Shown in pieces: positions 1-63,737 of a DNA stretch of 63,737 nucleotides. The stretch is from Candidatus Altimarinota bacterium (GTDB lineage: Bacteria > Patescibacteriota > Gracilibacteria > JAHISY01). Where the stretch lies: positions 1-63,737 of the forward strand of contig JAQVAZ010000002.1 of NCBI GenBank assembly GCA_028690585.1. Direction: 5' to 3'. Below the pieces are notes generated by a model. That model saw only the letters and a list, made by a program, of their open reading frames with translations. It was not told the origin of the DNA and ran no database searches. Both the position numbers and the translations under genes were made by a program. The stretch's first letter is position 1; every line of letters starts with the position of its first letter.

Positions 1-798
1 TTTTTCGTTTGGACAATCCTAGAACAGCATAGCGTGAAGGGTGTGGTATTCGCCTACGACGAAGCCCAGACTATGAGCGATCGAGCCGAGTCGAACCAAT
101 TTCCCCTTTCAACGCTACTTGTAATCTTTCAGTCCATACAAAGAAAAAATATACCCTTTCTACTCGTTCTAACTGGTCTGCCCACCCTGCAGACCAAACT
201 GATTGAGGCACGCACTTATTCTGAAAGAATGTTTACGACTCTCACGCTAGGGAGCCTAACCCCAGAAGAAAGTCGTGAAGCTATCGTAACACCACTAACA
301 CAGCTGCAGCCAAAAGCTTTACCGCTCCCGGAACAAACTCCTCTTGTTTTCTCTGAAAAATCCATTGAAACAATTATTCTAACTTCTGGCGGCTATCCTT
401 ATTTCATACAGTTTATTTGCAAAGAGGCATATGATGCGCTGAGCCAAAAAATCATTGATGGCGTAGCCGTAAGCGTTCCCATCGAGGCAATTGTTACAAA
501 ACTCGATGAGGATTTTTTCGCGGCAAGATGGCTGAAAGCAACCGATCGACAGCAAGATCTTCTTAAACTAATTGCAAACCTAGACAAAAGTGAATTTACG
601 CCCAAGGACATACTTGAGTCTGTGCACAGTAAAACAAGACCATTTAAGCAGGCTGCTCAAGTTATAAAAATGCTAGGAGACCTGACTGAAAGTGGATTGA
701 TTTATAAAAACAAAAGGGGGGTTTATAGTTTCGCTGTCCCCATGCTCGGCGACTACATAAGAAGAAATTACTGCAACAACAAGACTCTAGCTTCATAA
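1..798 (+). CDS. C-terminal part of an AAA/STAND-like ATPase (truncated by window edge)
   Basis: The frame is open from base 1, so the GTG at 34 is probably internal and the true start lies outside the window. Visible parts are a Walker B-like strand (VVFAYDEAQ), a following strand resembling sensor 1 (LLVLTGLP), and a C-terminal region (last ~90 residues) that looks like a winged helix. Walker A is not visible and must lie upstream. ATPases of this kind (AAA_16/archaeal ATPase-like) act as regulators, transposition helpers or defence STAND proteins; the sequence here cannot say which. Codon use is AT-rich, like the accessory genes elsewhere in the window. The ATPase class is reasonably sure; the role is unknown. 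Confidence 0.7.
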   Translation, partial: FFVWTILEQHSVKGVVFAYDEAQTMSDRAESNQFPLSTLLVIFQSIQRKNIPFLLVLTGLPTLQTKLIEARTYSERMFTTLTLGSLTPEESREAIVTPLTQLQPKALPLPEQTPLVFSEKSIETIILTSGGYPYFIQFICKEAYDALSQKIIDGVAVSVPIEAIVTKLDEDFFAARWLKATDRQQDLLKLIANLDKSEFTPKDILESVHSKTRPFKQAAQVIKMLGDLTESGLIYKNKRGVYSFAVPMLGDYIRRNYCNNKTLAS

Positions 799-895
799 AA
801 TACACGAGCTTATTGTAGTTACAAAAAATCAAAATACCCTCACTTAACGTGAAGCTTTTTTAAGTTCACTGAATAAATCAAAAAAACAGAAGCTT

Positions 896-923
896 TTGAC
901 AAAGCAGTGTTTTTCTTTACAAT
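896..923 (+). promoter_or_regulatory. Sigma70-type promoter of the histidine kinase gene
   Basis: TTGACA at 896-901 and TACAAT at 918-923, separated by 16 bp. This predicts transcription starting near 930, about 24 nt before the ATG at 954. A weak hairpin (about 850-871) lies just upstream but has no U-tract. Confidence 0.65.
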
Positions 924-953
924 GCTGTCTTACATTAAATCTAAATTAAATTA

Positions 954-2000
954 ATGGCTGGTGAAAAATTGCAAACGCTTGAGAATCCATGGCCTGGAAG
1001 AACTGCTAGAAATCTTATTAAATTTTTGCTTGGAGAAGATCCAAGAGTCTTAGAATTGGAAACAATAAACACTGCACTTGAAACAGAAAATCGAATGCTG
1101 CTAGCAGAAAATGCCACACTGCAACAACAAAAATCGGAATTATTAGCGGAGGTGGGAAGAATTGGCGAAAGGGTTGCAGCGCTAGAAGAACAAAACAGCA
1201 ACCTCAGGCGAGAGTTTTCATATTTTGAAAAAACAATTAGCCAGCTGCTTCATGACACAATTAATCAAGTCGGTAACGGTGTCTATATGTTGAGGGTATT
1301 GGAAGATATAGGCGATAGGCAAGATCATGCTTTAGAGTTTGCGGAAAGTCACGAGGGTCAAATGCATATAAAAAAATCAAAGAATGGCTTAATACTGGCA
1401 ATCGATCTTCTTAAAAGCTTCAAGAAAAGAATGGCAATAGTGAAAGGTGATTTTGAGCTAAAAGAAAATGATTTTGATTTGATGCAAACGCTAAAATCAA
1501 TCAAATCTGCTTTATGGCAGCCTACTTGCGAATTAGAAATATCCTTAAGAAAACTTGGTGAAGAAAAATTCACAGATAGCTCGGCTGTAGATAGTTTTGA
1601 GGTCAAAGGAGATTGTGGAGTTTTGATAGCAGCATTATTTAATCTGGTAAAAAATGCGATAGAGGCAGCTAAATCCAGCGAGACGACAAATAAAGCTGTA
1701 ATACTGCAAATTGATGAGGGATTGGATAGCATCGGCATCACTATCAAAAATCCTGGCGCAATTCCAAAAGAAATTCAAAACCGAATCCTAAAAGAAAGCG
1801 TTACCCATGGTAAACCAAATGGCAATGGGCTTGGAATGCTGATTGCAAAATCTTTTATAGAAGCACTTGGTGGAAAAATATCAGTTGAGAGCAAAGAAAA
1901 TACCACAATCGTAAATATCGAATTACCAAAAAATCCCATGGCAGTTTTGGCGAAAAGAAAAAAGCAAACGAAAGAAGCAGCTCTCACCAATCTCCCCTAG
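954..2000 (+). CDS. Soluble coiled-coil sensor histidine kinase
   Basis: Residues about 30-90 are a Leu/Glu/Gln-rich coiled coil. A phosphoacceptor-like His follows (LLHDTINQ, His100). The ATPase domain shows an N-box (LFNLVKNAIEAA) and a G-box (NGNGLGMLIAK) near residues 285-300. No membrane segment or signal peptide is visible, so the protein should be cytosolic and may sense through the coiled coil or a partner. No response regulator is adjacent, so it is an orphan in this window. It has its own promoter (896-923). The HATPase fold is clear; the true phosphorelay partner is unknown. The C-terminal ~20 residues are a basic tail. Confidence 0.85.
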   Translation: MAGEKLQTLENPWPGRTARNLIKFLLGEDPRVLELETINTALETENRMLLAENATLQQQKSELLAEVGRIGERVAALEEQNSNLRREFSYFEKTISQLLHDTINQVGNGVYMLRVLEDIGDRQDHALEFAESHEGQMHIKKSKNGLILAIDLLKSFKKRMAIVKGDFELKENDFDLMQTLKSIKSALWQPTCELEISLRKLGEEKFTDSSAVDSFEVKGDCGVLIAALFNLVKNAIEAAKSSETTNKAVILQIDEGLDSIGITIKNPGAIPKEIQNRILKESVTHGKPNGNGLGMLIAKSFIEALGGKISVESKENTTIVNIELPKNPMAVLAKRKKQTKEAALTNLP

Positions 2001-2059
2001 TTAAAAATTGCAGTAAACTCTATCCGTGTTTTTTGGCGTGAAACTTAATTTCAAAATTT

Positions 2060-2563
2060 ATGAAAGCAGCAGAAAAAGTTTTCGCTTATCTAGAGGGCCT
2101 CGGAATCAAATATCAGACTCATAATCATCCACCGATTTTTACTATTGATGATGCCAATCAACACTGGCGGAATCTCCGTGGGATGCATTGTAAAAATCTT
2201 TTTCTGCGCGACAGAGAAGGAAAGAAGAATTTTCTCGTGGTAGTGGATGCCAGCAAGCAGGTAGATTTGCAGGCGCTACGCCGATTGATTCCTTGCAGCA
2301 AACTCAGCTTTGGCTCTCCTGAGAGATTACAGAAATTTTTGGGATTGACTCCTGGAAGCGTTTCTCCATTTGGCTTAATCAATGACGAGAATCGTGAAGT
2401 GAAAGTAATCGTAGACGCAGATTGCTTCAGCGCAGAGTTTGTAAATTTCCATCCGAACACAAACACTGCCACTCTCGAAATTACTCCGAATGATTTTGAA
2501 AAGTTTCTCAACTCTACAAAAAACAGCTGGCGCAAAATGCAGATTCCAGAATTAGGAAATTAA
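2060..2563 (+). CDS. Prolyl-tRNA deacylase-like YbaK/ProX-family protein
   Basis: A 167-residue stand-alone YbaK/EbsC fold protein of the ProX/PrdX type. Such proteins hydrolyse mischarged tRNA, typically Ala-tRNA(Pro), in trans to prolyl-tRNA synthetase. Typical features are the early TIDDAN-like segment, the KNLFLRD strand and VVVDASKQVDL. Length matches the free-standing family. The stop overlaps the convergent DUF134 gene by 4 bp at 2560-2563. Substrate preference cannot be read from the sequence; Cys- or Ala-editing relatives are similar. Confidence 0.8.
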   Translation: MKAAEKVFAYLEGLGIKYQTHNHPPIFTIDDANQHWRNLRGMHCKNLFLRDREGKKNFLVVVDASKQVDLQALRRLIPCSKLSFGSPERLQKFLGLTPGSVSPFGLINDENREVKVIVDADCFSAEFVNFHPNTNTATLEITPNDFEKFLNSTKNSWRKMQIPELGN

Positions 2564-2838
2564 TTCTTCGGAATCCGAATCGCTTTCCCCTCAACTAATG
2601 CTTGGGAAATTTTTGCGTAAGCGGATGCGAGAATCCGCTGGAAAGTAGATTGGGAAATCCCCATCTTTTTCGCTGCGGAAACTTGTTGCAGGTTTTCACA
2701 GTTTTTTAAGCGGATTGCCTCCCACTCATCTGCCAGCAAAATAATTTCCTGCAAATCGCGCATGGGAATTCCTTGCGGTTTGAAATAGTGAGAATTGGGA
2801 TTTGCGCGAATTTTGCGCAAGCGTTGAGGCCTAGGCAT
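2560..2838 (-). CDS. DUF134/UPF0251 family HTH protein
   Basis: This 92-residue protein carries the family signature MPRPQRLRKI at the start and a helix-turn-helix (QQVSAAKKMGISQSTFQRIL) of sigma-region-4 type. UPF0251 proteins are often encoded with NifX/NifB-type cofactor proteins and small Gly/Cys-rich proteins. Here the gene starts 18 bp after a small Gly/Cys-rich gene on the same strand, so the two form an operon. A DNA-binding role is inferred from the HTH; no target is known. Confidence 0.85.
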   Translation of the reverse strand: MPRPQRLRKIRANPNSHYFKPQGIPMRDLQEIILLADEWEAIRLKNCENLQQVSAAKKMGISQSTFQRILASAYAKISQALVEGKAIRIPKN

Positions 2839-2856
2839 TTAACTAAAGAAAATAAA

Positions 2857-3036
2857 TTATTTTTCCTCAGCAGATTTTAAACCAACTCCTCTTCCCATTC
2901 CTCTACCATTTCCACCTCCGCATCTTCTTCCGAAAGGCTTACCATTTGGGCAGGGAGTTGCGCCTGCGCATTTTCCCGTTTTGCGACCAGTGAGTGGGCC
3001 TTTTCCTTTTGGGCCGCTTCCATCTAGATTTGGCAT
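2857..3036 (-). CDS. Small Gly/Cys-rich protein (DUF5320-like), 59 aa
   Basis: Reading the minus strand from ATG at 3036 gives a 59-residue basic, Gly-rich protein that begins MPNLDGSGPKGKGPLTGR. This matches the N-terminal style of DUF5320-type small proteins commonly found beside DUF134 and NifX-like genes. It has three cysteines (KCAGATPCPN and RRCGGG) that could bind metal. The DUF134 gene follows 18 bp downstream. A promoter with -35 TTGCAA and -10 TATATT lies 29-57 bp upstream. Function is unproven; metal or cofactor handling is inferred from gene-neighbour habits of the family. Confidence 0.7.
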   Translation of the reverse strand: MPNLDGSGPKGKGPLTGRKTGKCAGATPCPNGKPFGRRCGGGNGRGMGRGVGLKSAEEK

Positions 3037-3064
3037 AAAAATAAAGTTAAGTAATTATGTTATG

Positions 3065-3093
3065 AATATATACCCATAATAATAAATTTGCAA
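3065..3093 (-). promoter_or_regulatory. Promoter of the 59-aa/DUF134 operon
   Basis: On the minus strand, TTGCAA (3088-3093) and TATATT (3065-3070) are separated by exactly 17 bp, with the start codon 28 bp further on. Confidence 0.5.
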
Positions 3094-3145
3094 ACAAAAA
3101 TGTCATGGGGTTGCATTCTCAAAATGGTAGTAGAAAATACCTCTA

Positions 3146-4093
3146 ATGTTTCTCACCTATTTCCTCTTCGCATTAGGATTCGTATTGCTGGTAAAAGGCG
3201 CGGAATGGTTAATCGAAGGTGCTGCTGTTTTTGCACGAAAATTTCATATTTCTGAGATTGTAGTTGGGTTAACCCTCGTAGCTTTTGGCACTAGCGCACC
3301 GGAGCTTGTAGTAAATATTATTTCTTCACTACGAGGAAGCGGTGAACTCGTAATGGGAAATATCGTAGGCAGCAACATTGCGAATATTGCTTTGGTATTA
3401 GGTTGTGCTGCCTTAATCGCACCTCTTGCGATTCAAAAAGATTTGATGAAAAAAGAAATTCCTTTAGGAATTTTTGGTGTGTTGCTAATTTGGTTGCTAG
3501 CAAAACCCACTGGGGAATTACTCACTATCAACCGCTTAGGCGGTTTAATTTTGATAACTGGTTTTGGAGTTTTTTTGTATTTGATCTTTCGTTATTCAAA
3601 ATCAAAATTTCAATTCCCCAACATCATAACGAAGGAAATGACTCTTCGCACTAGTTTGATTTTTATTGTAGGTGGATTGATTGCGCTGAGTTTCGGTGGA
3701 GAATTCGTAGTGGATAGCGCGCGCAGAATTGCAGAATCTTTTGGGGTAAGCGAGAAACTGATTGGCTTAACTCTCGTAGCGATTGGCACCTCCCTACCCG
3801 AGCTGGTAACAAGTGTAGTAGCGGTTTGGAAAAAGAAAGTGGACATCGCGATTGGAAATGTAGTAGGCAGTAATGTTTTCAATATTTTCTGGGTGCTTGG
3901 AATCTCTGCAGTAATTCAGCCAACAACTTTTAATCAAACGATTAATTTTGATTTGGTTGTTTTGGTGGGATTCACGCTGCTGCTACTCACAGCAACTTTC
4001 CTCGGAAAGCGCTATCAACTAAATCGCTGGGGAGCTGCGCTACTCCTCATCAGCTACGCTGGCTATCTAGGATATATTGTGAATCGAGGATAG
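3146..4093 (+). CDS. Calcium/sodium antiporter (CaCA family, YrbG-like)
   Basis: A 315-residue polytopic membrane protein with the two alpha-repeats that define Na+/Ca2+ exchangers. Repeat 1 has AFGTSAPELVVNI and GNIVGSNIANIALVLG; repeat 2 has AIGTSLPELVTS and GNVVGSNVFNIFWVLG. The two halves are inverted copies, each giving about five transmembrane helices. The acidic Glu of each (S/T)xPEL motif coordinates cations. Length fits bacterial YrbG/MJ0091-like members. It probably exports Ca2+ against Na+ or H+ entry. No operon partner. Confidence 0.93.
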   Translation: MFLTYFLFALGFVLLVKGAEWLIEGAAVFARKFHISEIVVGLTLVAFGTSAPELVVNIISSLRGSGELVMGNIVGSNIANIALVLGCAALIAPLAIQKDLMKKEIPLGIFGVLLIWLLAKPTGELLTINRLGGLILITGFGVFLYLIFRYSKSKFQFPNIITKEMTLRTSLIFIVGGLIALSFGGEFVVDSARRIAESFGVSEKLIGLTLVAIGTSLPELVTSVVAVWKKKVDIAIGNVVGSNVFNIFWVLGISAVIQPTTFNQTINFDLVVLVGFTLLLLTATFLGKRYQLNRWGAALLLISYAGYLGYIVNRG

Positions 4094-4146
4094 TGATTGA
4101 GGATTTCCGAAAATCCCTTTAAGATAAAAACTCCTAATTTTTTATA

Positions 4147-5661
4147 ATGGAAAATCGTTTTGTTTATTTCGCGCAAACTGCTGAAAAAATGGAGAACATG
4201 GAAGCCAGCCAAGTGGATGATAGTGAAGCGGATTTCGCGCAGACTGCGAAAACTCTCGATAGCCTGCAGAAACTCGAAGCATTAGAGAAAAAATTAGAAG
4301 GAGTCGAGGCGCGTAAAAATACTGCCAATCAAAAAGCGGATTTACTGATTGCAGATACAAACATCAGTGAAGGCGCGAAGAAGGTTTTGCTAGAAAAAAA
4401 GAAAGCCTGCAGCAATCAATCTGATCCAGCGAAGCTAGAGGCTGCGGTGAAAGATCTAGAAACAGCGGTGGATTTCCAGACAAAACGCTTGCCGGAAAAT
4501 CTTGAGAAGCAAAAAGAATTTGAGGGTTTTGGCAGTATCCCCGAGGGTGGAAAACTTTTTTCTGGTATCACTATTGAAGGCAGCAATCTGCGTGGATTAC
4601 TCAAACCTGCAGAATTCAAAACACTCACCACAAAGCAAAAAGATGCTTACCTGAAGCAGCTACGCGATATAGTAAGTAAAGTAGAAAATCCAGAAGGCGC
4701 AAAAGGGGCAGAAGCGCTGCGCGATAAATTGCTGAGTAATCCTGATTTACCAGATACTTGGAGGAAATGGTTGGAAGATCCGAAGAGTGGAGGCGGAAAA
4801 CCTGAAGAACAAACTCTCGCCTACGCGGCTACTTGGGTGAATAAAAATATCGGAGAGATGCAACTCTCTACGATTCACTATGAAAGCTTCAAAAGCGCGA
4901 ATCAAGATAAATTGAAAACTGCTGGAGTAATTCTGCGCGGGAAAGCAGAATTCCAAAAACTTTCGCGTGGGGAAAGAAATGAATATCTAGAAACCATGCG
5001 CGGTGAAGTAGCAAAATCCGATGAGAATCTCGCGAAGCAAATGCAAGCAGCGGAAGTGAGTGATGGTGCCGAAGCAAAAGGTAAAAGCACGGAGATGCAT
5101 GATTCTGCAGCGGAAGCGGAAAATGCGCGAAATGAAAAACTGACGAAATGGGTTGGTGAAATTCAGAAATCCCCAATGCGTGCGCGCTTGCTGAAAAAAG
5201 TGGAGGAGAAAAAAACTGAAGCAAAGAAAGATACTTCGGCGGATGCTGCGGATGCGATGGCAAATCTCAGGAAGCAACATGCCAGCGGCGAAAGTCATCC
5301 AAATGTTTTCAAGAAAATGGGAAATGTTTTGTTTGCAAAATTTGGAATGAAAGCAGAAGAAGGCAAAGGAGAAAAAGCGGAGAAGGATGATGAGGTCGAA
5401 AACAAAGCGCGCGAAGCCGCTATCAAAGAAATTGTTGGCGGAGGTGAAGAAGGTAAAAAAGAGGTGGCATTTGATAAAGATGATGCCTCCGAATTAAAAA
5501 GAATTTTTGGAGTAGACAAAGTAGAAAAAGATGAAGCCGCAAAACTTCTGCAGATGATGGCAGCAAGCGAGAAACAACTTAACCAAAGCGATTTCGCGCA
5601 AATGGTGAAGCAAGACAAAAAGTTCTTCGAGGAGAAAACTAATCTTCGCGAAGCCGCTTGA
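4147..5661 (+). CDS. Hypothetical charged helical protein with an internal repeat
   Basis: A 504-residue protein, strongly charged (Glu/Lys/Ala-rich) and predicted helical, with no signal peptide or membrane segment. I do not recognise a family. Two related ~30-residue segments are visible, NLRGLLKPAEFKTL and ILRGKAEFQKLSRGE, each followed by a Tyr-Leu-x-x-(L/M)-R helix. A related acidic tail follows near the C terminus. It ends in TGA, showing TGA is a stop here. A lineage-specific structural or scaffold protein is plausible, but that is a guess. Confidence 0.7.
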   Translation: MENRFVYFAQTAEKMENMEASQVDDSEADFAQTAKTLDSLQKLEALEKKLEGVEARKNTANQKADLLIADTNISEGAKKVLLEKKKACSNQSDPAKLEAAVKDLETAVDFQTKRLPENLEKQKEFEGFGSIPEGGKLFSGITIEGSNLRGLLKPAEFKTLTTKQKDAYLKQLRDIVSKVENPEGAKGAEALRDKLLSNPDLPDTWRKWLEDPKSGGGKPEEQTLAYAATWVNKNIGEMQLSTIHYESFKSANQDKLKTAGVILRGKAEFQKLSRGERNEYLETMRGEVAKSDENLAKQMQAAEVSDGAEAKGKSTEMHDSAAEAENARNEKLTKWVGEIQKSPMRARLLKKVEEKKTEAKKDTSADAADAMANLRKQHASGESHPNVFKKMGNVLFAKFGMKAEEGKGEKAEKDDEVENKAREAAIKEIVGGGEEGKKEVAFDKDDASELKRIFGVDKVEKDEAAKLLQMMAASEKQLNQSDFAQMVKQDKKFFEEKTNLREAA

Positions 5662-5703
5662 TTTCGCTCCGAAGATTGATTAGAATTTGCTCCCAAAAAA
5701 AGT

Positions 5704-5732
5704 TTGACTTTTAATTTCTCTTTCCCTAAACT
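5704..5732 (+). promoter_or_regulatory. Promoter of a putative leader/small RNA upstream of 23S
   Basis: TTGACT (5704-5709) and TAAACT (5727-5732) are spaced by exactly 17 bp. No coding frame follows, but a structured region with a strong terminator does. Confidence 0.5.
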
Positions 5733-5738
5733 CTCGCG

Positions 5739-5842
5739 GCTCTGATATTTGCCAAGAACTCAGCTTCGCCCCCTAGCATTTGAAAGCGCTTCTGCTTTTG
5801 ATTTCTAAGGGGTGCGGCCGAAAGGTCCCACCCCATTTTTTT
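5739..5842 (+). ncRNA. Putative ~100-nt structured RNA or transcription attenuator
   Basis: Between the promoter at 5704 and the terminator ending at 5842 lies a non-coding stretch with mutually exclusive pairings. CCCCTAG near 5770-5776 can pair with CTAAGGGG (5805-5812), while the same GGGG is used by the terminator stem (5809-5834). That layout is what a transcriptional attenuator or riboswitch would show. I do not recognise a known RNA family. It could simply be a terminated small RNA. Confidence 0.35.
5809..5842 (+). terminator. Rho-independent terminator upstream of 23S
   Basis: GGGGTG/CACCCC outer stem, GGCC/GGTC inner stem, GAAA tetraloop, followed by seven T residues (5836-5842). 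Confidence 0.75.
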
Positions 5843-5860
5843 GTCCAGAAACTTCGACCT

Positions 5861-5891
5861 TTGACATCACAGGAAAAATGAAATGTAAATT
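5861..5891 (+). promoter_or_regulatory. Candidate rRNA promoter
   Basis: A perfect TTGACA (5861-5866) lies about 100 bp before the 23S gene. The -10 is less clear: TGTAAA at 17 bp spacing or TAAATT at 19 bp spacing. Confidence 0.4.
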
Positions 5892-5969
5892 GTTAATTAA
5901 AAAATTGAATTAATGGATTGATGGTAACAATTTTATGCAGATTGTTAGTCAATACTTAATTTCTGAATA

Positions 5970-8935
<2,966 letters not shown>

Positions 8936-8946
8936 TCAGAATTTTT

Positions 8947-9012
8947 CCTTGGTGGCGTGCTGTCTGTGCAAGCTCTTAATTGAGTTTTTCGAAAGATAGC
9001 ACGTTGTCAAGG
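8947..9012 (+). other. 23S-5S spacer processing stem
   Basis: 8947-8964 pairs with 8995-9012 along all 18 positions (Watson-Crick plus G-U), closing a 30-nt loop. This is typical of an RNase III-type processing stalk in an rRNA precursor. Confidence 0.6.
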
Positions 9013-9076
9013 ATAGTATTGGCTAGCAATTTGCATAAAACATTTTTCCGCAGAAAGGTTTTGAAAAGCCTTTCAG

Positions 9077-9194
<118 letters not shown>

Positions 9195-9195
9195 T

Positions 9196-9208
9196 GAGGG
9201 GCTTTTTT
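9196..9208 (+). terminator. Terminator of the 23S-5S transcript
   Basis: GAGGGGCTTTTTT directly follows 5S. The GGCTTTT pairs back to AAAAGCC upstream of 5S, ending in a T-run. Confidence 0.55.
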
Positions 9209-9629
9209 AGACTAATTTCTTTATACGCTGCTCGACAACTGGGCTTTTTCGTATACCAATACTTACTAGATCTACAAATTTCTTCGGTAGTTGATAATTC
9301 TTCTTTCCTAAAGCCATATCAATAAAATCTGACTTTGATTCTTTCGTAACACTATTACAGTCTATACAGCAATCCTGTGATAAAAAATCTACATTTCCTT
9401 TGGGGATCGGAACGAGTGTTTCATTGGGGAGCTTATTTTCATTACAAAAGTTAGTTCTTTTCTCAATGCTCGTTGTGGTATTCACCAAAAAAACCAATAT
9501 TCCATTATCATTCCGATTCATAACTATAAGGTAGTGAGGCTTAGCGCCTAAACTGGGATGCAGGCAATAATATGTAAGCCCCTGCTTAATCAAACATAAT
9601 TTTTTTATGTCTTCAGAAATTGGTAGCAT
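9207..9629 (-). CDS. Putative toxin of a Panacea toxin-antitoxin pair (PemK/MazF-like)
   Basis: A 140-residue protein encoded 7 bp after the Panacea-domain gene. Its N-terminal half (KQGLTYYCLHPSLGAKPHY, then VFLVNTTTSIEKR) resembles the opening strands of PemK/MazF-like RNases and related CPR proteins. The match is by eye and weak. The family assignment leans on the operon, because Panacea antitoxins pair with many unrelated toxin folds. It has four cysteines, three of them grouped as CCIDC. The gene ends against the rRNA terminator. Low GC suggests acquisition. An alternative is an uncharacterised effector. Confidence 0.6.
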   Translation of the reverse strand: MLPISEDIKKLCLIKQGLTYYCLHPSLGAKPHYLIVMNRNDNGILVFLVNTTTSIEKRTNFCNENKLPNETLVPIPKGNVDFLSQDCCIDCNSVTKESKSDFIDMALGKKNYQLPKKFVDLVSIGIRKSPVVEQRIKKLV

Positions 9630-9636
9630 TTTGCCT

Positions 9637-10245
9637 TTATATAGTTAGTTGATTGCCCGCAAATATTTCTTTACTAGTTTCTAAGTGTTCATTTTGAAAA
9701 GAAAATGGCTGATCTATATTAGTATTGGAATTTTCAAAAAAATCCATATAATCCATTTTAAAACTTGTTTTTGGATTCTCTTTTAGCTGTAGCTCAAATT
9801 TTTTCCATTCCGGAAACTTATGACCAAGCTCTACCACGCTTCCAACAGAAATATTTCCACAAAGACTGTATCCGAGCTTCAGGGCTTCAATGTCTGTCTG
9901 CGAAAAAAAATCTAAATCTGGTTTTTGTTTAGAAACTATCAGTGGGTGATCTTTATCTCCTCCTACAGAAAGATATTTTTCTGCGTAACTTACCACTACT
10001 CTAGCGTTTTTCATTCTTGGGTTTAGCTTCGCTATGTCTTTCGCGCTAGATGGAACTGGACCACAATCCATCGCGCAGTATCTATCTCCCAAAACCAATC
10101 TTCCATACTTCCTGAGATGATATCTGTCTGCAGCCCAAAGAACTTTCATAGCACAAAGTCTTTCAATAGATCCGCCGTGCCAATCAGCAATCAAGTTGAG
10201 TGCTTGCGTAATTTTTTCACAATCTATATAAGACAATTTACTCAA
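9637..10245 (-). CDS. Panacea-domain (DUF4065/SocA-like) antitoxin
   Basis: Residues about 10-110 show the Panacea signature: ALNLIADWHGGSIERLCAMK, then LWAADRYHLRKYGR and YCAMDCGPVPSSAKDI, ending with a helical segment. Panacea (formerly DUF4065) is a promiscuous antitoxin domain that neutralises diverse toxins; SocA of Caulobacter is a relative. At 202 residues it has no HTH, unlike the second Panacea gene in this window. It is the first gene of a two-gene operon with the toxin 7 bp downstream. An inverted repeat (10248-10268) lies just before the start codon and is probably the operator. Confidence 0.85.
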   Translation of the reverse strand: MSKLSYIDCEKITQALNLIADWHGGSIERLCAMKVLWAADRYHLRKYGRLVLGDRYCAMDCGPVPSSAKDIAKLNPRMKNARVVVSYAEKYLSVGGDKDHPLIVSKQKPDLDFFSQTDIEALKLGYSLCGNISVGSVVELGHKFPEWKKFELQLKENPKTSFKMDYMDFFENSNTNIDQPFSFQNEHLETSKEIFAGNQLTI

Positions 10246-10247
10246 AT

Positions 10248-10270
10248 TTATCTTTACTTTTAAGATAATA
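10248..10270 (-). promoter_or_regulatory. Operator/-10 region of the first Panacea TA operon
   Basis: TTATCTT (10248-10254) and AAGATAA (10262-10268) form a perfect 7-bp inverted repeat around a 7-bp spacer. It overlaps a minus-strand -10 TATTAT (10265-10270), 3 bp from the start codon. Confidence 0.5.
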
Positions 10271-10387
10271 CAAGTTTGCGATGAATTTTATATGAAACTG
10301 AAAAATTACCGAAAAAGTCTTACTTGCGGGAATTCTGAAGCAAAAACTAGTAAACTCTCTCACGAAGAAATAAATAACCAACCCCTC

Positions 10388-10984
10388 ATGCGTAAAATTT
10401 TTCTTAGCAGCTTACTTCTGGTAACGCTTTTTATTGGTGGGTGCAGCTGGGGAAATGGAAACACTCCCCCGCTGAAAATTGATGCGAGTGGAGATAGGCC
10501 ACCCGCAATGGAGACACTACAAGCGCTGAAAGAAAATAATTTTGTGCAACTCGCTACGATTGTAAATAGTGAAAAAGGTTTGCGTCTTTCGCCTTACACT
10601 TTTGTGAATGCAGAGAGTGATATGGTTTTGAAGCCAGCCGATATAGAAAAACTTGGAATCGATACGGAAGAAAAATTGTGGGGCAACTACGATGGCAGCG
10701 GTGAAGAAATTCGTTTGACTGGCAAAGATTACTTCGCGAAATTCGTTTACGATCAGGATTTTGTTTCCGCACCGCAGGTTAGTGTGAATGAAAGAATCGG
10801 CAGCGGAAATTCCATCGACAACTCTAAAGAGATTTATCCTGATGCGCAGATTTGGGAATACCACTTCAGTGGTTTCGATAAACAATACGAAGGATTAGAC
10901 TGGGAAAGCCTCCGTCTCGTTTTCCAAAAAATCGAAAATCGCTGGCGGCTGCTTGGAATCATCCACGATGCTTGGACAATTTAG
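10388..10984 (+). CDS. Lipoprotein of unknown function
   Basis: The longest frame opens at 10292, but ATG at 10388 directly precedes a lipoprotein signal (MRKIFLSSLLLVTLFIGGC), so I place the start there. This gives 198 residues with the lipidated Cys at residue 19. The mature part is polar, with no known motif and aromatic-rich strands towards the C terminus. It should be anchored on the outer face of the membrane. No operon partner. Function unknown. Confidence 0.75.
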   Translation: MRKIFLSSLLLVTLFIGGCSWGNGNTPPLKIDASGDRPPAMETLQALKENNFVQLATIVNSEKGLRLSPYTFVNAESDMVLKPADIEKLGIDTEEKLWGNYDGSGEEIRLTGKDYFAKFVYDQDFVSAPQVSVNERIGSGNSIDNSKEIYPDAQIWEYHFSGFDKQYEGLDWESLRLVFQKIENRWRLLGIIHDAWTI

Positions 10985-11465
10985 ATAGAAGAAAAGTAAA
11001 AGCTGCGGAGAAAATTGAAGCAGTGATTTTTGTGTTGGAAAAAAATTCTGCGCAGAATTTTTGAAGTAGAGGAGAAAAAAATTTTTTAAATTGCGTTTGT
11101 GAAAGAAAAAAATCTGAGTGAAAAAAATTTATTTTTAGAAAAAAAATCGATGCAAAAATAAAAAAATAAAAATTTCACTTGCGAAAAAGTTTTCGTTATA
11201 GGAAAAAATTTCTTGCTGCGAAAAAATATTCTGAAAAATAAAAAATGAGAGAAACGCCCTAAGCACTTGTTTTAAGTAGTGATAAGCTTTGTAATTTTTT
11301 TACCAAGGGTGAAAATAAAAAATATTTTTAGAAGTTGAGAAAAAAATTCTCGGTTGTGAAAAAGTTTTGAAAAGCAAAAAACTATTGACTTCTCTCTAGA
11401 AAAAAACATAAACTCTCTACAGTAAATTACCTTCTCACAAAAAAAGAATTTGAAAAACGACAAAC
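10985..11465. other. A-tract-rich non-coding region
   Basis: About 480 bp without a convincing gene. It is dominated by runs of 4-8 A (some T) separated by short mixed segments, especially 11030-11260 and 11330-11460. Such spacing often gives curved or easily melted DNA. No DnaA boxes or tRNA-like folds are seen in it. Confidence 0.6.
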
Positions 11466-11477
11466 ACCATCTGGTAT

Positions 11478-11511
11478 CCCTCCCCCAACCCGCTTAGCGG
11501 AGGGGTTTTTT
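11478..11511 (+). terminator. Hairpin plus T-run just upstream of the H1-like gene
   Basis: CCCTC pairs with GAGGG, an inner CGC/GCG closes a TTA loop, and six T follow (11506-11511). It sits only 22 bp before the next ATG, so it may end an upstream transcript or attenuate the small gene. Confidence 0.5.
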
Positions 11512-11532
11512 ATTTCCCTAACCCTAACCACC

Positions 11533-11640
11533 ATGGCAGCAAAGAAAAAAGCCAAGAAAGCAGCTCCAAAAAAGAAAGTTGCTAAGAAGGCAAAAAAAGC
11601 AGCTCCAAAAAAGAAAGCTGCAAAGAAAAAGAAGAAATAG
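11533..11640 (+). CDS. 35-aa histone H1-like Lys/Ala-rich peptide
   Basis: ATG at 11533 to TAG at 11640 encodes a peptide made almost only of Lys, Ala and two KKAAPKKK units. This resembles the C-terminal tails of histone H1 and of bacterial H1-like proteins. Such peptides bind DNA through charge. The frame is bracketed by hairpins with T-runs on both sides (11478-11511 and 11665-11688), as expected for a real short transcript. A low-complexity spurious frame is possible, but the clean start, stop and terminator favour a gene. Confidence 0.65.
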   Translation: MAAKKKAKKAAPKKKVAKKAKKAAPKKKAAKKKKK

Positions 11641-11664
11641 TTTTACAAAAACTAAAAACAAGGA

Positions 11665-11688
11665 AGCTCTGCCTAGCAGGGCTTTTTT
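11665..11688 (+). terminator. Terminator after the H1-like gene
   Basis: AGCTCTGC, loop CTA, GCAGGGCT (8-bp stem with one G-U), followed by a T-run. Confidence 0.8.
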
Positions 11689-11736
11689 GTTGGGAAAATT
11701 GAAGCTTCCGAAATTATATTGAGAGGCGAAAGCAAA

Positions 11737-12441
11737 TTAATTACGAATCTCACACTCACCTACAAGCTTCAGCGCTTCAGCGCGCATAGTTTCCAATTCC
11801 ACTGGGGAGAAGGAATGATATTTTCTAAATTCAGGATCGAGGCAACCTCCCCGTGTTTGAAAATTTTGGAGGAAATATTTTTTCGCACCCTTGATGAAGT
11901 GGAGAATTTTTTGCCATTCTTCCTCGTCTACTAATTCTTTTACCAATGTTGTGCGAAACTCATAATCGATTTTGGAATGCAAAATCGCATCACGCGTTTG
12001 CTGAACCTTTTCGATTGCGTCAATCCCGACAAGCTTCTGATAATTTTTTGGTGAAGCTTTGATATCTAGCGCAATGTAGTCGAGTAAATTTTGTGTGAGT
12101 AATTTTTTCACCATCTCTGGATTGCTTCCATTTGTATCTAGCTTGATGAGGAAACCGAGGCTGCGAATCTTCTGGATGAAATCGATTAAATCATATTGGA
12201 GAGTCGGCTCCCCACCAGTGATACACACTCCATCAAGTAAATTTTTGCGCTTCGCGAGAAACTTGAGGAAAACTTCTTCAGGAATAAAACTCTCTTTTAG
12301 TTTCGCGATTCTTTCTGGCAAAACAAATTCAGCATTGTGGCAGTAGCCGCAACGAAAATTACAGCCAGGCGTAAAAACTGTAGCAGCAGCTTTGCCAGGG
12401 AAATCTAAAAGCGTAAGTTTTTGAATCGCAGAAATATGCAT
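11737..12441 (-). CDS. nrdG: Anaerobic ribonucleotide reductase activase (radical SAM)
   Basis: This 234-residue radical SAM protein carries the CxxxCxxC cluster motif (CNFRCGYC) near residues 27-34, a TGGEPT SAM-binding motif and the LTLLDFPGK opening typical of NrdG-type activases. It should generate the glycyl radical on NrdD using a 4Fe-4S cluster and SAM. It is the last gene of the nrdD locus on the minus strand. TAAACT (plus positions 12448-12453) lies 6 bp before the ATG, so it may also have its own short-leader promoter. Close relatives activate other glycyl-radical enzymes, but the neighbours point to NrdD. Confidence 0.9.
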   Translation of the reverse strand: MHISAIQKLTLLDFPGKAAATVFTPGCNFRCGYCHNAEFVLPERIAKLKESFIPEEVFLKFLAKRKNLLDGVCITGGEPTLQYDLIDFIQKIRSLGFLIKLDTNGSNPEMVKKLLTQNLLDYIALDIKASPKNYQKLVGIDAIEKVQQTRDAILHSKIDYEFRTTLVKELVDEEEWQKILHFIKGAKKYFLQNFQTRGGCLDPEFRKYHSFSPVELETMRAEALKLVGECEIRN

Positions 12442-12458
12442 AGGGGTAGTTTACCTTT

Positions 12459-12490
12459 TGTCATTCCAGCGAAAGTTGGAATCCAGAAAA
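12459..12490. repeat. Dispersed inverted repeat (family A)
   Basis: Copy of a window-wide element with core TGTCATTCC...GGAATCCAGAAA, here with degenerate arms. Other copies are listed at 29722, 38081, 38126, 41879, 50243 and 58721. Confidence 0.7.
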
Positions 12491-12577
12491 AATTTTCTTC
12501 GGCACCAAGTTCTCGACAAGCCCCAAGGGGGCCACTTCGTGGCTCGAACAAGAAAGATTTACGAAAAAAAATCTAAT

Positions 12578-12820
12578 CTAATTGTTTTTCTCCAGCCACT
12601 CACTCACCTCTCCTACTTCGCTTGCGCGGAAGATTTCTGTATCACCTTCATAAAAAATAATCGTCGGCGCATTTTGCACACCAGTCTGCGCAATCATCTC
12701 ACCGAAGTTAGGAGAAGTGTTATCAAGAATTTCTCCTTCACATTTAACATTCTCTGCAACAAAACTTTTCATCGCAGGGCATTTTGGGCAAGTGGTAGTA
12801 GTGAAAAGCAGATACCTCAT
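12578..12820 (-). CDS. Thioredoxin/glutaredoxin-like protein
   Basis: An 80-residue single thioredoxin-fold domain with the redox motif CPKC at residues 12-15 (TTTTCPKCPAMK) and a cis-Pro segment (NAPTIIFYEG). Size matches NrdH/glutaredoxin-like proteins. Its place between the NrdD pieces and NrdG suggests it supplies electrons to the reductase. Formate-using NrdD enzymes do not need this, so the neighbour may say which NrdD class is present. Its ATG overlaps the stop of a doubtful upstream 65-residue frame. Confidence 0.85.
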   Translation of the reverse strand: MRYLLFTTTTCPKCPAMKSFVAENVKCEGEILDNTSPNFGEMIAQTGVQNAPTIIFYEGDTEIFRASEVGEVSEWLEKNN

Positions 12821-13014
12821 CCGTAAATCGAGTTAAGCCTTCCCGTAAAAAGAGCAGCAAATTTTCTTCTAACAACCAACTCTCTTCTTGTTTCTGGTGG
12901 CAACACCACACCTACTAAAAATAACTGAAGTGGGGTGGTCGTTTCGCAAGCTGGTGTTTTTGCTGGAGTGAGATTTGATTGGATACTCCCGCTAAATTCT
13001 TTAGGTGAATCCAT
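12817..13014 (-). CDS. Doubtful 65-aa frame in the nrdD locus
   Basis: This frame fills the 230-bp gap between the glycyl-radical gene and the thioredoxin gene, and its TGA overlaps the next ATG as ATGA, which favours translational coupling. The product has no recognisable motif and an unusual composition, so it may be chance. Confidence 0.25.
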   Translation of the reverse strand: MDSPKEFSGSIQSNLTPAKTPACETTTPLQLFLVGVVLPPETRRELVVRRKFAALFTGRLNSIYG

Positions 13015-13050
13015 ATGGAAATCTTATATTGAGTTTCTCCAATTTCTTTC

Positions 13051-13263
13051 TTATGCAAATTGCTGGCAAAACTTGGAGTTGATTGTAGCTTGCTCAGAAA
13101 AGTGATGGCGAGAATAATGCTCCGCTTTCTTACCTACATTGAAGTTATCCACTGGGCGATGGTATCCCATCACGCGAGTCCAAACTTCGCAACGAGTGCG
13201 TTTAGCTTGAAGCAATTCTTCTTGAGTGAGAGGTTTCGAGGTTGTGGAAGGTTGAGTATTCAT
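13051..13263 (-). CDS. Separate glycyl-radical domain of anaerobic ribonucleotide reductase
   Basis: A 70-residue protein holding the glycyl-radical loop normally found at the NrdD C terminus: CEVWTRVMGYHRPVDNFN, followed by GKKAEH. The predicted radical Gly is residue 33 (RVMGY). It begins 40 bp after the stop of the large NrdD gene and in a different frame, so the enzyme is encoded in two pieces. The piece has its own ATG and a Thr/Ser/Gln-rich lead of about 20 residues. It must dock into the large subunit and be activated by NrdG. A simple frameshift artefact is unlikely, because a separate start and linker exist. Confidence 0.85.
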   Translation of the reverse strand: MNTQPSTTSKPLTQEELLQAKRTRCEVWTRVMGYHRPVDNFNVGKKAEHYSRHHFSEQATINSKFCQQFA

Positions 13264-13303
13264 GGGTTTTTTATTTTAAAGGATAAGAGTTAAATAAACG
13301 AAT

Positions 13304-15412
13304 TTATTGTTTGGCGAATTCGGAAATGAATTGCTCTCTTTTGGCTGCATCGATATCTTTACCAGTGAAACCAATCTCTCTATCGCAAGTTGGGCAGAAA
13401 TCATGCTCCCCTGCGATGTAGCCGTGTTTCGGACAAATCGAGAATGTTGGAGTGATGGTGATATACGGTAAGCGGAAAGTGCTGAGAACTTTTCTGACTA
13501 AATTCTTACAACTCGCGCTATCGGAAATTCTTTCTCCCATATAGAGATGAAGCACCGTGCCGCCCGTATACATCTTTTGTAAATCATCCTGATGCTGCAA
13601 AGCTTCGAAAGCATCATCGGTATATTCCACTGGCAGCTGAGAAGAGTTGGTGTAGTAAGGCGCTTCCGGAGTGCCAGCCTGAATAATATCTGGATAGCGT
13701 TTGCGATCTTCTTTCGCGAAGCGGTAAGTGGTGCCTTCTGCTGGAGTCGCCTCGAGGTTGTAGAGATTGCCAGTTTCGTTTTGGAACTCTTTGAGTTTCT
13801 CACGCATGAAGCTGAGGATTTCTAGGGCTAATTCTCTGCCTCTCTCGTCGGCGATATCATATTCTCCATTGCTGAAATTCATCACACACTCATTGATTCC
13901 GTTTACGCCGATAGTAGAGAAGTGATTATTGAGAGTGCCGAGATAGCGCTTTGTAAATGGGAATAATCCTCTATCCATCCACTTTTGAATTTCTTCACGC
14001 TTCATCTCGAGAGAAATTTTTGCCAACTCCATCAGGTGTCCAACGCGTTTTAGCATCGCAGCCTTATCGCCTTTGTGGAGGTAACCGATGCGCGCGGAAT
14101 TCAAAGTAACCACACCGATACTTCCCGTCATTTCCGCGCTGCCGAATAATCCGTTTCCTCTCGCAAGTAATTCGTTGAGATCCAACTGCAAGCGACAACA
14201 CATACTTCTCACGTGGTTTGGTTTGAGATCAGAGTTGAGGAAGTTTTGGAAATAAGGCATTCCATACTTCGCCGTCATCTCGAAGAGTAATTCTGTATTC
14301 GGCCCATCCCAATCAAACTCGTGAGTAATGTTGTAAGTAGGTATCGGGAAAGTGAAAACTCTACCTTTGGAATCACCCGCAGTCATCACCTCGATGAAAG
14401 CGCGATTAATCATATCCATCTCCTTTTGCAATTCACCGAATTTCAAAGCATACGGTTTGCCACCCATGAGTAAACGCTTCTCTTTGAGATCTTCTGGGCA
14501 AACCCAATCAAGAGTGATGTTGGTGAAAGGAGTTTGAGTCCCCCAGCGACTTGGCACATTGAGGTTGAATACGAAGCTTTGAATGTTTTGATGCACATAT
14601 TCGTAAGTTTTCCTGTCGATGTAGCTTTGCTTCGCTTCTTCGGTTTCAAATTGCGCAGCGGTATCTTCGAGTTGCTTAGCTAATTCGAGAGAGTATTTAT
14701 TTACGAAAGGCGCGAGGTAAGTATCGAAGCTGCTGAAAGCCTGCGCGCCAGCCCATTCGTTTTGGAGACTGCCGAGGAAATTCACCATCTGAGAAACCGC
14801 GGAAGAAAGATGCTTCGGTGGAAAACTTTCTGTTTTGCCGAGTAACCCATTGAAACCTTCTTCTATCAAAGCGCGCAAACTCCAACCCGCGCAATAGCCA
14901 CTAAACATATCCAAATCATGGATGTGGTAGTCACCATTGCGATGCGCATCACCCACATTCTTTGGGTAGATGTGAGACAGCCAGTAGTTGGCAGTCACTT
15001 TACCAGCGGTATTGAGAATCATGCCTCCGAGAGAGTAGCCTTGGTTGCTATTCGCATTTACTCTCCAGTCCAGCTGCTCCAAATATTCGGAAATGGTTTT
15101 CTCTACCTCCACCACCACGTCTCTATCCGCGCGTTTTACTGATTGCTTCTCGCGATAGAGAATGAAAGTCTTAGCAGTAGTTGGGTGACCTTCGCGAATC
15201 AAAACTCTTTCTACCGCATCTTGGATTTCTTCCACTGTTGGCACATGATCTTCCTTGCTAACTTCTTTCACCACAAGTGAAGCCAAACGCTTCGCGGTTG
15301 CGATATCGGTGCCTCCCGCCGCTTTGGCGGCTGCGAAGATTGCATTCTCAATTTTGGAGACATCGAAATCAACAATCGCACCATTACGCTTTTGCACTTT
15401 ATAAGCAGCCAT
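13304..15412 (-). CDS. nrdD: Anaerobic ribonucleoside-triphosphate reductase, large part
   Basis: 702 residues. The N-terminal ~90 form an ATP-cone (VQKRNGAIVDFD...) for allosteric control. The ten-stranded barrel body follows (HIHDLDMFSGYCAGWS, VNLNVPSRWG-like, GINECVMN). The C terminus carries a zinc-ribbon pair, CPKHGY and CPTC. The protein stops right after the zinc site, where normal NrdD continues into the glycyl-radical loop; that loop is the next gene. It makes dNTPs without oxygen. NrdR-like boxes lie upstream (15447-15495). The gene diverges from secA. Confidence 0.95.
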   Translation of the reverse strand: MAAYKVQKRNGAIVDFDVSKIENAIFAAAKAAGGTDIATAKRLASLVVKEVSKEDHVPTVEEIQDAVERVLIREGHPTTAKTFILYREKQSVKRADRDVVVEVEKTISEYLEQLDWRVNANSNQGYSLGGMILNTAGKVTANYWLSHIYPKNVGDAHRNGDYHIHDLDMFSGYCAGWSLRALIEEGFNGLLGKTESFPPKHLSSAVSQMVNFLGSLQNEWAGAQAFSSFDTYLAPFVNKYSLELAKQLEDTAAQFETEEAKQSYIDRKTYEYVHQNIQSFVFNLNVPSRWGTQTPFTNITLDWVCPEDLKEKRLLMGGKPYALKFGELQKEMDMINRAFIEVMTAGDSKGRVFTFPIPTYNITHEFDWDGPNTELLFEMTAKYGMPYFQNFLNSDLKPNHVRSMCCRLQLDLNELLARGNGLFGSAEMTGSIGVVTLNSARIGYLHKGDKAAMLKRVGHLMELAKISLEMKREEIQKWMDRGLFPFTKRYLGTLNNHFSTIGVNGINECVMNFSNGEYDIADERGRELALEILSFMREKLKEFQNETGNLYNLEATPAEGTTYRFAKEDRKRYPDIIQAGTPEAPYYTNSSQLPVEYTDDAFEALQHQDDLQKMYTGGTVLHLYMGERISDSASCKNLVRKVLSTFRLPYITITPTFSICPKHGYIAGEHDFCPTCDREIGFTGKDIDAAKREQFISEFAKQ

Positions 15413-15446
15413 ATTGGGAAGGGGGTTGGGGGTGGGAAAAGACTAA

Positions 15447-15495
15447 TCCACAATATATTGTGGAAAAGCCGAGAGCAAGATACAGCATATCGGAT
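15447..15495 (-). promoter_or_regulatory. NrdR-like boxes upstream of nrdD
   Basis: TCCACAATATATTGTGGA (15447-15464) is a perfect 18-bp palindrome and fits the NrdR box consensus acaCwAtATaTwGtGt. A degenerate second site, ATACAGCATATCGGAT (15480-15495), is centred 32 bp further upstream, the usual spacing of paired NrdR boxes. The positions fit repression of the nrdD operon by NrdR, which senses ATP/dATP. No nrdR gene is in the window. Confidence 0.75.
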
Positions 15496-15630
15496 TCAAC
15501 CAAGGGAAGCAATTGAAAAGGAGTTGCTGAAACTGTGTGAAGATTTCTAGATAAACTAAGCGAGTAAAAAACTTATGCGTGGCATTTTTTACCCCCAGCG
15601 ATTAAACTCTTCCGGACTAAATCTTTTACT

Positions 15631-18387
15631 GTGATACGCAAATTTTTGAACTCACTTCTCGGCGATTATAATGCGAAAGAGGTGAAAAAATTACAGCCTC
15701 TGGTGGATAAAATCAACTCTTTGGAAGTTTCCTATCAGGAGCTTTCGGAAGAAGCTTTGAAAGCTAAAACTGTTGAATTTAAAAAACGCATCGCAGATGG
15801 TGAATCTCTCGATGATTTGCTGCCTGAAGCTTTCGCGGTAGTGAAGAATGCTTGCAGGAGACTTTTTGGCACCAGCTGGGAAGTGAGAGGTGATCCAGTG
15901 AAGTGGGAGATGATTCCCTACGATGTGCAGCTGATTGGCGGTATCGTATTGCATCAAGGCAGAATCGCCGAGATGAAAACAGGTGAAGGTAAAACTTTGG
16001 TTTGCACTCTCCCCCTCTATTTGAATGCGCTGGCTGGCAAAGGCTGCTATCTCGTGACTGTAAATAATTATCTCGCAACCAGAGATAGTGAATGGATGGG
16101 AGGCTTGTTTCGCTACCTGGGTTTAACTGTTGGAGTAGTCGATCACGGGATTCCCCACGATGCGCGCAAAGCTGCCTACGCTTGCGATATTACTTACGGA
16201 ACTAATACAGAATTCGGTTTCGATTATCTGAGAGATAATATGGCGCGCAGCAAAGAAGAGATGGTGCAGCGCGATTTGTATTACGCGATTGTGGATGAAG
16301 TGGATTCGATTTTGATTGATGAAGCCCGCACTCCATTAATTATTTCCGCGCCAGCGGAGGAATCTACGAGTAAATATCTCCGCTATTCGCAACTAGTAAG
16401 AAGTTTGGAAAAGGGGAAACATTACGAGTTAGATGAGAAGCTAAAAGCCGCTACTCTCACTGAGGAAGGCATCAAGAAAATGGAAGAGTTGCTGGGTTTG
16501 GAAAATATTTATACCGAAGCGGGGTTGAGTGAAGTGCATCATATCGAAGCAGCGCTAAAAGCGATTGCGGTTTTCGAGCGCGATAAAGATTATGTGGTAG
16601 ATGCGAATGGTGAAGTAGTAATCGTAGATGAATTCACCGGCAGGTTGATGCCAGGCAGGAGATACTCTGATGGTTTGCATCAAGCGCTAGAAGCGAAAGA
16701 AGGTGTGGAGGTGAAGAGGGAAAGCAAAACTCTCGCTACTGTCACACTGCAAAATTACTTCCGCCTGTTTAAAAAACTCGCTGGCATGACAGGCACCGCG
16801 CTGACAGAAGCAGAAGAGTTTGGAAAAATCTACGGCTTAGAGTGTTTAGCGATTCCGACTAATCAGCCAGTCACGCGCAAAGATCTCAGTGATAGCGTTT
16901 ACAAAAACGAAGCTGGGAAATATCAGGCTGCGGTGAAGAAAATTAAAGAGCTACACGAAAAAGGTCAGCCGGTTTTGGTTGGCACGATTACGATTGAGAA
17001 ATCCGAGAGGCTCAGTCAGCTGCTGCTACGCAGCGGAGTTCCACACAAAGTGTTGAATGCGAAGCAGCATGAAAAAGAAGCAGAGATTGTAAGTAAAGCA
17101 GGAGAGAAAGATGCTGTTACGATTGCTACGAATATGGCAGGCCGCGGCACCGATATCAAACTCGGAGAAGGTGTAGCCGATTTGGGTGGCTTATTTATCC
17201 TCGGCACAGAAAGACATGAATCAAGAAGAATCGATAATCAGCTGCGTGGCCGCGCTGGCCGCCAAGGTGATAATGGTTACTCCCAGTTTTATGTGAGTAT
17301 GGAGGATAGCCTAATGCGTTTATTCGGCGGCGAGAAGATGCAACGCATGATGGAATTTCTGAAAGTGCCCGATGATATGCCGATTGAGAATAAGATGATT
17401 AGCGGCTCGATTGAATCCGCGCAGAAAAAAGTAGAAGGCCACAACTTCGATATCAGAAAAAGCCTCGTGGAATACGATGATGTGATGAATGCGCATCGCG
17501 AAATCGTTTACGGTCGCAGGAGAAAAATCCTGATGCATGAAGATATCGCTGCCGAGATTCAGGCTTTGATTTTCAATGAAGCAGAAAAAACTGTGGATGC
17601 TTTTATTGCGAATCGCAAATCAGAAGATTGGGAATTGGAAAGCTTACTAAAAGCGTTAACAAAAATTTACGAAGATCCGACGCAGCCACTCACCAAAGAA
17701 AAATTGGAAGCTTTCACGGCTGCGGAGCTGAAAAAGTTTGCAGTGAAATATCTCAAAGATGCCTACGCGCAGAGGGAGAAGCAAGTAGGAGATAGTGGAG
17801 TCCTCCGCCACGCGGAAAGACAAATCTATCTCACTACGATTGATAGATTGTGGATGGATCACCTCGAGAATATGCGGCACCTGCGTGAAAAAGTTTCGCT
17901 ACGAGGCTATGGGCAACGCGACCCACTCGTGGAGTATAAGAGTGAAGCTTTCCTGGCTTTCGAAGAGTTATTAGATAATATCCGCGCGAATACCATCGTG
18001 GCACTTTTCCGTTTGCAGATAGAGAAACGCGCAGCGCCGATTCAAGTAGTTTCAGCTATCCCACAGAATGTGAAAACGAATGAAGAAAGCGTGGAAGATG
18101 TTTTAACTGGTGATAGAGAATTCACACCTGCAGAGCAAAAAGAATTTGCGCAGGCTGCTGCAGAAGTGATGCGTGTAGATGAAAAAATCGCGAATCTCGG
18201 AAAGAGTGGCGAAAGCGTAGTGAAAGCCGACGACACCGAATACACTCCCGCCAAAGCCGATAACCCTACTGTGATTCGCGTGGAAGACGATGGAAAATCT
18301 TCTGGCGGAAAAGAAACAGGCAGAAATGATGCTTGCCCGTGTGGCAGTGGGAAGAAATATAAAAAATGCTGCGGAAAAGAAAACTAA
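15631..18387 (+). CDS. secA: Preprotein translocase ATPase SecA
   Basis: 918 residues, GTG start. Walker A (GEGKT) lies near residue 115, DEVDSILIDEART is the DEAD motif, and helicase motifs continue to GRGTDIKLGEG and QLRGRAGRQGD. The preprotein-crosslinking, helical wing and scaffold regions are present. The C terminus ends in the zinc-binding SEC-C motif (CPCGSGKKYKKCC). SecA drives proteins through SecYEG and should serve the many signal-peptide proteins in this window. TAAATC at 15618-15623 sits 7 bp before the start, consistent with a short-leader promoter. Confidence 0.97.
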   Translation: MIRKFLNSLLGDYNAKEVKKLQPLVDKINSLEVSYQELSEEALKAKTVEFKKRIADGESLDDLLPEAFAVVKNACRRLFGTSWEVRGDPVKWEMIPYDVQLIGGIVLHQGRIAEMKTGEGKTLVCTLPLYLNALAGKGCYLVTVNNYLATRDSEWMGGLFRYLGLTVGVVDHGIPHDARKAAYACDITYGTNTEFGFDYLRDNMARSKEEMVQRDLYYAIVDEVDSILIDEARTPLIISAPAEESTSKYLRYSQLVRSLEKGKHYELDEKLKAATLTEEGIKKMEELLGLENIYTEAGLSEVHHIEAALKAIAVFERDKDYVVDANGEVVIVDEFTGRLMPGRRYSDGLHQALEAKEGVEVKRESKTLATVTLQNYFRLFKKLAGMTGTALTEAEEFGKIYGLECLAIPTNQPVTRKDLSDSVYKNEAGKYQAAVKKIKELHEKGQPVLVGTITIEKSERLSQLLLRSGVPHKVLNAKQHEKEAEIVSKAGEKDAVTIATNMAGRGTDIKLGEGVADLGGLFILGTERHESRRIDNQLRGRAGRQGDNGYSQFYVSMEDSLMRLFGGEKMQRMMEFLKVPDDMPIENKMISGSIESAQKKVEGHNFDIRKSLVEYDDVMNAHREIVYGRRRKILMHEDIAAEIQALIFNEAEKTVDAFIANRKSEDWELESLLKALTKIYEDPTQPLTKEKLEAFTAAELKKFAVKYLKDAYAQREKQVGDSGVLRHAERQIYLTTIDRLWMDHLENMRHLREKVSLRGYGQRDPLVEYKSEAFLAFEELLDNIRANTIVALFRLQIEKRAAPIQVVSAIPQNVKTNEESVEDVLTGDREFTPAEQKEFAQAAAEVMRVDEKIANLGKSGESVVKADDTEYTPAKADNPTVIRVEDDGKSSGGKETGRNDACPCGSGKKYKKCCGKEN

Positions 18388-18403
18388 ATATTTTTTGTGA
18401 AAC

Positions 18404-18817
18404 TTAACAATGCTTCTTGTATTGTGGAAAATTATTTTTTATATGCTCTAAAAACCATTGTGTTTCTGATTGTTTTTTGCAACAGTGACCTTTCCCGTAA
18501 ACAAGCAAAACCTCGATTTTCCCAGTGTCATTGCAAAGAGAAAAAATTAATCTATTCCCAGAAGTTTTAGGGGAGCTATTCGTGCCAGCAATTCTAAAAT
18601 CCAGCTTGAATATTCCCATGTTTTCCTCTTGCGAAAACTTAATGTTGTCAATCAGTTTTGTTTGTTGAAACGCGAAAGATCTTTCGAGCGTAGCCACGAT
18701 GGCTTTTTTTGTTTCGAGCCATTTTCTTGCTTTGTGATGTTTCAAAAAATCTTTGCAAAAATGCCTCTCTGCGTAAGAAGAAAACTCAACCAAAAACTTT
18801 ATATCTTTAATAAACAT
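18404..18817 (-). CDS. RelE-like toxin of the second Panacea module
   Basis: A 137-residue protein whose middle and C-terminal parts resemble RelE/HigB-type mRNA interferase-like toxins (KLDFRIAGTNSS, SGNRLIFSLCND, VLLVYGKGHC). It overlaps the upstream antitoxin gene by 11 bp and follows it in the same operon. The expected action is ribosome-dependent mRNA cleavage, but the catalytic residues cannot be assigned by eye. Low GC compared with secA next door suggests acquisition. Confidence 0.75.
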   Translation of the reverse strand: MFIKDIKFLVEFSSYAERHFCKDFLKHHKARKWLETKKAIVATLERSFAFQQTKLIDNIKFSQEENMGIFKLDFRIAGTNSSPKTSGNRLIFSLCNDTGKIEVLLVYGKGHCCKKQSETQWFLEHIKNNFPQYKKHC

Positions 18818-19499
18818 TTTCAGGGGCTTCCATATTAATTAATTCGTAGGGTATCGCCTCCCCATTTTTGCACATAGACCATGGTATTTGCCTATGAGTA
18901 AAATCAACGACTTCTTGAGTGTTTGCCTTTTTCCATTTTTTACACACTTCTTTTAAAATATCCATTTCTTTTTTATCTAGTATGGTGTTGTCTGGCTGCT
19001 CTACTAGCGAGATCATCATCGCCTTATCTTTTTTTTCCACGCTAATTGATTCGTTATTGTCAATTATGTCAAAAAACTCTATTGCAACAGGCCCCTGAGC
19101 AAGTCTCTTGTATTCAAACCCTGAAATTGGTTTCAAGAATTTATAATAACTGGCAAAGTCACAAAGATAAACTAGTTTCGCTAGTTTTGTTTTTGTTATC
19201 TTTCCGTCATCATCAGCACCATATTTGATGCATTGCAAGATAAGATTGTGGAAACGCTTGGAAGATTTTTGGCTAAACTCTTGGGAGCCTGCTTTTGAAC
19301 CAGCCGAAAGCTCCTCGTCCATCAATATTTCTGTTGGGATATCAAATATTTCCGAAATTTTCCTAAGCTCACCAAGAGTAATGTCTCTTTCTCCTTTTTC
19401 AAGACTATCAAGAGTCGGGCGAGATATTCCGATTTTTTTTGCAAGCCTCTCCTGTGAAAGCTTATTCGCTTTTCTGAGTTTAATAATAAAGTTCTTCAT
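18807..19499 (-). CDS. HTH-Panacea antitoxin/regulator
   Basis: Residues 1-60 are an XRE-type helix-turn-helix (KLSQERLAKKIGISRPTLDSLEKG). The rest is a Panacea/SocA-like domain (KTKLAKLVYLCDFASYYKF, YKRLAQGPV, VVDFTHRQIPWSMC). The upstream ATG at 19514 lies inside the operator palindrome, so I choose ATG at 19499 (MKNFIIKLRK, 230 aa). It should repress its own promoter and neutralise the toxin encoded by the overlapping downstream gene. It is the second Panacea system in the window, with a different toxin fold. Confidence 0.88.
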   Translation of the reverse strand: MKNFIIKLRKANKLSQERLAKKIGISRPTLDSLEKGERDITLGELRKISEIFDIPTEILMDEELSAGSKAGSQEFSQKSSKRFHNLILQCIKYGADDDGKITKTKLAKLVYLCDFASYYKFLKPISGFEYKRLAQGPVAIEFFDIIDNNESISVEKKDKAMMISLVEQPDNTILDKKEMDILKEVCKKWKKANTQEVVDFTHRQIPWSMCKNGEAIPYELINMEAPENVY

Positions 19500-19509
19500 G
19501 GTGCGTATA

Positions 19510-19558
19510 TTCATTAAAATTCACATGCATTTTAATGAAACAAGGTGGTAAAAGTCAA
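19510..19558 (-). promoter_or_regulatory. Promoter-operator of the second Panacea module
   Basis: On the minus strand, TTGACT (19553-19558) and TAAAAT (19529-19534) are separated by 18 bp. The -10 lies within a perfect 11-bp inverted repeat, TTCATTAAAAT (19510-19520) and ATTTTAATGAA (19529-19539), 8 bp apart. This is a textbook autoregulatory operator for the XRE domain. Confidence 0.75.
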
Positions 19559-19623
19559 GATGTTTTACATTTTATATTAATTTCTGCTTGTAATTCTATT
19601 TTTGTAAAATTTTTTTACATGCT

Positions 19624-21186
19624 TTATTTCTCAACTTTTTTTCCGCTTCTCCAAATCGCATATTCCAAGCTATCACTCAACGCCTGCCAACTTGCCTTGA
19701 TGATATTTTCTGAGCAACCTACTGTTTTCCAGTCTTCTTTTCCGTTACTGGATTCGATTAATACACGCGTTTTCGCCGCAGTAGCAGAATGGGTATCAAG
19801 AATTCGCACTTTATAATCAGTTAATTCTACATTCTTAGTCTGTGGGAAAAATTCTTCTATTCCTTGACGCAAAGCTAAATCCAAAGCATTCACTGGGCCA
19901 TTTCCACTAGCGGAGAACTTTCGTAGCTTTCCTTTCACTTTCACCTCCACGGTTGCATCCACACCACCAGCGGAAGAATTCGAAACACAATACTCTTGCA
20001 GCTCGAAAGGTTTTTTATAGTCTTTTTCTGAGTGGAGAATTAGTAACGCAAAACTTGCTTCCGCGGTTTCATAATAAAAACCCTGGTTTTCTAGATCTTT
20101 TACTTGCGCGAGAATTTCTCGGATTTGCGGAGAATCTGATTGGATTTTTATTCCTAATCTCTGCGCTACTGCAATCACATTCGATTTCCCAGATAATTCT
20201 GAGATTGTGATATTAGTGTGATTACCAACTAGTTTTGGATCGATATGCTCATAACTTGCAGGAATCTTCGCGACTGCAGAAACATGGATTCCGCCTTTAT
20301 GGGTGAAAGCATTTTTCCCTACGAAGGGTTGATCGTTTTTCGGACGCTTATTTCCAATCTCATAAACATAATTCGCGAGATTAGTAAGTTGCGCGAGTTT
20401 CGCTGGTGGGAGAATCTTCATTCCTTTTTTCAGCTGAAGATCTGCGATGATGGTGTTGAGATTTGCGTTTCCGGTTCTTTCACCGATTCCGTTAATCGTG
20501 CCTTGAATTAGATTTACTCCGTTTTCTACTGCGATAATGGAATTCGCCACTGCTACTCCAGAATCATTATGGGTATGAATCCCAAGTGGTGTTTTTATTT
20601 TCTTTTTTATCTCGGAGATAATTTTTCCTAACTCACTCGGGAGACTTCCTCCATTTGTATCACAGAGTGTCAGATTCATCGCGCCAGCGCCTTCAGCTGC
20701 GCGCAAACACGCAAGAGTGAACTTTGGGTTACTCTTCCAACCATCAAAGCAATGCTCTGCATCAAAAATTACCTTTCTTTTGTTCTTTATTAAGAATTTA
20801 ATCGTATTAGAAATTAAATCTAAAGCTTCACTATCACTCACTCCGAGAATTTTCCGAGTGTGAAGATCCCAGACTTTTCCAAATACTGTTATATATTTAG
20901 TTTCCGCTGCGAGAACTTTTTGGAGTAAAACATCTGTTTCCGCGGTTTTTACTTTCATATGTGTCGCCGAAAAAGCTACCACCTTACTTTTTAACTTTAT
21001 TTTTTTTATCTTCGCGAAATACTCTTCATCTTTTGGATTACTTCCTGGCCAACCACCCTCAATAAAATCAAAACCAAAATCGTTTAATTTTTCTGTAATT
21101 AGAATTTTTTCATTTACTGTGAAATTTACTCCTTCACTCTGAGATCCATCGCGTAGCGTTGTATCGTATATATAAATATATTTCAT
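19624..21186 (-). CDS. cimA: (R)-citramalate synthase
   Basis: 520 residues of the HMGL-like/LeuA family. Signatures are DTTLRDGSQ near residue 8, the metal-binding HTHNDSG, NGIGERTGNANL, and a C-terminal LeuA-type allosteric domain (from about residue 390). Sequence style (EGVNFTVNEK, GGWPGSNPKD) is that of bacterial citramalate synthase rather than isopropylmalate synthase. It joins pyruvate and acetyl-CoA to citramalate, opening a threonine-independent route to isoleucine. The aminotransferase at 39215-40141 could finish that route. The region upstream holds DnaA-box-like repeats. Confidence 0.92.
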   Translation of the reverse strand: MKYIYIYDTTLRDGSQSEGVNFTVNEKILITEKLNDFGFDFIEGGWPGSNPKDEEYFAKIKKIKLKSKVVAFSATHMKVKTAETDVLLQKVLAAETKYITVFGKVWDLHTRKILGVSDSEALDLISNTIKFLIKNKRKVIFDAEHCFDGWKSNPKFTLACLRAAEGAGAMNLTLCDTNGGSLPSELGKIISEIKKKIKTPLGIHTHNDSGVAVANSIIAVENGVNLIQGTINGIGERTGNANLNTIIADLQLKKGMKILPPAKLAQLTNLANYVYEIGNKRPKNDQPFVGKNAFTHKGGIHVSAVAKIPASYEHIDPKLVGNHTNITISELSGKSNVIAVAQRLGIKIQSDSPQIREILAQVKDLENQGFYYETAEASFALLILHSEKDYKKPFELQEYCVSNSSAGGVDATVEVKVKGKLRKFSASGNGPVNALDLALRQGIEEFFPQTKNVELTDYKVRILDTHSATAAKTRVLIESSNGKEDWKTVGCSENIIKASWQALSDSLEYAIWRSGKKVEK

Positions 21187-21229
21187 TTATTTTATTAATA
21201 AGTAAGAAGAGAGTTGATAGAAAGTAATA

Positions 21230-21330
21230 AAAAGTGGTTGAGATAACTGTTTTTGTGAATAAGTTGATAAGTTTGTGAATAACTTTTGGGAAAAGTGTTG
21301 AGAAGTGAGTTGGTTATGAGTGGAAAAATT
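21230..21330 (-). other. Cluster of DnaA-box-like sites
   Basis: On the minus strand, two TTATTCACA boxes (plus 21254-21262 and 21274-21282) flank TTATCAAC (21263-21270). TTATCTCAA-like and TTTTCCACTC-like sequences lie on either side, all within an AT-rich 200-bp intergenic gap. It may be an origin element or a DnaA-titration/regulatory site. Confidence 0.4.
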
Positions 21331-21388
21331 AGATAAGTAAGTAAAGAAAAACTCTTTCAAAATCTAAAAGCTACCCATCTGCGCAAAA

Positions 21389-22657
21389 CTAAATTTTGAA
21401 ACTATCACGCGGTGGAATGTTTTTCTGATTTGGAATCACCTTTACCTTCTCTGCTTTTGTGTAAAAACTATCGTTTTCCACATTCTTTTCCACAAGCATT
21501 CCACTTCCGATCAAACTATTTCCTCCAATCAAAACTCCCGGCATGATGCTGGTGTTTACTCCAATTCTTACTGCTTCCCCGATAGCGCAACCCCATTTCG
21601 TTTTGTGAGAATTAATTTTATCTTCGCGAATTACACTTTTGATTTCTCCTTCATCGAGTCTCAGGTTTGCACAAACTGCACCAGCCCCGAAGCTTACATT
21701 ACCTGCAATCACGCTGTCGCCCACATAGTTGCGATGTAGCCACACTCCCTCTCCGAGATAGCTGCGCGTAACTTCACTATAGCCACCCACTACGGAATTC
21801 TCACCAACAATAGAGTCTCTCACGAAAGCATGAGTGCCAACGATGGAATTTTTTCCAATCACGGTGTTTCCTGTAATCACCGCATAATCGAAAACTTTCA
21901 CTCCCGCTTCGATAATTACATTTCCATTTATCACCGCTGTTTTCGCAATCTTGGCTTTCGGAGAAATTTTCTTTTTTACACCAGCGAGATATTTCTCAGT
22001 TAAGTCTAAAACGTGGAAAGGGTATTTCACCGCTTGCCAGCTGCCCGGATTTTTTACCGCGACGAAAGTGCCTTTCTTAAAAAGCTGTGCGAGTGCCAGC
22101 TCATAACCATCATCTTCTTTGTTGTGAGTTTTTTCTAATTCTTTCACCAACTCCTCGGGTTTTTGAAACAAGTGACAAACGATATTCACTAGATTGCTAG
22201 GCTCTTTGCCTTCACCTGGTTTCTCTACGATGTTAAAAATCTTTCCCTTCCCAGCCTTCAGATAACCGCCTGGAAAATATTTTTTCACCTCCTGCGCAAG
22301 AATCGCACCATCACATTTTTTCGCAACGATTACTCTCTTCATCGCTTCTGCGCTAATCGAATCGTTAGTAGAGAGAATCAGAGTTGGCCGTGTGAGAAGT
22401 TTCTTCGCAGTCAAAACCGCACCACGCATTCCTTCATCTAAATCTTTCTGCTCCAAAACTTCGAGTTTTGGAAATAATTTTTCTAATCTCTCGAGATTGT
22501 GTTTATTCCCCACGAGAATAATTTTTTTCACTCCCGCCTTTTGCAGCTTCTCTACCTGTATCTCCACGAGAGTTTTTTCTCCGAAGCGCAAAAAATTCTT
22601 ATCGGGCAGCGGCCAGAATCTTTTACTTCTACCAGCAGCGAGAAGGAGGGCTTGCAT
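21389..22657 (-). CDS. GlmU-like sugar-1-phosphate nucleotidyltransferase with left-handed beta-helix
   Basis: The N-terminal ~220 residues are a nucleotidyltransferase domain (MQALLLAAGRSKRFWPL, with the G-x-G-x-R loop partly changed). The C-terminal ~180 residues are hexapeptide repeats (VIEAGVKVFDYAVITGN, IGKNSIVGTHA, VRIGVNTSIMPGVLIGG). The layout matches bifunctional GlmU or archaeal Sugar-1-P nucleotidyltransferase/acetyltransferase proteins that make UDP-GlcNAc for peptidoglycan. It precedes no clear operon partner, but murJ ends 35 bp upstream on the same strand. Exact substrate unproven. Confidence 0.8.
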   Translation of the reverse strand: MQALLLAAGRSKRFWPLPDKNFLRFGEKTLVEIQVEKLQKAGVKKIILVGNKHNLERLEKLFPKLEVLEQKDLDEGMRGAVLTAKKLLTRPTLILSTNDSISAEAMKRVIVAKKCDGAILAQEVKKYFPGGYLKAGKGKIFNIVEKPGEGKEPSNLVNIVCHLFQKPEELVKELEKTHNKEDDGYELALAQLFKKGTFVAVKNPGSWQAVKYPFHVLDLTEKYLAGVKKKISPKAKIAKTAVINGNVIIEAGVKVFDYAVITGNTVIGKNSIVGTHAFVRDSIVGENSVVGGYSEVTRSYLGEGVWLHRNYVGDSVIAGNVSFGAGAVCANLRLDEGEIKSVIREDKINSHKTKWGCAIGEAVRIGVNTSIMPGVLIGGNSLIGSGMLVEKNVENDSFYTKAEKVKVIPNQKNIPPRDSFKI

Positions 22658-22691
22658 AGAGAAATGGTTAGTTTACCGAGTGATAACTCTA

Positions 22692-24179
22692 TCAGAGTTT
22701 GCGGGGATTTACACCGAGAAATTTTAAAGCAAGCAAATAAAAACATCCGCCGAGGATTCCAACTCCGCCGATTTTCAAAACAAGCATTGTGAAATTATCC
22801 GCTACGAAAGCTTGATTCAATCCCCACGCCAGAATCCCTAAAGCAGCGGAGATTAAAATAATTTTCCACAAAGTTTTCCCGAGCGAAAATTTCACCTCAC
22901 GCTTCAACAAAACAAAAAGATAACTCACCCCCGCGATAGTTGCGAAAGAATAAGCGGCAGCCAATCCACTAGAAGCGAGAAGAGGAGAGAGTAGATAAGC
23001 TGCGAGAACGGTAATTATGAGATAAAAAATATTTGCTATAAGCGGGATTCGCGTATTCTTTTTCGCGAAGAAAGCGTTATTCAAAATCGGCAGTAGCCCG
23101 AAGAAAGGAATCCCGACAGAGAGGTAGGCCAGCGATTCTGCCACTAGCTTCACATCGGTGGCGGTGAATTCTCCTCTCGCAAGAATTAATTCAGTAATTT
23201 CTACGCGCAAAACAAACAAACCAATCGCAGCGGGAATCACCCAATACAAAACCCCGAGGATATTTTTGCGCAAAGCTTCTCCGAATTCTTTCGGTTGATT
23301 TACTAAGCGGGTTAATCCAGCGAAACTCACGGTGGCGAAAGCGATTCCCACTACCCCCATTGGTAGCGATGCGAGATTCCAGGCGTAGTTGAAAACAGCT
23401 AAAGCCCCGCCTCCTATCAGTGATGCGAAGAAAGTAATCGCAACTAATTCCAGCTGAGAAGCAGTAACAGCGATTACTCTAGGGGTTGCGAGTTTCACCA
23501 AGCTACGTAATTCCCCAAGATGGAAAACTGGTTGCCAGCGGAAACCCGCGCGAAGCATTCCCGGAATTTGAATCACTGCATGCAGGAAGCTTCCTAGCGC
23601 TACTCCGTAACTCAAACCCACTACTCCATATTCTCTACCCCACACTAGCGCGCCAAAAATAATTCCTGCGTTATATAAAATCGGCGCGAGTGAATACCAA
23701 ACGAATTTGTGAAAGTGTTGTGCGAGCCCGCCCATCACCGCGGAGATGGTGAAGAAGATTGGCGCGAGAAGTTGAATCCGTAGCAGTAGCGCGGTTTGAG
23801 TGGTTGCTTCCGCATCGAATCCTGGAGTGATGAGATGGATGAAGGGTTTCGCGAAAACGAAGAGGATTCCGCAAAAAATTAGCACGAAAATGAAAAGAAC
23901 ATTAAGTGTGTTACTCGCGAAACGATTCACTTCCGCCTCGGTTTTTTTCTCTGCGATGAGTGGAATGAAGGCTGCGGAGAGAGTGCCAAAAATTAGCAAC
24001 GAGTAAACCAAGTCTGGTAAGCGAAACGCTGCAAAATAAGTATCGAGATTGAAAACCCCTACCCCGCCCGTTGCGCCAAAAACATGCGCGAAAGTGGAAT
24101 CACGCAACACTCCGAGAATGCGCGAAAGCAGCTGAGAAACTGCCAGAATCAGAGTGGCGGGAAGGAGGATTTTTTTCAC
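22692..24179 (-). CDS. murJ: Lipid II flippase MurJ
   Basis: 495 residues, about 14 hydrophobic segments of the MOP/MVF superfamily. Typical MurJ sequence features include SQLLSRILGVLRDSTFAHVFG at the start, then PGFDAEA, the AGLTRLVNQPKEFGEALR segment and GLLPILNNAFFAKKNTRIPL. It moves lipid II across the cytoplasmic membrane for peptidoglycan synthesis, complementing the Mur ligase at 61500. GTG start, with TAAACT (plus 24186-24191) only 6 bp upstream, which predicts a leaderless or near-leaderless mRNA. Confidence 0.93.
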   Translation of the reverse strand: MKKILLPATLILAVSQLLSRILGVLRDSTFAHVFGATGGVGVFNLDTYFAAFRLPDLVYSLLIFGTLSAAFIPLIAEKKTEAEVNRFASNTLNVLFIFVLIFCGILFVFAKPFIHLITPGFDAEATTQTALLLRIQLLAPIFFTISAVMGGLAQHFHKFVWYSLAPILYNAGIIFGALVWGREYGVVGLSYGVALGSFLHAVIQIPGMLRAGFRWQPVFHLGELRSLVKLATPRVIAVTASQLELVAITFFASLIGGGALAVFNYAWNLASLPMGVVGIAFATVSFAGLTRLVNQPKEFGEALRKNILGVLYWVIPAAIGLFVLRVEITELILARGEFTATDVKLVAESLAYLSVGIPFFGLLPILNNAFFAKKNTRIPLIANIFYLIITVLAAYLLSPLLASSGLAAAYSFATIAGVSYLFVLLKREVKFSLGKTLWKIILISAALGILAWGLNQAFVADNFTMLVLKIGGVGILGGCFYLLALKFLGVNPRKL

Positions 24180-24244
24180 CCGATTAGTTTAAGAGTTTCC
24201 TTCTTGCTGGTAAACTCGGTAGGTAATTTCCTAATTTTTTTCCC

Positions 24245-24700
24245 ATGGCCAACTCACTCAACAAAGCGCAAATCATCGGGAACCTCACCCGAGATCCAGA
24301 AGTCAGGCAAACACCAAATGGCCAAACCGTTGCTACTCTCGGCGTAGCCAGTAATCGCAAATGGAAAAACCAAGCAGGCGAAACTCAAGAAGAGGTGGAG
24401 TTTCACTCTGTCGTTGCTTGGGGAAGATTGGCAGAAATCTGCCAGCAGTATCTCCACAAAGGCAGCAAAGTTTATTTCGAAGGCAGACTTAAAACTCGCA
24501 ACTGGGAAGACCCAGATGGTAAGAAAAACTACCGCACAGAAATCATCGCCGAGAATATGATTATGTTGGATTCCAAGGGTGGTGGCGCTGGTGGTGCATC
24601 TCCAGCTTATTCCAAACCAGCTGCGGCAGAAGATGCTGGTGATGATCAAACTCCTCCTCCACATGAGGAAGAGGTGAAGATCGATGATTTACCTTTCTAG
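24245..24700 (+). CDS. ssb: Single-stranded DNA-binding protein
   Basis: 151 residues with the OB-fold opening NKAQIIGNLTRDPEVRQTPNGQ (shown in parts: IGNLTRDPEVR), the EVEFHSVVAWGRLAEICQQY block, and RNWEDPDGKKNYRTEI. A flexible Gly/Ala/Pro linker follows, then the acidic tip DDLPF that recruits replication and repair proteins. It is a full-length bacterial SSB. It diverges from murJ and ends at a strong bidirectional terminator. Confidence 0.97.
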   Translation: MANSLNKAQIIGNLTRDPEVRQTPNGQTVATLGVASNRKWKNQAGETQEEVEFHSVVAWGRLAEICQQYLHKGSKVYFEGRLKTRNWEDPDGKKNYRTEIIAENMIMLDSKGGGAGGASPAYSKPAAAEDAGDDQTPPPHEEEVKIDDLPF

Positions 24701-24721
24701 GAGGATTCACATTACTACAAA

Positions 24722-24748
24722 AGAAAAGCCCCGAGATGGGGCTTTTCT
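24722..24748. terminator. Bidirectional terminator between ssb and the FN3 protein
   Basis: AGAAAAGCCCC, loop GAGAT, GGGGCTTTTCT: an 11-bp perfect stem with A/T-rich flanks on both sides, serving convergent genes. Confidence 0.85.
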
Positions 24749-24768
24749 TATATTTCAGTTAAGAATTT

Positions 24769-27108
24769 TTATTTGCGGATTCGAATCCAGTTGAGAGTTT
24801 TTTCTTTGCGGCGGAAGAAGTAACCACCTGCGATAGCGATGATGCCTGTGATAGCGAGTAGCGCTGCTGGGCCAACTTCTACTTTTGTGATGTTGGAGAA
24901 AGCGGCTGCTTCGTGGTCGGTATAGATGGCTTTTACTGCGAAGTAATAATCTTCATTTGCCATCAATCCTTCTGGGCGGAAGTAAGGAGTGGTTACTGTT
25001 ACTGTTGGTAAATCGAAAAGGTTTGGGGTTGTGCCAGCAAAAACTTTGTAACCGATTGCACCACTCACCGGATTCCACACGAGAGTAGTTTGGTCTTTTT
25101 CATCTTTGCGGATTTGCAGCTGAATCGGTTGATCTACTGCTGCGCTGTGGCAAGCGCCTGCGGTTGGAGTTGCGCTGATTTCTTCTTGTGGATCAAACAC
25201 TACATTCCCTGTTGCATCGACTCCGCGTAGGGTGATGAAATATTCCACTCCGTTGATAAGATCGCGCATTTCCCATTCACTTCTATTTTTTCCATCAGGA
25301 AGAATTTGAGATTCAGTGTATTCTCTAGTTTTGATTCCATAATTAAGTTGATAAGAAACAATCGCTTCATTCGCTTGAGGCTTCCAAGTAAGCGCGAGTT
25401 TCGTATCGCAACCAGAAGCAGTGAATCCTAGTTGGCTAGTTGGAGTTGCAGCAAAAGGATTGCTGTAACCATTCGCTTCACCATTGTTATCCAGAGAAGC
25501 GATTTGGAAAGTGTATTCCGTATCGTTATTCAATTCTCCGATATACCAAGCAGTGCGATTATCTGTAGTTTCAAAAGCCTGACTGAGATTTTCAGGATTG
25601 GTTCCGTAGAAGATTGCATAGTGATTTACTTCTGCTTGATTAGCTGGTGCCTCCCAGCTGATATCCACACGCTTATCTTTTGGGGTAGCAGTTACTGTTT
25701 CGATGGTAACCGCGAGAGCCTTACTTGCAACTTTGAGAGTTGCAGCATTGTTGAGTTGCGCAGTGTTGCCAGCTGCATCAGTGACAGTTACTGCGATGGG
25801 ATAATCACCCTCTGGTAAAACCCCAACTTTCGCTTGGTAAAATCCATCGCCTTCATTCGAGCAAACGATGTTTTTTCCATTGATATTTACACTAGCTGCG
25901 CTGAGATCGGTTTCGCTTTGGATGATCACGGAAATATTATCTTCAGTAGTTGCAGCTTCCCCTGGATCCAAAACAATCTGAGTTAATTCTGGTGGAGTGG
26001 TGTCGATAGTTACGCTTACCGCATCTGACATTGCGCCAACAGAATCTGTATTTATTACAACTCCAGCAGTTAGAGAATATTCTCCATCGGGTAAATCCAG
26101 ATCAATATCGAAATTTCCAGAAGCATCGGAACTGCCTTGCGCGTAATACTGGCTATTTACAAAAGCAGCGAGATTGGAATTCGCAGGCGCTAAACCCTGG
26201 AGAGTAATTGCGCTGTTTATTACACTTCCATCGGTTGGATTGAGAATCACGGGTTTCTCTACCTCCTCTGCTTCTCCTACCACCACCACATTGATAGTGA
26301 GTGGAGCCACCGCTACATTGGTAGAATTAATCGTAAAGCTCTTGCTACCAGCCGCGCGGAAAGTTACTGCGTTGGCAAAAGTGTGAGTGCCTTTATCTAC
26401 TTCTTTGAAGATGTAATCCTTCGGTAAGATTGCATCGGTATCAGAAGTGGTGAAAGTAACTCCATCACTGAAATCTGTTACGGTGTTTCCACTGAGGTCA
26501 GTAATTTTCACCGTGATATCAGAAGGAGTATTCACCGCTACGGAAGCAGGGAAATCCGCTACGATTTTTCCTTGGTAGGCGACAGCTGAAGTTGTGCTTG
26601 TGTCTGCAGTCAGGGCATCAGCTTTGAGGTAGTTGCCTCCGATTCCGTTAGCTGGTTTGAGGAAAACTACACGAGGTCTTTCAGTTACAGTTACTCCACT
26701 GTTTTGATCGATAGCAGTAAAAGAGCTGATTCCTTCTTTCGTAGCATTCACACTAAAAATCGCTTCACCATTTGCATCAGTAGTTGCTTGAATTGCGCGG
26801 ATAGAATCAGTTGCGCGGCTACTAATGAGGTTTATTGCGCGATTACTCGCCGGTTGATTTTCAGTATCGCGCAGAGTGGCAACCACCTGAAAAGCTTCTC
26901 CAAGATAACCAATCTCATCACCTGCGCGCAGCGCTGAATTACTCGGGGAAATCGTTACATTCGCGCTACCGAGGCTACCGAAATTATGGCCTGTCAGCGC
27001 AGAAATTGGCACCAAAGCGTAGCCCGCCGGAATCTCCGCAAAAGCGGAAGCGTTGCTCGCTAGAAGAGTGAGTAATCCGAGCAACCCTGAAAGTATTTTT
27101 TTAGGCAT
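24769..27108 (-). CDS. Secreted surface protein with Ig-like and fibronectin type III domains
   Basis: The frame opens at 27216, but ATG at 27108 begins a classical signal peptide (MPKKILSGLLGLLTLLASNASAFA), giving 779 residues. Ig-like/Big-type strands fill the first half, including an NRAINLISSR segment typical of invasin-like domains. Two or three fibronectin type III modules follow (KDKRVDISWEAP, LALTWKPQANEAIVSYQL, TTLVWNPVSGAIGYKVF). A C-terminal transmembrane helix and Arg/Lys tail (ALLAITGIIAIAGGYFFRRK) anchor it. The likely role is cell-surface adhesion or envelope structure. It is not an enzyme by any visible motif. Confidence 0.85.
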   Translation of the reverse strand: MPKKILSGLLGLLTLLASNASAFAEIPAGYALVPISALTGHNFGSLGSANVTISPSNSALRAGDEIGYLGEAFQVVATLRDTENQPASNRAINLISSRATDSIRAIQATTDANGEAIFSVNATKEGISSFTAIDQNSGVTVTERPRVVFLKPANGIGGNYLKADALTADTSTTSAVAYQGKIVADFPASVAVNTPSDITVKITDLSGNTVTDFSDGVTFTTSDTDAILPKDYIFKEVDKGTHTFANAVTFRAAGSKSFTINSTNVAVAPLTINVVVVGEAEEVEKPVILNPTDGSVINSAITLQGLAPANSNLAAFVNSQYYAQGSSDASGNFDIDLDLPDGEYSLTAGVVINTDSVGAMSDAVSVTIDTTPPELTQIVLDPGEAATTEDNISVIIQSETDLSAASVNINGKNIVCSNEGDGFYQAKVGVLPEGDYPIAVTVTDAAGNTAQLNNAATLKVASKALAVTIETVTATPKDKRVDISWEAPANQAEVNHYAIFYGTNPENLSQAFETTDNRTAWYIGELNNDTEYTFQIASLDNNGEANGYSNPFAATPTSQLGFTASGCDTKLALTWKPQANEAIVSYQLNYGIKTREYTESQILPDGKNRSEWEMRDLINGVEYFITLRGVDATGNVVFDPQEEISATPTAGACHSAAVDQPIQLQIRKDEKDQTTLVWNPVSGAIGYKVFAGTTPNLFDLPTVTVTTPYFRPEGLMANEDYYFAVKAIYTDHEAAAFSNITKVEVGPAALLAITGIIAIAGGYFFRRKEKTLNWIRIRK

Positions 27109-27226
27109 AATTTGTTTTTGAAATCCGATTATTCTAGCATTTTTAAGCGATTTGAGCAATCTACCAGAGTTGCCAAAAACCATGAAATGTTTCAGAAAAT
27201 AACCAGCAAAACCCACTTTTCTCCGC

Positions 27227-27232
27227 TAAAAT
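27227..27232 (+). promoter_or_regulatory. -10 element of tRNA-Arg(UCG)
   Basis: CGCTAAAAT ends 9 bp before the first base of the tRNA, matching the window-wide (T/C)GCTARAAT promoter style. Confidence 0.5.
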
Positions 27233-27241
27233 GCCAGGCAT

Positions 27242-27318
27242 GCGCTCGTAGCTCAGCTGGATAGAGCACCGGTCTTCGGAACCGGGTGTCGCAGGTTCAA
27301 ATCCTGCCGAGCGCACCA
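27242..27318 (+). tRNA. tRNA-Arg (anticodon UCG)
   Basis: Cloverleaf with acceptor GCGCTCG/CGAGCGC, anticodon stem CCGGT/ACCGG enclosing CTTCGGA (anticodon TCG after T33), T-arm GCAGG-TTCAAAT-CCTGC, and an encoded CCA end. 77 nt including CCA. Confidence 0.95.
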
Positions 27319-27353
27319 GCCTTCGCCCTTCGGGCTACGGCCGGCAGGCCAGC
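27316..27353 (+). repeat. tRNA-trailing GC-rich repeat
   Basis: Directly after the CCA is a hairpin-forming segment, GCCTTCGCCCTTCGGGC then TACGGCCGGC. The same segment, one base changed, follows the CCA of the other tRNA-Arg (minus strand, 56798-56835). Confidence 0.7.
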
Positions 27354-27397
27354 ATCTTTTCACTTCGCGAGGCTACGGCTGGCGCAGCCAGTAGGTT

Positions 27398-28813
27398 TTA
27401 ATCCACTCGGAAATGCGCGCCTAAGCTTTTTTTGCGCCGCAAGGCTGCTGCTACCACTAGCTTCCCTACGGTTACTGCATTCTTACTTACGAAACTGCGC
27501 GGCTTCAATTTCTGCAAAGTTTTCTGCGCAGCCATCAATCCTCGTTTCTCTCTTATGATTCCGACATTCTTCCACATTAGATTTCTCACGAGTGGGAGAA
27601 TTTTCAAATCTTCTTGTAAATCAAAAACATAGTTAGGAATTTTTGCTTCCGCTGTTTTTATTTCAATCACTTTCCCAGCTTTCCCTACTGCTAATCCAAA
27701 AACTACTGCCTCGGCGAGAGAGTTACTGGCCAGGCGGTTGCCTCCGTGGATTCCAGTGTCGGCGACTTCCCCCACTGCAAAAAGATTTTTCAAATTGGTT
27801 TCACTGCGGAGATTGGTAACCACTCCACCACATGCGTAATGCGCTACCGGGAAAATCGGAATCAAATCTTTCGCGAGATTGAATCCCGCTTTTTTCACTT
27901 CTTTCCAAATCAGTGGGAAGCGCGCTTCGAGAAATTTCGCATCTGCGCGCGTGAAATCTAGATAAACTTTTCCATTTTTCATTTCCTCAAAAATCGCGCG
28001 AGAAACAATATCACGCGGCGCTAATTCTGCAGCGGGGTGATAAGCAGGAAGAAATCTTTCTCCACGAGAATTCCGCAAAACCGCACCTTCACCCCTTAGT
28101 GATTCGCTTAGCAAAGTTAAGCGGGTTTGTTTTCCTACTAGCGCAGTAGGGTGAAATTGCACGAATTCTAAATCCCGCAGTTTCGCGCCAGCGCGGTAAG
28201 CCGCCGCGATTCCATCACCAACCGAAACTTTTGGATTGGTAGTCTTGGCATAGAGTTGCCCGAAGCCACCAGTAGCAAGAATCGTTTGACCAGAAGCTAA
28301 AACAAAAATCTTCTTACCAGTTTTGAGAATCCCACCTACGCAAACTTTTTTCTCCATCGCGAGATCCAGCAGAGTGGCATTAGTCAGTATCCGAATATTT
28401 TTTCTTTTCTTCACTTCCGCCGCCAAAACTTTTTCAATCGATTCACCCGTAGAATCGCGTGTATTCCAAACACGCGAATGTGAATGCGCAGCTTCACGGG
28501 TTGGATTTTTCCGGAAAGGCACTCCGAGTTTCGTAAGCCAATCCACTGCTTTCGGCGCATTCTCTACGAGAAATTTCACCGCCGCTTTATTATTAATTCC
28601 GCAACCAGCAGTGAGAGTATCTGCAAAATGCTCCGCGAAACTATCCCAGCGAAAATTTCTTACCGCAGCGATGCCAGCCTGCGCATAGCGCGAAGAAGAT
28701 TCCAGCAAGTTAGATTTCGTTGCAATCACAACGCTGCCTTTTTCGCTCAACTTCAAAGCCGCGGTTAGCCCCGCGATACCGCTGCCGATAATGAGGAAGT
28801 TAGTTTGATTCAA
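27398..28813 (-). CDS. nadB: L-aspartate oxidase
   Basis: 471 residues with an N-terminal FAD-binding dinucleotide fold (FLIIGSGIAGLTAALKL), the SSSRYAQAGIAA block, the active-site region of the succinate dehydrogenase/fumarate reductase flavoprotein family (VQFHPTAL, HYACGGVVT) and GLAVGKAGK-type C-terminal helices. It oxidises aspartate to iminoaspartate, the first step of NAD synthesis. It overlaps the upstream nadC by 14 bp in the same operon. Quinolinate synthase (nadA) is not in the window. De novo NAD synthesis is unusual among CPR bacteria. Confidence 0.94.
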   Translation of the reverse strand: MNQTNFLIIGSGIAGLTAALKLSEKGSVVIATKSNLLESSSRYAQAGIAAVRNFRWDSFAEHFADTLTAGCGINNKAAVKFLVENAPKAVDWLTKLGVPFRKNPTREAAHSHSRVWNTRDSTGESIEKVLAAEVKKRKNIRILTNATLLDLAMEKKVCVGGILKTGKKIFVLASGQTILATGGFGQLYAKTTNPKVSVGDGIAAAYRAGAKLRDLEFVQFHPTALVGKQTRLTLLSESLRGEGAVLRNSRGERFLPAYHPAAELAPRDIVSRAIFEEMKNGKVYLDFTRADAKFLEARFPLIWKEVKKAGFNLAKDLIPIFPVAHYACGGVVTNLRSETNLKNLFAVGEVADTGIHGGNRLASNSLAEAVVFGLAVGKAGKVIEIKTAEAKIPNYVFDLQEDLKILPLVRNLMWKNVGIIREKRGLMAAQKTLQKLKPRSFVSKNAVTVGKLVVAAALRRKKSLGAHFRVD

Positions 28814-29669
28814 TTTTTAAGCTTAAATCCAAAGCTTTCGCGGAGTGGGTGAGGTAACCCATCGAAATATAATCTACTCCTGCAGCGAGGAATTTCCGCG
28901 CGTGTTTTGGGGTAATTCCACCGCTTCCCTCCAGCGTGATTTGCGGATTAATTTTCCGTAACTTCGGAATGAGTTTCTTCAATTGCTTCGGAGAAAAATT
29001 ATCCAGCAAGAGAATTAGATTTTTTTGTTTTCCAAAAAATTCTGCAATCTTGATTGCCAACTTCTCACTATCCGCTTCGATTTCGAAAGACTTCGTAGTT
29101 TTAATTTTCTGCCAACAATTTTTATCTGCTCGAATGTGATTTTCTTTCACCAGAATCAGATCAGCGAGATTCAATCTGTGTGGTAATCCTCCGCCCACCA
29201 CCACTGCTTTCGAATCCAGCAAGCCCCAAGGAGTTTTGCGCGTGGCGGCAAATTTTCTCACACCGATTTTCTTCGCAACATGGTGAGCTGCTGTTGCAAT
29301 ACCACTCATGCGTTGCAGCAAATTCAACACCACTCTTTCCACCGTGAGAATATTTTTTGCGCTTCCGCTTAATTCCAAAAATACTTTTCCTTTTTTCACC
29401 TTCCCACCATCTTTCACCAGCGCTTTCACTTTCACTCCATGCTTCGTGAGAAACCAAACCGCTTCTTCTACTCCTGTGAGGATCCCATTTTCTTTCGCAG
29501 TGATTTTTGCTTCCATCTTCCTCGCAGAATTTCCAAGCAATGCTGTGGTGATATCTCCACTACCCACATCTGCTTTGTATAAAACTTCTAACAACTCACT
29601 CACAAATTTTCGATAAGCAGGTTGCTTCATACTGAGATGCGCGATTTGAGAAGCAAAGAGTTTTTTCAC
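28800..29669 (-). CDS. nadC: Nicotinate-nucleotide pyrophosphorylase (carboxylating)
   Basis: 289 residues with the quinolinate phosphoribosyltransferase signature: GDITTALLG, ERVVLNLLQRMSGIAT, ATRKTPWGLLDSKAVVVGGG, HRLNLADLILVKENH and a C-terminal EGSGGITPKHARKFLAAGVDYISMG. It converts quinolinate and PRPP to NaMN, two steps after NadB. GTG start. CGCTAAAAT (TAAAAT at plus 29676-29681) ends 6 bp before it, predicting a leaderless operon mRNA. Confidence 0.94.
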   Translation of the reverse strand: MKKLFASQIAHLSMKQPAYRKFVSELLEVLYKADVGSGDITTALLGNSARKMEAKITAKENGILTGVEEAVWFLTKHGVKVKALVKDGGKVKKGKVFLELSGSAKNILTVERVVLNLLQRMSGIATAAHHVAKKIGVRKFAATRKTPWGLLDSKAVVVGGGLPHRLNLADLILVKENHIRADKNCWQKIKTTKSFEIEADSEKLAIKIAEFFGKQKNLILLLDNFSPKQLKKLIPKLRKINPQITLEGSGGITPKHARKFLAAGVDYISMGYLTHSAKALDLSLKIESN

Positions 29670-29721
29670 GCAGTTATTTTAGCGCGTTTAGAGATTAGTT
29701 GGATTTTTTGCAGTCAAAAAT

Positions 29722-29753
29722 TTTCTGGATTCCCGCTTTCGCGGGAATGACAA
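29722..29753. repeat. Dispersed inverted repeat (family A)
   Basis: TTTCTGGATTCCCGC, TTTC, GCGGGAATGACAA. This is a clean copy of the palindromic core CCCGC/GCGGG. A family-C stretch (29817-29837, CTTAATCCTTAATCC) follows in the same gap. Confidence 0.8.
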
Positions 29754-29835
29754 TTTGGGAATTTGAGGTGAATTGAAGTTAACTGCTTCGAATAAATCTA
29801 AGAAAGAAATCCAAAAACTTAATCCTTAATCCTTT

Positions 29836-31356
29836 TCAGAGTTTTTTCTCCATATAAATTTTTTCCCTATCTAGCGAGTAGCCGAGCTTCCGATAGTATT
29901 CTCTCACTCCCACTCCGGAGATAATTTTAAGTTTTTTGTAGCCACTTTGCTTCGCAATTTTCTCTGCTTCCGCAATCAGCTTTTTTCCAAATCCGCGATG
30001 CTGGCTATCACCTCTGCCGCCGATTCCCAACTCTTCTCCGTAGGTGTGCAGCTCTCGCACAAACGCGAAATCTTTCACTGCTTGTAAACGCAGGCGTGTC
30101 AGCGCAATCAGCTTTTCGTCTTCTTCAAAACTCAGGAAAATTTCCAAACCGCCACTCGCAGCATATTCTCTGCGCACAAGTTTTATTTTTTTCTCATCGA
30201 TTTTCCCGCCACGGATTTCTCGGCAGCGGATGCAATTACACTTCGCACCTTGTTGTTGGAGGATTTGTCTGAGGTTGGTGATTTTACTGCCAGCGAGAAT
30301 GGATTCTGCGGGGATATCGCGAATCACGCGCGAAAGGCGAATCCACTCTGGCGTGATTCCTTTAATTTTCGCGAGGAGTTTCGTCAGCGTGGCATCGTTG
30401 TAAGGTTTCCACTTTCCCTGCTTCCACCATTTCACCAATTCCGTATTCGCAATCAAAGCGCAGGGATAAATTTTTAACTGATCTGGAGAATAATCTTCGC
30501 TGCCATAAACTTCCTGAAACATCGCGAAATCACTCGCGGGAGTTGCGCCAGGGAGGTTTGGCATGAAGTGTAATCCCACTTTCAACCCCGCATCTTTCAG
30601 TAATTTAATCGCGTTTTTCGTAGAGGCTGTATCGTGGCCGCGTTTTGTTTTTCGCAAGACTTCATCGCTGGTAGATTGCGCGCCTAATTCCACTCTGGTT
30701 GCGCCAAGCTGCAAAAATCTTTTTACTTCGGCTGGCGTGATGCAATCGGGCCGAGTTTCGAGAGTGAGGCCTACCATGCGATGCTTTGCTTTTTCATTCG
30801 CTTTTTTCAGTGATTCCAAATCTTTCTTGCCTTTGCTTTTTTCATTCAATGCTTCCAAACATCTACTGATAAACCAAGTTTGATAGCGCTTCGGTAGCGC
30901 AGAAAAAGTGCCACCCATCACAATCAATTCCACTTTGGTAGTTTCGTGGCCGCAAGCAGTCAGCGCCTCCAGTCGAGTTTTTACTTGGAGATAAGGATCG
31001 AATTTCACACGATTCGCGCGCATCACCGCTGGTTCATTACTTAAATAACTTTTGGGCATGCCTTTTTCTGTGGGGCAGTAAATGCATTTGCCTGGGCAGC
31101 CCCACTCTTTCGTCAGCACCGCCACAGGAGAAACTCCCGAGAGAGTGCGAATCCGCGCTTTCTTCAAAATTCTTTCCAAGCTCGGTTGTGGCTGGATTTT
31201 CCCTTCGCTGAGTAATTCCGTATAAGCGGCAATCAAATCTGAGTTGCGGAAAAGATTTCCGCTGATTCCAGCCGCTTCGATTTTGAGCTTGCGCAAATCG
31301 GCTTCCACCGCGCAATTTTTCTTAATCGCTTCTAGAATAAGCTGGCTAGCATCCAT
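29836..31356 (-). CDS. elp3: tRNA uridine(34) cm5U-forming Elp3 (radical SAM/acetyltransferase)
   Basis: 506 residues, the usual full length. The radical SAM core holds the cluster motif CPGKCIYCP after LTKEWG, then VIMGGTF-like LIVMGGTFSALP and LGAQSTSDEVL. A zinc/lysine linker includes CNCIRCREIRGG. The C-terminal GNAT domain shows GIGGRGDSQHRGFGKKLI and GVREYYRKLGYSL. Elp3 makes the cm5 group on wobble uridine of tRNAs, using acetyl-CoA and SAM. The Elp3-only system is known from archaea and a few bacteria. A Trm9-like methyltransferase gene diverges from it with a 7-bp gap. Confidence 0.96.
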   Translation of the reverse strand: MDASQLILEAIKKNCAVEADLRKLKIEAAGISGNLFRNSDLIAAYTELLSEGKIQPQPSLERILKKARIRTLSGVSPVAVLTKEWGCPGKCIYCPTEKGMPKSYLSNEPAVMRANRVKFDPYLQVKTRLEALTACGHETTKVELIVMGGTFSALPKRYQTWFISRCLEALNEKSKGKKDLESLKKANEKAKHRMVGLTLETRPDCITPAEVKRFLQLGATRVELGAQSTSDEVLRKTKRGHDTASTKNAIKLLKDAGLKVGLHFMPNLPGATPASDFAMFQEVYGSEDYSPDQLKIYPCALIANTELVKWWKQGKWKPYNDATLTKLLAKIKGITPEWIRLSRVIRDIPAESILAGSKITNLRQILQQQGAKCNCIRCREIRGGKIDEKKIKLVRREYAASGGLEIFLSFEEDEKLIALTRLRLQAVKDFAFVRELHTYGEELGIGGRGDSQHRGFGKKLIAEAEKIAKQSGYKKLKIISGVGVREYYRKLGYSLDREKIYMEKKL

Positions 31357-31363
31357 AGATACA

Positions 31364-32023
31364 ATGAGTTTACGCGAAAATCTTATCGGCTACGATTCAA
31401 TTGCTGCGCAGTGGGATGCCACACGCAAATCTCCATGGGGAGAATTTGATTTTGCCAAACATCTTTTCAGCGCGAAAAGCATTCTCGATGCTGGTTGTGG
31501 CAATGGAAGATTGGTGAGTTGGCTACGAGAAGGAGGCTTCACTGGAAAATATCTCGGAGTGGATTCCTCTGGTGAATTAATCCAGAAAGCTCAGCAAAAT
31601 TTCCCAGCAGAAAAATTTCTCCACGCAGATTTACTCAGCTTCATTTCCAAGGAAAAATTCTCCGCAGTGTTTTGCGTCGCAGTTTTGCATCACTTACCTG
31701 ATGCAGCTTCCCGCCTCCAAGTTTTACAAAATCTTTACGCGAATCTCGAAGCTGGTGGAGAATTATTTCTCACCACTTGGAATCTCTGGCAGCCGCGCTA
31801 TTACAAATATATTCTCAAAAGTTTTTTCACCAGAAATTACCGCAACTGCTATCTGCCTTTATTCGGCAAAGGAGGGAGGTTGATTCATGCCTTCACTGCG
31901 GGGGAATTGCTTCGCTTACTTGAAAAAGCCGGTTTCCACAACATCCAAGTTTTCCCTGCTAATCAGGGTAAACGCGCAAGAGTTTGGCAAGCGCGCAATC
32001 TTGTTGTTTTAGCTAAGCGATAA
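31364..32023 (+). CDS. SAM-dependent methyltransferase, Trm9/ALKBH8-like
   Basis: The frame opens upstream inside elp3; ATG at 31364 (MSLRENLIGYDSIAAQWDAT) is the natural start, giving 219 residues. Class I methyltransferase motifs: SILDAGCGNGRL (motif I), LGVDSSGELI (II), FSAVFCVAVLHHLP (IV), and LEAGGELFLTTWNL. The opening YDSIAAQWDATRKSPW and the AVLHHL...TTW pattern resemble Trm9/ALKBH8, which O-methylate cm5U34 to mcm5U34. Its position beside elp3, which makes cm5U, supports that role. A generic methyltransferase of another pathway remains possible. Confidence 0.75.
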   Translation: MSLRENLIGYDSIAAQWDATRKSPWGEFDFAKHLFSAKSILDAGCGNGRLVSWLREGGFTGKYLGVDSSGELIQKAQQNFPAEKFLHADLLSFISKEKFSAVFCVAVLHHLPDAASRLQVLQNLYANLEAGGELFLTTWNLWQPRYYKYILKSFFTRNYRNCYLPLFGKGGRLIHAFTAGELLRLLEKAGFHNIQVFPANQGKRARVWQARNLVVLAKR

Positions 32024-32025
32024 AA

Positions 32026-32271
32026 ATGGAAAATAAAGATTCTGAAATTCTCGAAGGTGAAGTGGTGAGTGAGATTCCTCATGCTCAACATGAAAAAAAA
32101 TCTTCACGCAACTATTCTCCACTACTAAAGCTTGTTAAACTAAAATCCAACTGCGCTATCGGATGCTTCACTTCTCTCGCCTTGACGGTAATTGCTATCG
32201 CAACTGGAAGTTGGTTGGTTTTCTTACTCGCGCTTTTGTTGCCAGCTTGGTTAGCTGCGCAGCAACGCTAG
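32026..32271 (+). CDS. Small membrane protein, 81 aa
   Basis: The N-terminal ~45 residues are polar and charged; the C-terminal ~35 contain one long hydrophobic stretch (FTSLALTVIAIATGSWLVFLL, shown in part) ending LPAWLAAQQR. It starts 2 bp after the methyltransferase stop and so is probably co-transcribed. It overlaps the start of the SLH-CAP gene by up to 109 bp in another frame. Function unknown. Confidence 0.6.
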   Translation: MENKDSEILEGEVVSEIPHAQHEKKSSRNYSPLLKLVKLKSNCAIGCFTSLALTVIAIATGSWLVFLLALLLPAWLAAQQR

Positions 32272-34595
32272 TTATTATTACCTCAGCCTCCGCTGCGAAT
32301 TTTCCTGATGTAGCCTCCTCTCACCCCAACGCAACAGCGATTGATTACCTTACTAAGGCAGGAATTATCTCTGGCTATCCCGATGGTAGTTTCCAACCAG
32401 ACAATCCTGTGAATCGCGCAGAGGCTTTGAAAATTTTACTACTGGCTACGGGAGAATTTACTTCTCTGCCTGCCGCAAAAACTTTTCCCGATGTGGCGGC
32501 GAGTGACTGGTTTGCGCCTTTTGTAAATACTGCAAATGCGCGGAGTGTGGCAGCAGGCTATCCCGATGGATTTTTTCGGCCAGCGCAAACTGTGAATTTA
32601 GTTGAGGCTCTGAAAATGCTTTTGCAGGCTGCTTCGATTGATTCCGCGAATTACAAAACTGATCAGAAGCTATTTACGGACACACAGGAAAACGCTTGGT
32701 ATAACCAATTTATCGCTTATGCGAATACTTTCGATTTGATTTCTCCCAATCGCGGAAATCAGATTCTCCCTGCTACTCCACTTACTCGCGCGAAGCTTTC
32801 TGAAATCGTTTACCGCTTCATTATTCGCGTAGAAAAAGTTTGCCCAGAGTTACTTACGAAAAATAAAAACACGCCTGCGAATTATTTCCAAGGGATTACG
32901 CTTACCAGCGAATTACCGAGTTTGTTTTACGAGAATGAAGTTTATCCGTTGCAAGGCAGCGTGGCTTTCAGTGTAAACAACGTAACTGCTTTTTACGCGA
33001 ATTCGTTTGGTAGACAAACGGCTTTTGTCGCCAAACCAGCGAGTGGCGTTTTCTCTGAGGGAATTTATTTCACCACTCCTGGCCACTACAATTTCTCGGT
33101 GATTCCAGATCTTTCGGGCAAAAGTTATGCAGTGGGAATCGATGTTTTACCACGCGAATGCAATCCAGCCACCACTGATACTGCTAGCCAGATTCAAACT
33201 GGCTTGAGTTTTATTCTCCAAAACAATATTCCCACACTGCGCTGGGATGCTTCCACCAACAATATCACGCGAGTGGTTTTGCGTCAGGGAGAAAAAACGC
33301 ATGAGTATCTCGTAACTGCTGGGCAAAATCAGGTGGAGTTGCAACCCAAAGATTTTGCCGATTGGGAGGCAGGCGAAGCCACCGCACAGATTTTTGGTGC
33401 GGCTTCTGCGCATGGTTGGGGGTTTGAAGCGCGCAGCGCTTGGTCGAGCAGCGTGGTTTTGTCACTCAATCTCGCGCAACACTATTTCTCGGATTACAAC
33501 CCTGAGGCAATCACCATCAACGATTTACCTATCTGGCGCAACAATCAGGTAGCGCTTTTCGTGCTTACCAAAAAAGAGTTGGAGCCTAGCGCTTATCTCA
33601 TCAACCCAGCAGGTTTAGTCGAAGAAGTGCCGATTCTAAAAAATGTAGAAGCGATTCCAGCCGGCTCAAGCTTTAGCCTCAATCTCGCAACTCAAAACAC
33701 TGGCACCTACATCCTCGAGTTAAACGATACTGCGGGATTACCAGTCCTCAATCACCCACTTTACGAACCGAATACGAATCCGCTGCTACCTGATTACGCG
33801 GATTTGCGCGAAGCACCACCCGCACAAAGGACGATTTCAGTTGCGCGTGAAAGAGCGATTTGGCTGCGCCTCGTAAATGATTTCCGCGCGCAGTATAAGC
33901 TGCCAGCTTTGATTCTCGATGATGAGCTTACCAACTTCTCTCAGACCTACGCAGAGAGAATGGCAAATGAAGGATTCTTTGGGCATGCCGATCCACAAGG
34001 CCGCAATCCTGAAGCGCGGAGAATCGCAGCTGGTTTGGAATTGCCTGTAGGAGAGAATCTCGCGCGTGATAGCCAAACACTTTACGCGCATGAAGGCTTA
34101 CTCCGCTCCGCTACGCATCGCGCAAATATTCTCGGAGCGGATTGGACTCTGGTTGGATTAGGAGTTGCTTTGGATTCCAACAACAACATACTTTTCGTGC
34201 AGAATTTTTCTACCTCTCGGCTAACTACAGTTAATCTTACTGAAACGAGGCAAAGTATCCTTGCGCTTATCAATGCAGCGCGCGGAGAAAAGGGCTTAAG
34301 TAATCTCTCATTAGACTTGAGTTTGGAAGCTACAGCGCAAAGCTGGAGCAACAAAATGCTGAATGGAAATTTCTTTGATTTCACTTCAGGTAGCGAAAGC
34401 CTCCAAGCGGATATTCGCCAAGCGGGTTTCGCTGGATCTTTTGCCAGCTTCCTTGCTTCCTCGAGTAGGATTTCAGGCTTGGTAAAAAGTCTTCAGCAAG
34501 AAGATTCTTGGCAGGCTGCGAGTAAAACTAAAGTAGCAGTTGGGTTAACTCAGAAGATCGACGGGATGCTGCTAGCAACATTTATCTTCCGTTAG
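32163..34595 (+). CDS. SLH-CAP secreted surface protein
   Basis: A signal peptide ending ASA (LVIITSASA) is followed by three S-layer homology modules (FPDVASSHPNATAIDYL, FPDVAASDWFAPFVNTA, and a third near ENAWYNQFIAYA) that tether to the cell wall. A beta-rich middle follows, then a CAP/SCP domain (RERAIWLRLVNDFRAQ, MANEGFFGHADPQGRNP, SATHRANIL). A second, degenerate CAP-like copy ends the protein (SILALINAARGEKGL). The start is uncertain: ATG 32163 overlaps the 81-aa gene by 109 bp, and a TTG at 32211 would still give a full signal peptide. The role is probably surface-associated. Confidence 0.88.
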   Translation: MLHFSRLDGNCYRNWKLVGFLTRAFVASLVSCAATLVIITSASAANFPDVASSHPNATAIDYLTKAGIISGYPDGSFQPDNPVNRAEALKILLLATGEFTSLPAAKTFPDVAASDWFAPFVNTANARSVAAGYPDGFFRPAQTVNLVEALKMLLQAASIDSANYKTDQKLFTDTQENAWYNQFIAYANTFDLISPNRGNQILPATPLTRAKLSEIVYRFIIRVEKVCPELLTKNKNTPANYFQGITLTSELPSLFYENEVYPLQGSVAFSVNNVTAFYANSFGRQTAFVAKPASGVFSEGIYFTTPGHYNFSVIPDLSGKSYAVGIDVLPRECNPATTDTASQIQTGLSFILQNNIPTLRWDASTNNITRVVLRQGEKTHEYLVTAGQNQVELQPKDFADWEAGEATAQIFGAASAHGWGFEARSAWSSSVVLSLNLAQHYFSDYNPEAITINDLPIWRNNQVALFVLTKKELEPSAYLINPAGLVEEVPILKNVEAIPAGSSFSLNLATQNTGTYILELNDTAGLPVLNHPLYEPNTNPLLPDYADLREAPPAQRTISVARERAIWLRLVNDFRAQYKLPALILDDELTNFSQTYAERMANEGFFGHADPQGRNPEARRIAAGLELPVGENLARDSQTLYAHEGLLRSATHRANILGADWTLVGLGVALDSNNNILFVQNFSTSRLTTVNLTETRQSILALINAARGEKGLSNLSLDLSLEATAQSWSNKMLNGNFFDFTSGSESLQADIRQAGFAGSFASFLASSSRISGLVKSLQQEDSWQAASKTKVAVGLTQKIDGMLLATFIFR

Positions 34596-34651
34596 TTCTC
34601 GACTTTCACCACAAACCAAAATCTCCCCGAAGGAAGATTCTGTTTTATTTA

Positions 34652-34685
34652 GTAGGGAATTGCCATGGTAATTCCCTACATTTTT
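34652..34685. terminator. Bidirectional terminator between SLH-CAP and SLH-S41 genes
   Basis: GTAGGGAATT pairs perfectly with AATTCCCTAC around GCCATGGT. T-run on the plus side (34681-34685), A/T-rich on the other. The two flanking genes converge here. Confidence 0.8.
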
Positions 34686-34689
34686 GAAA

Positions 34690-36387
34690 TTAAAACAAAT
34701 TTAATGCGCGCTTCAGTGCTTCATCAATATTGGTGGTAGCCGTATCATCTACCGCCGCGATATCGGGAGTGATTCCCTTGCCTTCGATTGGTTGCTCTTT
34801 TGGTGAAAGCCAATGCGCAACAGTGAGTTTCAGCGCGGTGCCATCTCCGAAGAAATTGATTTCTTGCATCACACCTTTCCCAAAAGAAGTTTCTCCCACC
34901 ACAGTAGCAACTCCTTGATCTTGCAGCGCGGCAGCTACGATTTCACTTGCGCTAGCGCTACCTTTGTTTATCAGCACTGCTACCTTGTAACCAGTGAAAG
35001 AAGGCGCGTGAGTTGTGCGTTGCGTTGCGTTGAATTGTGAAAGTTCTTCGCGGTATTGGGTTTTGGTTACCACAGAATTTTCTGGCAGGAAGTAGCTGGC
35101 TACATCTACCGCAGCGGTTACGAGGCCGCCTCCATTATTTCGCAAATCCAAAACGATTCCTTTTGGATGTTGCGCGATGATTTCTTTCACAGCTGCTGCG
35201 AATTCTGCTGGCACAGCTGAGCTGAATTGCGTAAGTTTCAAAACCGCTACACCATCAACGAATTTCAAATTCACGGCTTTGATTTCAATCGCTGCGCGTT
35301 TAATCGAAACAATCAGCTGGCTACCATTCCTTCTGATGGTGAGAGAAACCGTAGTGCCAGCGATTCCACGGATTTGCGCGCTAACTGCTTCAACCGAAAC
35401 CCCACCCACGCTTTTTCCATCTACTGCGATGATTACATCACCAGATTGGATGCCAGCAGCCTGCGCTGGTGATCCATCGATCGGTGCAACCACTACTACT
35501 TCCCTTGCTTCATTCTCAGAGAGATAAGCACCGATACCTTCGGTTTTGCCAGAAAGATCTTGATTAATCGCAGTGGTTTTACTTGGCAACAAATAAGCGC
35601 TGTAAGGATCTCCTAGCGCATTCACCGCGCCTTCGATTGCGCGCTGCATCATTTCGGTTTTATCAATCTTATCTTTCCACAGAAAACGGTTTACGGTTTC
35701 GTCCCAAACACTTTGAAACATTTGCCAGCCCGGCACATCACTACCTCCATTCTGAATAATGATTGTGCCACCACCTTCCGTATCTGAATTGGCAAGATTG
35801 TAAAGCAACTCAGCTGCTTCTCCACGCGTGAAGCGTTGGCTGACTCCGAATTCTGTATTGGAAATTGGATCAATCACTCCAAGTTTCAAAGCGCGGAAAA
35901 TATAACGCGCGAGGCGATGGGTGTTTTTTACATCAGTGAAACCAAAATTTTCATTTGGAAGAGTTAGCGACACTCCTACTCCAAAAATTTTCAATCCCAG
36001 CTTCACTGCTTCGCCTTTGGTTAGCGCGCGGTTAGGTAGTAGATTTTCTCCTTTGAAATCTTCTAGCAAACTCAGAGAATCAGCTTTCGCTACATAAGGA
36101 GTAAACCAAGCATTCTGCGCATCACTGAAACGCGTGGTGGCGTTTTGTGGTAAATCGTTTACATCCGCAGCTTGCAATCCCATCGCGAGAAATTCAGCCA
36201 GAGTAATCGGGCGCTTGGGGAAAAAGTTGGCAGCGCCTTCACCTACTCCTTTATTCAACAAAAATTCGATAGCTTTACCCTGCGGAGTATCTGGATTTAC
36301 ATCACTGAATACTCCAGCGAAAGCAGTGGTGTTACCCAATACCAAAACGATACAAATCGTTGTAAAGATTTTTTTCAGAATACGCAT
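34690..36387 (-). CDS. SLH-domain C-terminal processing peptidase (S41, PDZ)
   Basis: 565 residues. Signal peptide (ICIVLVLGNTTAFA), two to three SLH modules in the first ~200 residues (GVFSDVNPDTPQGKAIEFLL; FGFTDVKNTHRLARYIFRAL), then a PDZ domain (EGIGAYLSENEAREVVVVAP, AAGIQSGDVIIAVDG) and the S41 protease core. Catalytic Ser lies in NKGSASASEIVAAAL and Lys in GETSFGKGVMQE. The enzyme should be wall-attached through the SLH part and trim extracytoplasmic protein C termini. The SLH-CtpA fusion matches the SLH style of the neighbouring surface gene. Confidence 0.92.
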   Translation of the reverse strand: MRILKKIFTTICIVLVLGNTTAFAGVFSDVNPDTPQGKAIEFLLNKGVGEGAANFFPKRPITLAEFLAMGLQAADVNDLPQNATTRFSDAQNAWFTPYVAKADSLSLLEDFKGENLLPNRALTKGEAVKLGLKIFGVGVSLTLPNENFGFTDVKNTHRLARYIFRALKLGVIDPISNTEFGVSQRFTRGEAAELLYNLANSDTEGGGTIIIQNGGSDVPGWQMFQSVWDETVNRFLWKDKIDKTEMMQRAIEGAVNALGDPYSAYLLPSKTTAINQDLSGKTEGIGAYLSENEAREVVVVAPIDGSPAQAAGIQSGDVIIAVDGKSVGGVSVEAVSAQIRGIAGTTVSLTIRRNGSQLIVSIKRAAIEIKAVNLKFVDGVAVLKLTQFSSAVPAEFAAAVKEIIAQHPKGIVLDLRNNGGGLVTAAVDVASYFLPENSVVTKTQYREELSQFNATQRTTHAPSFTGYKVAVLINKGSASASEIVAAALQDQGVATVVGETSFGKGVMQEINFFGDGTALKLTVAHWLSPKEQPIEGKGITPDIAAVDDTATTNIDEALKRALNLF

Positions 36388-36442
36388 ACAAAAAGATTAA
36401 ATACCGCGAGAGTTTAGCTTTTTCAAAGCCTGATACAAATTC

Positions 36443-36853
36443 TTATAATCCCTCTACCGCTTGTTGCACTTCTGCTTCTTCGATAGAGTTATCAGTTTTC
36501 TTCAATTCAGCCTGCAATTCATCGATAGTTTTTTGTAATTCAGCTTCTTTTTCAGTTAATTCTTCCGTGGTTACTTCAGCATCTTTTTCTCCCATCAATT
36601 TATCCATCGCGGCTTTTGCTTCATTTACTTTTGTAATCATATCTTCGAGCTGCTGTTTCTTTTCCTGCAAAGCAGCGTAAGCATCTTTCGCTTGCGTGGT
36701 TACATTTTCTACATTCGTTTTTATCTCATTAAACTTTGCTAATACTTCACTCTGGAGATTTTCTGCGGAGGTGAGTGTCTCGGCTGGAGTCTGGCAGCCA
36801 CCAACTAGGAGACTGGTAGGGAGAATCAATAATACTAGGAATTTTTTCAACAT
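36443..36853 (-). CDS. Coiled-coil lipoprotein
   Basis: A lipobox (LPTSLLVGGC) puts the lipidated Cys at residue 20. The remainder is almost wholly coiled coil, with Glu/Lys/Leu heptads (AKDAYAALQEKKQQLEDMI) and an acidic tail. 136 residues in all. It probably sits on the outer face of the membrane as a spacer or wall-linking protein, reminiscent of but not homologous by eye to Lpp. Transcribed divergently from dnaN. Confidence 0.75.
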   Translation of the reverse strand: MLKKFLVLLILPTSLLVGGCQTPAETLTSAENLQSEVLAKFNEIKTNVENVTTQAKDAYAALQEKKQQLEDMITKVNEAKAAMDKLMGEKDAEVTTEELTEKEAELQKTIDELQAELKKTDNSIEEAEVQQAVEGL

Positions 36854-36942
36854 AGATAGCGCTTAAATCACGCGTATATCTTAAGTGGGTTGTGGGGTTT
36901 TGGCAAAACCACTAAACTCGGAATGCTTAAAACACTCTACTA

Positions 36943-38043
36943 ATGCTTCTCTCCTGCGATCAAAAAGACTTACTTGCTGCGCTTGCTACTGTCAGCAAAG
37001 CGGTAAATCTCAACTCTACTTTACCCGTGTTAAACAACATTCTTCTCAAGGCGGAGAATAAGCGTTTGACTTTCGCGGCTACGAATCTAGAGATTGCGAT
37101 TACCGCTTCCATCAAAGCTGAAATCAAGAATGAAGGTGCGCTTACTGTGCCAGCTAGATTATTCACCAACTATGTAGGTTTACTTCCAGCAGGCAAAGTA
37201 GAATTACAAAACAAAGAAGGCTTGGATCTGCAAATCAAAGCTGCTAAATCTCAAACTCGCATCAAAGGAATTTCTTCCGATGAATTCCCTCTCATTCCAC
37301 AAGTAAAGAAGGATATTAGTCTTACACTTTCCGCTTCCGATCTTCTCGCTGCTATCAATCAAGTAGCTTTCTCCGCAGCGCGAGACATGGTTAGGCCAGT
37401 TTTGGCTGGAGTGCATCTTCGCGCAAATAAAAAAGAAATTCGCCTCGCTGCTACCGATAGTTATCGTCTCAGCGAAAAGATTCTCATTCCTGCTACTGCG
37501 CTAAGCAAAGATGTTTCGATTATTATCCCAGCCCGCACTGTGCAAGAACTTGCGCGCATTCTCGAGAAAGGGAAAGAGCCAGTGGAGTTGGATGTTTCCT
37601 CCAATCAGGTTTTATTTACTTACAAAGGAATTGAATTAGCTTCTCGTTTGATTGAGGGTAGTTATCCAGATTACGAGCAAATCATTCCTCGTAAGCATAT
37701 CACCACGATTTCTGCCAAAACTGAAGAGTTGGCAACTGCTGTGAAGCGCGTGAATTTATTTACGAAAGATTCTCACTCCGTGAAGCTGATCATTACCAAA
37801 GATAAGGAATTGAAAATCCTTTCCGACTCCACTCAAATCGGTGAAGAGGAAGCGGAAGTTTCCGCTACGATTGCCGGTGTGGAGAATTCCATCACCCTCA
37901 ACGCAAACTACTTGCTAGAAGCACTTACAGCAGTTGGAGGCGCAGATGTTACTCTCGAGTTGGGCGAGAAGATGGTGCCAGCAGTTTTGCGCCCAGCGAA
38001 ATCCAAAGATTATCTGCATCTCATTATGCCACTAAAAACTTAG
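36943..38043 (+). CDS. dnaN: DNA polymerase III beta sliding clamp
   Basis: 366 residues in three clamp domains. Recognisable are SKAVNLNSTLPVLNNILLKA, AARDMVRPVLAGVHL, ATDSYRLSEK, and the C-terminal APAVLRPA-like MVPAVLRPAKSKDYLHLIMPL. It is full length and ends with the usual LIMP(L/M) peptide-binding segment. dnaA and recF are not adjacent, so the classic dnaA-dnaN-recF origin cluster is broken up. TAAACT at 36913-36918 is a likely -10. Confidence 0.97.
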   Translation: MLLSCDQKDLLAALATVSKAVNLNSTLPVLNNILLKAENKRLTFAATNLEIAITASIKAEIKNEGALTVPARLFTNYVGLLPAGKVELQNKEGLDLQIKAAKSQTRIKGISSDEFPLIPQVKKDISLTLSASDLLAAINQVAFSAARDMVRPVLAGVHLRANKKEIRLAATDSYRLSEKILIPATALSKDVSIIIPARTVQELARILEKGKEPVELDVSSNQVLFTYKGIELASRLIEGSYPDYEQIIPRKHITTISAKTEELATAVKRVNLFTKDSHSVKLIITKDKELKILSDSTQIGEEEAEVSATIAGVENSITLNANYLLEALTAVGGADVTLELGEKMVPAVLRPAKSKDYLHLIMPLKT

Positions 38044-38045
38044 TT

Positions 38046-38160
38046 GGAATAAAGAATATGGAATAAGGCATCCGTTGTCTTCTCCGCGAAAGCGGGGATC
38101 CAGAAATCGGGGCGAAGTGTTATTTTTTTCTGGATTCCCAATCAAGTTGGGAATGACAAA
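38046..38160. repeat. Composite of dispersed repeats (families A and B)
   Basis: Family B (GGAATAAAGAATATGGAATA, 38046-38065) is followed by two family-A copies in opposite orientation (38081-38107 and 38126-38160), which together form a larger inverted repeat. The gap otherwise holds nothing coding. Confidence 0.8.
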
Positions 38161-38216
38161 GGGCGGGGATATTTGGAGAAAGTTTTTTATATTTACAACG
38201 GATTTTGGGGTGATGC

Positions 38217-38222
38217 TAGAAT
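38217..38222 (+). promoter_or_regulatory. -10 element of the FtsB-like gene
   Basis: TGCTAGAAT ends 8 bp before ATG 38231, predicting an mRNA that starts at or next to the start codon. Confidence 0.5.
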
Positions 38223-38230
38223 GAAAACCG

Positions 38231-38632
38231 ATGAATGCTCCCAAGCTAAAATCCCAACCACTCTACTTCCAAGTAATCTTGATTGGGGGATTCATCTTCA
38301 TCTCTTTCATGCTGCTTGCTTTGGGCCGATCGATTTACCGAGATTTATTTCAAATCGGGAAATATGTGCAAACTTCCGTGCTTGCGATCGAAGATCAAAA
38401 AGAAGTGCTGGCAGAGAAACCTTCCGAGTTAGCTTATGCGCAATCCCCTCACTTCCAAGAAAAAATTGCGAAAGAATTGCTTGGCAAAAAACTTCCTGGT
38501 GAAGAGGTGATTGTGATTTCTAACGAAGCGCAAAATTTCGAAGATTTATTCCCCAGCAAAAAGAAAACAGATGATAGCTTAGCTTTGCTTACTACGCAGC
38601 AGCGCTGGTTGAGATATCTTTTTGGCATCTAG
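38231..38632 (+). CDS. FtsB/DivIC-like septum formation protein
   Basis: 133 residues: a short cytoplasmic lead, one transmembrane helix (VILIGGFIFISFMLLALG), a short helical segment, and the typical FtsB/DivIC patch where E-(L)-A-Y-x-Q-S-P-x-F-x-E-K-x-A is followed by LGKKLPGEEVIVI. That LxxPGE-VVI pattern is common to CPR and other DivIC-like proteins. It would act in the divisome with FtsL/FtsQ. The assignment is by pattern only; the coiled coil is short. Confidence 0.65.
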   Translation: MNAPKLKSQPLYFQVILIGGFIFISFMLLALGRSIYRDLFQIGKYVQTSVLAIEDQKEVLAEKPSELAYAQSPHFQEKIAKELLGKKLPGEEVIVISNEAQNFEDLFPSKKKTDDSLALLTTQQRWLRYLFGI

Positions 38633-38715
38633 GTTGAGTAACTCAACTACCCAAGCAATTTTGCTTCAGGAAAAAGAAGAGTGTATCTTTCGCATAATTT
38701 CTTAACTTTTGAATC

Positions 38716-39177
38716 ATGACTGGAAGTGCTGAAGGTGGCCCCGATGCTATCGATGAAGGTGGCGGAGTTGATGAAGCAGTTGCTGTTTCAGGCGCAGAAG
38801 GCCCAGAAGCAGCGATGGGATTAAAGCCACCCGATGTAAAACCAATTAAGTTTGTAAGCGTTGCGGAAGTTATGAGAGGAGGGAATCCAAATGGAGATTC
38901 AGATAAATCTAAACAAGATTGGGATAAATGGAGGGATGAAGCCAGAGATAAACGGTTGAGGGAGCTATTAGTAGGCGCTCCTGTGCATCCAAAAAGACTT
39001 CGAAGTATGGTTAATTCAGCATTGCTTAGGCCTGCGAATATTGATAAAGCACTTGAGAGGGCTGGTAGCAATAGAAATCTAGACTCCTCTGAGAGAGCTG
39101 CGCGAGAAATGAGAGGAAGGGCAAGAAGGCAATATCACGGTTTGGGGATAGCACCTTCCACTGGCAGATCAAGATAA
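38716..39177 (+). CDS. Hypothetical protein, acidic N terminus and basic C terminus
   Basis: 153 residues. The first ~45 are Gly/Ala/Glu-rich and disordered; the second half is basic and helical (KWRDEARDKRLRELLVGAP, EMRGRARRQYHGLG). No signal peptide, membrane helix or known motif. It lies between the FtsB-like gene and the aminotransferase with its own CATAAT -10-like sequence about 20 bp upstream. Nucleic-acid binding through the basic half is possible but unproven. Confidence 0.6.
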   Translation: MTGSAEGGPDAIDEGGGVDEAVAVSGAEGPEAAMGLKPPDVKPIKFVSVAEVMRGGNPNGDSDKSKQDWDKWRDEARDKRLRELLVGAPVHPKRLRSMVNSALLRPANIDKALERAGSNRNLDSSERAAREMRGRARRQYHGLGIAPSTGRSR

Positions 39178-39202
39178 GCTTTTTCCTTCCTCATAATTTC
39201 GC

Positions 39203-39208
39203 TAAACT
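39203..39208 (+). promoter_or_regulatory. -10 element of ilvE
   Basis: CGCTAAACT ends 6 bp before ATG 39215. Confidence 0.45.
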
Positions 39209-39214
39209 TGGGTT

Positions 39215-40141
39215 ATGTTGAAATTACCCAAAGCTTCTTTCCAGATTACCCAAAAGATTTGGATGAATGGAAAACTCGTAGATTGGAATAAGGCTGCGAT
39301 TCATGTATTGGCGCATGGTTTGCATTATGGCAGCGCGGTTTTCGAAGGAATCCGTTTTTACGATACGGGTAAATCCCCTGCGATTTTTCAACTTGCGGCG
39401 CATACGAAGCGATTATTTTACTCAGCGAAAGCGATTGGGATGAAGATTCCTTTCTCCGAAGCAGAAGTGAATGCAGCGATTCTACAAGTAGTGAAAGTAA
39501 ATAAAGTGAAGAGTGGTTATATCCGCCCTCTCGCTTTTTACGACTACGGCAAGATGGGGTTGAATCCTGTCGGCGCGCCAGTCTCGCTTGCGATTGCTTG
39601 CTGGCCTTGGGGAAGTTATCTGGGTGGGAAACCCATCAGCGTAAAAACTTCTCGCTTTATTCGTATTCATCCAAAGTCTCTCGTGGCTGATGCGAAGGTG
39701 GCTGGCCACTATGTGAATAGCATTCTTGCTTCTCTCGATATCCAAAAATCCAAAGCCGATGAAGCTTTATTCCTAGACTACAAAGGAAATCTCGCCGAAG
39801 GCCCTGGTGAAAATCTTTTCTTTATGAAGAAAGGCATTCTTCACACACCGAAGCTAGGCAGTATTCTCGCGGGGATTACGCGCAACTCTGTGATGCAAAT
39901 CGCGCGTGATCTCAAGATTCCTGTGAAAGAAGGTAGCTACAAGTTGCGCGATTTGGCTACTGCTGATGAAGCTTTTTTCTCTGGCACCGCTGCGGAAATC
40001 CAACCGATTGGGATTCTCGATGGTAAGAAAATTCATGACGGTAAAACTGGAAAAGTTACTGCGCAAATTCTGGAGATTTACATGGATGCAGTAGCTGGTA
40101 AAGTTCCGCGTTACCAAAAATGGCTAACAAAGGTAAACTAA
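39215..40141 (+). CDS. ilvE: Branched-chain amino acid aminotransferase
   Basis: 308 residues of PLP fold type IV. Early motif HVLAHGLHYGSAVFEGIRFY, the PLP lysine in the AKVAGHYVNSILASLDIQKSKA-type segment, EGPGENLFFMKKG, and GSILAGITRNSVMQIARDL with ADEAFFSGTAAEIQPI. It transfers the amino group from glutamate to make Ile, Leu or Val. With citramalate synthase at 19624 it suggests isoleucine biosynthesis. The PKD-7TM gene follows 4 bp later. Confidence 0.94.
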   Translation: MLKLPKASFQITQKIWMNGKLVDWNKAAIHVLAHGLHYGSAVFEGIRFYDTGKSPAIFQLAAHTKRLFYSAKAIGMKIPFSEAEVNAAILQVVKVNKVKSGYIRPLAFYDYGKMGLNPVGAPVSLAIACWPWGSYLGGKPISVKTSRFIRIHPKSLVADAKVAGHYVNSILASLDIQKSKADEALFLDYKGNLAEGPGENLFFMKKGILHTPKLGSILAGITRNSVMQIARDLKIPVKEGSYKLRDLATADEAFFSGTAAEIQPIGILDGKKIHDGKTGKVTAQILEIYMDAVAGKVPRYQKWLTKVN

Positions 40142-40145
40142 AGCC

Positions 40146-41666
40146 ATGAATTTACGCTTATTCACCTCAAAGACATTCCTAGTTTTTGGTTTAACTCTAG
40201 CTGTTGCGGGAGTTGCGTTTGCGGATACTCCACAAGCGGTGATTTCTGCGAGTGATACAGTGAAGGTTGGTGAGGTAGCAGAATTTGAATCCACGCATTC
40301 CTACAATCCTTCTCCTGAATTGCCAGTTTTTTACAGCTGGGATTTCGGAGATGGCTGGCAGGAAACAGGAGAAGCCGTAAAACACACTTACGCGAAGGCT
40401 GGAGTTTTCCCTTTGAATCTCACGATGAAGGTTGGTGGTGAGGTTGCGAAGCAAAGTTTCGAATTGTTTGCTTACGAGAAATCTATTCTGCTGCTTACCG
40501 ATAATCGCGAGCTTGAAACGCAAGTTCAAACTCTCGCCGAAACTGCGCGGAAACAAAATCTCTTTCTCGATACCGCTTGGGGAATCGAAGCGCGTGAAGG
40601 TTTTTTTGCGAATGAAGGCTTGATTACTGCTTCGCTGCAGGATAAGTTTTCCACGCTAAAAGAAACCGATTTAGTAGTTTTGTGGTTGGGTGATAGTGAA
40701 GGACTCAACAGCCTCACACGCTATGCAAAAGAATTAAACCCACCGCTAGATTTCTCTCAGAAGCGCATCGTAGTGGTGAGTGGTGGAGATTTAGATAAGC
40801 TGGCGCGAATCGCGCGCGGTGCTTTTGCTTCGCTGCAACCGAAAGAAATTATCCTCACGCGGCAGGATGCGCTGCGAGATTCCATCCTGCTGCCTGCTTC
40901 TGAAAATCTCGCGCAGAAATTGGAAACTCAAGCAATTCCTTATCGCTTGATTGATTCTGGAGTAGAGAAATTTAGCATCTTTGCGCCTCTCGCTTTCTGT
41001 GTGAATTATCTGATTGCGCAAGGAATTCCTGCTTCTGTGATTCTTCTTGTGTTGCTGCTTCCGATTATTGCTACCTTCGTGGCTTTCATGAAGCAGGTGG
41101 TGGGTATCAATACTTTCGGAGTTTATACACCTTCAGTTTTAACTCTCTCTTTTCTCGCGGTTGGTTTGAAACTAGGTTTAACAATTCTCGCGGTGGTGGT
41201 TTTTGCGAGTATTCTTGCGCGCAAAATTCTCCGTAGAAAACGCTTAGCTTATACTCCCCGCCTCGCGATTATCCTCTCGGTTGTTTCTCTCGCGATTCTC
41301 ATCGCGATGGTTTTACTGGTATGGTTGGCGCCTTTTGGTAATTACCAAAACATCGCTAGCCTTATCGCTACTTCGATTTTCCCTGTGTTGATTATGAGCA
41401 CTTTGGCAGAAGAATTTGTTTCTATCCAAAGTGAAAAAGGCAGTAGTAGTGCAGTGAGACTCACTCTCGAAGTGATTCTTGTTTCCGTGATTTGTTATTT
41501 CATCGTGGGAGAATGGAGTTATCTTCATACACTAGTTTTATCTACCCCAGAAGTTATTTTCCTTTTCCTTGTGGCAGATGTGATTCTCGGAAGATTCACA
41601 GGTTTGCGCGTTACGGAATACATTCGCTTCCGCGAAGTTATCAATAAAGATGAAGGGGAAGAATAA
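40146..41666 (+). CDS. PKD-domain protein fused to a 7TM region
   Basis: 506 residues. Signal peptide (FGLTLAVAGVAFA), a PKD domain (YSWDFGDGWQETGEAVKHTY) at about residues 30-110, a ~160-residue extracytoplasmic alpha/beta part, then about seven transmembrane helices. The helices open with AFMKQVVGINTFGVYTPSVL, the pattern of the membrane part of '7TM-inactive transglutaminase' proteins. No protease or transporter motif is visible. Membrane-bound with its large domain outside. Function unknown; the family often accompanies ATP-grasp or carrier-type peptide genes. Confidence 0.75.
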   Translation: MNLRLFTSKTFLVFGLTLAVAGVAFADTPQAVISASDTVKVGEVAEFESTHSYNPSPELPVFYSWDFGDGWQETGEAVKHTYAKAGVFPLNLTMKVGGEVAKQSFELFAYEKSILLLTDNRELETQVQTLAETARKQNLFLDTAWGIEAREGFFANEGLITASLQDKFSTLKETDLVVLWLGDSEGLNSLTRYAKELNPPLDFSQKRIVVVSGGDLDKLARIARGAFASLQPKEIILTRQDALRDSILLPASENLAQKLETQAIPYRLIDSGVEKFSIFAPLAFCVNYLIAQGIPASVILLVLLLPIIATFVAFMKQVVGINTFGVYTPSVLTLSFLAVGLKLGLTILAVVVFASILARKILRRKRLAYTPRLAIILSVVSLAILIAMVLLVWLAPFGNYQNIASLIATSIFPVLIMSTLAEEFVSIQSEKGSSSAVRLTLEVILVSVICYFIVGEWSYLHTLVLSTPEVIFLFLVADVILGRFTGLRVTEYIRFREVINKDEGEE

Positions 41667-41668
41667 AA

Positions 41669-41910
41669 AAGAATTAAGGATTAAGAAAACAGGATTAAGT
41701 TTCTCATCCAACTTTTATTTTTGAGTGAGGCGCGTAATCGAGAAATTAAGAAAGAATCCTTATTCTCCCTTTGGTAACGGGAGTGGTTTAGCGAAGCGAG
41801 ACCGAGGGATTTAGTATTTGAATCCTCCTACAATCTTTCCCTAAATCTCCCCTAACCCCTCTTTACGAAAGAGGGGAATTTCTGGATCCCCGCCTTCGCG
41901 GGAATGACAA
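41669..41910. repeat. Repeat-filled intergenic gap (families A and C)
   Basis: Family C (AGAATTAAGGATTAAG) begins at 41669. A GAGGGG hairpin (CCCCTCTTT-ACG-AAAGAGGGG, about 41855-41877) follows, then a family-A copy (41879-41910). No coding frame. Confidence 0.75.
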
Positions 41911-41914
41911 AAAT

Positions 41915-42478
41915 CTATAGTTGGCTACTCATGATTCCCAGCGCCACCGCAGCAGCTGCTAGCCCCATCGCGAGGCCAATGAATACTCTTGCTTTGAGTT
42001 TCTCCGTATTCAGATTTCCTTTCAGTGTGTGATTCTCTTGCTGGAGAATTTCTTCTTTCTGTTTCCACTCAAGTAGTGGCACGGAATTCTTAAGCTGCGC
42101 TTCCAGCTGCCCCACACGAAAACTCGCAGCTTCGAGTTTCTCTTGCTTCCCTTTCAGCTCCACTGCCGCTTCATGGTAAAGCTTCTCATAAATTTTTTCT
42201 TCTGGGCGATTCTCAACCTGATTCACTGGCTCAGCGGTGGCTTTCTCCGCATTTACTTTTGCTGCTTTGGGTTTCTGCTTCTCAGCTTTCTTGAGTTTCT
42301 CTGCCAAAACTTTGGCAAACTCACTTACTTCTTTCGGATCAAAAAAAACATTCCTGCCATCGGTGCGGTTTTTGATTTTGCCGCGCTTCACATAGCGATC
42401 CAGCGTGCGAGTGGAAATCCCTAGTTTTTCAGCAGCTTCATCGCGAGTGATTGTGTATGAGTTTTTTTGAGTGGACAT
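41915..42478 (-). CDS. Membrane-anchored helix-turn-helix regulator
   Basis: I place the start at ATG 42478 (MSTQKNSYTI); a TTG 24 bp earlier is also in frame. The N-terminal ~60 residues form a MerR/excisionase-like winged HTH (TRDEAAEKLGISTRTLDRYV, KNRTDGRNVFF). A Lys/Glu linker and coiled coil follow, and a C-terminal transmembrane helix (VFIGLAMGLAAAAVALGIM). It would sit on the inner membrane face with its DNA-binding domain in the cytoplasm. Copies of a TGTCYACTC motif lie at its own start and promoter and may be its binding sites. Confidence 0.8.
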   Translation of the reverse strand: MSTQKNSYTITRDEAAEKLGISTRTLDRYVKRGKIKNRTDGRNVFFDPKEVSEFAKVLAEKLKKAEKQKPKAAKVNAEKATAEPVNQVENRPEEKIYEKLYHEAAVELKGKQEKLEAASFRVGQLEAQLKNSVPLLEWKQKEEILQQENHTLKGNLNTEKLKARVFIGLAMGLAAAAVALGIMSSQL

Positions 42479-42545
42479 TTTGAGTAGACAGCGAGTAGAC
42501 AATTCAGATGTGTCTACTCAAAGAATACCACTCGCGGAGGGTGGT
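42471..42545 (-). promoter_or_regulatory. Promoter and TGTCYACTC operator cluster of the HTH gene
   Basis: On the minus strand TTGTTT-N18-TATTCT forms a promoter. Just downstream, GAGTAGACA (plus 42493-42501) and TGTCTACTC (42511-42519) form a perfect 9-bp inverted repeat 9 bp apart. Direct copies follow at 42482-42490 and 42469-42477. Two neighbours are spaced 11 bp. Confidence 0.6.
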
Positions 42546-42569
42546 AAACAAGCAGAGATTGCTGAGGCT

Positions 42570-44720
42570 TTATTTTCTTAGATCTTTCAAAGTATCTTCA
42601 AGAATTTTTTTCTGGGATCCAGCAAGTTTGTGCATCAATTCGTCTTCCCAATGATGTTTATCTTCTGGTTTTGCAAGCAACTTAGTTGCCTCATGTAATT
42701 CTTTTGCTACGGCCTTGACTGTGTCTGCATTGCTATCAGCGCTAAGCTTGCCTGCCAGTTGACTTAAGTCATGTGTAGTAGTTCCACTTACAATCACACG
42801 GTTGGTGCCGTCAGCGTAAACTTTCACAGTATCATTTATGCCAGCGCCTGCAACTGGTGTGCCCGTAGGAGTTGCTGGAGGTGTTGTTGGTGCTGTGGTT
42901 GAAGCGCTTGTTGAGGCTTCATCTTTTTCTTCTATTCTTTTTATAAGGTCTTTAATTTCATTTTTCTTAGAGCCTTCGATGACTCTCGATCTTTCAGCAA
43001 TTTCTTTCAGTGCTGCCAAATATGTTTGATTCGCGTTTACCGGAACACCATATGCTTTGCTGAGTTTGCTTGCTAGATCAGATCCGATAGATCCATTTTC
43101 CATAGTGTTTCGGTTGTTTCCATTAGCGATATCTTTTAGCTTTTCAATCATTATTGAGCCTTTTTTGCTTGCATCTTTTTCTGCAGCATCACTTGTGGCT
43201 GCATCTTTGAGCCTGCTATCAATACCATCTTTGCTTAGCGGGGCTCCTGCAGTCCAACCTTTAGGAAGAAGGTGAGCCATACCCTCTCCCATAGCCTCCT
43301 TGCGGCTTTCGGAAGCAGATTTAATTTTATTGATTGCTGCCATCGGAGCCCCCATCAATTCATTTACGCTACCACCAAAACCAGGAATGATTGGTGCATA
43401 TTTCGCGGTGCTAGCTACTGCACTTACTGCTCCATTTACTTTGCTATGAATGCCTTCAGTGACTTTTCCTGCTATCTCATTTCCCATCTTGATCGCTTCA
43501 TTTGTTCCATACCAAACCACTCCGATACTCGCAGCCCACCAGAGAATCACAGTGAAGTGTTTTGTAAACGTATCCATGGAAACAATCGAAACACCATCGA
43601 GAGTAGAGATGGAGTTATTCCCAAAAATCATTATCATCCCAATCGAAAGGGGGAAAGCTACGAAAACTGGCATAAACGCTGTTTTGATAAAACCCGTTAA
43701 GCTGAAAGTTCCGCTGCCACCATCTGGCATTCCAGGAATCACATCTTTCATCACCATCGCCAAAACTCCGATAGGCATCAGCGGAATCATAATCCACAAA
43801 ACTACCACGCGAATCAAAAAGGCAATAAATAGCATGAAGTAAACCACTCCCACTGCTCCAGCCATGATAACCGAACCGATGCTTCCTACGATGAAAGTTT
43901 GAAAATCTCCAGTAACGGATTTTAGCCACAGTAAATCATCCAACCGTAAGATATTCATCAATAACACCAAAGCAAAGTTTTCCTTAGCTAGTAAGCTCTG
44001 AATTTTTACATTTACACTCGTGGCATTCGATACATTTTTTATCATATTTCCAAATTCACCTACTGCCTTATCTGCAAGTTTTTTATCACTTGCGCCATTC
44101 AGCATTACTTTTTGCACTTCTTTGCTGCATTTTTCTGCTTCCCAAATTCTGCTAGTTTGGAATTCTTTGTAGGTATCCGGGCATGGCACCCCACGAACCA
44201 TCTTCTCTCCTACTACACTCTTCGGAAGCGCGAAAACCGCAGTAGCCAAAACATCTGCAGTGCCAATTATAAATCGCGCGCCAAAGAAGGTGAGATTCAC
44301 TGCTATCAGTGCGATGATGAATTTCGGCAAAATTTTCTTGAGGAAACCTGTGCCGCCACTCTCTCCAATTCCAAAAATTACTCTTACTGCGATTATCAGC
44401 AGCGCAATAATGAAAACAACATTCACAAAGTTGCGCATGATTTCCCAAACTAGATGGAGAGTATCTCCCATTCCAGTATCGAAGATATAGGTGCTGGTCA
44501 TGAGATCTCCCAGCAAAACTGCGATGATAATCGAAAGCAGCGCAATCAAGATGAGGATTATCGAGAATAATCCAGCGAGAGGAGTAAGCCAATTAATCTT
44601 GCTGGCTTCACCTGCAATAGTGGGCTCAACCGCAAAAGCTGGATGCGCTAAAACCAAACACACGATTACTGCTACTAGCAGTATCGGTAGGATTCGGAAT
44701 TTGCGGATAAGTTTAAGCAT
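42570..44720 (-). CDS. Polytopic membrane protein, VirB6/TrbL-like
   Basis: 716 residues with a signal peptide-like start (LAHPAFA), seven or more transmembrane segments in residues 45-430, and a long polar C-terminal domain rich in Ser/Thr/Lys with an Ala/Thr/Pro tract. The layout recalls VirB6/TrbL channel proteins of type IV secretion, and such proteins are common in CPR genomes. No ATPase of such a system is nearby. It is the last gene of a three-gene operon (46641 to 42570), with genes separated by 0-1 bp. Confidence 0.65.
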   Translation of the reverse strand: MLKLIRKFRILPILLVAVIVCLVLAHPAFAVEPTIAGEASKINWLTPLAGLFSIILILIALLSIIIAVLLGDLMTSTYIFDTGMGDTLHLVWEIMRNFVNVVFIIALLIIAVRVIFGIGESGGTGFLKKILPKFIIALIAVNLTFFGARFIIGTADVLATAVFALPKSVVGEKMVRGVPCPDTYKEFQTSRIWEAEKCSKEVQKVMLNGASDKKLADKAVGEFGNMIKNVSNATSVNVKIQSLLAKENFALVLLMNILRLDDLLWLKSVTGDFQTFIVGSIGSVIMAGAVGVVYFMLFIAFLIRVVVLWIMIPLMPIGVLAMVMKDVIPGMPDGGSGTFSLTGFIKTAFMPVFVAFPLSIGMIMIFGNNSISTLDGVSIVSMDTFTKHFTVILWWAASIGVVWYGTNEAIKMGNEIAGKVTEGIHSKVNGAVSAVASTAKYAPIIPGFGGSVNELMGAPMAAINKIKSASESRKEAMGEGMAHLLPKGWTAGAPLSKDGIDSRLKDAATSDAAEKDASKKGSIMIEKLKDIANGNNRNTMENGSIGSDLASKLSKAYGVPVNANQTYLAALKEIAERSRVIEGSKKNEIKDLIKRIEEKDEASTSASTTAPTTPPATPTGTPVAGAGINDTVKVYADGTNRVIVSGTTTHDLSQLAGKLSADSNADTVKAVAKELHEATKLLAKPEDKHHWEDELMHKLAGSQKKILEDTLKDLRK

Positions 44721-44721
44721 T

Positions 44722-46122
44722 TTATTCTTCAGAATTATCTTCGGTTTCTTTATCCTCCTCGAGAATATCCTTAGGGTCCAATTCTAGTTTTTTGCATTTT
44801 ATGAGTAATTCAAAGAGTTTTTTAGATTTTTCATTTTTGATTCCACCCTCGATCTTGTTAAATTTTTGCTTGGGTAAACCAAGCGCTGCTCTGATCTCTT
44901 CGGAATCAATCCAATAAGTAGCATCGCGACTTTTTTGTTCTATTAATTTTCTCAAAGGTTTTTCTGATTTCAAATTTTCGCTGCTTACCAATCCCAACCA
45001 ATTTGCTACCTCAGGATTTTCTGCAGGCAACCCTTTAATTTTTTCCGTGAGGGTTTCTTTTTCATTTTGAAGTGCCTCATCTGTAGGCTTAAGGATATCT
45101 GGATTGTTGTAAGCATAAATTCCAGCCCCTGCTGCTGCTAATCCCAGAAATGCTGGATTTTTGAGAGTATCTGTTCCATTAAGTACTAAGTTTAAACCGA
45201 GAGTAGCGTAAATCCATTTCTCTGCTGCGAATAAAGCTACCCACTTCAATTCTCCATATTTACGAGTGAAGAGATCAAGAGGATTTCCTTTTGTTGCCTC
45301 GATTTGCATGTTTTGCGCAACTATTCTCATCTCTGCGTGTTTCTCGATGAGAAATTTCTCCGGGTTTTTTTCCTCTCCAGCTTTTCTTAGCAACTCCTCA
45401 AAATCTGTGAGCTTTCCAGGATTTTCTTTCTCAAATATATTTCCATATTTTGTACGGATTTCTTCAAATTTAGCGAGCGAAAGTTTTCCATCTCCTACTG
45501 TATCATTCAATACAGTTTGCATGATGTCTACCATGCTATTCGCGCTTCCAGGAGGATTCCCAGCCTCTTGAATATTTTTGGCAACGCTATCTAGATATTC
45601 CTCTGTTAGTTGTGCAACTACCGCTTCTTTTTGTTCTTTCACTTCCGCTGAATCTTTTTCATTTACAGCTGGAGATTTTTTCAATCTCTCATACAGTTTT
45701 TCTCCTTTAGTAAAATTTTCAACTGCAGCTTTTCCGGCTGGAGTGAGATTTAACTCTGCAGCAGAATCATCTCCCAAACTTTCCAATTCGCTTAATCCGA
45801 TAGAAGTTGGGTTACCGTCTTTTGCAGCGATTTCCCTCAGGTTGTCTACTACGCCTTTGCTGCTAACTCCTTTCGCGAAAGCTGTTAGAAAAACAATTTT
45901 CAGCCGACCGAAGCGCGTATCGTATTGCTTTTGTGCCTGTTCGTTTTTTGGTGTTTTATCTTCGAAGTTATCGATACTTCCAGCCAGATTTTCTAGCTCT
46001 TGCTTCATTACTTCATCACTCAAAGTCTCACGCTCTTTTGCAGCGTTTTTTTCTACCTGCTTATACATCTCATTCTTGCCAGGTTTTAGCTCAACGGGAT
46101 TTAGGGTTTCAGGTATAGACAT
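44722..46122 (-). CDS. Hypothetical helical protein with a hydrophobic segment
   Basis: 466 residues, Glu/Lys/Leu-rich and mostly helical, with one or two hydrophobic stretches near residues 315-350 (WIYATLGLNLVLNG, AFLGLAAAGAGIYAYNN). No known motif. It starts directly after the PH-like membrane gene and stops 1 bp before the VirB6-like gene, so the three are co-translated. An accessory role to that membrane protein is inferred from position only. Confidence 0.7.
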   Translation of the reverse strand: MSIPETLNPVELKPGKNEMYKQVEKNAAKERETLSDEVMKQELENLAGSIDNFEDKTPKNEQAQKQYDTRFGRLKIVFLTAFAKGVSSKGVVDNLREIAAKDGNPTSIGLSELESLGDDSAAELNLTPAGKAAVENFTKGEKLYERLKKSPAVNEKDSAEVKEQKEAVVAQLTEEYLDSVAKNIQEAGNPPGSANSMVDIMQTVLNDTVGDGKLSLAKFEEIRTKYGNIFEKENPGKLTDFEELLRKAGEEKNPEKFLIEKHAEMRIVAQNMQIEATKGNPLDLFTRKYGELKWVALFAAEKWIYATLGLNLVLNGTDTLKNPAFLGLAAAGAGIYAYNNPDILKPTDEALQNEKETLTEKIKGLPAENPEVANWLGLVSSENLKSEKPLRKLIEQKSRDATYWIDSEEIRAALGLPKQKFNKIEGGIKNEKSKKLFELLIKCKKLELDPKDILEEDKETEDNSEE

Positions 46123-46641
46123 TTAGAGTTTCAAGCTTCTTACGAGTAAATCTGTAAACTCTTCATCGCGTTTCACTTCCTTGATTTTCTCTCCGATGAT
46201 TGCGCGAAGATTCTCTGGAGTTTGCCCGAAGATGTGGATAGTAATTACTGAGTTAAATTTGCGGTGAATCTTTAGCTTCAAATCTGCCACGAAAGGTGGT
46301 TTGTAAATAAACCAATAATTCTCGATTTCATCGAATGGATAAAATTCATTTCCGTAGCGAATGCCATTCTCGCTGATCGAAGTCTCAATCAGCTTCGCTT
46401 CCTCGTGATGCAGCAACCAATACACTGCAAGGAAAAGCACAAAGGCGATTGTGAGAGTGATGGTATGCGTGAGGATTCCGAGGAGAATTATTCCCAGTGA
46501 AACAATGCCAGCGCCGAGATACCACATGGCGCTGCGCTGATAATTCACAAATTCTGCAGAAGGAAAGCTATAACGAATCATCCCGCTACGCAGCTGCAGA
46601 GTAGTTTCTTTTTCGTGGTGTGGTTGGTTTTTGGCTTCCAA
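46123..46641 (-). CDS. Small two-TM membrane protein with PH-like domain
   Basis: 172 residues. A polar N terminus, two adjacent transmembrane helices (YLGAGIVSLGIILLGIL, TLTIAFVLFLAVYWLL), then a beta-rich domain (ENGIRYGNEFYPFDEIENYW) resembling bacterial PH-like domains found behind paired helices. First gene of the three-gene operon; its stop abuts the next ATG. Function unknown. Confidence 0.7.
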   Translation of the reverse strand: MEAKNQPHHEKETTLQLRSGMIRYSFPSAEFVNYQRSAMWYLGAGIVSLGIILLGILTHTITLTIAFVLFLAVYWLLHHEEAKLIETSISENGIRYGNEFYPFDEIENYWFIYKPPFVADLKLKIHRKFNSVITIHIFGQTPENLRAIIGEKIKEVKRDEEFTDLLVRSLKL

Positions 46642-46759
46642 GTTTATTTTTAAATCCGAGAATTTTAGCAGAATTTGGCTTTTTAATCAATAAATAAGGG
46701 TATTTCGTGCAATTTAGATGTTATTTTGTCAAGCAGTGGTTTTTCTTCCGAGAAGTCGC

Positions 46760-46765
46760 TAGAAT
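46760..46765 (+). promoter_or_regulatory. -10 element of carB
   Basis: CGCTAGAAT ends 7 bp before ATG 46773. This both supports that start and predicts a leaderless or near-leaderless mRNA. Confidence 0.5.
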
Positions 46766-46772
46766 CCCGCAG

Positions 46773-49700
46773 ATGCCGATGAAGTCGCTGCCAAAAAAAG
46801 TTCTCGTCTTAGGTTCTGGAGCCCTCAAAATTGGGGAGGCTGGGGAATTCGATTACTCTGGCAGCCAAGCGATTAAGGCGCTGAAAGAAGAGGGAATCAA
46901 AACGATTCTCGTGAATCCGAATATTGCCACCAACCAAACCTCCCGCGGAATCGCGGATAAGGTTTATTTCTTGCCGGTGACTCCCCGCTTCGTCGAGAGA
47001 ATCATCGAAAAAGAAAAACCCGACGGAGTATTACTCGCTTTTGGTGGGCAAACTGCACTCAATTGCGGAGTGGAATTGGAAAAGCTGGGAGTTTTCAAGA
47101 AGCATGGAGTTACCGTGCTAGGCACTCAAGTCTCAGCGATTCGCGCTACCGAAGATCGAGAATTATTTGTAAAAGAATTAAATAAAATCGGAGTGATTAC
47201 TGCGCGCGCAGTCGCAGTGGAAAACATCGAGAAAGGAATTGCTGCTGCGAAGAAGGTAGGTTTCCCAGTTATCGTGAGGGCTGCTTACGCTTTGGGTGGT
47301 AAAGGCAGCGGCTTCGCGCATAACGATGAAGAGTTGGTGCAATTGATGGAGATAGCCTTCTCGGCTTCACCACAAGTTTTGATTGAAGAAGATTTACGCG
47401 GTTGGAAAGAGATTGAGTATGAGGTGGTGAGAGATAAAGCGAATACCTGCCTCACAGTTTGTAACATGGAGAATTTCGATCCACTCGGAATTCACACTGG
47501 CGAATCTATCGTGGTGGCGCCAAGCCAGACTCTGAATAATTTTGAATATCACAAGCTGCGTGAGATTGGTATTAAAGTGATTCAGCATCTCGGAATCGTA
47601 GGTGAATGCAATATTCAATATGCGCTGAATCCAAATCCTGCAGATCCAAATTCGCTCGATTATCGTGTAATTGAGGTGAATGCGCGTTTATCACGCAGTA
47701 GCGCTTTAGCAAGTAAAGCCACAGGTTATCCACTCGCACATGTGGCGGCGAAACTCGCTTTGGGTTACCGCCTCGATGAAGTTCCGAATGCAGTAACTGG
47801 CAAAACCACTGCGTGTTTTGAGCCAGCGCTGGATTATCTCGTGCTAAAAGTTCCACGCTGGGATCTTCAAAAATTCCGCAAAGTTACTTCTCACATCGGT
47901 AGCGAGATGAAGAGTGTGGGAGAAGTGATGAGTATCGGCCGCAGCTTCGAAGAAGTTTTGCAGAAAGCTCTGCGCATGTTGCAGGTGGGAGCTTATGGAT
48001 TCACACACGCGGGCTACAAATTTGAAAATCTCGAAAAAGAAATTCGCAATCCATCACCCAATCGCATCTTCGCGCTGGCGCGCGCTTTGCGAGAGGGTTA
48101 CACAGTGGAGAAGCTCAATCAGATTTCCGGAATCGATAAATGGTTTCTCGAGAAGTGTAAGAATATTGTCGACTTCGAGCAAAAAGTTCTCAAAGTAAAG
48201 AAGGATAAAGTTGGTAAAGAGGAGATAGCTGCTGCGAAGAAGCTTGGTTTCTCAGATGCGCAGATTGGTTGGAAGATGGGAAAACACGAGTTGGAAGTTC
48301 GCAAGTTGCGCAAGCAATTCAAAATCCTTCCTGCGATAAAGAAGATCGATACTTTTGCTGCGGAGTTTCCAGCCAGAACCAATTACCTTTACCTCACTTA
48401 CCACGGAGATGTTTCCGACGAAGTTATTACCACGAAGAAACCGAAAGCGATTGTGCTCGGTAGCGGTGCTTACTGTATCGGTAGCAGCGTGGAATTCGAT
48501 TGGTGCTGTGTAAGCGCAGTAAACACACTTGCGCGCAACGGTTATGAAACCGTGATGATCAACTATAATCCAGAAACAGTTTCCACGGATTACGATAGCT
48601 GCGATCAACTTTACTTCGATGAGCTGAGCGTGGAGAGAGTTTTGGATATTATCGATTTCGTGAAACCAGAAGGTGTGGTGGTTTCTACTGGTGGGCAGAT
48701 TCCCAATAATCTCGTCGGAAAATTAGCCAAGGAAAAAGTAAAAATCTTCGGCACTTCTCCAGTGGATATCGACCGCGCGGAATCCCGCCAGAAATTTTCT
48801 GCGCTACTAGATTCACTCGGTATCGATCAACCACTCTGGAAAGAATTCGTGCAAGAAGCCGAAGCGCTCAAATTCGCTGAAAAAGTTGGTTACCCTGTTT
48901 TAGTCAGGCCGAGTTACGTATTGTCTGGAGCAGCCATGAGTGTAGCTTTTACCCCAGCGCAGCTACGCAACTATCTCGAGAAAGCTACAAATGTTTCCAC
49001 GGAAGCTCCAGTGGTGATTACCAAATTCGAAGAAGGTGCGAAGGAAATCGATTTCGATGGAGTGGCTTACAAAGGTAAGCTCACTATCTTCGCAGTCAGT
49101 GAGCATGTGGAAAATGCGGGAGTGCATTCAGGTGATGCCACTCTTGTCTTGCCTCCACAAAAAACTTACTTCGAAACAATCAAGCGTGTGAAGAAGATTG
49201 CGAAGCAACTCGCGGAAGCGCTACATATCACTGGCCCTTTTAATATCCAATTTCTCGCGAAGAATAATCGTGTGGCCGTTATCGAATTAAACTTACGCGC
49301 TTCACGCAGCTTCCCATTTGTTTCCAAAACTTCCGGCCACAACTTCATCGAGATTGCTATCGAAGGTATGCTCGGCAAAGTGAAATCTCCAGAGTGGCGC
49401 AAGCAGCATTACCAAACGCTCGATATCGATCATGTAGGCGTGAAGGCTGCGCAATTCTCTTTCTCACGATTGAAAGGTGCAGATCCAACTGTAGGTGTGG
49501 AGATGGCCTCCACTGGTGAAGTAGCTTGCTTCGGCATGGATTTATATGAGGCTTTCCTCAAGGCGCAGATTGCAGTGGGTTTCCGTATTCCGAAGAAAGG
49601 AATTCTCATCTCCACTGGTCCGCTTACTTCCAAGGTTGGTTTCCTTTCATCCGCGAAGCGTTTGATTCGCATGGGTTACAAACTTTTCGCAACTCCTGGC

Positions 49701-50000
49701 ACTTCTGCTTTCCTCACCGAAAACAAAGTGAAGAATGAGATGGCTTACTTCCCTGCTGATGGTAAATCTCCTAGTATCGCAGAGTTGATTAGCAAGAAGC
49801 AGATTGATTTAGTTATCAATATTCCCAAGAATTACCAAGCAGAGGAGCTTACCAACGGTTATCTTATTCGCCGCCAAGCTACCGACTTTGGAGTGCCGCT
49901 GATTGTGAATCTCCAGATTGCGAAACTGATGACTGAAACTTTGGAAAAATGGAAAGATAAAGAGTTGCCGATTCAAGAGTGGGGCGAGTATGTGAAATAA
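46773..50000 (+). CDS. carB: Carbamoyl-phosphate synthase large subunit
   Basis: A longer frame opens at 46707, but the TAGAAT -10 at 46760 and family length favour ATG 46773 (about 1075 aa). Two ATP-grasp halves are visible: VLGSGALKIGEAGEFDYSGS... and IVLGSGAYCIGSSVEFDW. A C-terminal MGS-type allosteric domain follows (KGILISTGPLTSKVGF). Segments such as VNPNIATNQTSRGIADKVYF and TFGGQTALNCGVEL-like sequence resemble eukaryotic and Bacteroidetes CPS more than the common bacterial VNSNPATIMTD type. It makes carbamoyl phosphate for pyrimidine or arginine. carA is not in the window. Confidence 0.95.
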   Translation: MPMKSLPKKVLVLGSGALKIGEAGEFDYSGSQAIKALKEEGIKTILVNPNIATNQTSRGIADKVYFLPVTPRFVERIIEKEKPDGVLLAFGGQTALNCGVELEKLGVFKKHGVTVLGTQVSAIRATEDRELFVKELNKIGVITARAVAVENIEKGIAAAKKVGFPVIVRAAYALGGKGSGFAHNDEELVQLMEIAFSASPQVLIEEDLRGWKEIEYEVVRDKANTCLTVCNMENFDPLGIHTGESIVVAPSQTLNNFEYHKLREIGIKVIQHLGIVGECNIQYALNPNPADPNSLDYRVIEVNARLSRSSALASKATGYPLAHVAAKLALGYRLDEVPNAVTGKTTACFEPALDYLVLKVPRWDLQKFRKVTSHIGSEMKSVGEVMSIGRSFEEVLQKALRMLQVGAYGFTHAGYKFENLEKEIRNPSPNRIFALARALREGYTVEKLNQISGIDKWFLEKCKNIVDFEQKVLKVKKDKVGKEEIAAAKKLGFSDAQIGWKMGKHELEVRKLRKQFKILPAIKKIDTFAAEFPARTNYLYLTYHGDVSDEVITTKKPKAIVLGSGAYCIGSSVEFDWCCVSAVNTLARNGYETVMINYNPETVSTDYDSCDQLYFDELSVERVLDIIDFVKPEGVVVSTGGQIPNNLVGKLAKEKVKIFGTSPVDIDRAESRQKFSALLDSLGIDQPLWKEFVQEAEALKFAEKVGYPVLVRPSYVLSGAAMSVAFTPAQLRNYLEKATNVSTEAPVVITKFEEGAKEIDFDGVAYKGKLTIFAVSEHVENAGVHSGDATLVLPPQKTYFETIKRVKKIAKQLAEALHITGPFNIQFLAKNNRVAVIELNLRASRSFPFVSKTSGHNFIEIAIEGMLGKVKSPEWRKQHYQTLDIDHVGVKAAQFSFSRLKGADPTVGVEMASTGEVACFGMDLYEAFLKAQIAVGFRIPKKGILISTGPLTSKVGFLSSAKRLIRMGYKLFATPGTSAFLTENKVKNEMAYFPADGKSPSIAELISKKQIDLVINIPKNYQAEELTNGYLIRRQATDFGVPLIVNLQIAKLMTETLEKWKDKELPIQEWGEYVK

Positions 50001-50007
50001 ATTTTAG

Positions 50008-50026
50008 GAATATGGAATAAGGCAAT
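50008..50026. repeat. Dispersed repeat (family B)
   Basis: GGAATATGGAATAAGGCAA, a shortened copy of the elements at 38046 and 58683. Confidence 0.65.
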
Positions 50027-50129
50027 TAGCTTTTTCTTCGAGTAAAGCGAAGCGGAATCGAGAAGCTAGGAAGAGAAAACTTTCCAATTTGTTGATGAGT
50101 ATAGATTTTAGAGAAACATGAAGATGGAG

Positions 50130-50180
50130 GTAGAGACACCCCGCCACTAGGTGGCCCCTTTGGGGCCGGGGTGTCTCTAC
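50130..50180. repeat. Three-way-junction palindrome
   Basis: GTAGAGACACCCCG pairs perfectly with CGGGGTGTCTCTAC (50167-50180). Between them lie two small hairpins, CCAC-TAG-GTGG and CCCC-TTT-GGGG. A REP/MITE-like element in a 575-bp gap (50001-50575) that otherwise holds repeats, a terminator and one doubtful Cys-rich frame. Confidence 0.8.
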
Positions 50181-50242
50181 GCGCAGGATTAAAATTTTTC
50201 TAGATTTTAATTTCGGTGAAACTAAAAATATTATTGCAGAGA

Positions 50243-50270
50243 TTTCTGGATTTCCAATCCAGTTGGGAAT
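50243..50270. repeat. Dispersed inverted repeat (family A), degenerate
   Basis: TTTCTGGATTTCCAATCC then AGTTGGGAAT, a decayed family-A copy. Confidence 0.6.
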
Positions 50271-50282
50271 AAAAAATGGATA

Positions 50283-50313
50283 GCAAAAACCCCAGCGAAT
50301 TAGCTAGGGTTGA
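50283..50313 (-). terminator. Terminator on the minus strand
   Basis: Reading the minus strand, AACCCTAGC and GCTGGGGTT form a stem around TAATTC, followed by a T-run. It would end a transcript coming from 50500 or from the M50 protease gene. Confidence 0.6.
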
Positions 50314-50575
50314 TGATGATATCCTTCGTGCCGGCGCCTCCGAAGCAGCAATCCTGTAAGCAAGGTGAGATTCCTTCCCGTTTTTTGTTACCACAACCGC
50401 AAGTGCAGGGTGGGGGGAATATACGGAGTCTCTATTTGTATGTGAGCGATTTGGCCTCATGCCAGGCTAGCGCACACGAAAGATCACTAACAATCTAGCG
50501 AGTGAAAAGGGAAGCGTCTAGAAACTCGAATTGACGGCTTCTTTGAAACTGTGCAACATTTGTGTTCAACGAAAA

Positions 50576-51205
50576 CTACCCGCCAAATCTTGTGGCGAGA
50601 TTCACAACTGCCCACACGATATCGATAGCCGGCCCGAGGATTTTCCACAAAATCCCTATATTAAAGATGTATTCCAATCCGATGAGTGAAAAAAGCAAAA
50701 TTGGCCCGTAGTAGTTGTAATTCTCCGCAGCGTGCGGAGGCAGCAAAGCGGTGACTACTCCTCCACCATCGAGTGGGGGAATCGGTAATAGGTTGAAAAC
50801 CATGATTACGATATTCACATAAATCACTGTTTGCAGGAAAAGCGAAGCAGAGGAATTTGGCGCAAGCAAGAAATTATACGGAATCGCTAAGACTAGCGCA
50901 GCAGCGAGATTACTCAGCGGCCCAGCCAGCGAAGTAAGTAGATTTCCCGCGCGAGGATTCGCAAAGTTATTTGGACTCACTGGCACCGGTTTCCCCCAGC
51001 CGAATCCCGCAAGCAGCAGGAAAATCGTGCCAGCTGGATCGAGATGATGCAGCGGATTCAGCGAAAGTCTGCCAGCAAATTTCGCAGTGGGATCTCCCAG
51101 ATAATTCGCAACTGCTGCATGCGCAGCTTCGTGAATCGTAAAAGCCACGAGGAATCCCACCACCCAGGCGGCTGCATCTAGTGCGGAAAGATTGAATAGA
51201 AACAT
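50576..51205 (-). CDS. Site-2 protease (M50) family membrane metalloprotease
   Basis: 209 residues, about six transmembrane helices. Zinc ligands are HEAAH near residue 25 and the downstream Asp in NLLPIPPLDGGGV near residue 145. Size and motif spacing match short M50 proteases (SREBP-site-2/FtsH-like group III). It cleaves transmembrane substrates in regulated proteolysis. The membrane-anchored HTH at 41915 would be a reasonable type of substrate, but nothing in the sequence links them. Confidence 0.92.
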   Translation of the reverse strand: MFLFNLSALDAAAWVVGFLVAFTIHEAAHAAVANYLGDPTAKFAGRLSLNPLHHLDPAGTIFLLLAGFGWGKPVPVSPNNFANPRAGNLLTSLAGPLSNLAAALVLAIPYNFLLAPNSSASLFLQTVIYVNIVIMVFNLLPIPPLDGGGVVTALLPPHAAENYNYYGPILLFSLIGLEYIFNIGILWKILGPAIDIVWAVVNLATRFGG

Positions 51206-51258
51206 TTGAATAAACTGATATTCTCGCGTAAACTCCCCCAGCTTTAAATGATTTTAAC

Positions 51259-51480
51259 ATGAGTAGAGTCTGTGAACTTTGCGGAAAACATCCTGTCTCT
51301 GGCCACAATGTCAGTCACAGTAAACGCCGCACAAAACGTGTTTTCAACCCAAACTTAGTGAATCGCCGCTTCAACGGTGTGAAGAAAGTGATTTGCACAG
51401 CATGTCTGCGCACTCTCGCGAAACCACCACGCAACAAATCTTTCGAGAAGGTTTCTGATTCTTCCTCCTCCGCAGCGTAA
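51259..51480 (+). CDS. rpmB: Ribosomal protein bL28
   Basis: 73 residues: [21 protein letters not shown], then [20 protein letters not shown] with a second Cys pair. The N-terminal CxxC and the C-terminal CTAC form a zinc site, so this is the C+ form. A Ser-rich tail ends it. Followed by a strong terminator. Confidence 0.95.
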
Positions 51481-51500
51481 ACACTCCCTCAAGAAATTGA

Positions 51501-51524
51501 GTGGGGTGTGATTCCCCACTTTTT
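51501..51524 (+). terminator. Terminator of rpmB
   Basis: GTGGGG, loop TGTGATT, CCCCAC and five T. Confidence 0.8.
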
Positions 51525-51580
51525 GAGATTACGGCTAGATTATTTTTCGGGAAATCCTTACATCGCGAATTCAAAAAATA

Positions 51581-51629
51581 CGGAGAGGTCGCATAGCCCC
51601 AAAGGGGTCCCCTAGGGATGGCCGAGTGC
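51581..51629 (+). pseudogene. Broken 5' copy of the tRNA-Ser gene
   Basis: CGGAGAGGTCGCATAG (51581-51596) and TGGCCGAGTGC (51619-51629) match the acceptor and D-arm of the intact tRNA-Ser downstream, but a GC-rich 22-bp insertion splits them and no 3' half follows. Confidence 0.75.
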
Positions 51630-51667
51630 CTCGAAAAAATATATAAAATAAAAAAATCTAAACGCAC

Positions 51668-51757
51668 GGAGAGGTCGCATAGTGGCCGAGTGCGCTCGCT
51701 TGGAAAGCGAGTAGGCGGGCAACCGTCTCGGGGGTTCGAATCCCCCCCTCTCCGCCA
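51668..51757 (+). tRNA. tRNA-Ser (anticodon GGA)
   Basis: Class II cloverleaf: acceptor GGAGAGG/CCTCTCC, anticodon stem CTCGC/GCGAG enclosing TTGGAAA (anticodon GGA), a long variable arm, T-arm GGGGG-TTCGAAT-CCCCC, and an encoded GCCA end. 90 nt. Partial copies of the gene lie on both sides. Confidence 0.96.
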
Positions 51758-51807
51758 GAATTTTGCTAACGCAAAATTAGAATTAAGAAATAAGATTGAG
51801 GAGAAGA

Positions 51808-51848
51808 ATTAGGGCTTCAAGAAGCACTGCAAAATTTTCCTTAATTCT
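51808..51848. repeat. Direct repeat flanking the R-M region (left copy)
   Basis: ATTAGGGCTT, five variable bases, then AGCACTGCAAAATTTTCC with TTAATTCT. The right copy is at 54101-54140 (four variable bases), immediately after the restriction gene. Confidence 0.75.
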
Positions 51849-52023
51849 TAATCTTTTCCTTATCCTTAATTCTAGTAGATGGAGGTTATTTTTGAAAGGA
51901 GAATGGGTGGGCGAAAACTTCCGCGGAGTAGGAATTTTAATTTAGCTCGAAATTTCCCAGGCGATTGGTAGCGAGTGAAACGAGCGATAATAAATTTTGC
52001 TTTAGCAAAAACTAACAGCTACC

Positions 52024-52047
52024 TTCGAATCCCCCCCTCTCCGCCAG
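52024..52047 (+). repeat. 24-bp copy of the tRNA-Ser 3' end
   Basis: TTCGAAT, seven C, TCTCCGCCAG. Identical over 24 bp to tRNA-Ser positions 51735-51758. Such 3'-end copies are the usual mark of site-specific integration at a tRNA gene. Confidence 0.8.
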
Positions 52048-52151
52048 TAATCAAGTTTTGACCGAAGTAAAACAAGGGATTTTAATGATTGAAAAGTTGG
52101 TATTTGAACAAGATGCCGTTTTCTTGATCCTTATTAATATTAAAAAACTGA

Positions 52152-52157
52152 TATAAT
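52152..52157 (+). promoter_or_regulatory. -10 element of the R-M operon
   Basis: A perfect TATAAT ends 6 bp before the methyltransferase ATG, predicting a leaderless mRNA. Confidence 0.55.
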
Positions 52158-52163
52158 AAAGTC

Positions 52164-53336
52164 ATGAACAGAAATCAAGAACATCTAAATTATATAGACA
52201 CGGTTAACCTTGGTTCTTATTATACGCCGGAGATTATCGTTGATTTGGCCTACTCTATTTTACAAAAAAATGTTCCGAGCATTAAAGATTTTACAATTTT
52301 AGATTCGTCTTGTGGTTATGGTTCATTTTTAGCAAAAAAAAATATTGCAAAAAGACTAGTTGGTGCTGATATCGACGAAAAAGCTATTTTTGAAGCAAAA
52401 AAAAGAATCAATGGTGTGGATTTTACCTGCCAAAATTCACTTGTAAATGTTTGCCGCAAAAATCTGGTTATTAAAAATGATGAAAAGCTTATAGCTATAG
52501 GCAATCCGCCATACAACGATACAACCTCCATAATCCGTAATTCTATAAAAGATGTTTCTGTCCAGGATAAAATTGATTCTGATATAAAAACCAGAGATTT
52601 AGGAATGTCGTTTTTGCTTTCTTATAACAAGGTTCAAGCGGATTATGTTTGCGTTTTGCATCCACTGTCTTATCTAATCAAGAAAGCAAATTTTGCCCTG
52701 CTCTCAAGATTTGCCAAAAACTATAAATTAATTGACGGAATAATTATAAGCAGTCATGAATTTTCTAATACCTCTCGTGGAATGGCCTTCCCAATTTTAG
52801 TAGCTCTTTACAGGAGAGACCAAAATGGAATGACTTACGATTATGTTCAAAATTATCAATTTAAAGTAAAAGATGATGGATTTTTTCGTTTAAAAGATTT
52901 TGATACAATAATTAATCATGTTCAAAAGTATCCAAATAAAAAATATTTAAATGGAAATGATAAACCGGTCGCGAGATTCTGGACATTGAGAGACATAAAT
53001 GCGCTTAAGCGAAACCAGACTTTTATTAATTCTGATACTTACAATACGGTTTATGTGTTGATGGAGAATCTTCCCTATTATTGTTATATTGATGTATTCA
53101 AACAATATGCAGATAAAATGCCGTATTTTATCGGAAACTGTGATGTAATAATTGATAATGAAAAATTTAATGAAATAAAAGAATGTTTTGTCGCTCATAG
53201 TGTCCACACAAATCCGATTTTAAAAAACAAGTTTAAGTTTAGAGAAATTCCTGACGCTAAACTAAAAATAGATAATTATTTTAAAGAATTGTTAGGATCT
53301 AAATTAGGAGAAAAATATGCCAAAAATTTTAATTAA
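52164..53336 (+). CDS. Adenine-specific DNA methyltransferase of a type II R-M system
   Basis: 390 residues. SAM-binding motif I is DSSCGYGSFL near residue 50, with GADIDEKAIFEAKKR after it; the catalytic motif IV is GNPPYND near residue 112. This NPPY signature identifies N6-adenine methylation. The SYYTPEIIVD opening is common to gamma-class enzymes. Target recognition should lie in the C-terminal half. The gene is visibly AT-rich and overlaps the nuclease gene by 20 bp. It protects host DNA from that nuclease; the recognition site cannot be read, though GTAC would be expected if the partner is PabI-like. Confidence 0.88.
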   Translation: MNRNQEHLNYIDTVNLGSYYTPEIIVDLAYSILQKNVPSIKDFTILDSSCGYGSFLAKKNIAKRLVGADIDEKAIFEAKKRINGVDFTCQNSLVNVCRKNLVIKNDEKLIAIGNPPYNDTTSIIRNSIKDVSVQDKIDSDIKTRDLGMSFLLSYNKVQADYVCVLHPLSYLIKKANFALLSRFAKNYKLIDGIIISSHEFSNTSRGMAFPILVALYRRDQNGMTYDYVQNYQFKVKDDGFFRLKDFDTIINHVQKYPNKKYLNGNDKPVARFWTLRDINALKRNQTFINSDTYNTVYVLMENLPYYCYIDVFKQYADKMPYFIGNCDVIIDNEKFNEIKECFVAHSVHTNPILKNKFKFREIPDAKLKIDNYFKELLGSKLGEKYAKNFN

Positions 53337-54078
53337 AGAACGAGAACATAAAATTGAAGTACCAATTTTATTAACTGCTACTAATGGGAAAATTCGCGTT
53401 AAGAATCGCTCGATTGTAAATGAATATGGAACGCCGGTTGCAGTTAGGCGAGATGGGTTTGCTTTAAGTAATTATGTTGAATGGCAGATCGGTTACGATG
53501 TTGTTAAGAGGGAAATTGAAAAACTCGCTGAGTCATCATTGCCAGAGACCGAATTCACTGGCACAAATGGGAAAGTTAAGGCACTTTATGAATTGTCAGA
53601 GTATATTTGGTATTTTTATAAATGGGACATTATATCCAGAGAAGAGCTGGAAAGCGTTATCACTTATCTTAATTCGATACAAGACTGTAATTTGATTGGT
53701 AATAATTCTGAATTGCAAATTGATCGTAGTCACCCAATAGCAAAAAATATAAATGGGTTTGATTTTGAATATACTCAAGTTAAATATCCGCTTTTGATTC
53801 ACAAATTTAAGGGATACGAGATAGTTACTGAAATAAAAATTACTGAAAAACAATATGCAGTCGGCACGCAACCGATGTTATATTTATGTTTCCCAATCAC
53901 AGAATTAAAAGCAAAAACCAGTTTAGTTGGACGAACTGCCGAAACAAAAGAAATCGCCCATTTTGAAATCGCGGAAAATAACATTAAAGTATTTTTAGAA
54001 ATGCTAAAAATGTTTGGCACTCTATCTAATAGCCATAAGCATGATATCTTGCAAATTATAAATACAATCTTGGCATAA
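53317..54078 (+). CDS. Restriction enzyme, PabI-like (candidate restriction DNA glycosylase)
   Basis: 253 residues, encoded 20 bp inside the methyltransferase end, so the pair is one R-M operon. It lacks PD-ExK or HNH patterns by eye. Instead it carries Glu55-x4-Tyr60 (EWQIGY) and His240-x2-Asp243 (HKHD) 10-13 residues from its end, with Arg27/Arg31 in front. The same spacing holds for the known active residues of Pyrococcus PabI (Glu63, Tyr68, His211, Asp214, Arg32), which excises adenine from GTAC. The match rests on residue spacing and operon position, not an alignment. AT-rich composition marks it as acquired. Confidence 0.6.
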   Translation: MPKILIKEREHKIEVPILLTATNGKIRVKNRSIVNEYGTPVAVRRDGFALSNYVEWQIGYDVVKREIEKLAESSLPETEFTGTNGKVKALYELSEYIWYFYKWDIISREELESVITYLNSIQDCNLIGNNSELQIDRSHPIAKNINGFDFEYTQVKYPLLIHKFKGYEIVTEIKITEKQYAVGTQPMLYLCFPITELKAKTSLVGRTAETKEIAHFEIAENNIKVFLEMLKMFGTLSNSHKHDILQIINTILA

Positions 54079-54100
54079 TCTAATCAACTTTAATAGAATA

Positions 54101-54140
54101 ATTAGGGCTTTGGTAGCACTGCAAAATTTTCCTTAATTCT
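54101..54140. repeat. Direct repeat flanking the R-M region (right copy)
   Basis: ATTAGGGCTT, four variable bases, then AGCACTGCAAAATTTTCC and TTAATTCT, matching 51808-51848. Confidence 0.75.
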
Positions 54141-54187
54141 CGCGGGTGGGAATTTTTTTGATAGAAAATTTATTTCAGCTCAGATGC

Positions 54188-54193
54188 TAAGAT
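54188..54193 (+). promoter_or_regulatory. -10 element of the pentapeptide gene
   Basis: TGCTAAGAT ends 7 bp before ATG 54201. Confidence 0.5.
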
Positions 54194-54200
54194 TCTGCCG

Positions 54201-54779
54201 ATGGATTTCACCCCAAAAGTTTTCGAGAATCAGGTGTTTCAAAATGTTGCTGAGCCTAAGCAAGATTTAAGCTATCGCGAATTCACTGGCTGCACTTTCA
54301 AGAAGTGTGATTTTAGTGAGTGTAAATTTTCTGGCAGCGCTTTCATCGATTGTGCTTTCCTCGATTCCAATCTCTCGAATATCAAAATCAATAGTTGTAG
54401 TTTTCAAAATGTGAAATTCGAAGGCTGCAAAATCGTGGGTGTAGCTTTCGCTGCACTCAAAACTTTTTTGATCGAATGGAGATTCACCAGTTGCATCATC
54501 GAGCTTTGCGATTTTGGAAATCTCAAAATGCCAAAAACGAAATTCTCCAAATGCAAAATTCGCAATACGGATTTCGTAAATACCGATCTCACCGAGGCGG
54601 ATTTCGCTGAATCAGATTTGCATGGGAGTAGATTCCAGAATGCGATTCTCACCAAAGCAGATTTTTCCACCGCGAGTAATTACTCTCTCAATCCCGCGCA
54701 AAACAAAATCAAAAATGCGATTTTTTCCTATCCAGATATTATAGGCTTGCTAGATCCGTTTGAGATTGTGGTGAAATAA
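54201..54779 (+). CDS. Pentapeptide repeat protein
   Basis: 192 residues. From residue ~30 on there are about 20 A(D/N)LxF-like units, for example CTFKKCDFSECKFSGSAF, DLTEADFAESDLHGSRF. Cys is often at the unit start. This builds a right-handed quadrilateral beta helix. Some members protect DNA gyrase from quinolones or toxins, but most have no known role. A single-gene unit with its own short-leader promoter. Confidence 0.92.
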   Translation: MDFTPKVFENQVFQNVAEPKQDLSYREFTGCTFKKCDFSECKFSGSAFIDCAFLDSNLSNIKINSCSFQNVKFEGCKIVGVAFAALKTFLIEWRFTSCIIELCDFGNLKMPKTKFSKCKIRNTDFVNTDLTEADFAESDLHGSRFQNAILTKADFSTASNYSLNPAQNKIKNAIFSYPDIIGLLDPFEIVVK

Positions 54780-54787
54780 ATTGGTTG

Positions 54788-54793
54788 TAAAAT
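54788..54793 (+). promoter_or_regulatory. -10 element of the VanX-like gene
   Basis: TAAAAT ends 6 bp before ATG 54800. Confidence 0.45.
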
Positions 54794-54799
54794 AACAGC

Positions 54800-55450
54800 A
54801 TGACTTTAATCGATTATACAAAGATAGAAATTCGAGAAAATGGTGAGGAAATGGTGGATTTGGCAACGCTGGGTTTTTTGCTTCAACCTACTTATTTCGA
54901 GCAAGGGCTTGCGCCTGATCCGAGAATTTTCCTGCGCAAAGCTACTGCAGAAAAATTACTCGCAGCGCAGGCTTCCCTACCAGCTGGTTTGCGTTTCAAA
55001 GTCTGGGATGCTTATCGCTCACGTGATGTGCAAAATAATGTTTACCAAAGATATTGGCAGGATCTTCAAGCTCAACATCCTGACTGGGATGAAGAGAAAA
55101 TAAAATTAGAAGTTGGGAAGTTTGTAACTCCACCGTATCTCAAAGAAAAAGTTCCACCACATGCCACTGGCGGCACAGTAGATCTCACCATCGTAGATGC
55201 AGATGGAGTCGAATTGGATATGGGAACCGAGTATGATTTTTTTGGGGCAGAGGCTGCGCCATTTTTTTACGAAATATATAAAACTAAACCAGCGGTTACT
55301 ACCAATCGCAGAATTCTGCGCAGCGTGATGGAGGCGCAAGGCTTCACACTCGAGCAAGACGAGTGGTGGCATTTCGATTATGGCAATCAGATTTGGGCGC
55401 TAAAGAGTGGGAAGCCTTTTGCAATTTATGGAGAAGCAAAAATAACTTAG
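54800..55450 (+). CDS. D-Ala-D-Ala dipeptidase (VanX-like, M15D)
   Basis: 216 residues. The M15 zinc site is complete: WDAYRS, the PHATGGTVDLT motif (H and D ligands) and the C-terminal EWWHFDYG with catalytic Glu and His. No signal peptide is seen, so it probably acts in the cytoplasm as in VanX, hydrolysing D-Ala-D-Ala. In non-resistant bacteria such enzymes recycle or limit the dipeptide. No vancomycin-type operon (VanH/VanA) is next to it. Confidence 0.9.
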   Translation: MTLIDYTKIEIRENGEEMVDLATLGFLLQPTYFEQGLAPDPRIFLRKATAEKLLAAQASLPAGLRFKVWDAYRSRDVQNNVYQRYWQDLQAQHPDWDEEKIKLEVGKFVTPPYLKEKVPPHATGGTVDLTIVDADGVELDMGTEYDFFGAEAAPFFYEIYKTKPAVTTNRRILRSVMEAQGFTLEQDEWWHFDYGNQIWALKSGKPFAIYGEAKIT

Positions 55451-55453
55451 TTT

Positions 55454-55648
55454 TTACTTCTTCCAAACAAACACTTCTTCCAGCCCAGCCTTAAATTCTT
55501 TTGCAATCCGAAAAGCTAATTCCAGCGAGGGATTGTATTTTCCTTTTTCTAAAAAAACGATGGTTTCTCTTCTCACTCCCACCTTCTCTGCTAAATCATT
55601 CTGCGTGAGATTGTGTTTTGCGCGAAGTTCTTTGATGCGATTTTTCAT
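55454..55648 (-). CDS. Small XRE-family transcriptional regulator
   Basis: 64 residues, a bare helix-turn-helix ([40 protein letters not shown]). It follows the DUF2178-like membrane gene on the same strand with a 4-bp ATGA overlap. This YozG-type pairing of a small XRE protein with a four-TM partner is common in Firmicutes and archaea. An upstream inverted repeat (56035-56058) is its probable operator. Confidence 0.92.
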
Positions 55649-56025
55649 TCACCTTTGTGATTGAAGAAATAAAACAAAACCGAATAACCCACCAAGCCAA
55701 CCCACACAATTCCAGAAAAAATGTAGGCGGGAATTTGGTAAACCTGCGCATCTTTTGCTAGCGCAGTCAAAACTAAACTTGCAATTGCGCTTCCTAGCAT
55801 TAGGAAAGAAAAAATATAGCGCGCAGCTTTTCCTCCAATTTTTTCTACTCTTTCATCGGTTTGTTTCACATCTACTTTGCGATTTAGTAGCAGAATAATT
55901 ACACCTGCAATTACGAAAGCAATCAATGGAATTATCCAATTTCCGTTACTTACAAAGCTGCTGATGGTTGCAGCCAAAACCATTACAACCCCTATTTTTA
56001 TAGCGCGATATTGTTTGGATTTCAT
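55645..56025 (-). CDS. DUF2178-like four-TM membrane protein
   Basis: 126 residues with four transmembrane helices: two in the first half, a polar loop ([19 protein letters not shown]) and two more. The DERxxxI.xKA loop is the hallmark of this family. It is translationally coupled to the XRE regulator. A sensory or regulator-tethering role is possible but unproven. Confidence 0.8.
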
Positions 56026-56034
56026 GATAGAAAA

Positions 56035-56070
56035 GTTAGAATGTGTGGTAATTCTAACTCAATGTTAGAA
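56035..56070 (-). promoter_or_regulatory. Operator of the DUF2178-XRE operon
   Basis: GTTAGAAT and ATTCTAAC form a perfect 8-bp inverted repeat with an 8-bp spacer, plus a third half-site GTTAGAA at 56064-56070. It lies 10 bp upstream of the operon start codon. Confidence 0.65.
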
Positions 56071-56086
56071 ATATGCAACATATTTC

Positions 56087-56563
56087 TTAAACTCCCACCG
56101 CTTTATCAAACCTCTGCGGTTTCACTTCCGCATTTTCTAGATTCACGATTGCGTAGATTCCACTCTCGAAAAGTGCGCCGGGATTGATTTTCCAGGTGTT
56201 TCCTTCTCGGCAAATCTCTGGCCGATGTGTGTGGCCGAAGAAATAAAAATCACACGGAGGCGGAGTGAGGGGTCTATGACTCATTACGATTTTCTTTCCC
56301 GCGATTTCGGTTTCGATTAGATCTTCCGCGATTACATTCGGAAGCGGCTTTACTTTCCCCCACTCTTCTTCTCCCACATCACAATTACCTCGCGCGATAA
56401 AAATTTTTAAGCTGGGAAATTTTCCGAGTAACTCACTCATTCCATCCGCGAGGAAATCTCCCGCGTGAAAAACATTTGTGATTTCGGAATTCGCGAGATT
56501 ACTCAGCGCAGTTTCCAGCCTATCTAGCCCTCCATGCGAATCTGAGAGTAAAGCAATGCGCAT
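56087..56563 (-). CDS. YfcE/MJ0936-type metallophosphoesterase
   Basis: 158 residues with the metal-binding motifs LSDSHG, HAGDF, ARGNCD, MSHR and GHTHRP in order. This two-metal fold cleaves phosphodiesters; the physiological substrate is unknown. The preceding 63-aa membrane gene on the same strand ends directly before this ATG, so the two are co-transcribed. Confidence 0.93.
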   Translation of the reverse strand: MRIALLSDSHGGLDRLETALSNLANSEITNVFHAGDFLADGMSELLGKFPSLKIFIARGNCDVGEEEWGKVKPLPNVIAEDLIETEIAGKKIVMSHRPLTPPPCDFYFFGHTHRPEICREGNTWKINPGALFESGIYAIVNLENAEVKPQRFDKAVGV

Positions 56564-56755
56564 TTATTTTTTCAAATAAAATTTATAAACAATGATTCCA
56601 TCAATCACCAATCCGATTATTCCAATCAATAGCAAAATAATAATCGCCCACTGTGGCAAAACGATTCCACTTAGTAGCAACCCAGCAATTGCCACGATAT
56701 AGATAAAACCGAGGAAGCCGAAGATATCGAAGAATTGAGGTGTAGGCTTAAGCAT
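56564..56755 (-). CDS. Small two-TM membrane protein, 63 aa
   Basis: Almost wholly hydrophobic: two helices (FGFLGFIYIVAIAGLLLSG, IIILLLIGIIGLVIDGII) and a short basic tail KFYLKK. Stop abuts the start of the phosphodiesterase gene. Function unknown. Confidence 0.7.
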   Translation of the reverse strand: MLKPTPQFFDIFGFLGFIYIVAIAGLLLSGIVLPQWAIIILLLIGIIGLVIDGIIVYKFYLKK

Positions 56756-56797
56756 TTTTTTGGGTGAAGATTATTTTTTCAATTCTAGTTTACGAAG

Positions 56798-56835
56798 CAA
56801 TGGCTTGCCGGCCGTAGCCCAAAGGGCGAAGGCTG
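56798..56835 (-). repeat. tRNA-trailing GC-rich repeat (second copy)
   Basis: On the minus strand the CCA of tRNA-Arg(CCU) is followed by GCCTTCGCCCTTTGGGC and TACGGCCGGC, matching 27316-27353 with one or two changes. Confidence 0.7.
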
Positions 56836-56908
56836 GTGGCCCCTGCAGGAATCGAACCTGCATCCCTTCCTTAGGACGGAATTATTCTATCCATTGAACT
56901 AAGGGGCC
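56833..56908 (-). tRNA. tRNA-Arg (anticodon CCU)
   Basis: Cloverleaf on the minus strand: acceptor GGCCCCT/AGGGGCC, D-stem GTTC/GAAT, anticodon loop GTCCTAA (CCT after T33), T-arm GCAGG-TTCGATT-CCTGC, encoded CCA. The outermost anticodon-stem pair is A-G. Confidence 0.88.
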
Positions 56909-56972
56909 TTTTATCTAATTCTAAACTACCGCCTCCTCTGAGGCAGTTGGAAAAACCAAAAACCTCAGGAGA

Positions 56973-57545
56973 TTATTTTGGCCTGATTACTTCGAAATTC
57001 ATTCTATCTACTGGCAAATCACTTTTCTTTACCTTCCAAGTATCTTTTGGTTCTAATTCTCCGAAACCAAGGAGTTTACCGAAATCGATTTCCTCTCCCG
57101 CTGCATAATTCATTGGCACAACTGCGCGAGGCTCAATCGCTTCAATCATTTGTTTGATTTGTTTATCATTTAGCGCAGCATTTTTCCCCACACTCACGAA
57201 GAGAATATCTACATTACCAATCTTCTCTTCCTCAGATTCCAGCAGCATCTCACCTACTCCATCGAGATGCGCCAGAGAGATATCTTCGGCAATCACTTTT
57301 ACCACACGGCTTTTCTTTTCTTTTCCTACTGGGATAATCATCACACTCACGCCTTTGGCTTCGTATTCTCCTGGCCAGCTAAAAACCACTTGAGATTTAT
57401 TTACCTTCAAGGATTTCTCATCTGCTTCCGCAGCGGTGATGATGATATCTTCACCATCGACTTTTTCCGGCGGGAGGCAAAGCGCGATATTCGCTTCACC
57501 AGCTTTCACTACGAAACCGATTCCAGTCTTATAATTAATTTGCAT
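56973..57545 (-). CDS. Degenerate metallo-beta-lactamase-fold protein
   Basis: 190 residues with strand pattern of the UPF0173/MBL family (FSWPGEYEAKGVSVMIIP, ISLAHLDGVGEML, NVDILFVSVG, EPRAVVPMNY). The usual HxHxDH zinc motif is missing; only the later part of the site is recognisable. It is probably not an active zinc hydrolase, although CPR genomes carry many such short members. CGCTAAACT lies 8 bp upstream of the ATG (plus 57554-57559). Confidence 0.75.
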   Translation of the reverse strand: MQINYKTGIGFVVKAGEANIALCLPPEKVDGEDIIITAAEADEKSLKVNKSQVVFSWPGEYEAKGVSVMIIPVGKEKKSRVVKVIAEDISLAHLDGVGEMLLESEEEKIGNVDILFVSVGKNAALNDKQIKQMIEAIEPRAVVPMNYAAGEEIDFGKLLGFGELEPKDTWKVKKSDLPVDRMNFEVIRPK

Positions 57546-57651
57546 CGCGGAAGAGTTTAGCGTTTTGGAGAAGTTTTCTCAACCAGTTAGGGGATTCTTG
57601 CAGCAATTTTGGCTACAACTGCCTCAGCCTTTCTCCTACTCTCTGAGATGC

Positions 57652-57657
57652 TAAAAT
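57652..57657 (+). promoter_or_regulatory. -10 element of the DHQ synthase II gene
   Basis: TGCTAAAAT ends 23 bp before ATG 57681. Confidence 0.45.
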
Positions 57658-57680
57658 CTTCTGGTAGCTAATAATTGTTT

Positions 57681-58679
57681 ATGAAAAAAATCTTTTGGGT
57701 GAGGCTTGCCAAGTGGAATAAATCTTTTGTCGCTGCAGCGCTGGAGGCTGGCGCGGATGCGATAGTTTTACCAAAAGGTTTTAGCGCCAAAGCCAAAGAG
57801 TTGGGTTTAATCACCACCATCGCAGTCGATGGAGATTTGAAACTTGGCAAAGATGTAAAAGAATTCACGATTACCTCCAAAGAAGTTGAAAATGATGTGG
57901 TGAAAGAGAAAGGCAAGATTCCGGTGATTATCAAAAATAAAGATTGGAGTATCATCCCGCTGGAGAATTTAATTTCCAAAACTTCCAATTTAATTCAAAC
58001 CGTGGCGGATGCGAAGAAAGCGAAGCTCGCGCTGACTACGATGGAGGTTGGTAGTGATGGTGTGTGTTTAGAAGCTACCAGTGAGGCGGAGATTGCTGCC
58101 ACGGGGAAAGTTATCCGTGAAGCCAACAACGAGAAGCTGCAGCTTGTAAACGCCAAAATTGAAGCGATTGAAGAAGTAGGTGTGGCGGATAGAGTTTGTG
58201 TTGATACCACAGCGCTGCTAAAACCAGGCGAGGGGATTCTCGCGGGTGATTCTTCTTCCGCGATGTTTCTCGTTTTCAATGAAAATGTTTTGAGTCCTTA
58301 CTGCGATCCGCGGCCTTTCCGCGTGAATGTCGGCGCGGTGCATGCATACATTCGCTTACCAGAAAATAAAACTGGCTACCTCAGTGAAATCAAAGCGGGG
58401 AAACAGATTCTCATCGTAGATCAAAAAGGCAATACCTTCCCTCTCGCAGTCGGCAGAGTGAAAATCGAAAAGCGCCCGATGCTGCATATCACTGGAAAAG
58501 TAGGGGATAAAAACATTTCTCTCGTGATGCAAAATGCCGAAACAATTCGCCTCACGCTGCCAAACGGGAAACCGATTTCCGTTACGAAACTGAAGAAAGG
58601 CGATGAAGTTCTCGCTTTCACAGAAGATGCTGGTAGGCATTTCGGGGTGAAGGTGAAGGAAACGATAACGGAAAGATAG
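57681..58679 (+). CDS. 3-dehydroquinate synthase II (archaeal type)
   Basis: 332 residues from ATG 57681 (a TTG two codons earlier is also in frame). It matches the archaeal AroB'/MJ1249 family: KKIFWVRLAKWNKSF, TTMEVGSDGVCLE, DRVCVDTTALLKPGEGILAG, PFRVNVGAVHAYI, GRVKIEKRPM. This enzyme uses NAD to convert the sugar-amino precursor ADTH to 3-dehydroquinate in a route that bypasses DAHP. It is rare outside archaea. A partner ADTH synthase is not in the window. Confidence 0.93.
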   Translation: MKKIFWVRLAKWNKSFVAAALEAGADAIVLPKGFSAKAKELGLITTIAVDGDLKLGKDVKEFTITSKEVENDVVKEKGKIPVIIKNKDWSIIPLENLISKTSNLIQTVADAKKAKLALTTMEVGSDGVCLEATSEAEIAATGKVIREANNEKLQLVNAKIEAIEEVGVADRVCVDTTALLKPGEGILAGDSSSAMFLVFNENVLSPYCDPRPFRVNVGAVHAYIRLPENKTGYLSEIKAGKQILIVDQKGNTFPLAVGRVKIEKRPMLHITGKVGDKNISLVMQNAETIRLTLPNGKPISVTKLKKGDEVLAFTEDAGRHFGVKVKETITER

Positions 58680-58682
58680 GAA

Positions 58683-58750
58683 GGAATAAAGAATATGGAA
58701 TAAAGCAAAACTTTCCTAGCTGTCATCCCCGCGCAGGCGGGGATCCAGAG
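58683..58750. repeat. Composite of dispersed repeats (families B and A)
   Basis: Family B (GGAATAAAGAATATGGAATA, from 58683) is followed by a family-A copy (58721-58750, TGTCATCCCCGC then GCAGGCGGGGATCC). Same order as at 38046. Confidence 0.8.
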
Positions 58751-58765
58751 AAGAGAGAAATTTGC

Positions 58766-58771
58766 TAAAAT
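58766..58771 (+). promoter_or_regulatory. -10 element of the lipoprotein gene
   Basis: Extended -10 TGCTAAAAT ends 7 bp before ATG 58779, so the transcript should start at the ATG itself. Confidence 0.55.
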
Positions 58772-58778
58772 CATTGTG

Positions 58779-59255
58779 ATGAAAAAACTTGTTTTAATTC
58801 TCGCAACAGTTTTGCTTCTTGGCTGTGAAGCGAATGTGGGAGAAGAGCTGAAGCCTGAAGAAAATAAAAATGAAGCAATAGCGGATAATTTTGAGAAAAA
58901 TCAAGAATGCGCAAAATTGGCTCCAGCAATAGAAAAAAGATTAAAAGATTTCAGAGAGGAAAAGTTAAAAAGCGGGGAATCACTTGTTTGGCTACCAACT
59001 TTTCAGGAAATTTTTTATAGCCCAAAAACAAACTCCTGTTTGTATATAGATAATGTGCAAATGGGAAAAGAAGATCCTTTCACAATGAAGCGATTAGTTG
59101 ATGTTTCAGATGGTGTTGCAGTTGATCCAGTTGACGATATGAGCTGTATGTATATTTCTAACCGATTTAAATACAATGAAATTGTTGGGGATGAGAAATT
59201 TAATAGTGATTGCGAAGAGTTTGATAGAAAAATTGAAGAAGAATACAAGCGCTAG
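58779..59255 (+). CDS. Small lipoprotein
   Basis: 158 residues. Lipobox VLLLGC puts Cys at residue 16. The mature part is acidic and helical, with five further cysteines including ECAK, NSCLY, MSCMY and DCEEF. Start ATG 58779 is preferred over the overlapping GTG. It ends 4 bp inside the convergent ATP-grasp gene. Function unknown. Confidence 0.75.
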   Translation: MKKLVLILATVLLLGCEANVGEELKPEENKNEAIADNFEKNQECAKLAPAIEKRLKDFREEKLKSGESLVWLPTFQEIFYSPKTNSCLYIDNVQMGKEDPFTMKRLVDVSDGVAVDPVDDMSCMYISNRFKYNEIVGDEKFNSDCEEFDRKIEEEYKR

Positions 59256-60286
59256 CCAACCGAATGTTTTGCATTCAAATGCTTCAACTCAAATCTCCCC
59301 TCTTTCACGCTGCTGATTTTGGGTGGGTTCCACTCCCCTACTTTTTCTCCCAGCATTTCGAGGATGTGGATTGTAAGCAGTGGTAATTCCCCTGCTTGCG
59401 CTTGCAGTTTCGTGATGAAACCGAGGTTACTCAGCATGCGTGGATTACATTCAATCAAATAAAGTTTTCCGCTTCTCTCATCTACGAGTAAATCGATTCC
59501 CGCGATTCCGCGGTAACCGCTTCCGCGCAAAGCTTCACCGATTTTTTCTCCCAAAGCAGCAATTGCTTTTAGAATTGGAGGAGAAAGTTTCTGCGCAATT
59601 CCCAAATCAATTCCACCAGTGCCACCCGGCAGTGGATTCAACCGCGCATCACCAGTGATTTGGTAAAACGGTTGGGTTTGGTAAGTTTGTTTTTCGCCCA
59701 CGCAGAGATCCAGCGAGAAAGTTGGAAGCTTCATCAGTGGAGTGATTTTCACTACCCACTTCCCTATCAGCTTCTTCAAGCCTTCCAATTCCTTCGCGCT
59801 TCTCACGAAGAAAGTGGATTCTCCAGCGTGGCCTCGGCGGGTTTGGATTACAACTGGCTGAGTGAAAATCAGCGTATTCAATTCCATCACTCGAGTTGGC
59901 AGTAGCGGCAGCTGATGTTTCTCACAAAATTTTACGAAGTGAATCTTATCCTCGATTTCATTCACGAAGCGCGCTTCTGGCATCAGAAGTTTCCAGCCTT
60001 TCGTTTTGGCTAGCTTCTCTACCTTGGGAAGATTCTTAAAAACTAGTAGGCGACTTCCCCGCTTCAGCAGGTTTATAACCAGTGGGGACTCGAGTAGTTC
60101 AGAAGTTTTCTTCGCCTTTGGTAGCTTCACAAAAGTGATATCTATTCCCCGCTTCTGCGCTTTGCGCAAGTATGGAGTGGGTTTATTCGTAATAATTTTC
60201 AGATTCTCCCAAGCGAATTCTAACCCCTCAATCTTCGCTGAGTCTGGAGAAACGAGGTAAACGGTTTTGCGAGGAAGTTTAGGCAT
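59252..60286 (-). CDS. ATP-grasp ligase
   Basis: 344 residues. The central and C-terminal parts show ATP-grasp signatures: VVIQTRRGHAGESTFFV, GKWVVKITPLM, GYRGIAGIDLLVDERSGKLYLIECNPRM (shown as the IECNPR motif that binds Mg-ATP). These enzymes join a carboxylate to an amine or thiol through an acyl phosphate. It overlaps the upstream PLP-enzyme gene by 8 bp and sits in a cluster with a LysW-like carrier and a Mur ligase. Substrates are unknown. Confidence 0.85.
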   Translation of the reverse strand: MPKLPRKTVYLVSPDSAKIEGLEFAWENLKIITNKPTPYLRKAQKRGIDITFVKLPKAKKTSELLESPLVINLLKRGSRLLVFKNLPKVEKLAKTKGWKLLMPEARFVNEIEDKIHFVKFCEKHQLPLLPTRVMELNTLIFTQPVVIQTRRGHAGESTFFVRSAKELEGLKKLIGKWVVKITPLMKLPTFSLDLCVGEKQTYQTQPFYQITGDARLNPLPGGTGGIDLGIAQKLSPPILKAIAALGEKIGEALRGSGYRGIAGIDLLVDERSGKLYLIECNPRMLSNLGFITKLQAQAGELPLLTIHILEMLGEKVGEWNPPKISSVKEGRFELKHLNAKHSVG

Positions 60287-61235
60287 ATTGCGCTACTATT
60301 CTATCAACATCCGCGAAAATTTCCGCTCTTTCGAACTTAGTTAGATCCACTTCCCTGTCTTCCCAGAGTTTCCCCGTGGAGACAACCACGCTTTCGCCAG
60401 CGGGTTTTATTTTGAGATAAGCGGCGATGCTGGCAACACTCTCATTACTGATTTGAGTAGACAACTGAGTAGACAAACTATGTTGTCGAGTGGACAAAAT
60501 TTCAGCATCTGTCGAGTGGACAATCTCAAAACTGTCTACTGGATTGTCTACTGGGTGTCCACTCAACTCCCCTGCTAGTTTTCCATCATTTACCACCGCA
60601 TAGAAGCGTGGTAGCTGCTTGATCTCACCCATATCGAGAAGTTTTTTATAAGCCTTCCTCATTCCTTGGAGGCTGGAGAAGCTGGTGGCAAAAGAGAAAA
60701 TGTTTTGAATCGCGGGGTTTTGCTCGAATAATTCAAAGCCGAGAGTCTCGAATCCGATAACAGCTGCTGGATCTTGTGATGGCCGGAGGTCGGGGAGTCC
60801 GAAATGCTTAATCGCGTATTTAGCTAATCTAAGCGGTTTACTTGAAATAATTGGAATGATGTTTTTTGTCTGAATCGCTGCGAGTTTTTCTGCTGGAGTT
60901 TTGTCTGAAAGAAAAGTGAAAAGCTTCACTCTGGCTGCTTTTGCATAATATGAGGCTGAAATGGCTGCATTTCCACTACTGCTTAAAACAGCTTTGTCTA
61001 TTCCTTTACTTTTCAAAAAGCTTAATTGGTAGATAAGGCTGCGGAATTTATGCGAGTGAGTTGGAGATAAATCCTCTCGCTTAAGCCAAAAATCCCCAAC
61101 TTTTTCTAACGGAGTGGGTTTTATTTGTAAACTCTCGATTTGGCAATCTGGAGAAATGTTTCCTAGTAACTTCTCATAGCGCCAAAAGCCCTGTTTTTGT
61201 AGGCTGACGCGATTTTGGAAACTGGCTGTTGACAT
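60279..61235 (-). CDS. PLP-dependent enzyme, fold type II (threonine-synthase/ACC-deaminase-like), altered active loop
   Basis: 318 residues. The PLP-lysine region is KREDLSPTHSHKFRS, and the cofactor-phosphate neighbourhood is SSSGNAAISASYY. The usual Gly-rich phosphate loop near residue 180 is replaced by a Ser/Phe-rich ATSFSSLQG, so activity is uncertain. Residues ~224-260 are encoded by seven TGTCYACTC-type iterons in both orientations (STRQHSLSTQLSTQISNE). The downstream ATP-grasp gene overlaps by 8 bp. Confidence 0.8.
   Translation of the reverse strand: MSTASFQNRVSLQKQGFWRYEKLLGNISPDCQIESLQIKPTPLEKVGDFWLKREDLSPTHSHKFRSLIYQLSFLKSKGIDKAVLSSSGNAAISASYYAKAARVKLFTFLSDKTPAEKLAAIQTKNIIPIISSKPLRLAKYAIKHFGLPDLRPSQDPAAVIGFETLGFELFEQNPAIQNIFSFATSFSSLQGMRKAYKKLLDMGEIKQLPRFYAVVNDGKLAGELSGHPVDNPVDSFEIVHSTDAEILSTRQHSLSTQLSTQISNESVASIAAYLKIKPAGESVVVSTGKLWEDREVDLTKFERAEIFADVDRIVAQYA
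60455..60564. repeat. TGTCYACTC iteron cluster inside the PLP-enzyme gene
   Basis: Seven core copies (GTAGACA, GTGGACA or complements) start at 60457, 60469, 60490, 60516, 60533, 60545 and 60556, in both orientations. Adjacent ones are often 11-12 bp apart. Confidence 0.85.
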
Positions 61236-61263
61236 TGCATTTTAGATGCCTATAATCCCAGCT

Positions 61264-61416
61264 ATGTTAACGATTACCTGCCCAGATTGCCAACACAAAA
61301 TCGAGCATGAGCCAAACGAAGCTGGCGAAGTGGTTGAATGCGAAAATTGTGGTTGTGAGATCTTAATCACGAGTCTCGATCCGCTCAAATTTGAGCCTGT
61401 AGAAGAGGAAAAGTAA
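61264..61416 (+). CDS. LysW-like zinc-ribbon carrier protein, 50 aa
   Basis: ATG 61264 to TAA 61416 encodes 50 residues starting MLTITCPDCQHKIEHEP, with a second pair CENCGCE and then LDPLKFEPVEEEK. This is the pattern of LysW/ArgW amino-group carriers (CPxC, CxxC, LDPLxLEP). The canonical C terminus EDWGE, whose last Glu carries the amino acid, is missing; the protein ends EEEK. It lies on the opposite strand between the PLP-enzyme and Mur-ligase genes. It may be a variant carrier or only a structural relative. Confidence 0.75.
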   Translation: MLTITCPDCQHKIEHEPNEAGEVVECENCGCEILITSLDPLKFEPVEEEK

Positions 61417-61418
61417 TG

Positions 61419-61497
61419 GGTTCCCCATTGTTGCCTGCGTCGCTCGGTTAATAGCAGCAAGCTGCTCTTACCTCGCTATCCTCGGCAATAACTAATA
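61419..61497. repeat. Imperfect palindromic element between convergent genes
   Basis: ATTGTTGCC near 61427 and GGCAATAAC near 61483 are outer arms. Inside, AGCAGC-AA-GCTGCT forms a strong hairpin. No T-run, so a REP-like element rather than a plain terminator. Confidence 0.5.
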
Positions 61498-61499
61498 AC

Positions 61500-62990
61500 T
61501 TAAGTAAGTTTTCTAACAAACAACTCAAAACCTTTCCCACCGAGTGGGATTTTTCCATTGAAGTAACAAAACCAAGCAGCAGCAGGAGAAAGTAAAACAT
61601 ACTCCCCTTTCTGCGCATTTTTTGCAGCTTTTATTACTGCTTGCTGGAGATTATCTATCATCTCGAAGCCAAGTTTTAGCTTTCGCAACTCCCCTGCGAT
61701 TGCTTCTCCAGCTGGAGATTTAAGTAAAATTACCTTAGCTTTTTGCTGCTGAATCTCTCTTGCTAGCAGATTGAATTGCATTCCTTTTGGGTCTCCTCCT
61801 GCGATGAGGTGGATGCTACCGACTGGGAAGCTACGCAATGCTGCGATAGCGGAATCAGGAGAAGTGGAGGCAGAATCATTGATAAACTTCACTCCCCGCT
61901 TCTGCGCCACTAATTCCAAGCGCTGTGGGATTCCTTTGAAGTTAGTGATAACTTTTTTGATTATCTCGAAACTGACTCCAGCTGCATGGGTAGCAGCGAC
62001 TGCGGCCAACACATTAGACAGATTGTGGACACCGAGGAGCTGGATTTTGTCCACTGGACACACTACTTTGTCTACTCGCTGTCCACTCGCTGTCCACTCA
62101 GTTGAGTAGACAATGTTTCCGCTGTCTACTCGAACTCCTGTCTCGAGCTGTTTGTCTACTGAATAGGGTAGGGGAGTCGCTTTCGTCTGTTTCAGAAAGC
62201 TAAGTGTGGCTTGGTTGTCAGCATTTAGCACGGCGATATCTCCTTTCTGCTGCTTCGCGATGAGGCTATATTTTCCAGCTTTATAACCTTTCATCCCATC
62301 AGAATATTCGTTGAGATGGTTGTCAGTTACATTGGTTATCACTCCTATGTTTGGCGCGCGGCCAAGATCGAATTTCAGCTGCCGATTGGACACTTCTATC
62401 ACCAGCCAGTCACTTTTGCGCCATTTGGAGAGACAATCTAGGATTTGGACATTACGCCTGTCGTTGCCAGTAAACCAGACTTTGTCTACTCGCTGTCCAC
62501 TCGATTTGTCATGTTGTCTACTAGCTGTCGACATGATTTCGGAGATGAGTTTCGTAGTTGTCGACTTGCCATTTGTGCCAGTCACTGCGAGGATTTTTCC
62601 AGGGAAGAGATTGAAGTAGAGTTGGGTGATGGTGGCGAAGCGCTTCGGATGAGTGGCAAAAATTTCGCGCAGCTTCTCATTCGGAGAGTAAGCTTCCCAG
62701 TTTTGGGAGACAAAAATCAAATCGGCTGCCTCAATTCCCGCTAGATAATTTTTGCCAAAGTTGGTTTTGTTTTCAAATGCTTGGAGTTTTTTCAGCATTT
62801 TTTCCCGCTTGGCAGGGGATAATCCCATATGCGCGGAAGCAAAATTCTTTGCAAAACGAGGCTTCTCAGCGAAATCATGCGCGGTAAAAGGGATTTTTTT
62901 GCCTGCCAAAAACAGCGTAACCGCAGCGCCTTCCGTGCCGCTAAGACCAACGATGTGGATATTGCGCGCTTTGGTTATTTTTTCTAGCAT
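61500..62990 (-). CDS. MurD-like Mur ligase
   Basis: 496 residues. A Rossmann-like N-terminal domain (ARNIHIVGLSGTEGAA), the ATP loop AVTGTNGKSTTTKLI near residue 125, NVTDNHLNEYSD, VHNLSNVLAAVAATHAAG, the FINDSASTSPDSAIAAL motif and an altered ending SPAAAWFCYFNGK. Closest in style to MurD (adds D-Glu). Two segments (residues ~142-169 and ~277-314) are encoded by in-frame iteron copies. It overlaps the NlpC/P60 gene by 7 bp. Confidence 0.88.
   Translation of the reverse strand: MLEKITKARNIHIVGLSGTEGAAVTLFLAGKKIPFTAHDFAEKPRFAKNFASAHMGLSPAKREKMLKKLQAFENKTNFGKNYLAGIEAADLIFVSQNWEAYSPNEKLREIFATHPKRFATITQLYFNLFPGKILAVTGTNGKSTTTKLISEIMSTASRQHDKSSGQRVDKVWFTGNDRRNVQILDCLSKWRKSDWLVIEVSNRQLKFDLGRAPNIGVITNVTDNHLNEYSDGMKGYKAGKYSLIAKQQKGDIAVLNADNQATLSFLKQTKATPLPYSVDKQLETGVRVDSGNIVYSTEWTASGQRVDKVVCPVDKIQLLGVHNLSNVLAAVAATHAAGVSFEIIKKVITNFKGIPQRLELVAQKRGVKFINDSASTSPDSAIAALRSFPVGSIHLIAGGDPKGMQFNLLAREIQQQKAKVILLKSPAGEAIAGELRKLKLGFEMIDNLQQAVIKAAKNAQKGEYVLLSPAAAWFCYFNGKIPLGGKGFELFVRKLT
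62046..62161. repeat. TGTCYACTC iteron cluster in the Mur-ligase gene (C-terminal half)
   Basis: Seven core copies start at 62048, 62069, 62080, 62091, 62106, 62123 and 62153. Three are spaced exactly 11 bp. Both orientations occur. Confidence 0.85.
62481..62567. repeat. TGTCYACTC iteron cluster in the Mur-ligase gene (N-terminal half)
   Basis: Cores at 62483, 62494, 62515, plus TGTCGAC variants at 62526 and 62559. Pairs 62483/62494 and 62515/62526 are 11 bp apart. Confidence 0.75.
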
Positions 62991-63694
62991 TTTTTCTTGT
63001 CAGTAGGGGAGTGAAATAATCTTCTACTTCCAGTGAAACGATAGCGTTTTTTCAGGTTTTCTAAACTCTCGTGTGTCAGCCCGAGATTGTCTAGACAGAA
63101 GTGCCAAACCTCATTTTCAAACCAAATACCCGTGTGAGATTTACCACTTTTCTTGTGGACAAAAAAGAGGGTGTCGAGTGGACAAAATGCGTTTTTCTTG
63201 ACTGCGATGCCGCATTTTTTTTGATCTTTGGAATTGCGTGGAAGGAGAATTCCTAAAACCATCAGCATAATTCCTTGAGTAAACGCGGAGCAATCCATTC
63301 CTTTCTCTGTATTTCCTCCCCATATATAAGGAATAGATTTTTGTGATTGTAGAATCTTCTTAATCTTGCCGGAAGAGGGGAGTTTCGCGCTTATCGTTTT
63401 CCCTCGCAGGAAATACTTCACGCCTTTCCAATAATCCGCTGTTTTTATAGGCTTCGCATCTTCTTTTCTTACCCAACCAAAGGTGTCGTCCACCATCCTT
63501 ATAAGGTAGTAGCCATTTTTTTCTTCCAAAAGCTGGAAAGGATAATAATACTTACTGGTTTGGGTTTGGCGGTTGCGGGTAATCGCTGCGCTGCTAAGCT
63601 TCCCATTTACCACGATTGGCTTCCGCAAAACTTCCACCACTACCTTATTACCAACACCCCACCTTATAGTTGCGCGATTTTTTTGAGTAGACAA
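62984..63694 (-). CDS. NlpC/P60 (C40) peptidase with SH3-like region
   Basis: The C-terminal ~120 residues hold the catalytic Cys in YIWGGNTEKGMDCSAFTQ and the catalytic His in KSHTGIWF. The N-terminal part contains SH3b-like strands (KYYYPFQLLEEKNGYYLIRMVDD, shown in part: GYYLIRMVDDTFGWVRKED). It should cut peptidoglycan peptides. Start is uncertain: TTG 63694 lies inside an iteron copy and almost touches AAGGAG. The first residues MSTQKN are the same as in the HTH gene at 42478. No signal peptide is visible from this start. Overlaps the Mur-ligase start by 7 bp. Confidence 0.8.
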   Translation of the reverse strand: MSTQKNRATIRWGVGNKVVVEVLRKPIVVNGKLSSAAITRNRQTQTSKYYYPFQLLEEKNGYYLIRMVDDTFGWVRKEDAKPIKTADYWKGVKYFLRGKTISAKLPSSGKIKKILQSQKSIPYIWGGNTEKGMDCSAFTQGIMLMVLGILLPRNSKDQKKCGIAVKKNAFCPLDTLFFVHKKSGKSHTGIWFENEVWHFCLDNLGLTHESLENLKKRYRFTGSRRLFHSPTDKKKC

Positions 63695-63737
63695 CTCCTT
63701 ATATATAGCAAAGATGATTCGCTACATTTTAGCTGTC

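Follow-up and report, generated by a model that had tools for sequence, protein, structure and literature searches.

A Trm9-like methyltransferase linked to Elp3 in Patescibacteria: a candidate minimal wobble-uridine pathway

We describe a Trm9-like methyltransferase whose occurrence is linked to that of Elp3 throughout a phylum of bacteria most of whose members lack MnmG. The window analysed here is the whole 63,737-nucleotide stretch of contig JAQVAZ010000002.1 from Candidatus Altimarinota bacterium (Patescibacteriota; Gracilibacteria), whose CPR affiliation, suspected in the earlier note from the letters alone, is supported. In this window the two genes are arranged head to head. The pair probably constitutes a minimal wobble-uridine pathway, in which Elp3 would generate cm5U34 and the Trm9-like enzyme would convert it to mcm5U34; we infer the activities, the tRNA substrates and the ester product from sequence.

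The divergent locus and its Elp3

The elp3 gene (29836..31356, minus strand) encodes a radical SAM/GNAT enzyme of 506 aa, the predicted maker of cm5U34 in tRNA. On the plus strand, the frame 31364..32023, with its ATG at 31364 and its stop ending at 32023, encodes a 219-aa Trm9-like class I SAM-dependent methyltransferase that is predicted to carry out the methyl-esterification of cm5U34 to mcm5U34. The opposite orientation of the genes and the distance of 7 bp between their starts were confirmed, the coordinates being exact: as read from the sequence, only positions 31357..31363 lie between the start codons. A promoter for either gene must therefore be located mostly within the opposite gene, and a search for promoters around the divergent starts (31150-31600) gave no sigma-70-like site.

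Other features surround the pair. Directly after the methyltransferase stop, positions 32026-32271 encode an 81-aa probable small membrane protein without a Pfam match. Downstream of elp3, on the minus strand, the gene of a FAD-binding protein resembling L-aspartate oxidase (NadB; 27398-28813) overlaps a quinolinate phosphoribosyltransferase gene (NadC; Pfam QRPTase; 28800-29669, minus strand). The NadB-like and NadC genes read like part of de novo NAD synthesis, genes for which are unusual in a CPR genome. The earlier note also drew attention to a tRNA-Arg(UCG) gene (27242-27318). The distance from this gene to the stop codon of elp3 is indeed about 2.5 kb, but we give this proximity no weight as evidence, since genes intervene before elp3 is reached and since this tRNA is absent from the yeast mcm5U set, which consists of Arg-UCU, Gly-UCC, Lys, Gln and Glu tRNAs (PMC5372719).

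The minus-strand gene product is unambiguously an Elp3 by family. It scores 533 bits with TIGR01211 ELP3 (cut-off 350), both the radical SAM and the GNAT domains are matched in Pfam, and it aligns over nearly its full length with the solved archaeal and bacterial Elp3 proteins of Methanocaldococcus and Dehalococcoides, with E-values down to 1e-126. The CxxxCxxC cluster motif, here CPGKCIYC, and the acetyl-CoA-domain motifs align with both of the solved entries 5l7j and 6ia8, and the solved proteins also align with the zinc-type linker KCNCIRCRE and with the acetyltransferase-domain stretches VRELHTYG, QHRGFG and REYYRKLGY. In family f15 of the class, a HAD-like hydrolase domain (Pfam HAD_2) is fused N-terminally to Elp3 (L069:870-3356), and a long Elp3 frame similar to this fusion is also present in L070.

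Likeness of the methyltransferase to Trm9

Taken as a single sequence, the evidence is too weak to put a name to the METHYLTRANSFERASE family. Pfam returns superfamily models only, the named NCBIfam models fall far below their cut-offs, and in a phmmer search of PDB with the window protein alone Yarrowia Trm9 (5cm2) ranks 12th, behind other enzymes. An identity as UbiG, UbiE, BioC, Tam or CmoB was rejected, on NCBIfam scores far below cut-off and on the tree, in which the E. coli members fall outside the clade of the family. When 55 relatives from the window's class were combined in a family profile (A1) and searched against 177,635 PDB sequences, Yarrowia Trm9 came first (107.6 bits, 5.5e-30) and the runner-up scored 75.0 bits. 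As a control for the pull of a rich profile, we compared random sets of 12 family members with 12 CPR methyltransferases that are not linked to Elp3. Trm9 scored 88-101 bits with the 12-member family profiles and 40 bits with the control profile. E. coli Tam, BioC, UbiE, UbiG, CmoM, CmoA and CmoB reached at most 52 bits with the family profiles, and the references other than Trm9 showed no such preference for the family. CmoM, the E. coli cmo5U34 carboxyl methyltransferase, likewise esterifies a wobble-uridine carboxylate, yet its scores with these profiles were 23-38 bits, far from the range of Trm9. In the reverse direction, the sole match reported in the window's genome for a Yarrowia Trm9 query was the window methyltransferase.

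Substitutions R29A, H115A, R241A, Y243A and N271A impair yeast Trm9 (PMC5372719). In the HMMER alignment to Yarrowia Trm9, which we used for residue mapping, yeast R29, H115, R241 and N271 correspond to R21, H110, R172 and N212 of the window protein. R21 and H110 are present in 57/57 sampled family members and all four residues in 51/57, the Asn being placed by the HMMER alignment, as the residue table has a gap at the Asn of Trm9 itself. The four were found together in 0/20 other CPR methyltransferases and in none of the E. coli and PDB outgroups tested. The equivalent of Y243 is position 174, which is Tyr in 38 of the 57 family members and Ile in the window protein. The AlphaFold2 model of the methyltransferase is confident (pLDDT 95.3), and its strands 161-165 and 171-175, in the matching part of the sequence, are candidates for the two-stranded active-site lid of Trm9. 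A Foldseek search of PDB with the model indicates a class I methyltransferase only: the top 50 are assorted small-molecule methyltransferases, including sugar N-methyltransferases such as TylM1, and Trm9 is absent from these 50.

In a phylogenetic tree, Trm9 lies inside the family clade (support 98/97), and Trm9 and the family together stand apart from UbiG, UbiE, BioC, Tam, CmoA, CmoB and CmoM. This placement is to be read with the long branch of Trm9, with the representation of Trm9 as a whole by a single eukaryotic sequence, and with AU tests that leave unrejected a position of Trm9 with another CPR group (p 0.20) or immediately outside the family (p 0.32). Close to the Trm9-like family, the tree also shows a distinct, well-supported group made up of other CPR methyltransferases (L183-L193 and L201; 12 sampled rows), several of which come from genomes without Elp3. 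Overall, the earlier suggestion, made by eye, that the 219-aa protein is Trm9-like is largely borne out, both by the profile search, in which Trm9 is the best match to the family profile, and by the active-site residues.

Association with Elp3 across the phylum

A single compact divergent pair is by itself unremarkable. We examined a set of 80 Patescibacteria loci (from Gracilibacteria, Peregrinibacteria, Moranbacteria, Nealsonbacteria, Uhrbacteria and others). An elp3 gene diverges from the methyltransferase gene at a distance of no more than 600 bp in 53 of the 71 loci with enough upstream DNA, and elp3 is present in 61/80 loci, as against 16/80 for the next recurring neighbour family; recurrence at this level is not due to chance. 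Among other genes near the pair are a serine hydroxymethyltransferase in 16/80 loci (e.g. L141:2487-3788) and a folD-type gene in 13/80 (e.g. L152:491-1363), that is, one-carbon genes beside a SAM-using tRNA pathway.

The dependence on Elp3 extends to whole genomes. In an evenly drawn sample of 192 Patescibacteria genomes, with a presence line of 110 bits that was set after the scores were seen, the methyltransferase exceeds the line in 48 genomes, and Elp3 is present in 48/48 of these. The methyltransferase was found in 0/123 Elp3-negative genomes of this sample; the closest of them, at 101.9 bits, is 78% complete and belongs to a family that otherwise has Elp3. In 39 of the 48 methyltransferase genomes the genes are head to head within 300 bp. 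The Fisher p of 5e-29 for co-occurrence overstates the number of independent events, since the genomes are related, although the pattern spans about 31 families. The sample also contains 21 genomes with Elp3 and without the methyltransferase. The dependence is thus one-way, as expected of a second, downstream step. Moreover, in families f7, f10, f12, f14 and f22 of the class both genes are present but separated, which argues that the link is more than adjacency. The earlier note had named an unrelated family affiliation with no conserved elp3 neighbourhood as grounds for giving up its reading; this check was made and did not refute the assignment of the methyltransferase. In families f10, f12, f14, f22 and f24 the matches to Elp3, MnmA and the methyltransferase contain many in-frame TGA codons, which fits a genetic code in which TGA specifies an amino acid; the corresponding genes of the window's genome have none.

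All our statements about genome content depend on searches, including those for other wobble-uridine enzymes. MnmG, on which the standard bacterial U34 side chain depends, was found in 0/117 class genomes tested, with positive controls, and is missing in 187 of the 192 phylum genomes. Elp3 occurs in 0/5 of the phylum genomes with MnmG, five being too few to prove exclusion. The 2-thiolation enzyme MnmA is present in 52/52 near-complete class genomes, including that of the window. Trm112 (PF03966) was not found in the window's genome, where a strongly diverged Trm112 could escape the search, and matches occur in 2/117 class genomes, both of family f5. Because Trm112 was sought and not found, we call the protein Trm9-like and do not assign it to the Trm9-Trm112 family. 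The searches returned neither a Trm112 homologue nor a sign of the standard MnmEG route, in keeping with the earlier interpretation.

Proposed pathway, alternatives and known systems

In the proposed pathway, Elp3 alone, with the other Elongator subunits presumably absent, would place a carboxymethyl group on U34 of certain tRNAs to give cm5U34. The Trm9-like enzyme would then use SAM to methylate the cm5U34 carboxylate, giving mcm5U34, and would work without a detectable Trm112 activator. On some tRNAs MnmA could add a 2-thio group, which would give mcm5s2U34. The pair would replace the MnmE-MnmG route, MnmG being missing in the lineage.

Two other readings are unlikely. The first is that the methyltransferase acts on a sugar or lipid precursor of the cell envelope together with a WecG/TagA-type glycosyltransferase, with elp3 as a neighbour by chance or through shared regulation. 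In many families of the class a PF03808 WecG/TagA gene overlaps the end of the methyltransferase gene by a few bases or directly follows it, and in f2, f15 and f27 the Trm9-like domain is fused with a WecG/TagA/CpsF-type glycosyltransferase domain (L061, L062, L063, L064, L065, L066, L067, L068); the sugar N-methyltransferases among the nearest solved folds would also suit such a role. However, WecG is present in 231/242 class genomes, including f5, from most of which Elp3 and the methyltransferase are absent, and in the two f5 genomes that do have the methyltransferase it is elp3 that adjoins it, WecG being elsewhere or about 4 kb off. WecG is a neighbour in only 25/76 loci, is not adjacent in most loci from other lineages, and lies on a separate contig in the window's genome, whereas the methyltransferase never occurs without Elp3 in the phylum sample. 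Since WecG occurs whether or not a genome has the methyltransferase, we demote the envelope role and read the WecG coupling as a lineage-specific operon and fusion. That the fusion proteins attach a sugar to the wobble base made by Elp3, giving a new glycosylated wobble uridine in some bacteria, is a far-fetched idea to which we attach hardly any credence.

The second reading, which we consider about as improbable as an envelope role, is that of an Elp3-dependent tRNA U34 methyltransferase of Trm9 ancestry with another product, either a further-modified cm5U or a methyl group elsewhere on the nucleotide. It would share the co-occurrence and active-site evidence, and the Ile that takes the place of Tyr at the equivalent of Y243, together with the lack of a Trm112, leaves room for an altered specificity. 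Against this, the remaining four Trm9 residues are kept, and no reaction on the product of Elp3 would be simpler than methylation of its carboxyl group. An unrelated function as a generic class I methyltransferase, with a likeness to Trm9 at the superfamily level only, would fit the superfamily names from curated libraries and the single-sequence PDB search led by other enzymes, but is very improbable in view of the 32-bit lead of Trm9 over the second PDB match with the family profile, the control profile, the residue match and the genome-wide dependence on Elp3.

The pathway from cm5U34 to mcm5U34 stays the preferred reading, and it has counterparts in known systems. Known Trm9 needs Trm112. 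The window enzyme resembles the eukaryotic Trm9-Trm112 enzyme and the ALKBH8 methyltransferase domain in its class I fold, in the aligned R, H, R and N residues and R-x-x-H-x-[FY]-x-x-x-E-[LI] stretch, and in a substrate presumed to be made by Elp3; it differs from eukaryotic Trm9 in being bacterial, in having Ile at the Y243 position, in its head-to-head arrangement with elp3 and in that no Trm112 was found. The usual bacterial xm5U34 route, MnmEG with MnmC or MnmL-MnmM, also builds the C5 side chain of U34 in stages, a later one being carried out by a methyltransferase. However, its enzymes are different, its product is cmnm5U or mnm5U, and MnmG was not found in the window's class.

A further parallel is archaeal. 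Elp3 without the other Elongator subunits, accompanied by a Trm9 homologue, is found in Haloferax volcanii and Sulfolobus solfataricus; such homologues occur in some archaea and are clustered in S. solfataricus (PMC2584109; PMC5372719), so the pathway, in the earlier note one usually regarded as eukaryotic, is not confined to eukaryotes. Archaeal Elp3 makes cm5U34 alone in vitro (PMC5372719). In H. volcanii the archaeal Trm9 is activated by Trm112 (PMC8651126), whereas no Trm112 was found in the window's genome and thiolation there would fall to the bacterial MnmA. Among bacteria, Dehalococcoides mccartyi has a stand-alone Elp3 that is a close sequence match; a 2019 paper presents it as a rare bacterial Elp3, in passages that mention no linked methyltransferase (PMC6367351). 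According to a 2017 review, no genes with significant similarity to the Trm112-partnered methyltransferases of eukaryotes, Trm9 included, were found in bacteria (PMC5372719). Our literature search, with most subscription papers outside its scope, returned none joining CPR, tRNA modification and Elp3, and none on the pair in Patescibacteria.

The final steps of wobble-base modification on the tRNAs of these bacteria are thus probably those used by archaea and eukaryotes. If so, very small bacterial genomes would carry wobble chemistry of the archaeal and eukaryotic type, Trm9-type catalysis would be possible without Trm112, and a two-gene system would be at hand for studying mcm5U formation. 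The pair also offers a testable answer to the question of the fate of cm5U in those bacteria that have Elp3.

Follow-up and report, generated by a model that had tools for sequence, protein, structure and literature searches.

A comparative analysis favors, on balance, a tail-anchored, RacA-like HTH protein that would bind a movable array of short DNA motifs acting as a centromere or chromosome anchor. The putative binder is encoded on the minus strand at positions 41,915–42,478 of the window, the 63,737-bp stretch of DNA that was analyzed, which corresponds to contig C9 of the source genome (class Gracilibacteria; 1.05 Mb, 48 contigs). From Pfam HTH_17, an AlphaFold2 model, Foldseek, and orthologues, the 187-aa product (MSTQKN...) is assigned a MerR-like/HTH_17 domain, a disordered linker, a coiled coil, and a C-terminal membrane anchor. 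In the proposed mechanism, the motif copies would be the binding sites of this protein. The MerR-like domain would bind TTGTCYACT half-sites one helical turn apart, either as direct repeats or as a TTGTC-N5-GACAA palindrome, and the protein would probably assemble cooperatively along one face of the DNA. At the cytoplasmic membrane, the resulting nucleoprotein complex would be held by the coiled coil and membrane helix, with about one array region per genome. Ancestrally, the array may have occupied the promoter and the 5' coding part of the HTH gene, and in the source family it would have moved or expanded into the NlpC-MurD-PLP genes 18–21 kb away.

The exact motif TGTCYACTC occurs 19 times in the window, whereas dinucleotide shuffles predict 0.42 copies and yielded three at most. 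The original prediction had counted at least 24 copies, a figure that is reached only when near-variants are included. Throughout the source genome there are 21 copies, compared with nine for the reversed control pattern, and 18 of the 21 fall in the two places that had been predicted: four at 42,469–42,519 and 14 at 60,455–63,693. The rest comprise one stray copy at 5,510 and two on other contigs. For the core TGTCNAC, the two places hold 4 + 25 = 29 copies versus seven in the other 60 kb of the window. The genome-wide count, which might have returned an equal frequency everywhere and so contradicted the prediction, returned clusters.

The first cluster is a four-copy array that covers the start codon of the HTH gene and the sequence upstream. 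It includes the perfect inverted repeat noticed earlier, GAGTAGACA (42,493–42,501) and TGTCTACTC (42,511–42,519) with a 9-bp spacer between them. The second cluster extends over three minus-strand genes that encode an NlpC/P60 peptidoglycan hydrolase (62,984–63,694), MurD (61,500–62,990; TIGR01087 above cut-off), and a PLP-dependent enzyme with a PALP, threonine-synthase-like fold (60,279–61,235). An ATP-grasp gene (59,252–60,286, minus strand), the fourth of the conserved cluster, is without motif copies. Seven copies form an array inside the PLP-enzyme ORF (60,455–60,564), where they are read as STQ, STR, VDN, VDS, and SGH segments. MurD hosts two arrays, one of eight copies in loop 2 (62,025–62,161; VDK, SGQ, and EWT segments) and one in loop 1, after the P-loop helix (62,483–62,567), the last copy of which lies in the conserved GKST P-loop codons. 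The NlpC/P60 ORF contains two copies at 63,155–63,186 and another on the minus strand at its presumed start codon (63,685–63,693), 44 bp from the contig end; in relatives, the remainder of an array is present at this position. The majority of copies are within coding sequence and keep the frames open, as had been claimed. The two MSTQKN starts are also both encoded by a motif copy: the HTH gene begins ATG-TCC-ACT-CAA-AAA-AAC and the NlpC gene TTG-TCT-ACT-CAA-AAA-AAT, the TTG start being a guess.

When five genomes were pooled, same-strand distances between motif copies were found at 10–12, 20–23, 31–33, 41–43, 51–53, and 61–63 bp, with a phase coherence of R = 0.74 at 10.3 bp versus a jitter-null maximum of 0.31 (2000 runs). 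This coherence fades past 150 bp. The 11-bp spacing of neighbors that was first reported is present in places, and the spacing is more generally helical. No 3-bp periodicity was observed in the pooled set, though nearly all copies are in ORFs. One 7-mer is read in all three frames, so that frame and strand determine whether it encodes VDK, SGQ, WT, STQ, or STR, and the sequence of the spacer between phased copies is variable. Most copies fall in a loop of the PLP enzyme, in the NlpC protein, or in either of two variable loops of MurD; some are in conserved codons (GKST, and KWTK in relatives). Taken together, the helical phasing, the missing codon period, and the reading in three frames indicate that the arrays reflect selection at the DNA level favoring sites that share a helical face. 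Protein loops could take up an array because selection would act on the DNA sequence and not on the peptide. The consensus is T-TGTC-Y-AC-T-N-G; the 9-bp iteron of the original prediction is better described as a TTGTCYACTNG half-site, present as direct repeats or as the palindrome TTGTC-YACTR-GACAA.

Relatives of g2, another genus of the source family, share the gene order QueH - NlpC - MurD - PLP - ATP-grasp with the source genome, and the NlpC-MurD-PLP locus carries 24–34 TGTCNAC copies in four species of this genus (the two contigs of G005 taken together). The locus was not found in G004 (85% complete), and absences in G004 or G005 are weak because these genomes are 71–85% complete. Phased pairs in source-family genomes are confined to this locus and the HTH start of G000. 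Among 288 class genomes, the palindrome TTGTCNACTNGACAA is clustered only in the source family and only at the NlpC-MurD-PLP locus; outside the source family it is single and at chance level. In the sister family f6, the gene cluster is present and the motif is absent there, and an alignment demonstrated that the f6 MurD has neither inserted loop. The prediction would have been harder to maintain if distant orthologues encoded the same segments from unrelated DNA; the sister-family MurD is without them.

The inserts occur in variable loops and differ in length among species. The same loops also hold other repeat-like segments (LPAGRQ; SLVTKSA...), and several contigs break at arrays. All of these features could be produced by selfish short palindromes, similar to REP or Rickettsia palindromic elements, that are locally amplified and tolerated in loops with no need of a protein. 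Such elements would be dispersed, however, whereas each genome has its copies in a single region, with 18 of 21 in two places in the source genome. Helical phasing with variable spacer sequence also argues against selfish elements, as does the finding that independent arrays in other families co-localize with the orthologous HTH gene, which makes selfish elements the least probable of the alternatives considered.

A profile search identified HTH orthologues in 173 of 241 class genomes, usually one per genome. The HTH protein was first doubted as the binder because the HTH promoters of genus g2 are without sites, and neither these promoters nor the g2 HTH genes contain an array; other families revived the assignment. 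In the sister-family genome G022 (1.04 Mb), a TGTC[CTG]AC cluster is positioned upstream of the HTH orthologue and is the densest of its kind in the contig. In a set of 30 HTH orthologues, TGTCNAC reaches 5.3/kb upstream of the gene versus 0.63/kb over what remains of these loci. A profile over 37 HTH loci gives densities of 8.5/kb for the first 400 bp upstream, 4.2/kb within the gene, 1.1/kb for the interval 400–1500 bp upstream, and 0.21/kb downstream. A minority of the in-gene copies coincide with conserved RT(V/L)DRY codons, where the protein sequence could be what maintains them. Outside the source family, 31 of 111 phased pairs are within 1.5 kb of the HTH gene versus 0.33 expected, with 15 different genomes contributing, and the associated p-value is only indicative because pairs within one array are not independent. 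The arrays outside the source family are also phased, at about 11 bp (R = 0.54 versus a null maximum of 0.27). The core-dense HTH loci of other families lend independent support to the suggestion that the HTH protein binds the whole motif set. From this comparative evidence, it is very likely that the HTH protein recognizes a TGTCYACTC-type motif, with physical binding and cooperativity being what we infer from the pattern of sites.

The address of the array differs among families. It is at the HTH gene, both upstream and inside, in f4, f6, f18, f23, f25, f26, and f27. In the source family, it is in NlpC-MurD-PLP, 18–21 kb from the HTH gene, and G000 has both. The HTH locus of G045 (f15) is without an array, and an 11-copy array is found inside an ORF assigned by eye as glycosyltransferase-like. 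This array encodes KTVDKIVDNVDKSVDKTVDTVDK with steps of 12, 9, 12, 12, and 9 bp, which is a codon-compatible approach to one helical turn. In G134 (f14), where the array is likewise away from the HTH gene, 30 copies extend over 16 kb, with local steps of 9, 11, and 12 bp, in a region of pepA, comF, murB, and dinG-like genes. The inserts in MurD, the PLP enzyme, the glycosyltransferase, and the HTH gene are best explained as putative binding sites read through as amino acids. No array was found within the stretch examined around the HTH orthologues of f10, f22, and most of f9, f16, and f21; these families may have a differing motif, or the array may have been missed. Of the other 7-mer clusters returned by a generic scan, one was a protein tandem repeat in G022 and another a simple tandem repeat in G002.

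In the main rival explanation, the HTH protein would act as a transcription factor tethered to the membrane, and the arrays would serve as operators instead of an anchor. The protein would repress its own gene through the promoter and early-coding sites and, in the source family, also coat the NlpC-MurD-PLP-ATP-grasp operon. An autoregulator would have sites at its own promoter, as the HTH gene does in many families; the wall-related genes under the source-family array form a compact set; and the MerR-like regulator BldC multimerizes cooperatively on direct repeats (PMC5859096). However, an operator would need far fewer sites than the up to 19 observed, many of which are in gene bodies. In genus g2, the MurD locus has approximately 30 copies, whereas the HTH promoter has none; therefore, autoregulation is not conserved while the array is. 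The f15 array in a glycosyltransferase and the f14 array over pepA, comF, murB, and dinG-like genes also have no operon in common with the source family. A regulator is thus judged unlikely, though it is the alternative to be taken most seriously. Since other families have their array at the HTH gene, within a glycosyltransferase, or around murB, the wall genes look like a place where it resides rather than a necessary target. The original prediction had linked the HTH gene to a Mur-ligase cluster; of that link, the HTH protein as motif binder is supported, and a Mur-ligase regulon is not. An array that persists while its address moves would fit an anchor or centromere better than an operator, with the other families being sampled thinly.

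A replication element was also considered, either as DnaA-box-like TTGTCCAC sites (an oriC or DnaA-titrating locus) or as initiator iterons. The TTGTCCAC sequence presumably resembles the actinobacterial DnaA box, no TTATCCACA cluster is near dnaA in the contigs examined, and dnaN and the HTH gene are about 4 kb apart in the source family (172 kb in G022). Against this, the arrays track the HTH gene and not dnaA, which in G022 is at 159 kb with the HTH gene at 709 kb. The C-terminal domain of DnaA has no unusual features, the sites are arranged as palindromes in a way that DnaA boxes are not, and the HTH protein has no initiator domain as an iteron replicon would require. A replication element is accordingly rated as highly improbable, and DnaA boxes or an oriC were rejected after the dnaA flanks and GC skew had been scanned. 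The skew is too weak in the source family, and too uniform in the complete genome G102, where its sign never changes, to place the origin. MraZ binds repeat boxes of roughly 10 bp, and MraZ-like binding, considered for the repeats, was dropped once the HTH link appeared.

The ParB-parS system offers a further comparison since its sites too are clustered in a single chromosomal region and in part lie inside genes; the protein family and the site differ from those described here. ParB was searched for in six source-family genomes. No ParB_N match was obtained in the five from genus g2, and the sole match, in G000, adjoins methylase and recombinase genes. Canonical parS was not found within two mismatches in the source family, and a regex scan of parts of G022 and G102, run with no positive control, returned no ParB-parS. 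ParB-parS was rejected as the segregation system on the absence of ParB from the five g2 genomes and of canonical parS from the source family.

AlphaFold2 predicts a confident HTH domain (pLDDT about 85–93), a disordered linker at residues 65–86, and a long helix at residues 88–182. A C-terminal hydrophobic helix of about 20 residues is present in 36 of 36 HTH orthologues checked. A Foldseek search against the PDB identified RacA in complex with DNA (5i44) first, then Xis and BldC, and further down GlnR, TraN, and the pSK1 Par centromere complex. The RacA match is weak (E = 0.02), as is usual for a domain of this size (approximately 50 residues). The NCBIfam RacA model NF009649 covers residues 22–155, which include the HTH domain and coiled coil, with an E-value of 0.007 and a score of 16.4 bits versus a cut-off of 265; a RacA equivalog was rejected on this score.

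Like Bacillus subtilis RacA, the protein combines an N-terminal MerR-like winged HTH (supported by Pfam HTH_17/MerR, AlphaFold2, and Foldseek) with a coiled coil, and the sites are many and chromosomal. The ram sites bound by RacA lie for the most part in a 250-kb region to the left of oriC, and DivIVA brings the protein to the pole (PMC4949633); RacA binds its GC-rich site as a symmetric dimer (PMC4949633, PMC5859096). In contrast to the sporulation-specific RacA, which depends on DivIVA to reach the pole, each protein here has its own membrane helix, and the site is TTGTCYACT in dense phased arrays rather than GC-rich. A RacA-type coiled coil without a membrane helix was rejected, as all 36 orthologues end in such a helix.

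BldC (and Xis) share the small MerR-like domain with a good fold match. BldC forms cooperative multimers head to tail on a variable number of direct repeats, with 9 bp per protomer (PMC5859096). With 68 residues, BldC is without the coiled coil and the tail anchor of the 187-aa protein, and a stand-alone small winged HTH of its type was rejected. The sites described here also include palindromic pairs and arrays of dozens of copies inside genes.

There is a parallel in organization with the plasmid systems ParR-parC, TubR-tubC, and omega-parS, in which short direct or inverted repeats form an array beside the gene for the centromere-binding protein. These proteins often adjoin their repeat arrays and repress from them (PMC5016525). 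The pSK1 Par protein, whose DNA-binding domain is among the fold matches, is a single-protein plasmid system. An array beside the binder gene is found in the seven families listed above (f4 to f27) and not in genus g2. No partner NTPase (ParA, ParM, TubZ) was recognized by eye in the ORFs around the HTH gene of G000 and G002. Unlike the plasmid systems, the arrays are chromosomal and class-wide, are embedded in coding sequence, and can move between loci, and the protein has a tail anchor. By the features tested, the HTH protein is no member of RacA, BldC, or ParABS; it probably works like RacA or a single-protein partition system.

An anchoring or partition role, in itself plausible, is the best single explanation for the tail anchor, the size of the array, its coding location, its mobility, and the missing ParB-parS. 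A partial literature search found no earlier report of such a system. If the predicted binding holds, the inserts would be a clear-cut example of protein sequence being dictated by DNA-binding sites, a point to bear in mind whenever 'VDK/SGQ' inserts in proteins are interpreted. To our knowledge, how chromosomes are positioned and segregated in minimal, ultra-small bacteria without ParB-parS is not a settled matter. Tentatively, much of the class Gracilibacteria, which appears to be without ParB-parS where tested, may use a one-protein segregation or anchoring system in which a tail-anchored MerR-like protein and a coding-embedded phased array form a centromere that relocates between genes. 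For the question of chromosome segregation in such cells, this proposal offers one concrete protein, one DNA site, and one predicted cell-biological outcome.

Several contigs end within or next to arrays of the TGTCNAC motif, namely the window itself (63737), G005 C8 (end) and G198 C3 (end) and C5 (start), the latter two genomes being relatives from the class Gracilibacteria. The G198 array is a tandem repeat with a unit of 44 bp. Perhaps these breaks are due to repeats or to variation in array length among strains. Further repeat-like segments share protein loops with the motif arrays, in the MurD loops of L052 and L053 and in the MurD, PLP and NlpC reading frames of L054. Inserted in the array-hosting loops are LPAGRQ, encoded by ctgcctgccggcaggcagg, and SLVTKSA.../ESxAT-EG.

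Near orthologues of the tail-anchored, MerR-like HTH gene in families f10, f14 and f22 of the class (L245–L248, L281), TGTCNAC is present in few or zero copies, and several of these orthologues contain in-frame TGA codons. These lineages may use a different motif or a different array site. Beside the HTH gene of the window is a large membrane protein (42570–44720 and 44722–46122), judged by eye to be VirB6/TrbL-like; it has no Pfam match, and the synteny is kept in G002. Elsewhere in the window, an island of low GC (52164–54078) looks like a restriction-modification system, with one gene for a probable DNA methyltransferase and another as its partner.

Around dnaA in G002, G000 and G001 (L083–L088), the exact TTATCCACA box was absent and near matches to it did not cluster. 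The one ParB_N-domain protein of the G000 genome (G000:C8:7219–8478, L113) is probably not a chromosomal ParB since its neighbours are methylase, recombinase and phage-like genes. The class relative G102 is represented by a complete contig of 998,424 bp, sampled as L249–L268. Its GC skew is approximately -0.3 around the whole chromosome and never changes sign. Third-position skew is -0.64 for plus-strand genes versus +0.62 for minus-strand genes; therefore, the skew is linked to the strand and not to the gene. This pattern suggests that the G102 chromosome is replicated unidirectionally. A comparable case has been reported in the Microgenomates by a study in which the Gracilibacteria are described as normal (PMC7143001).
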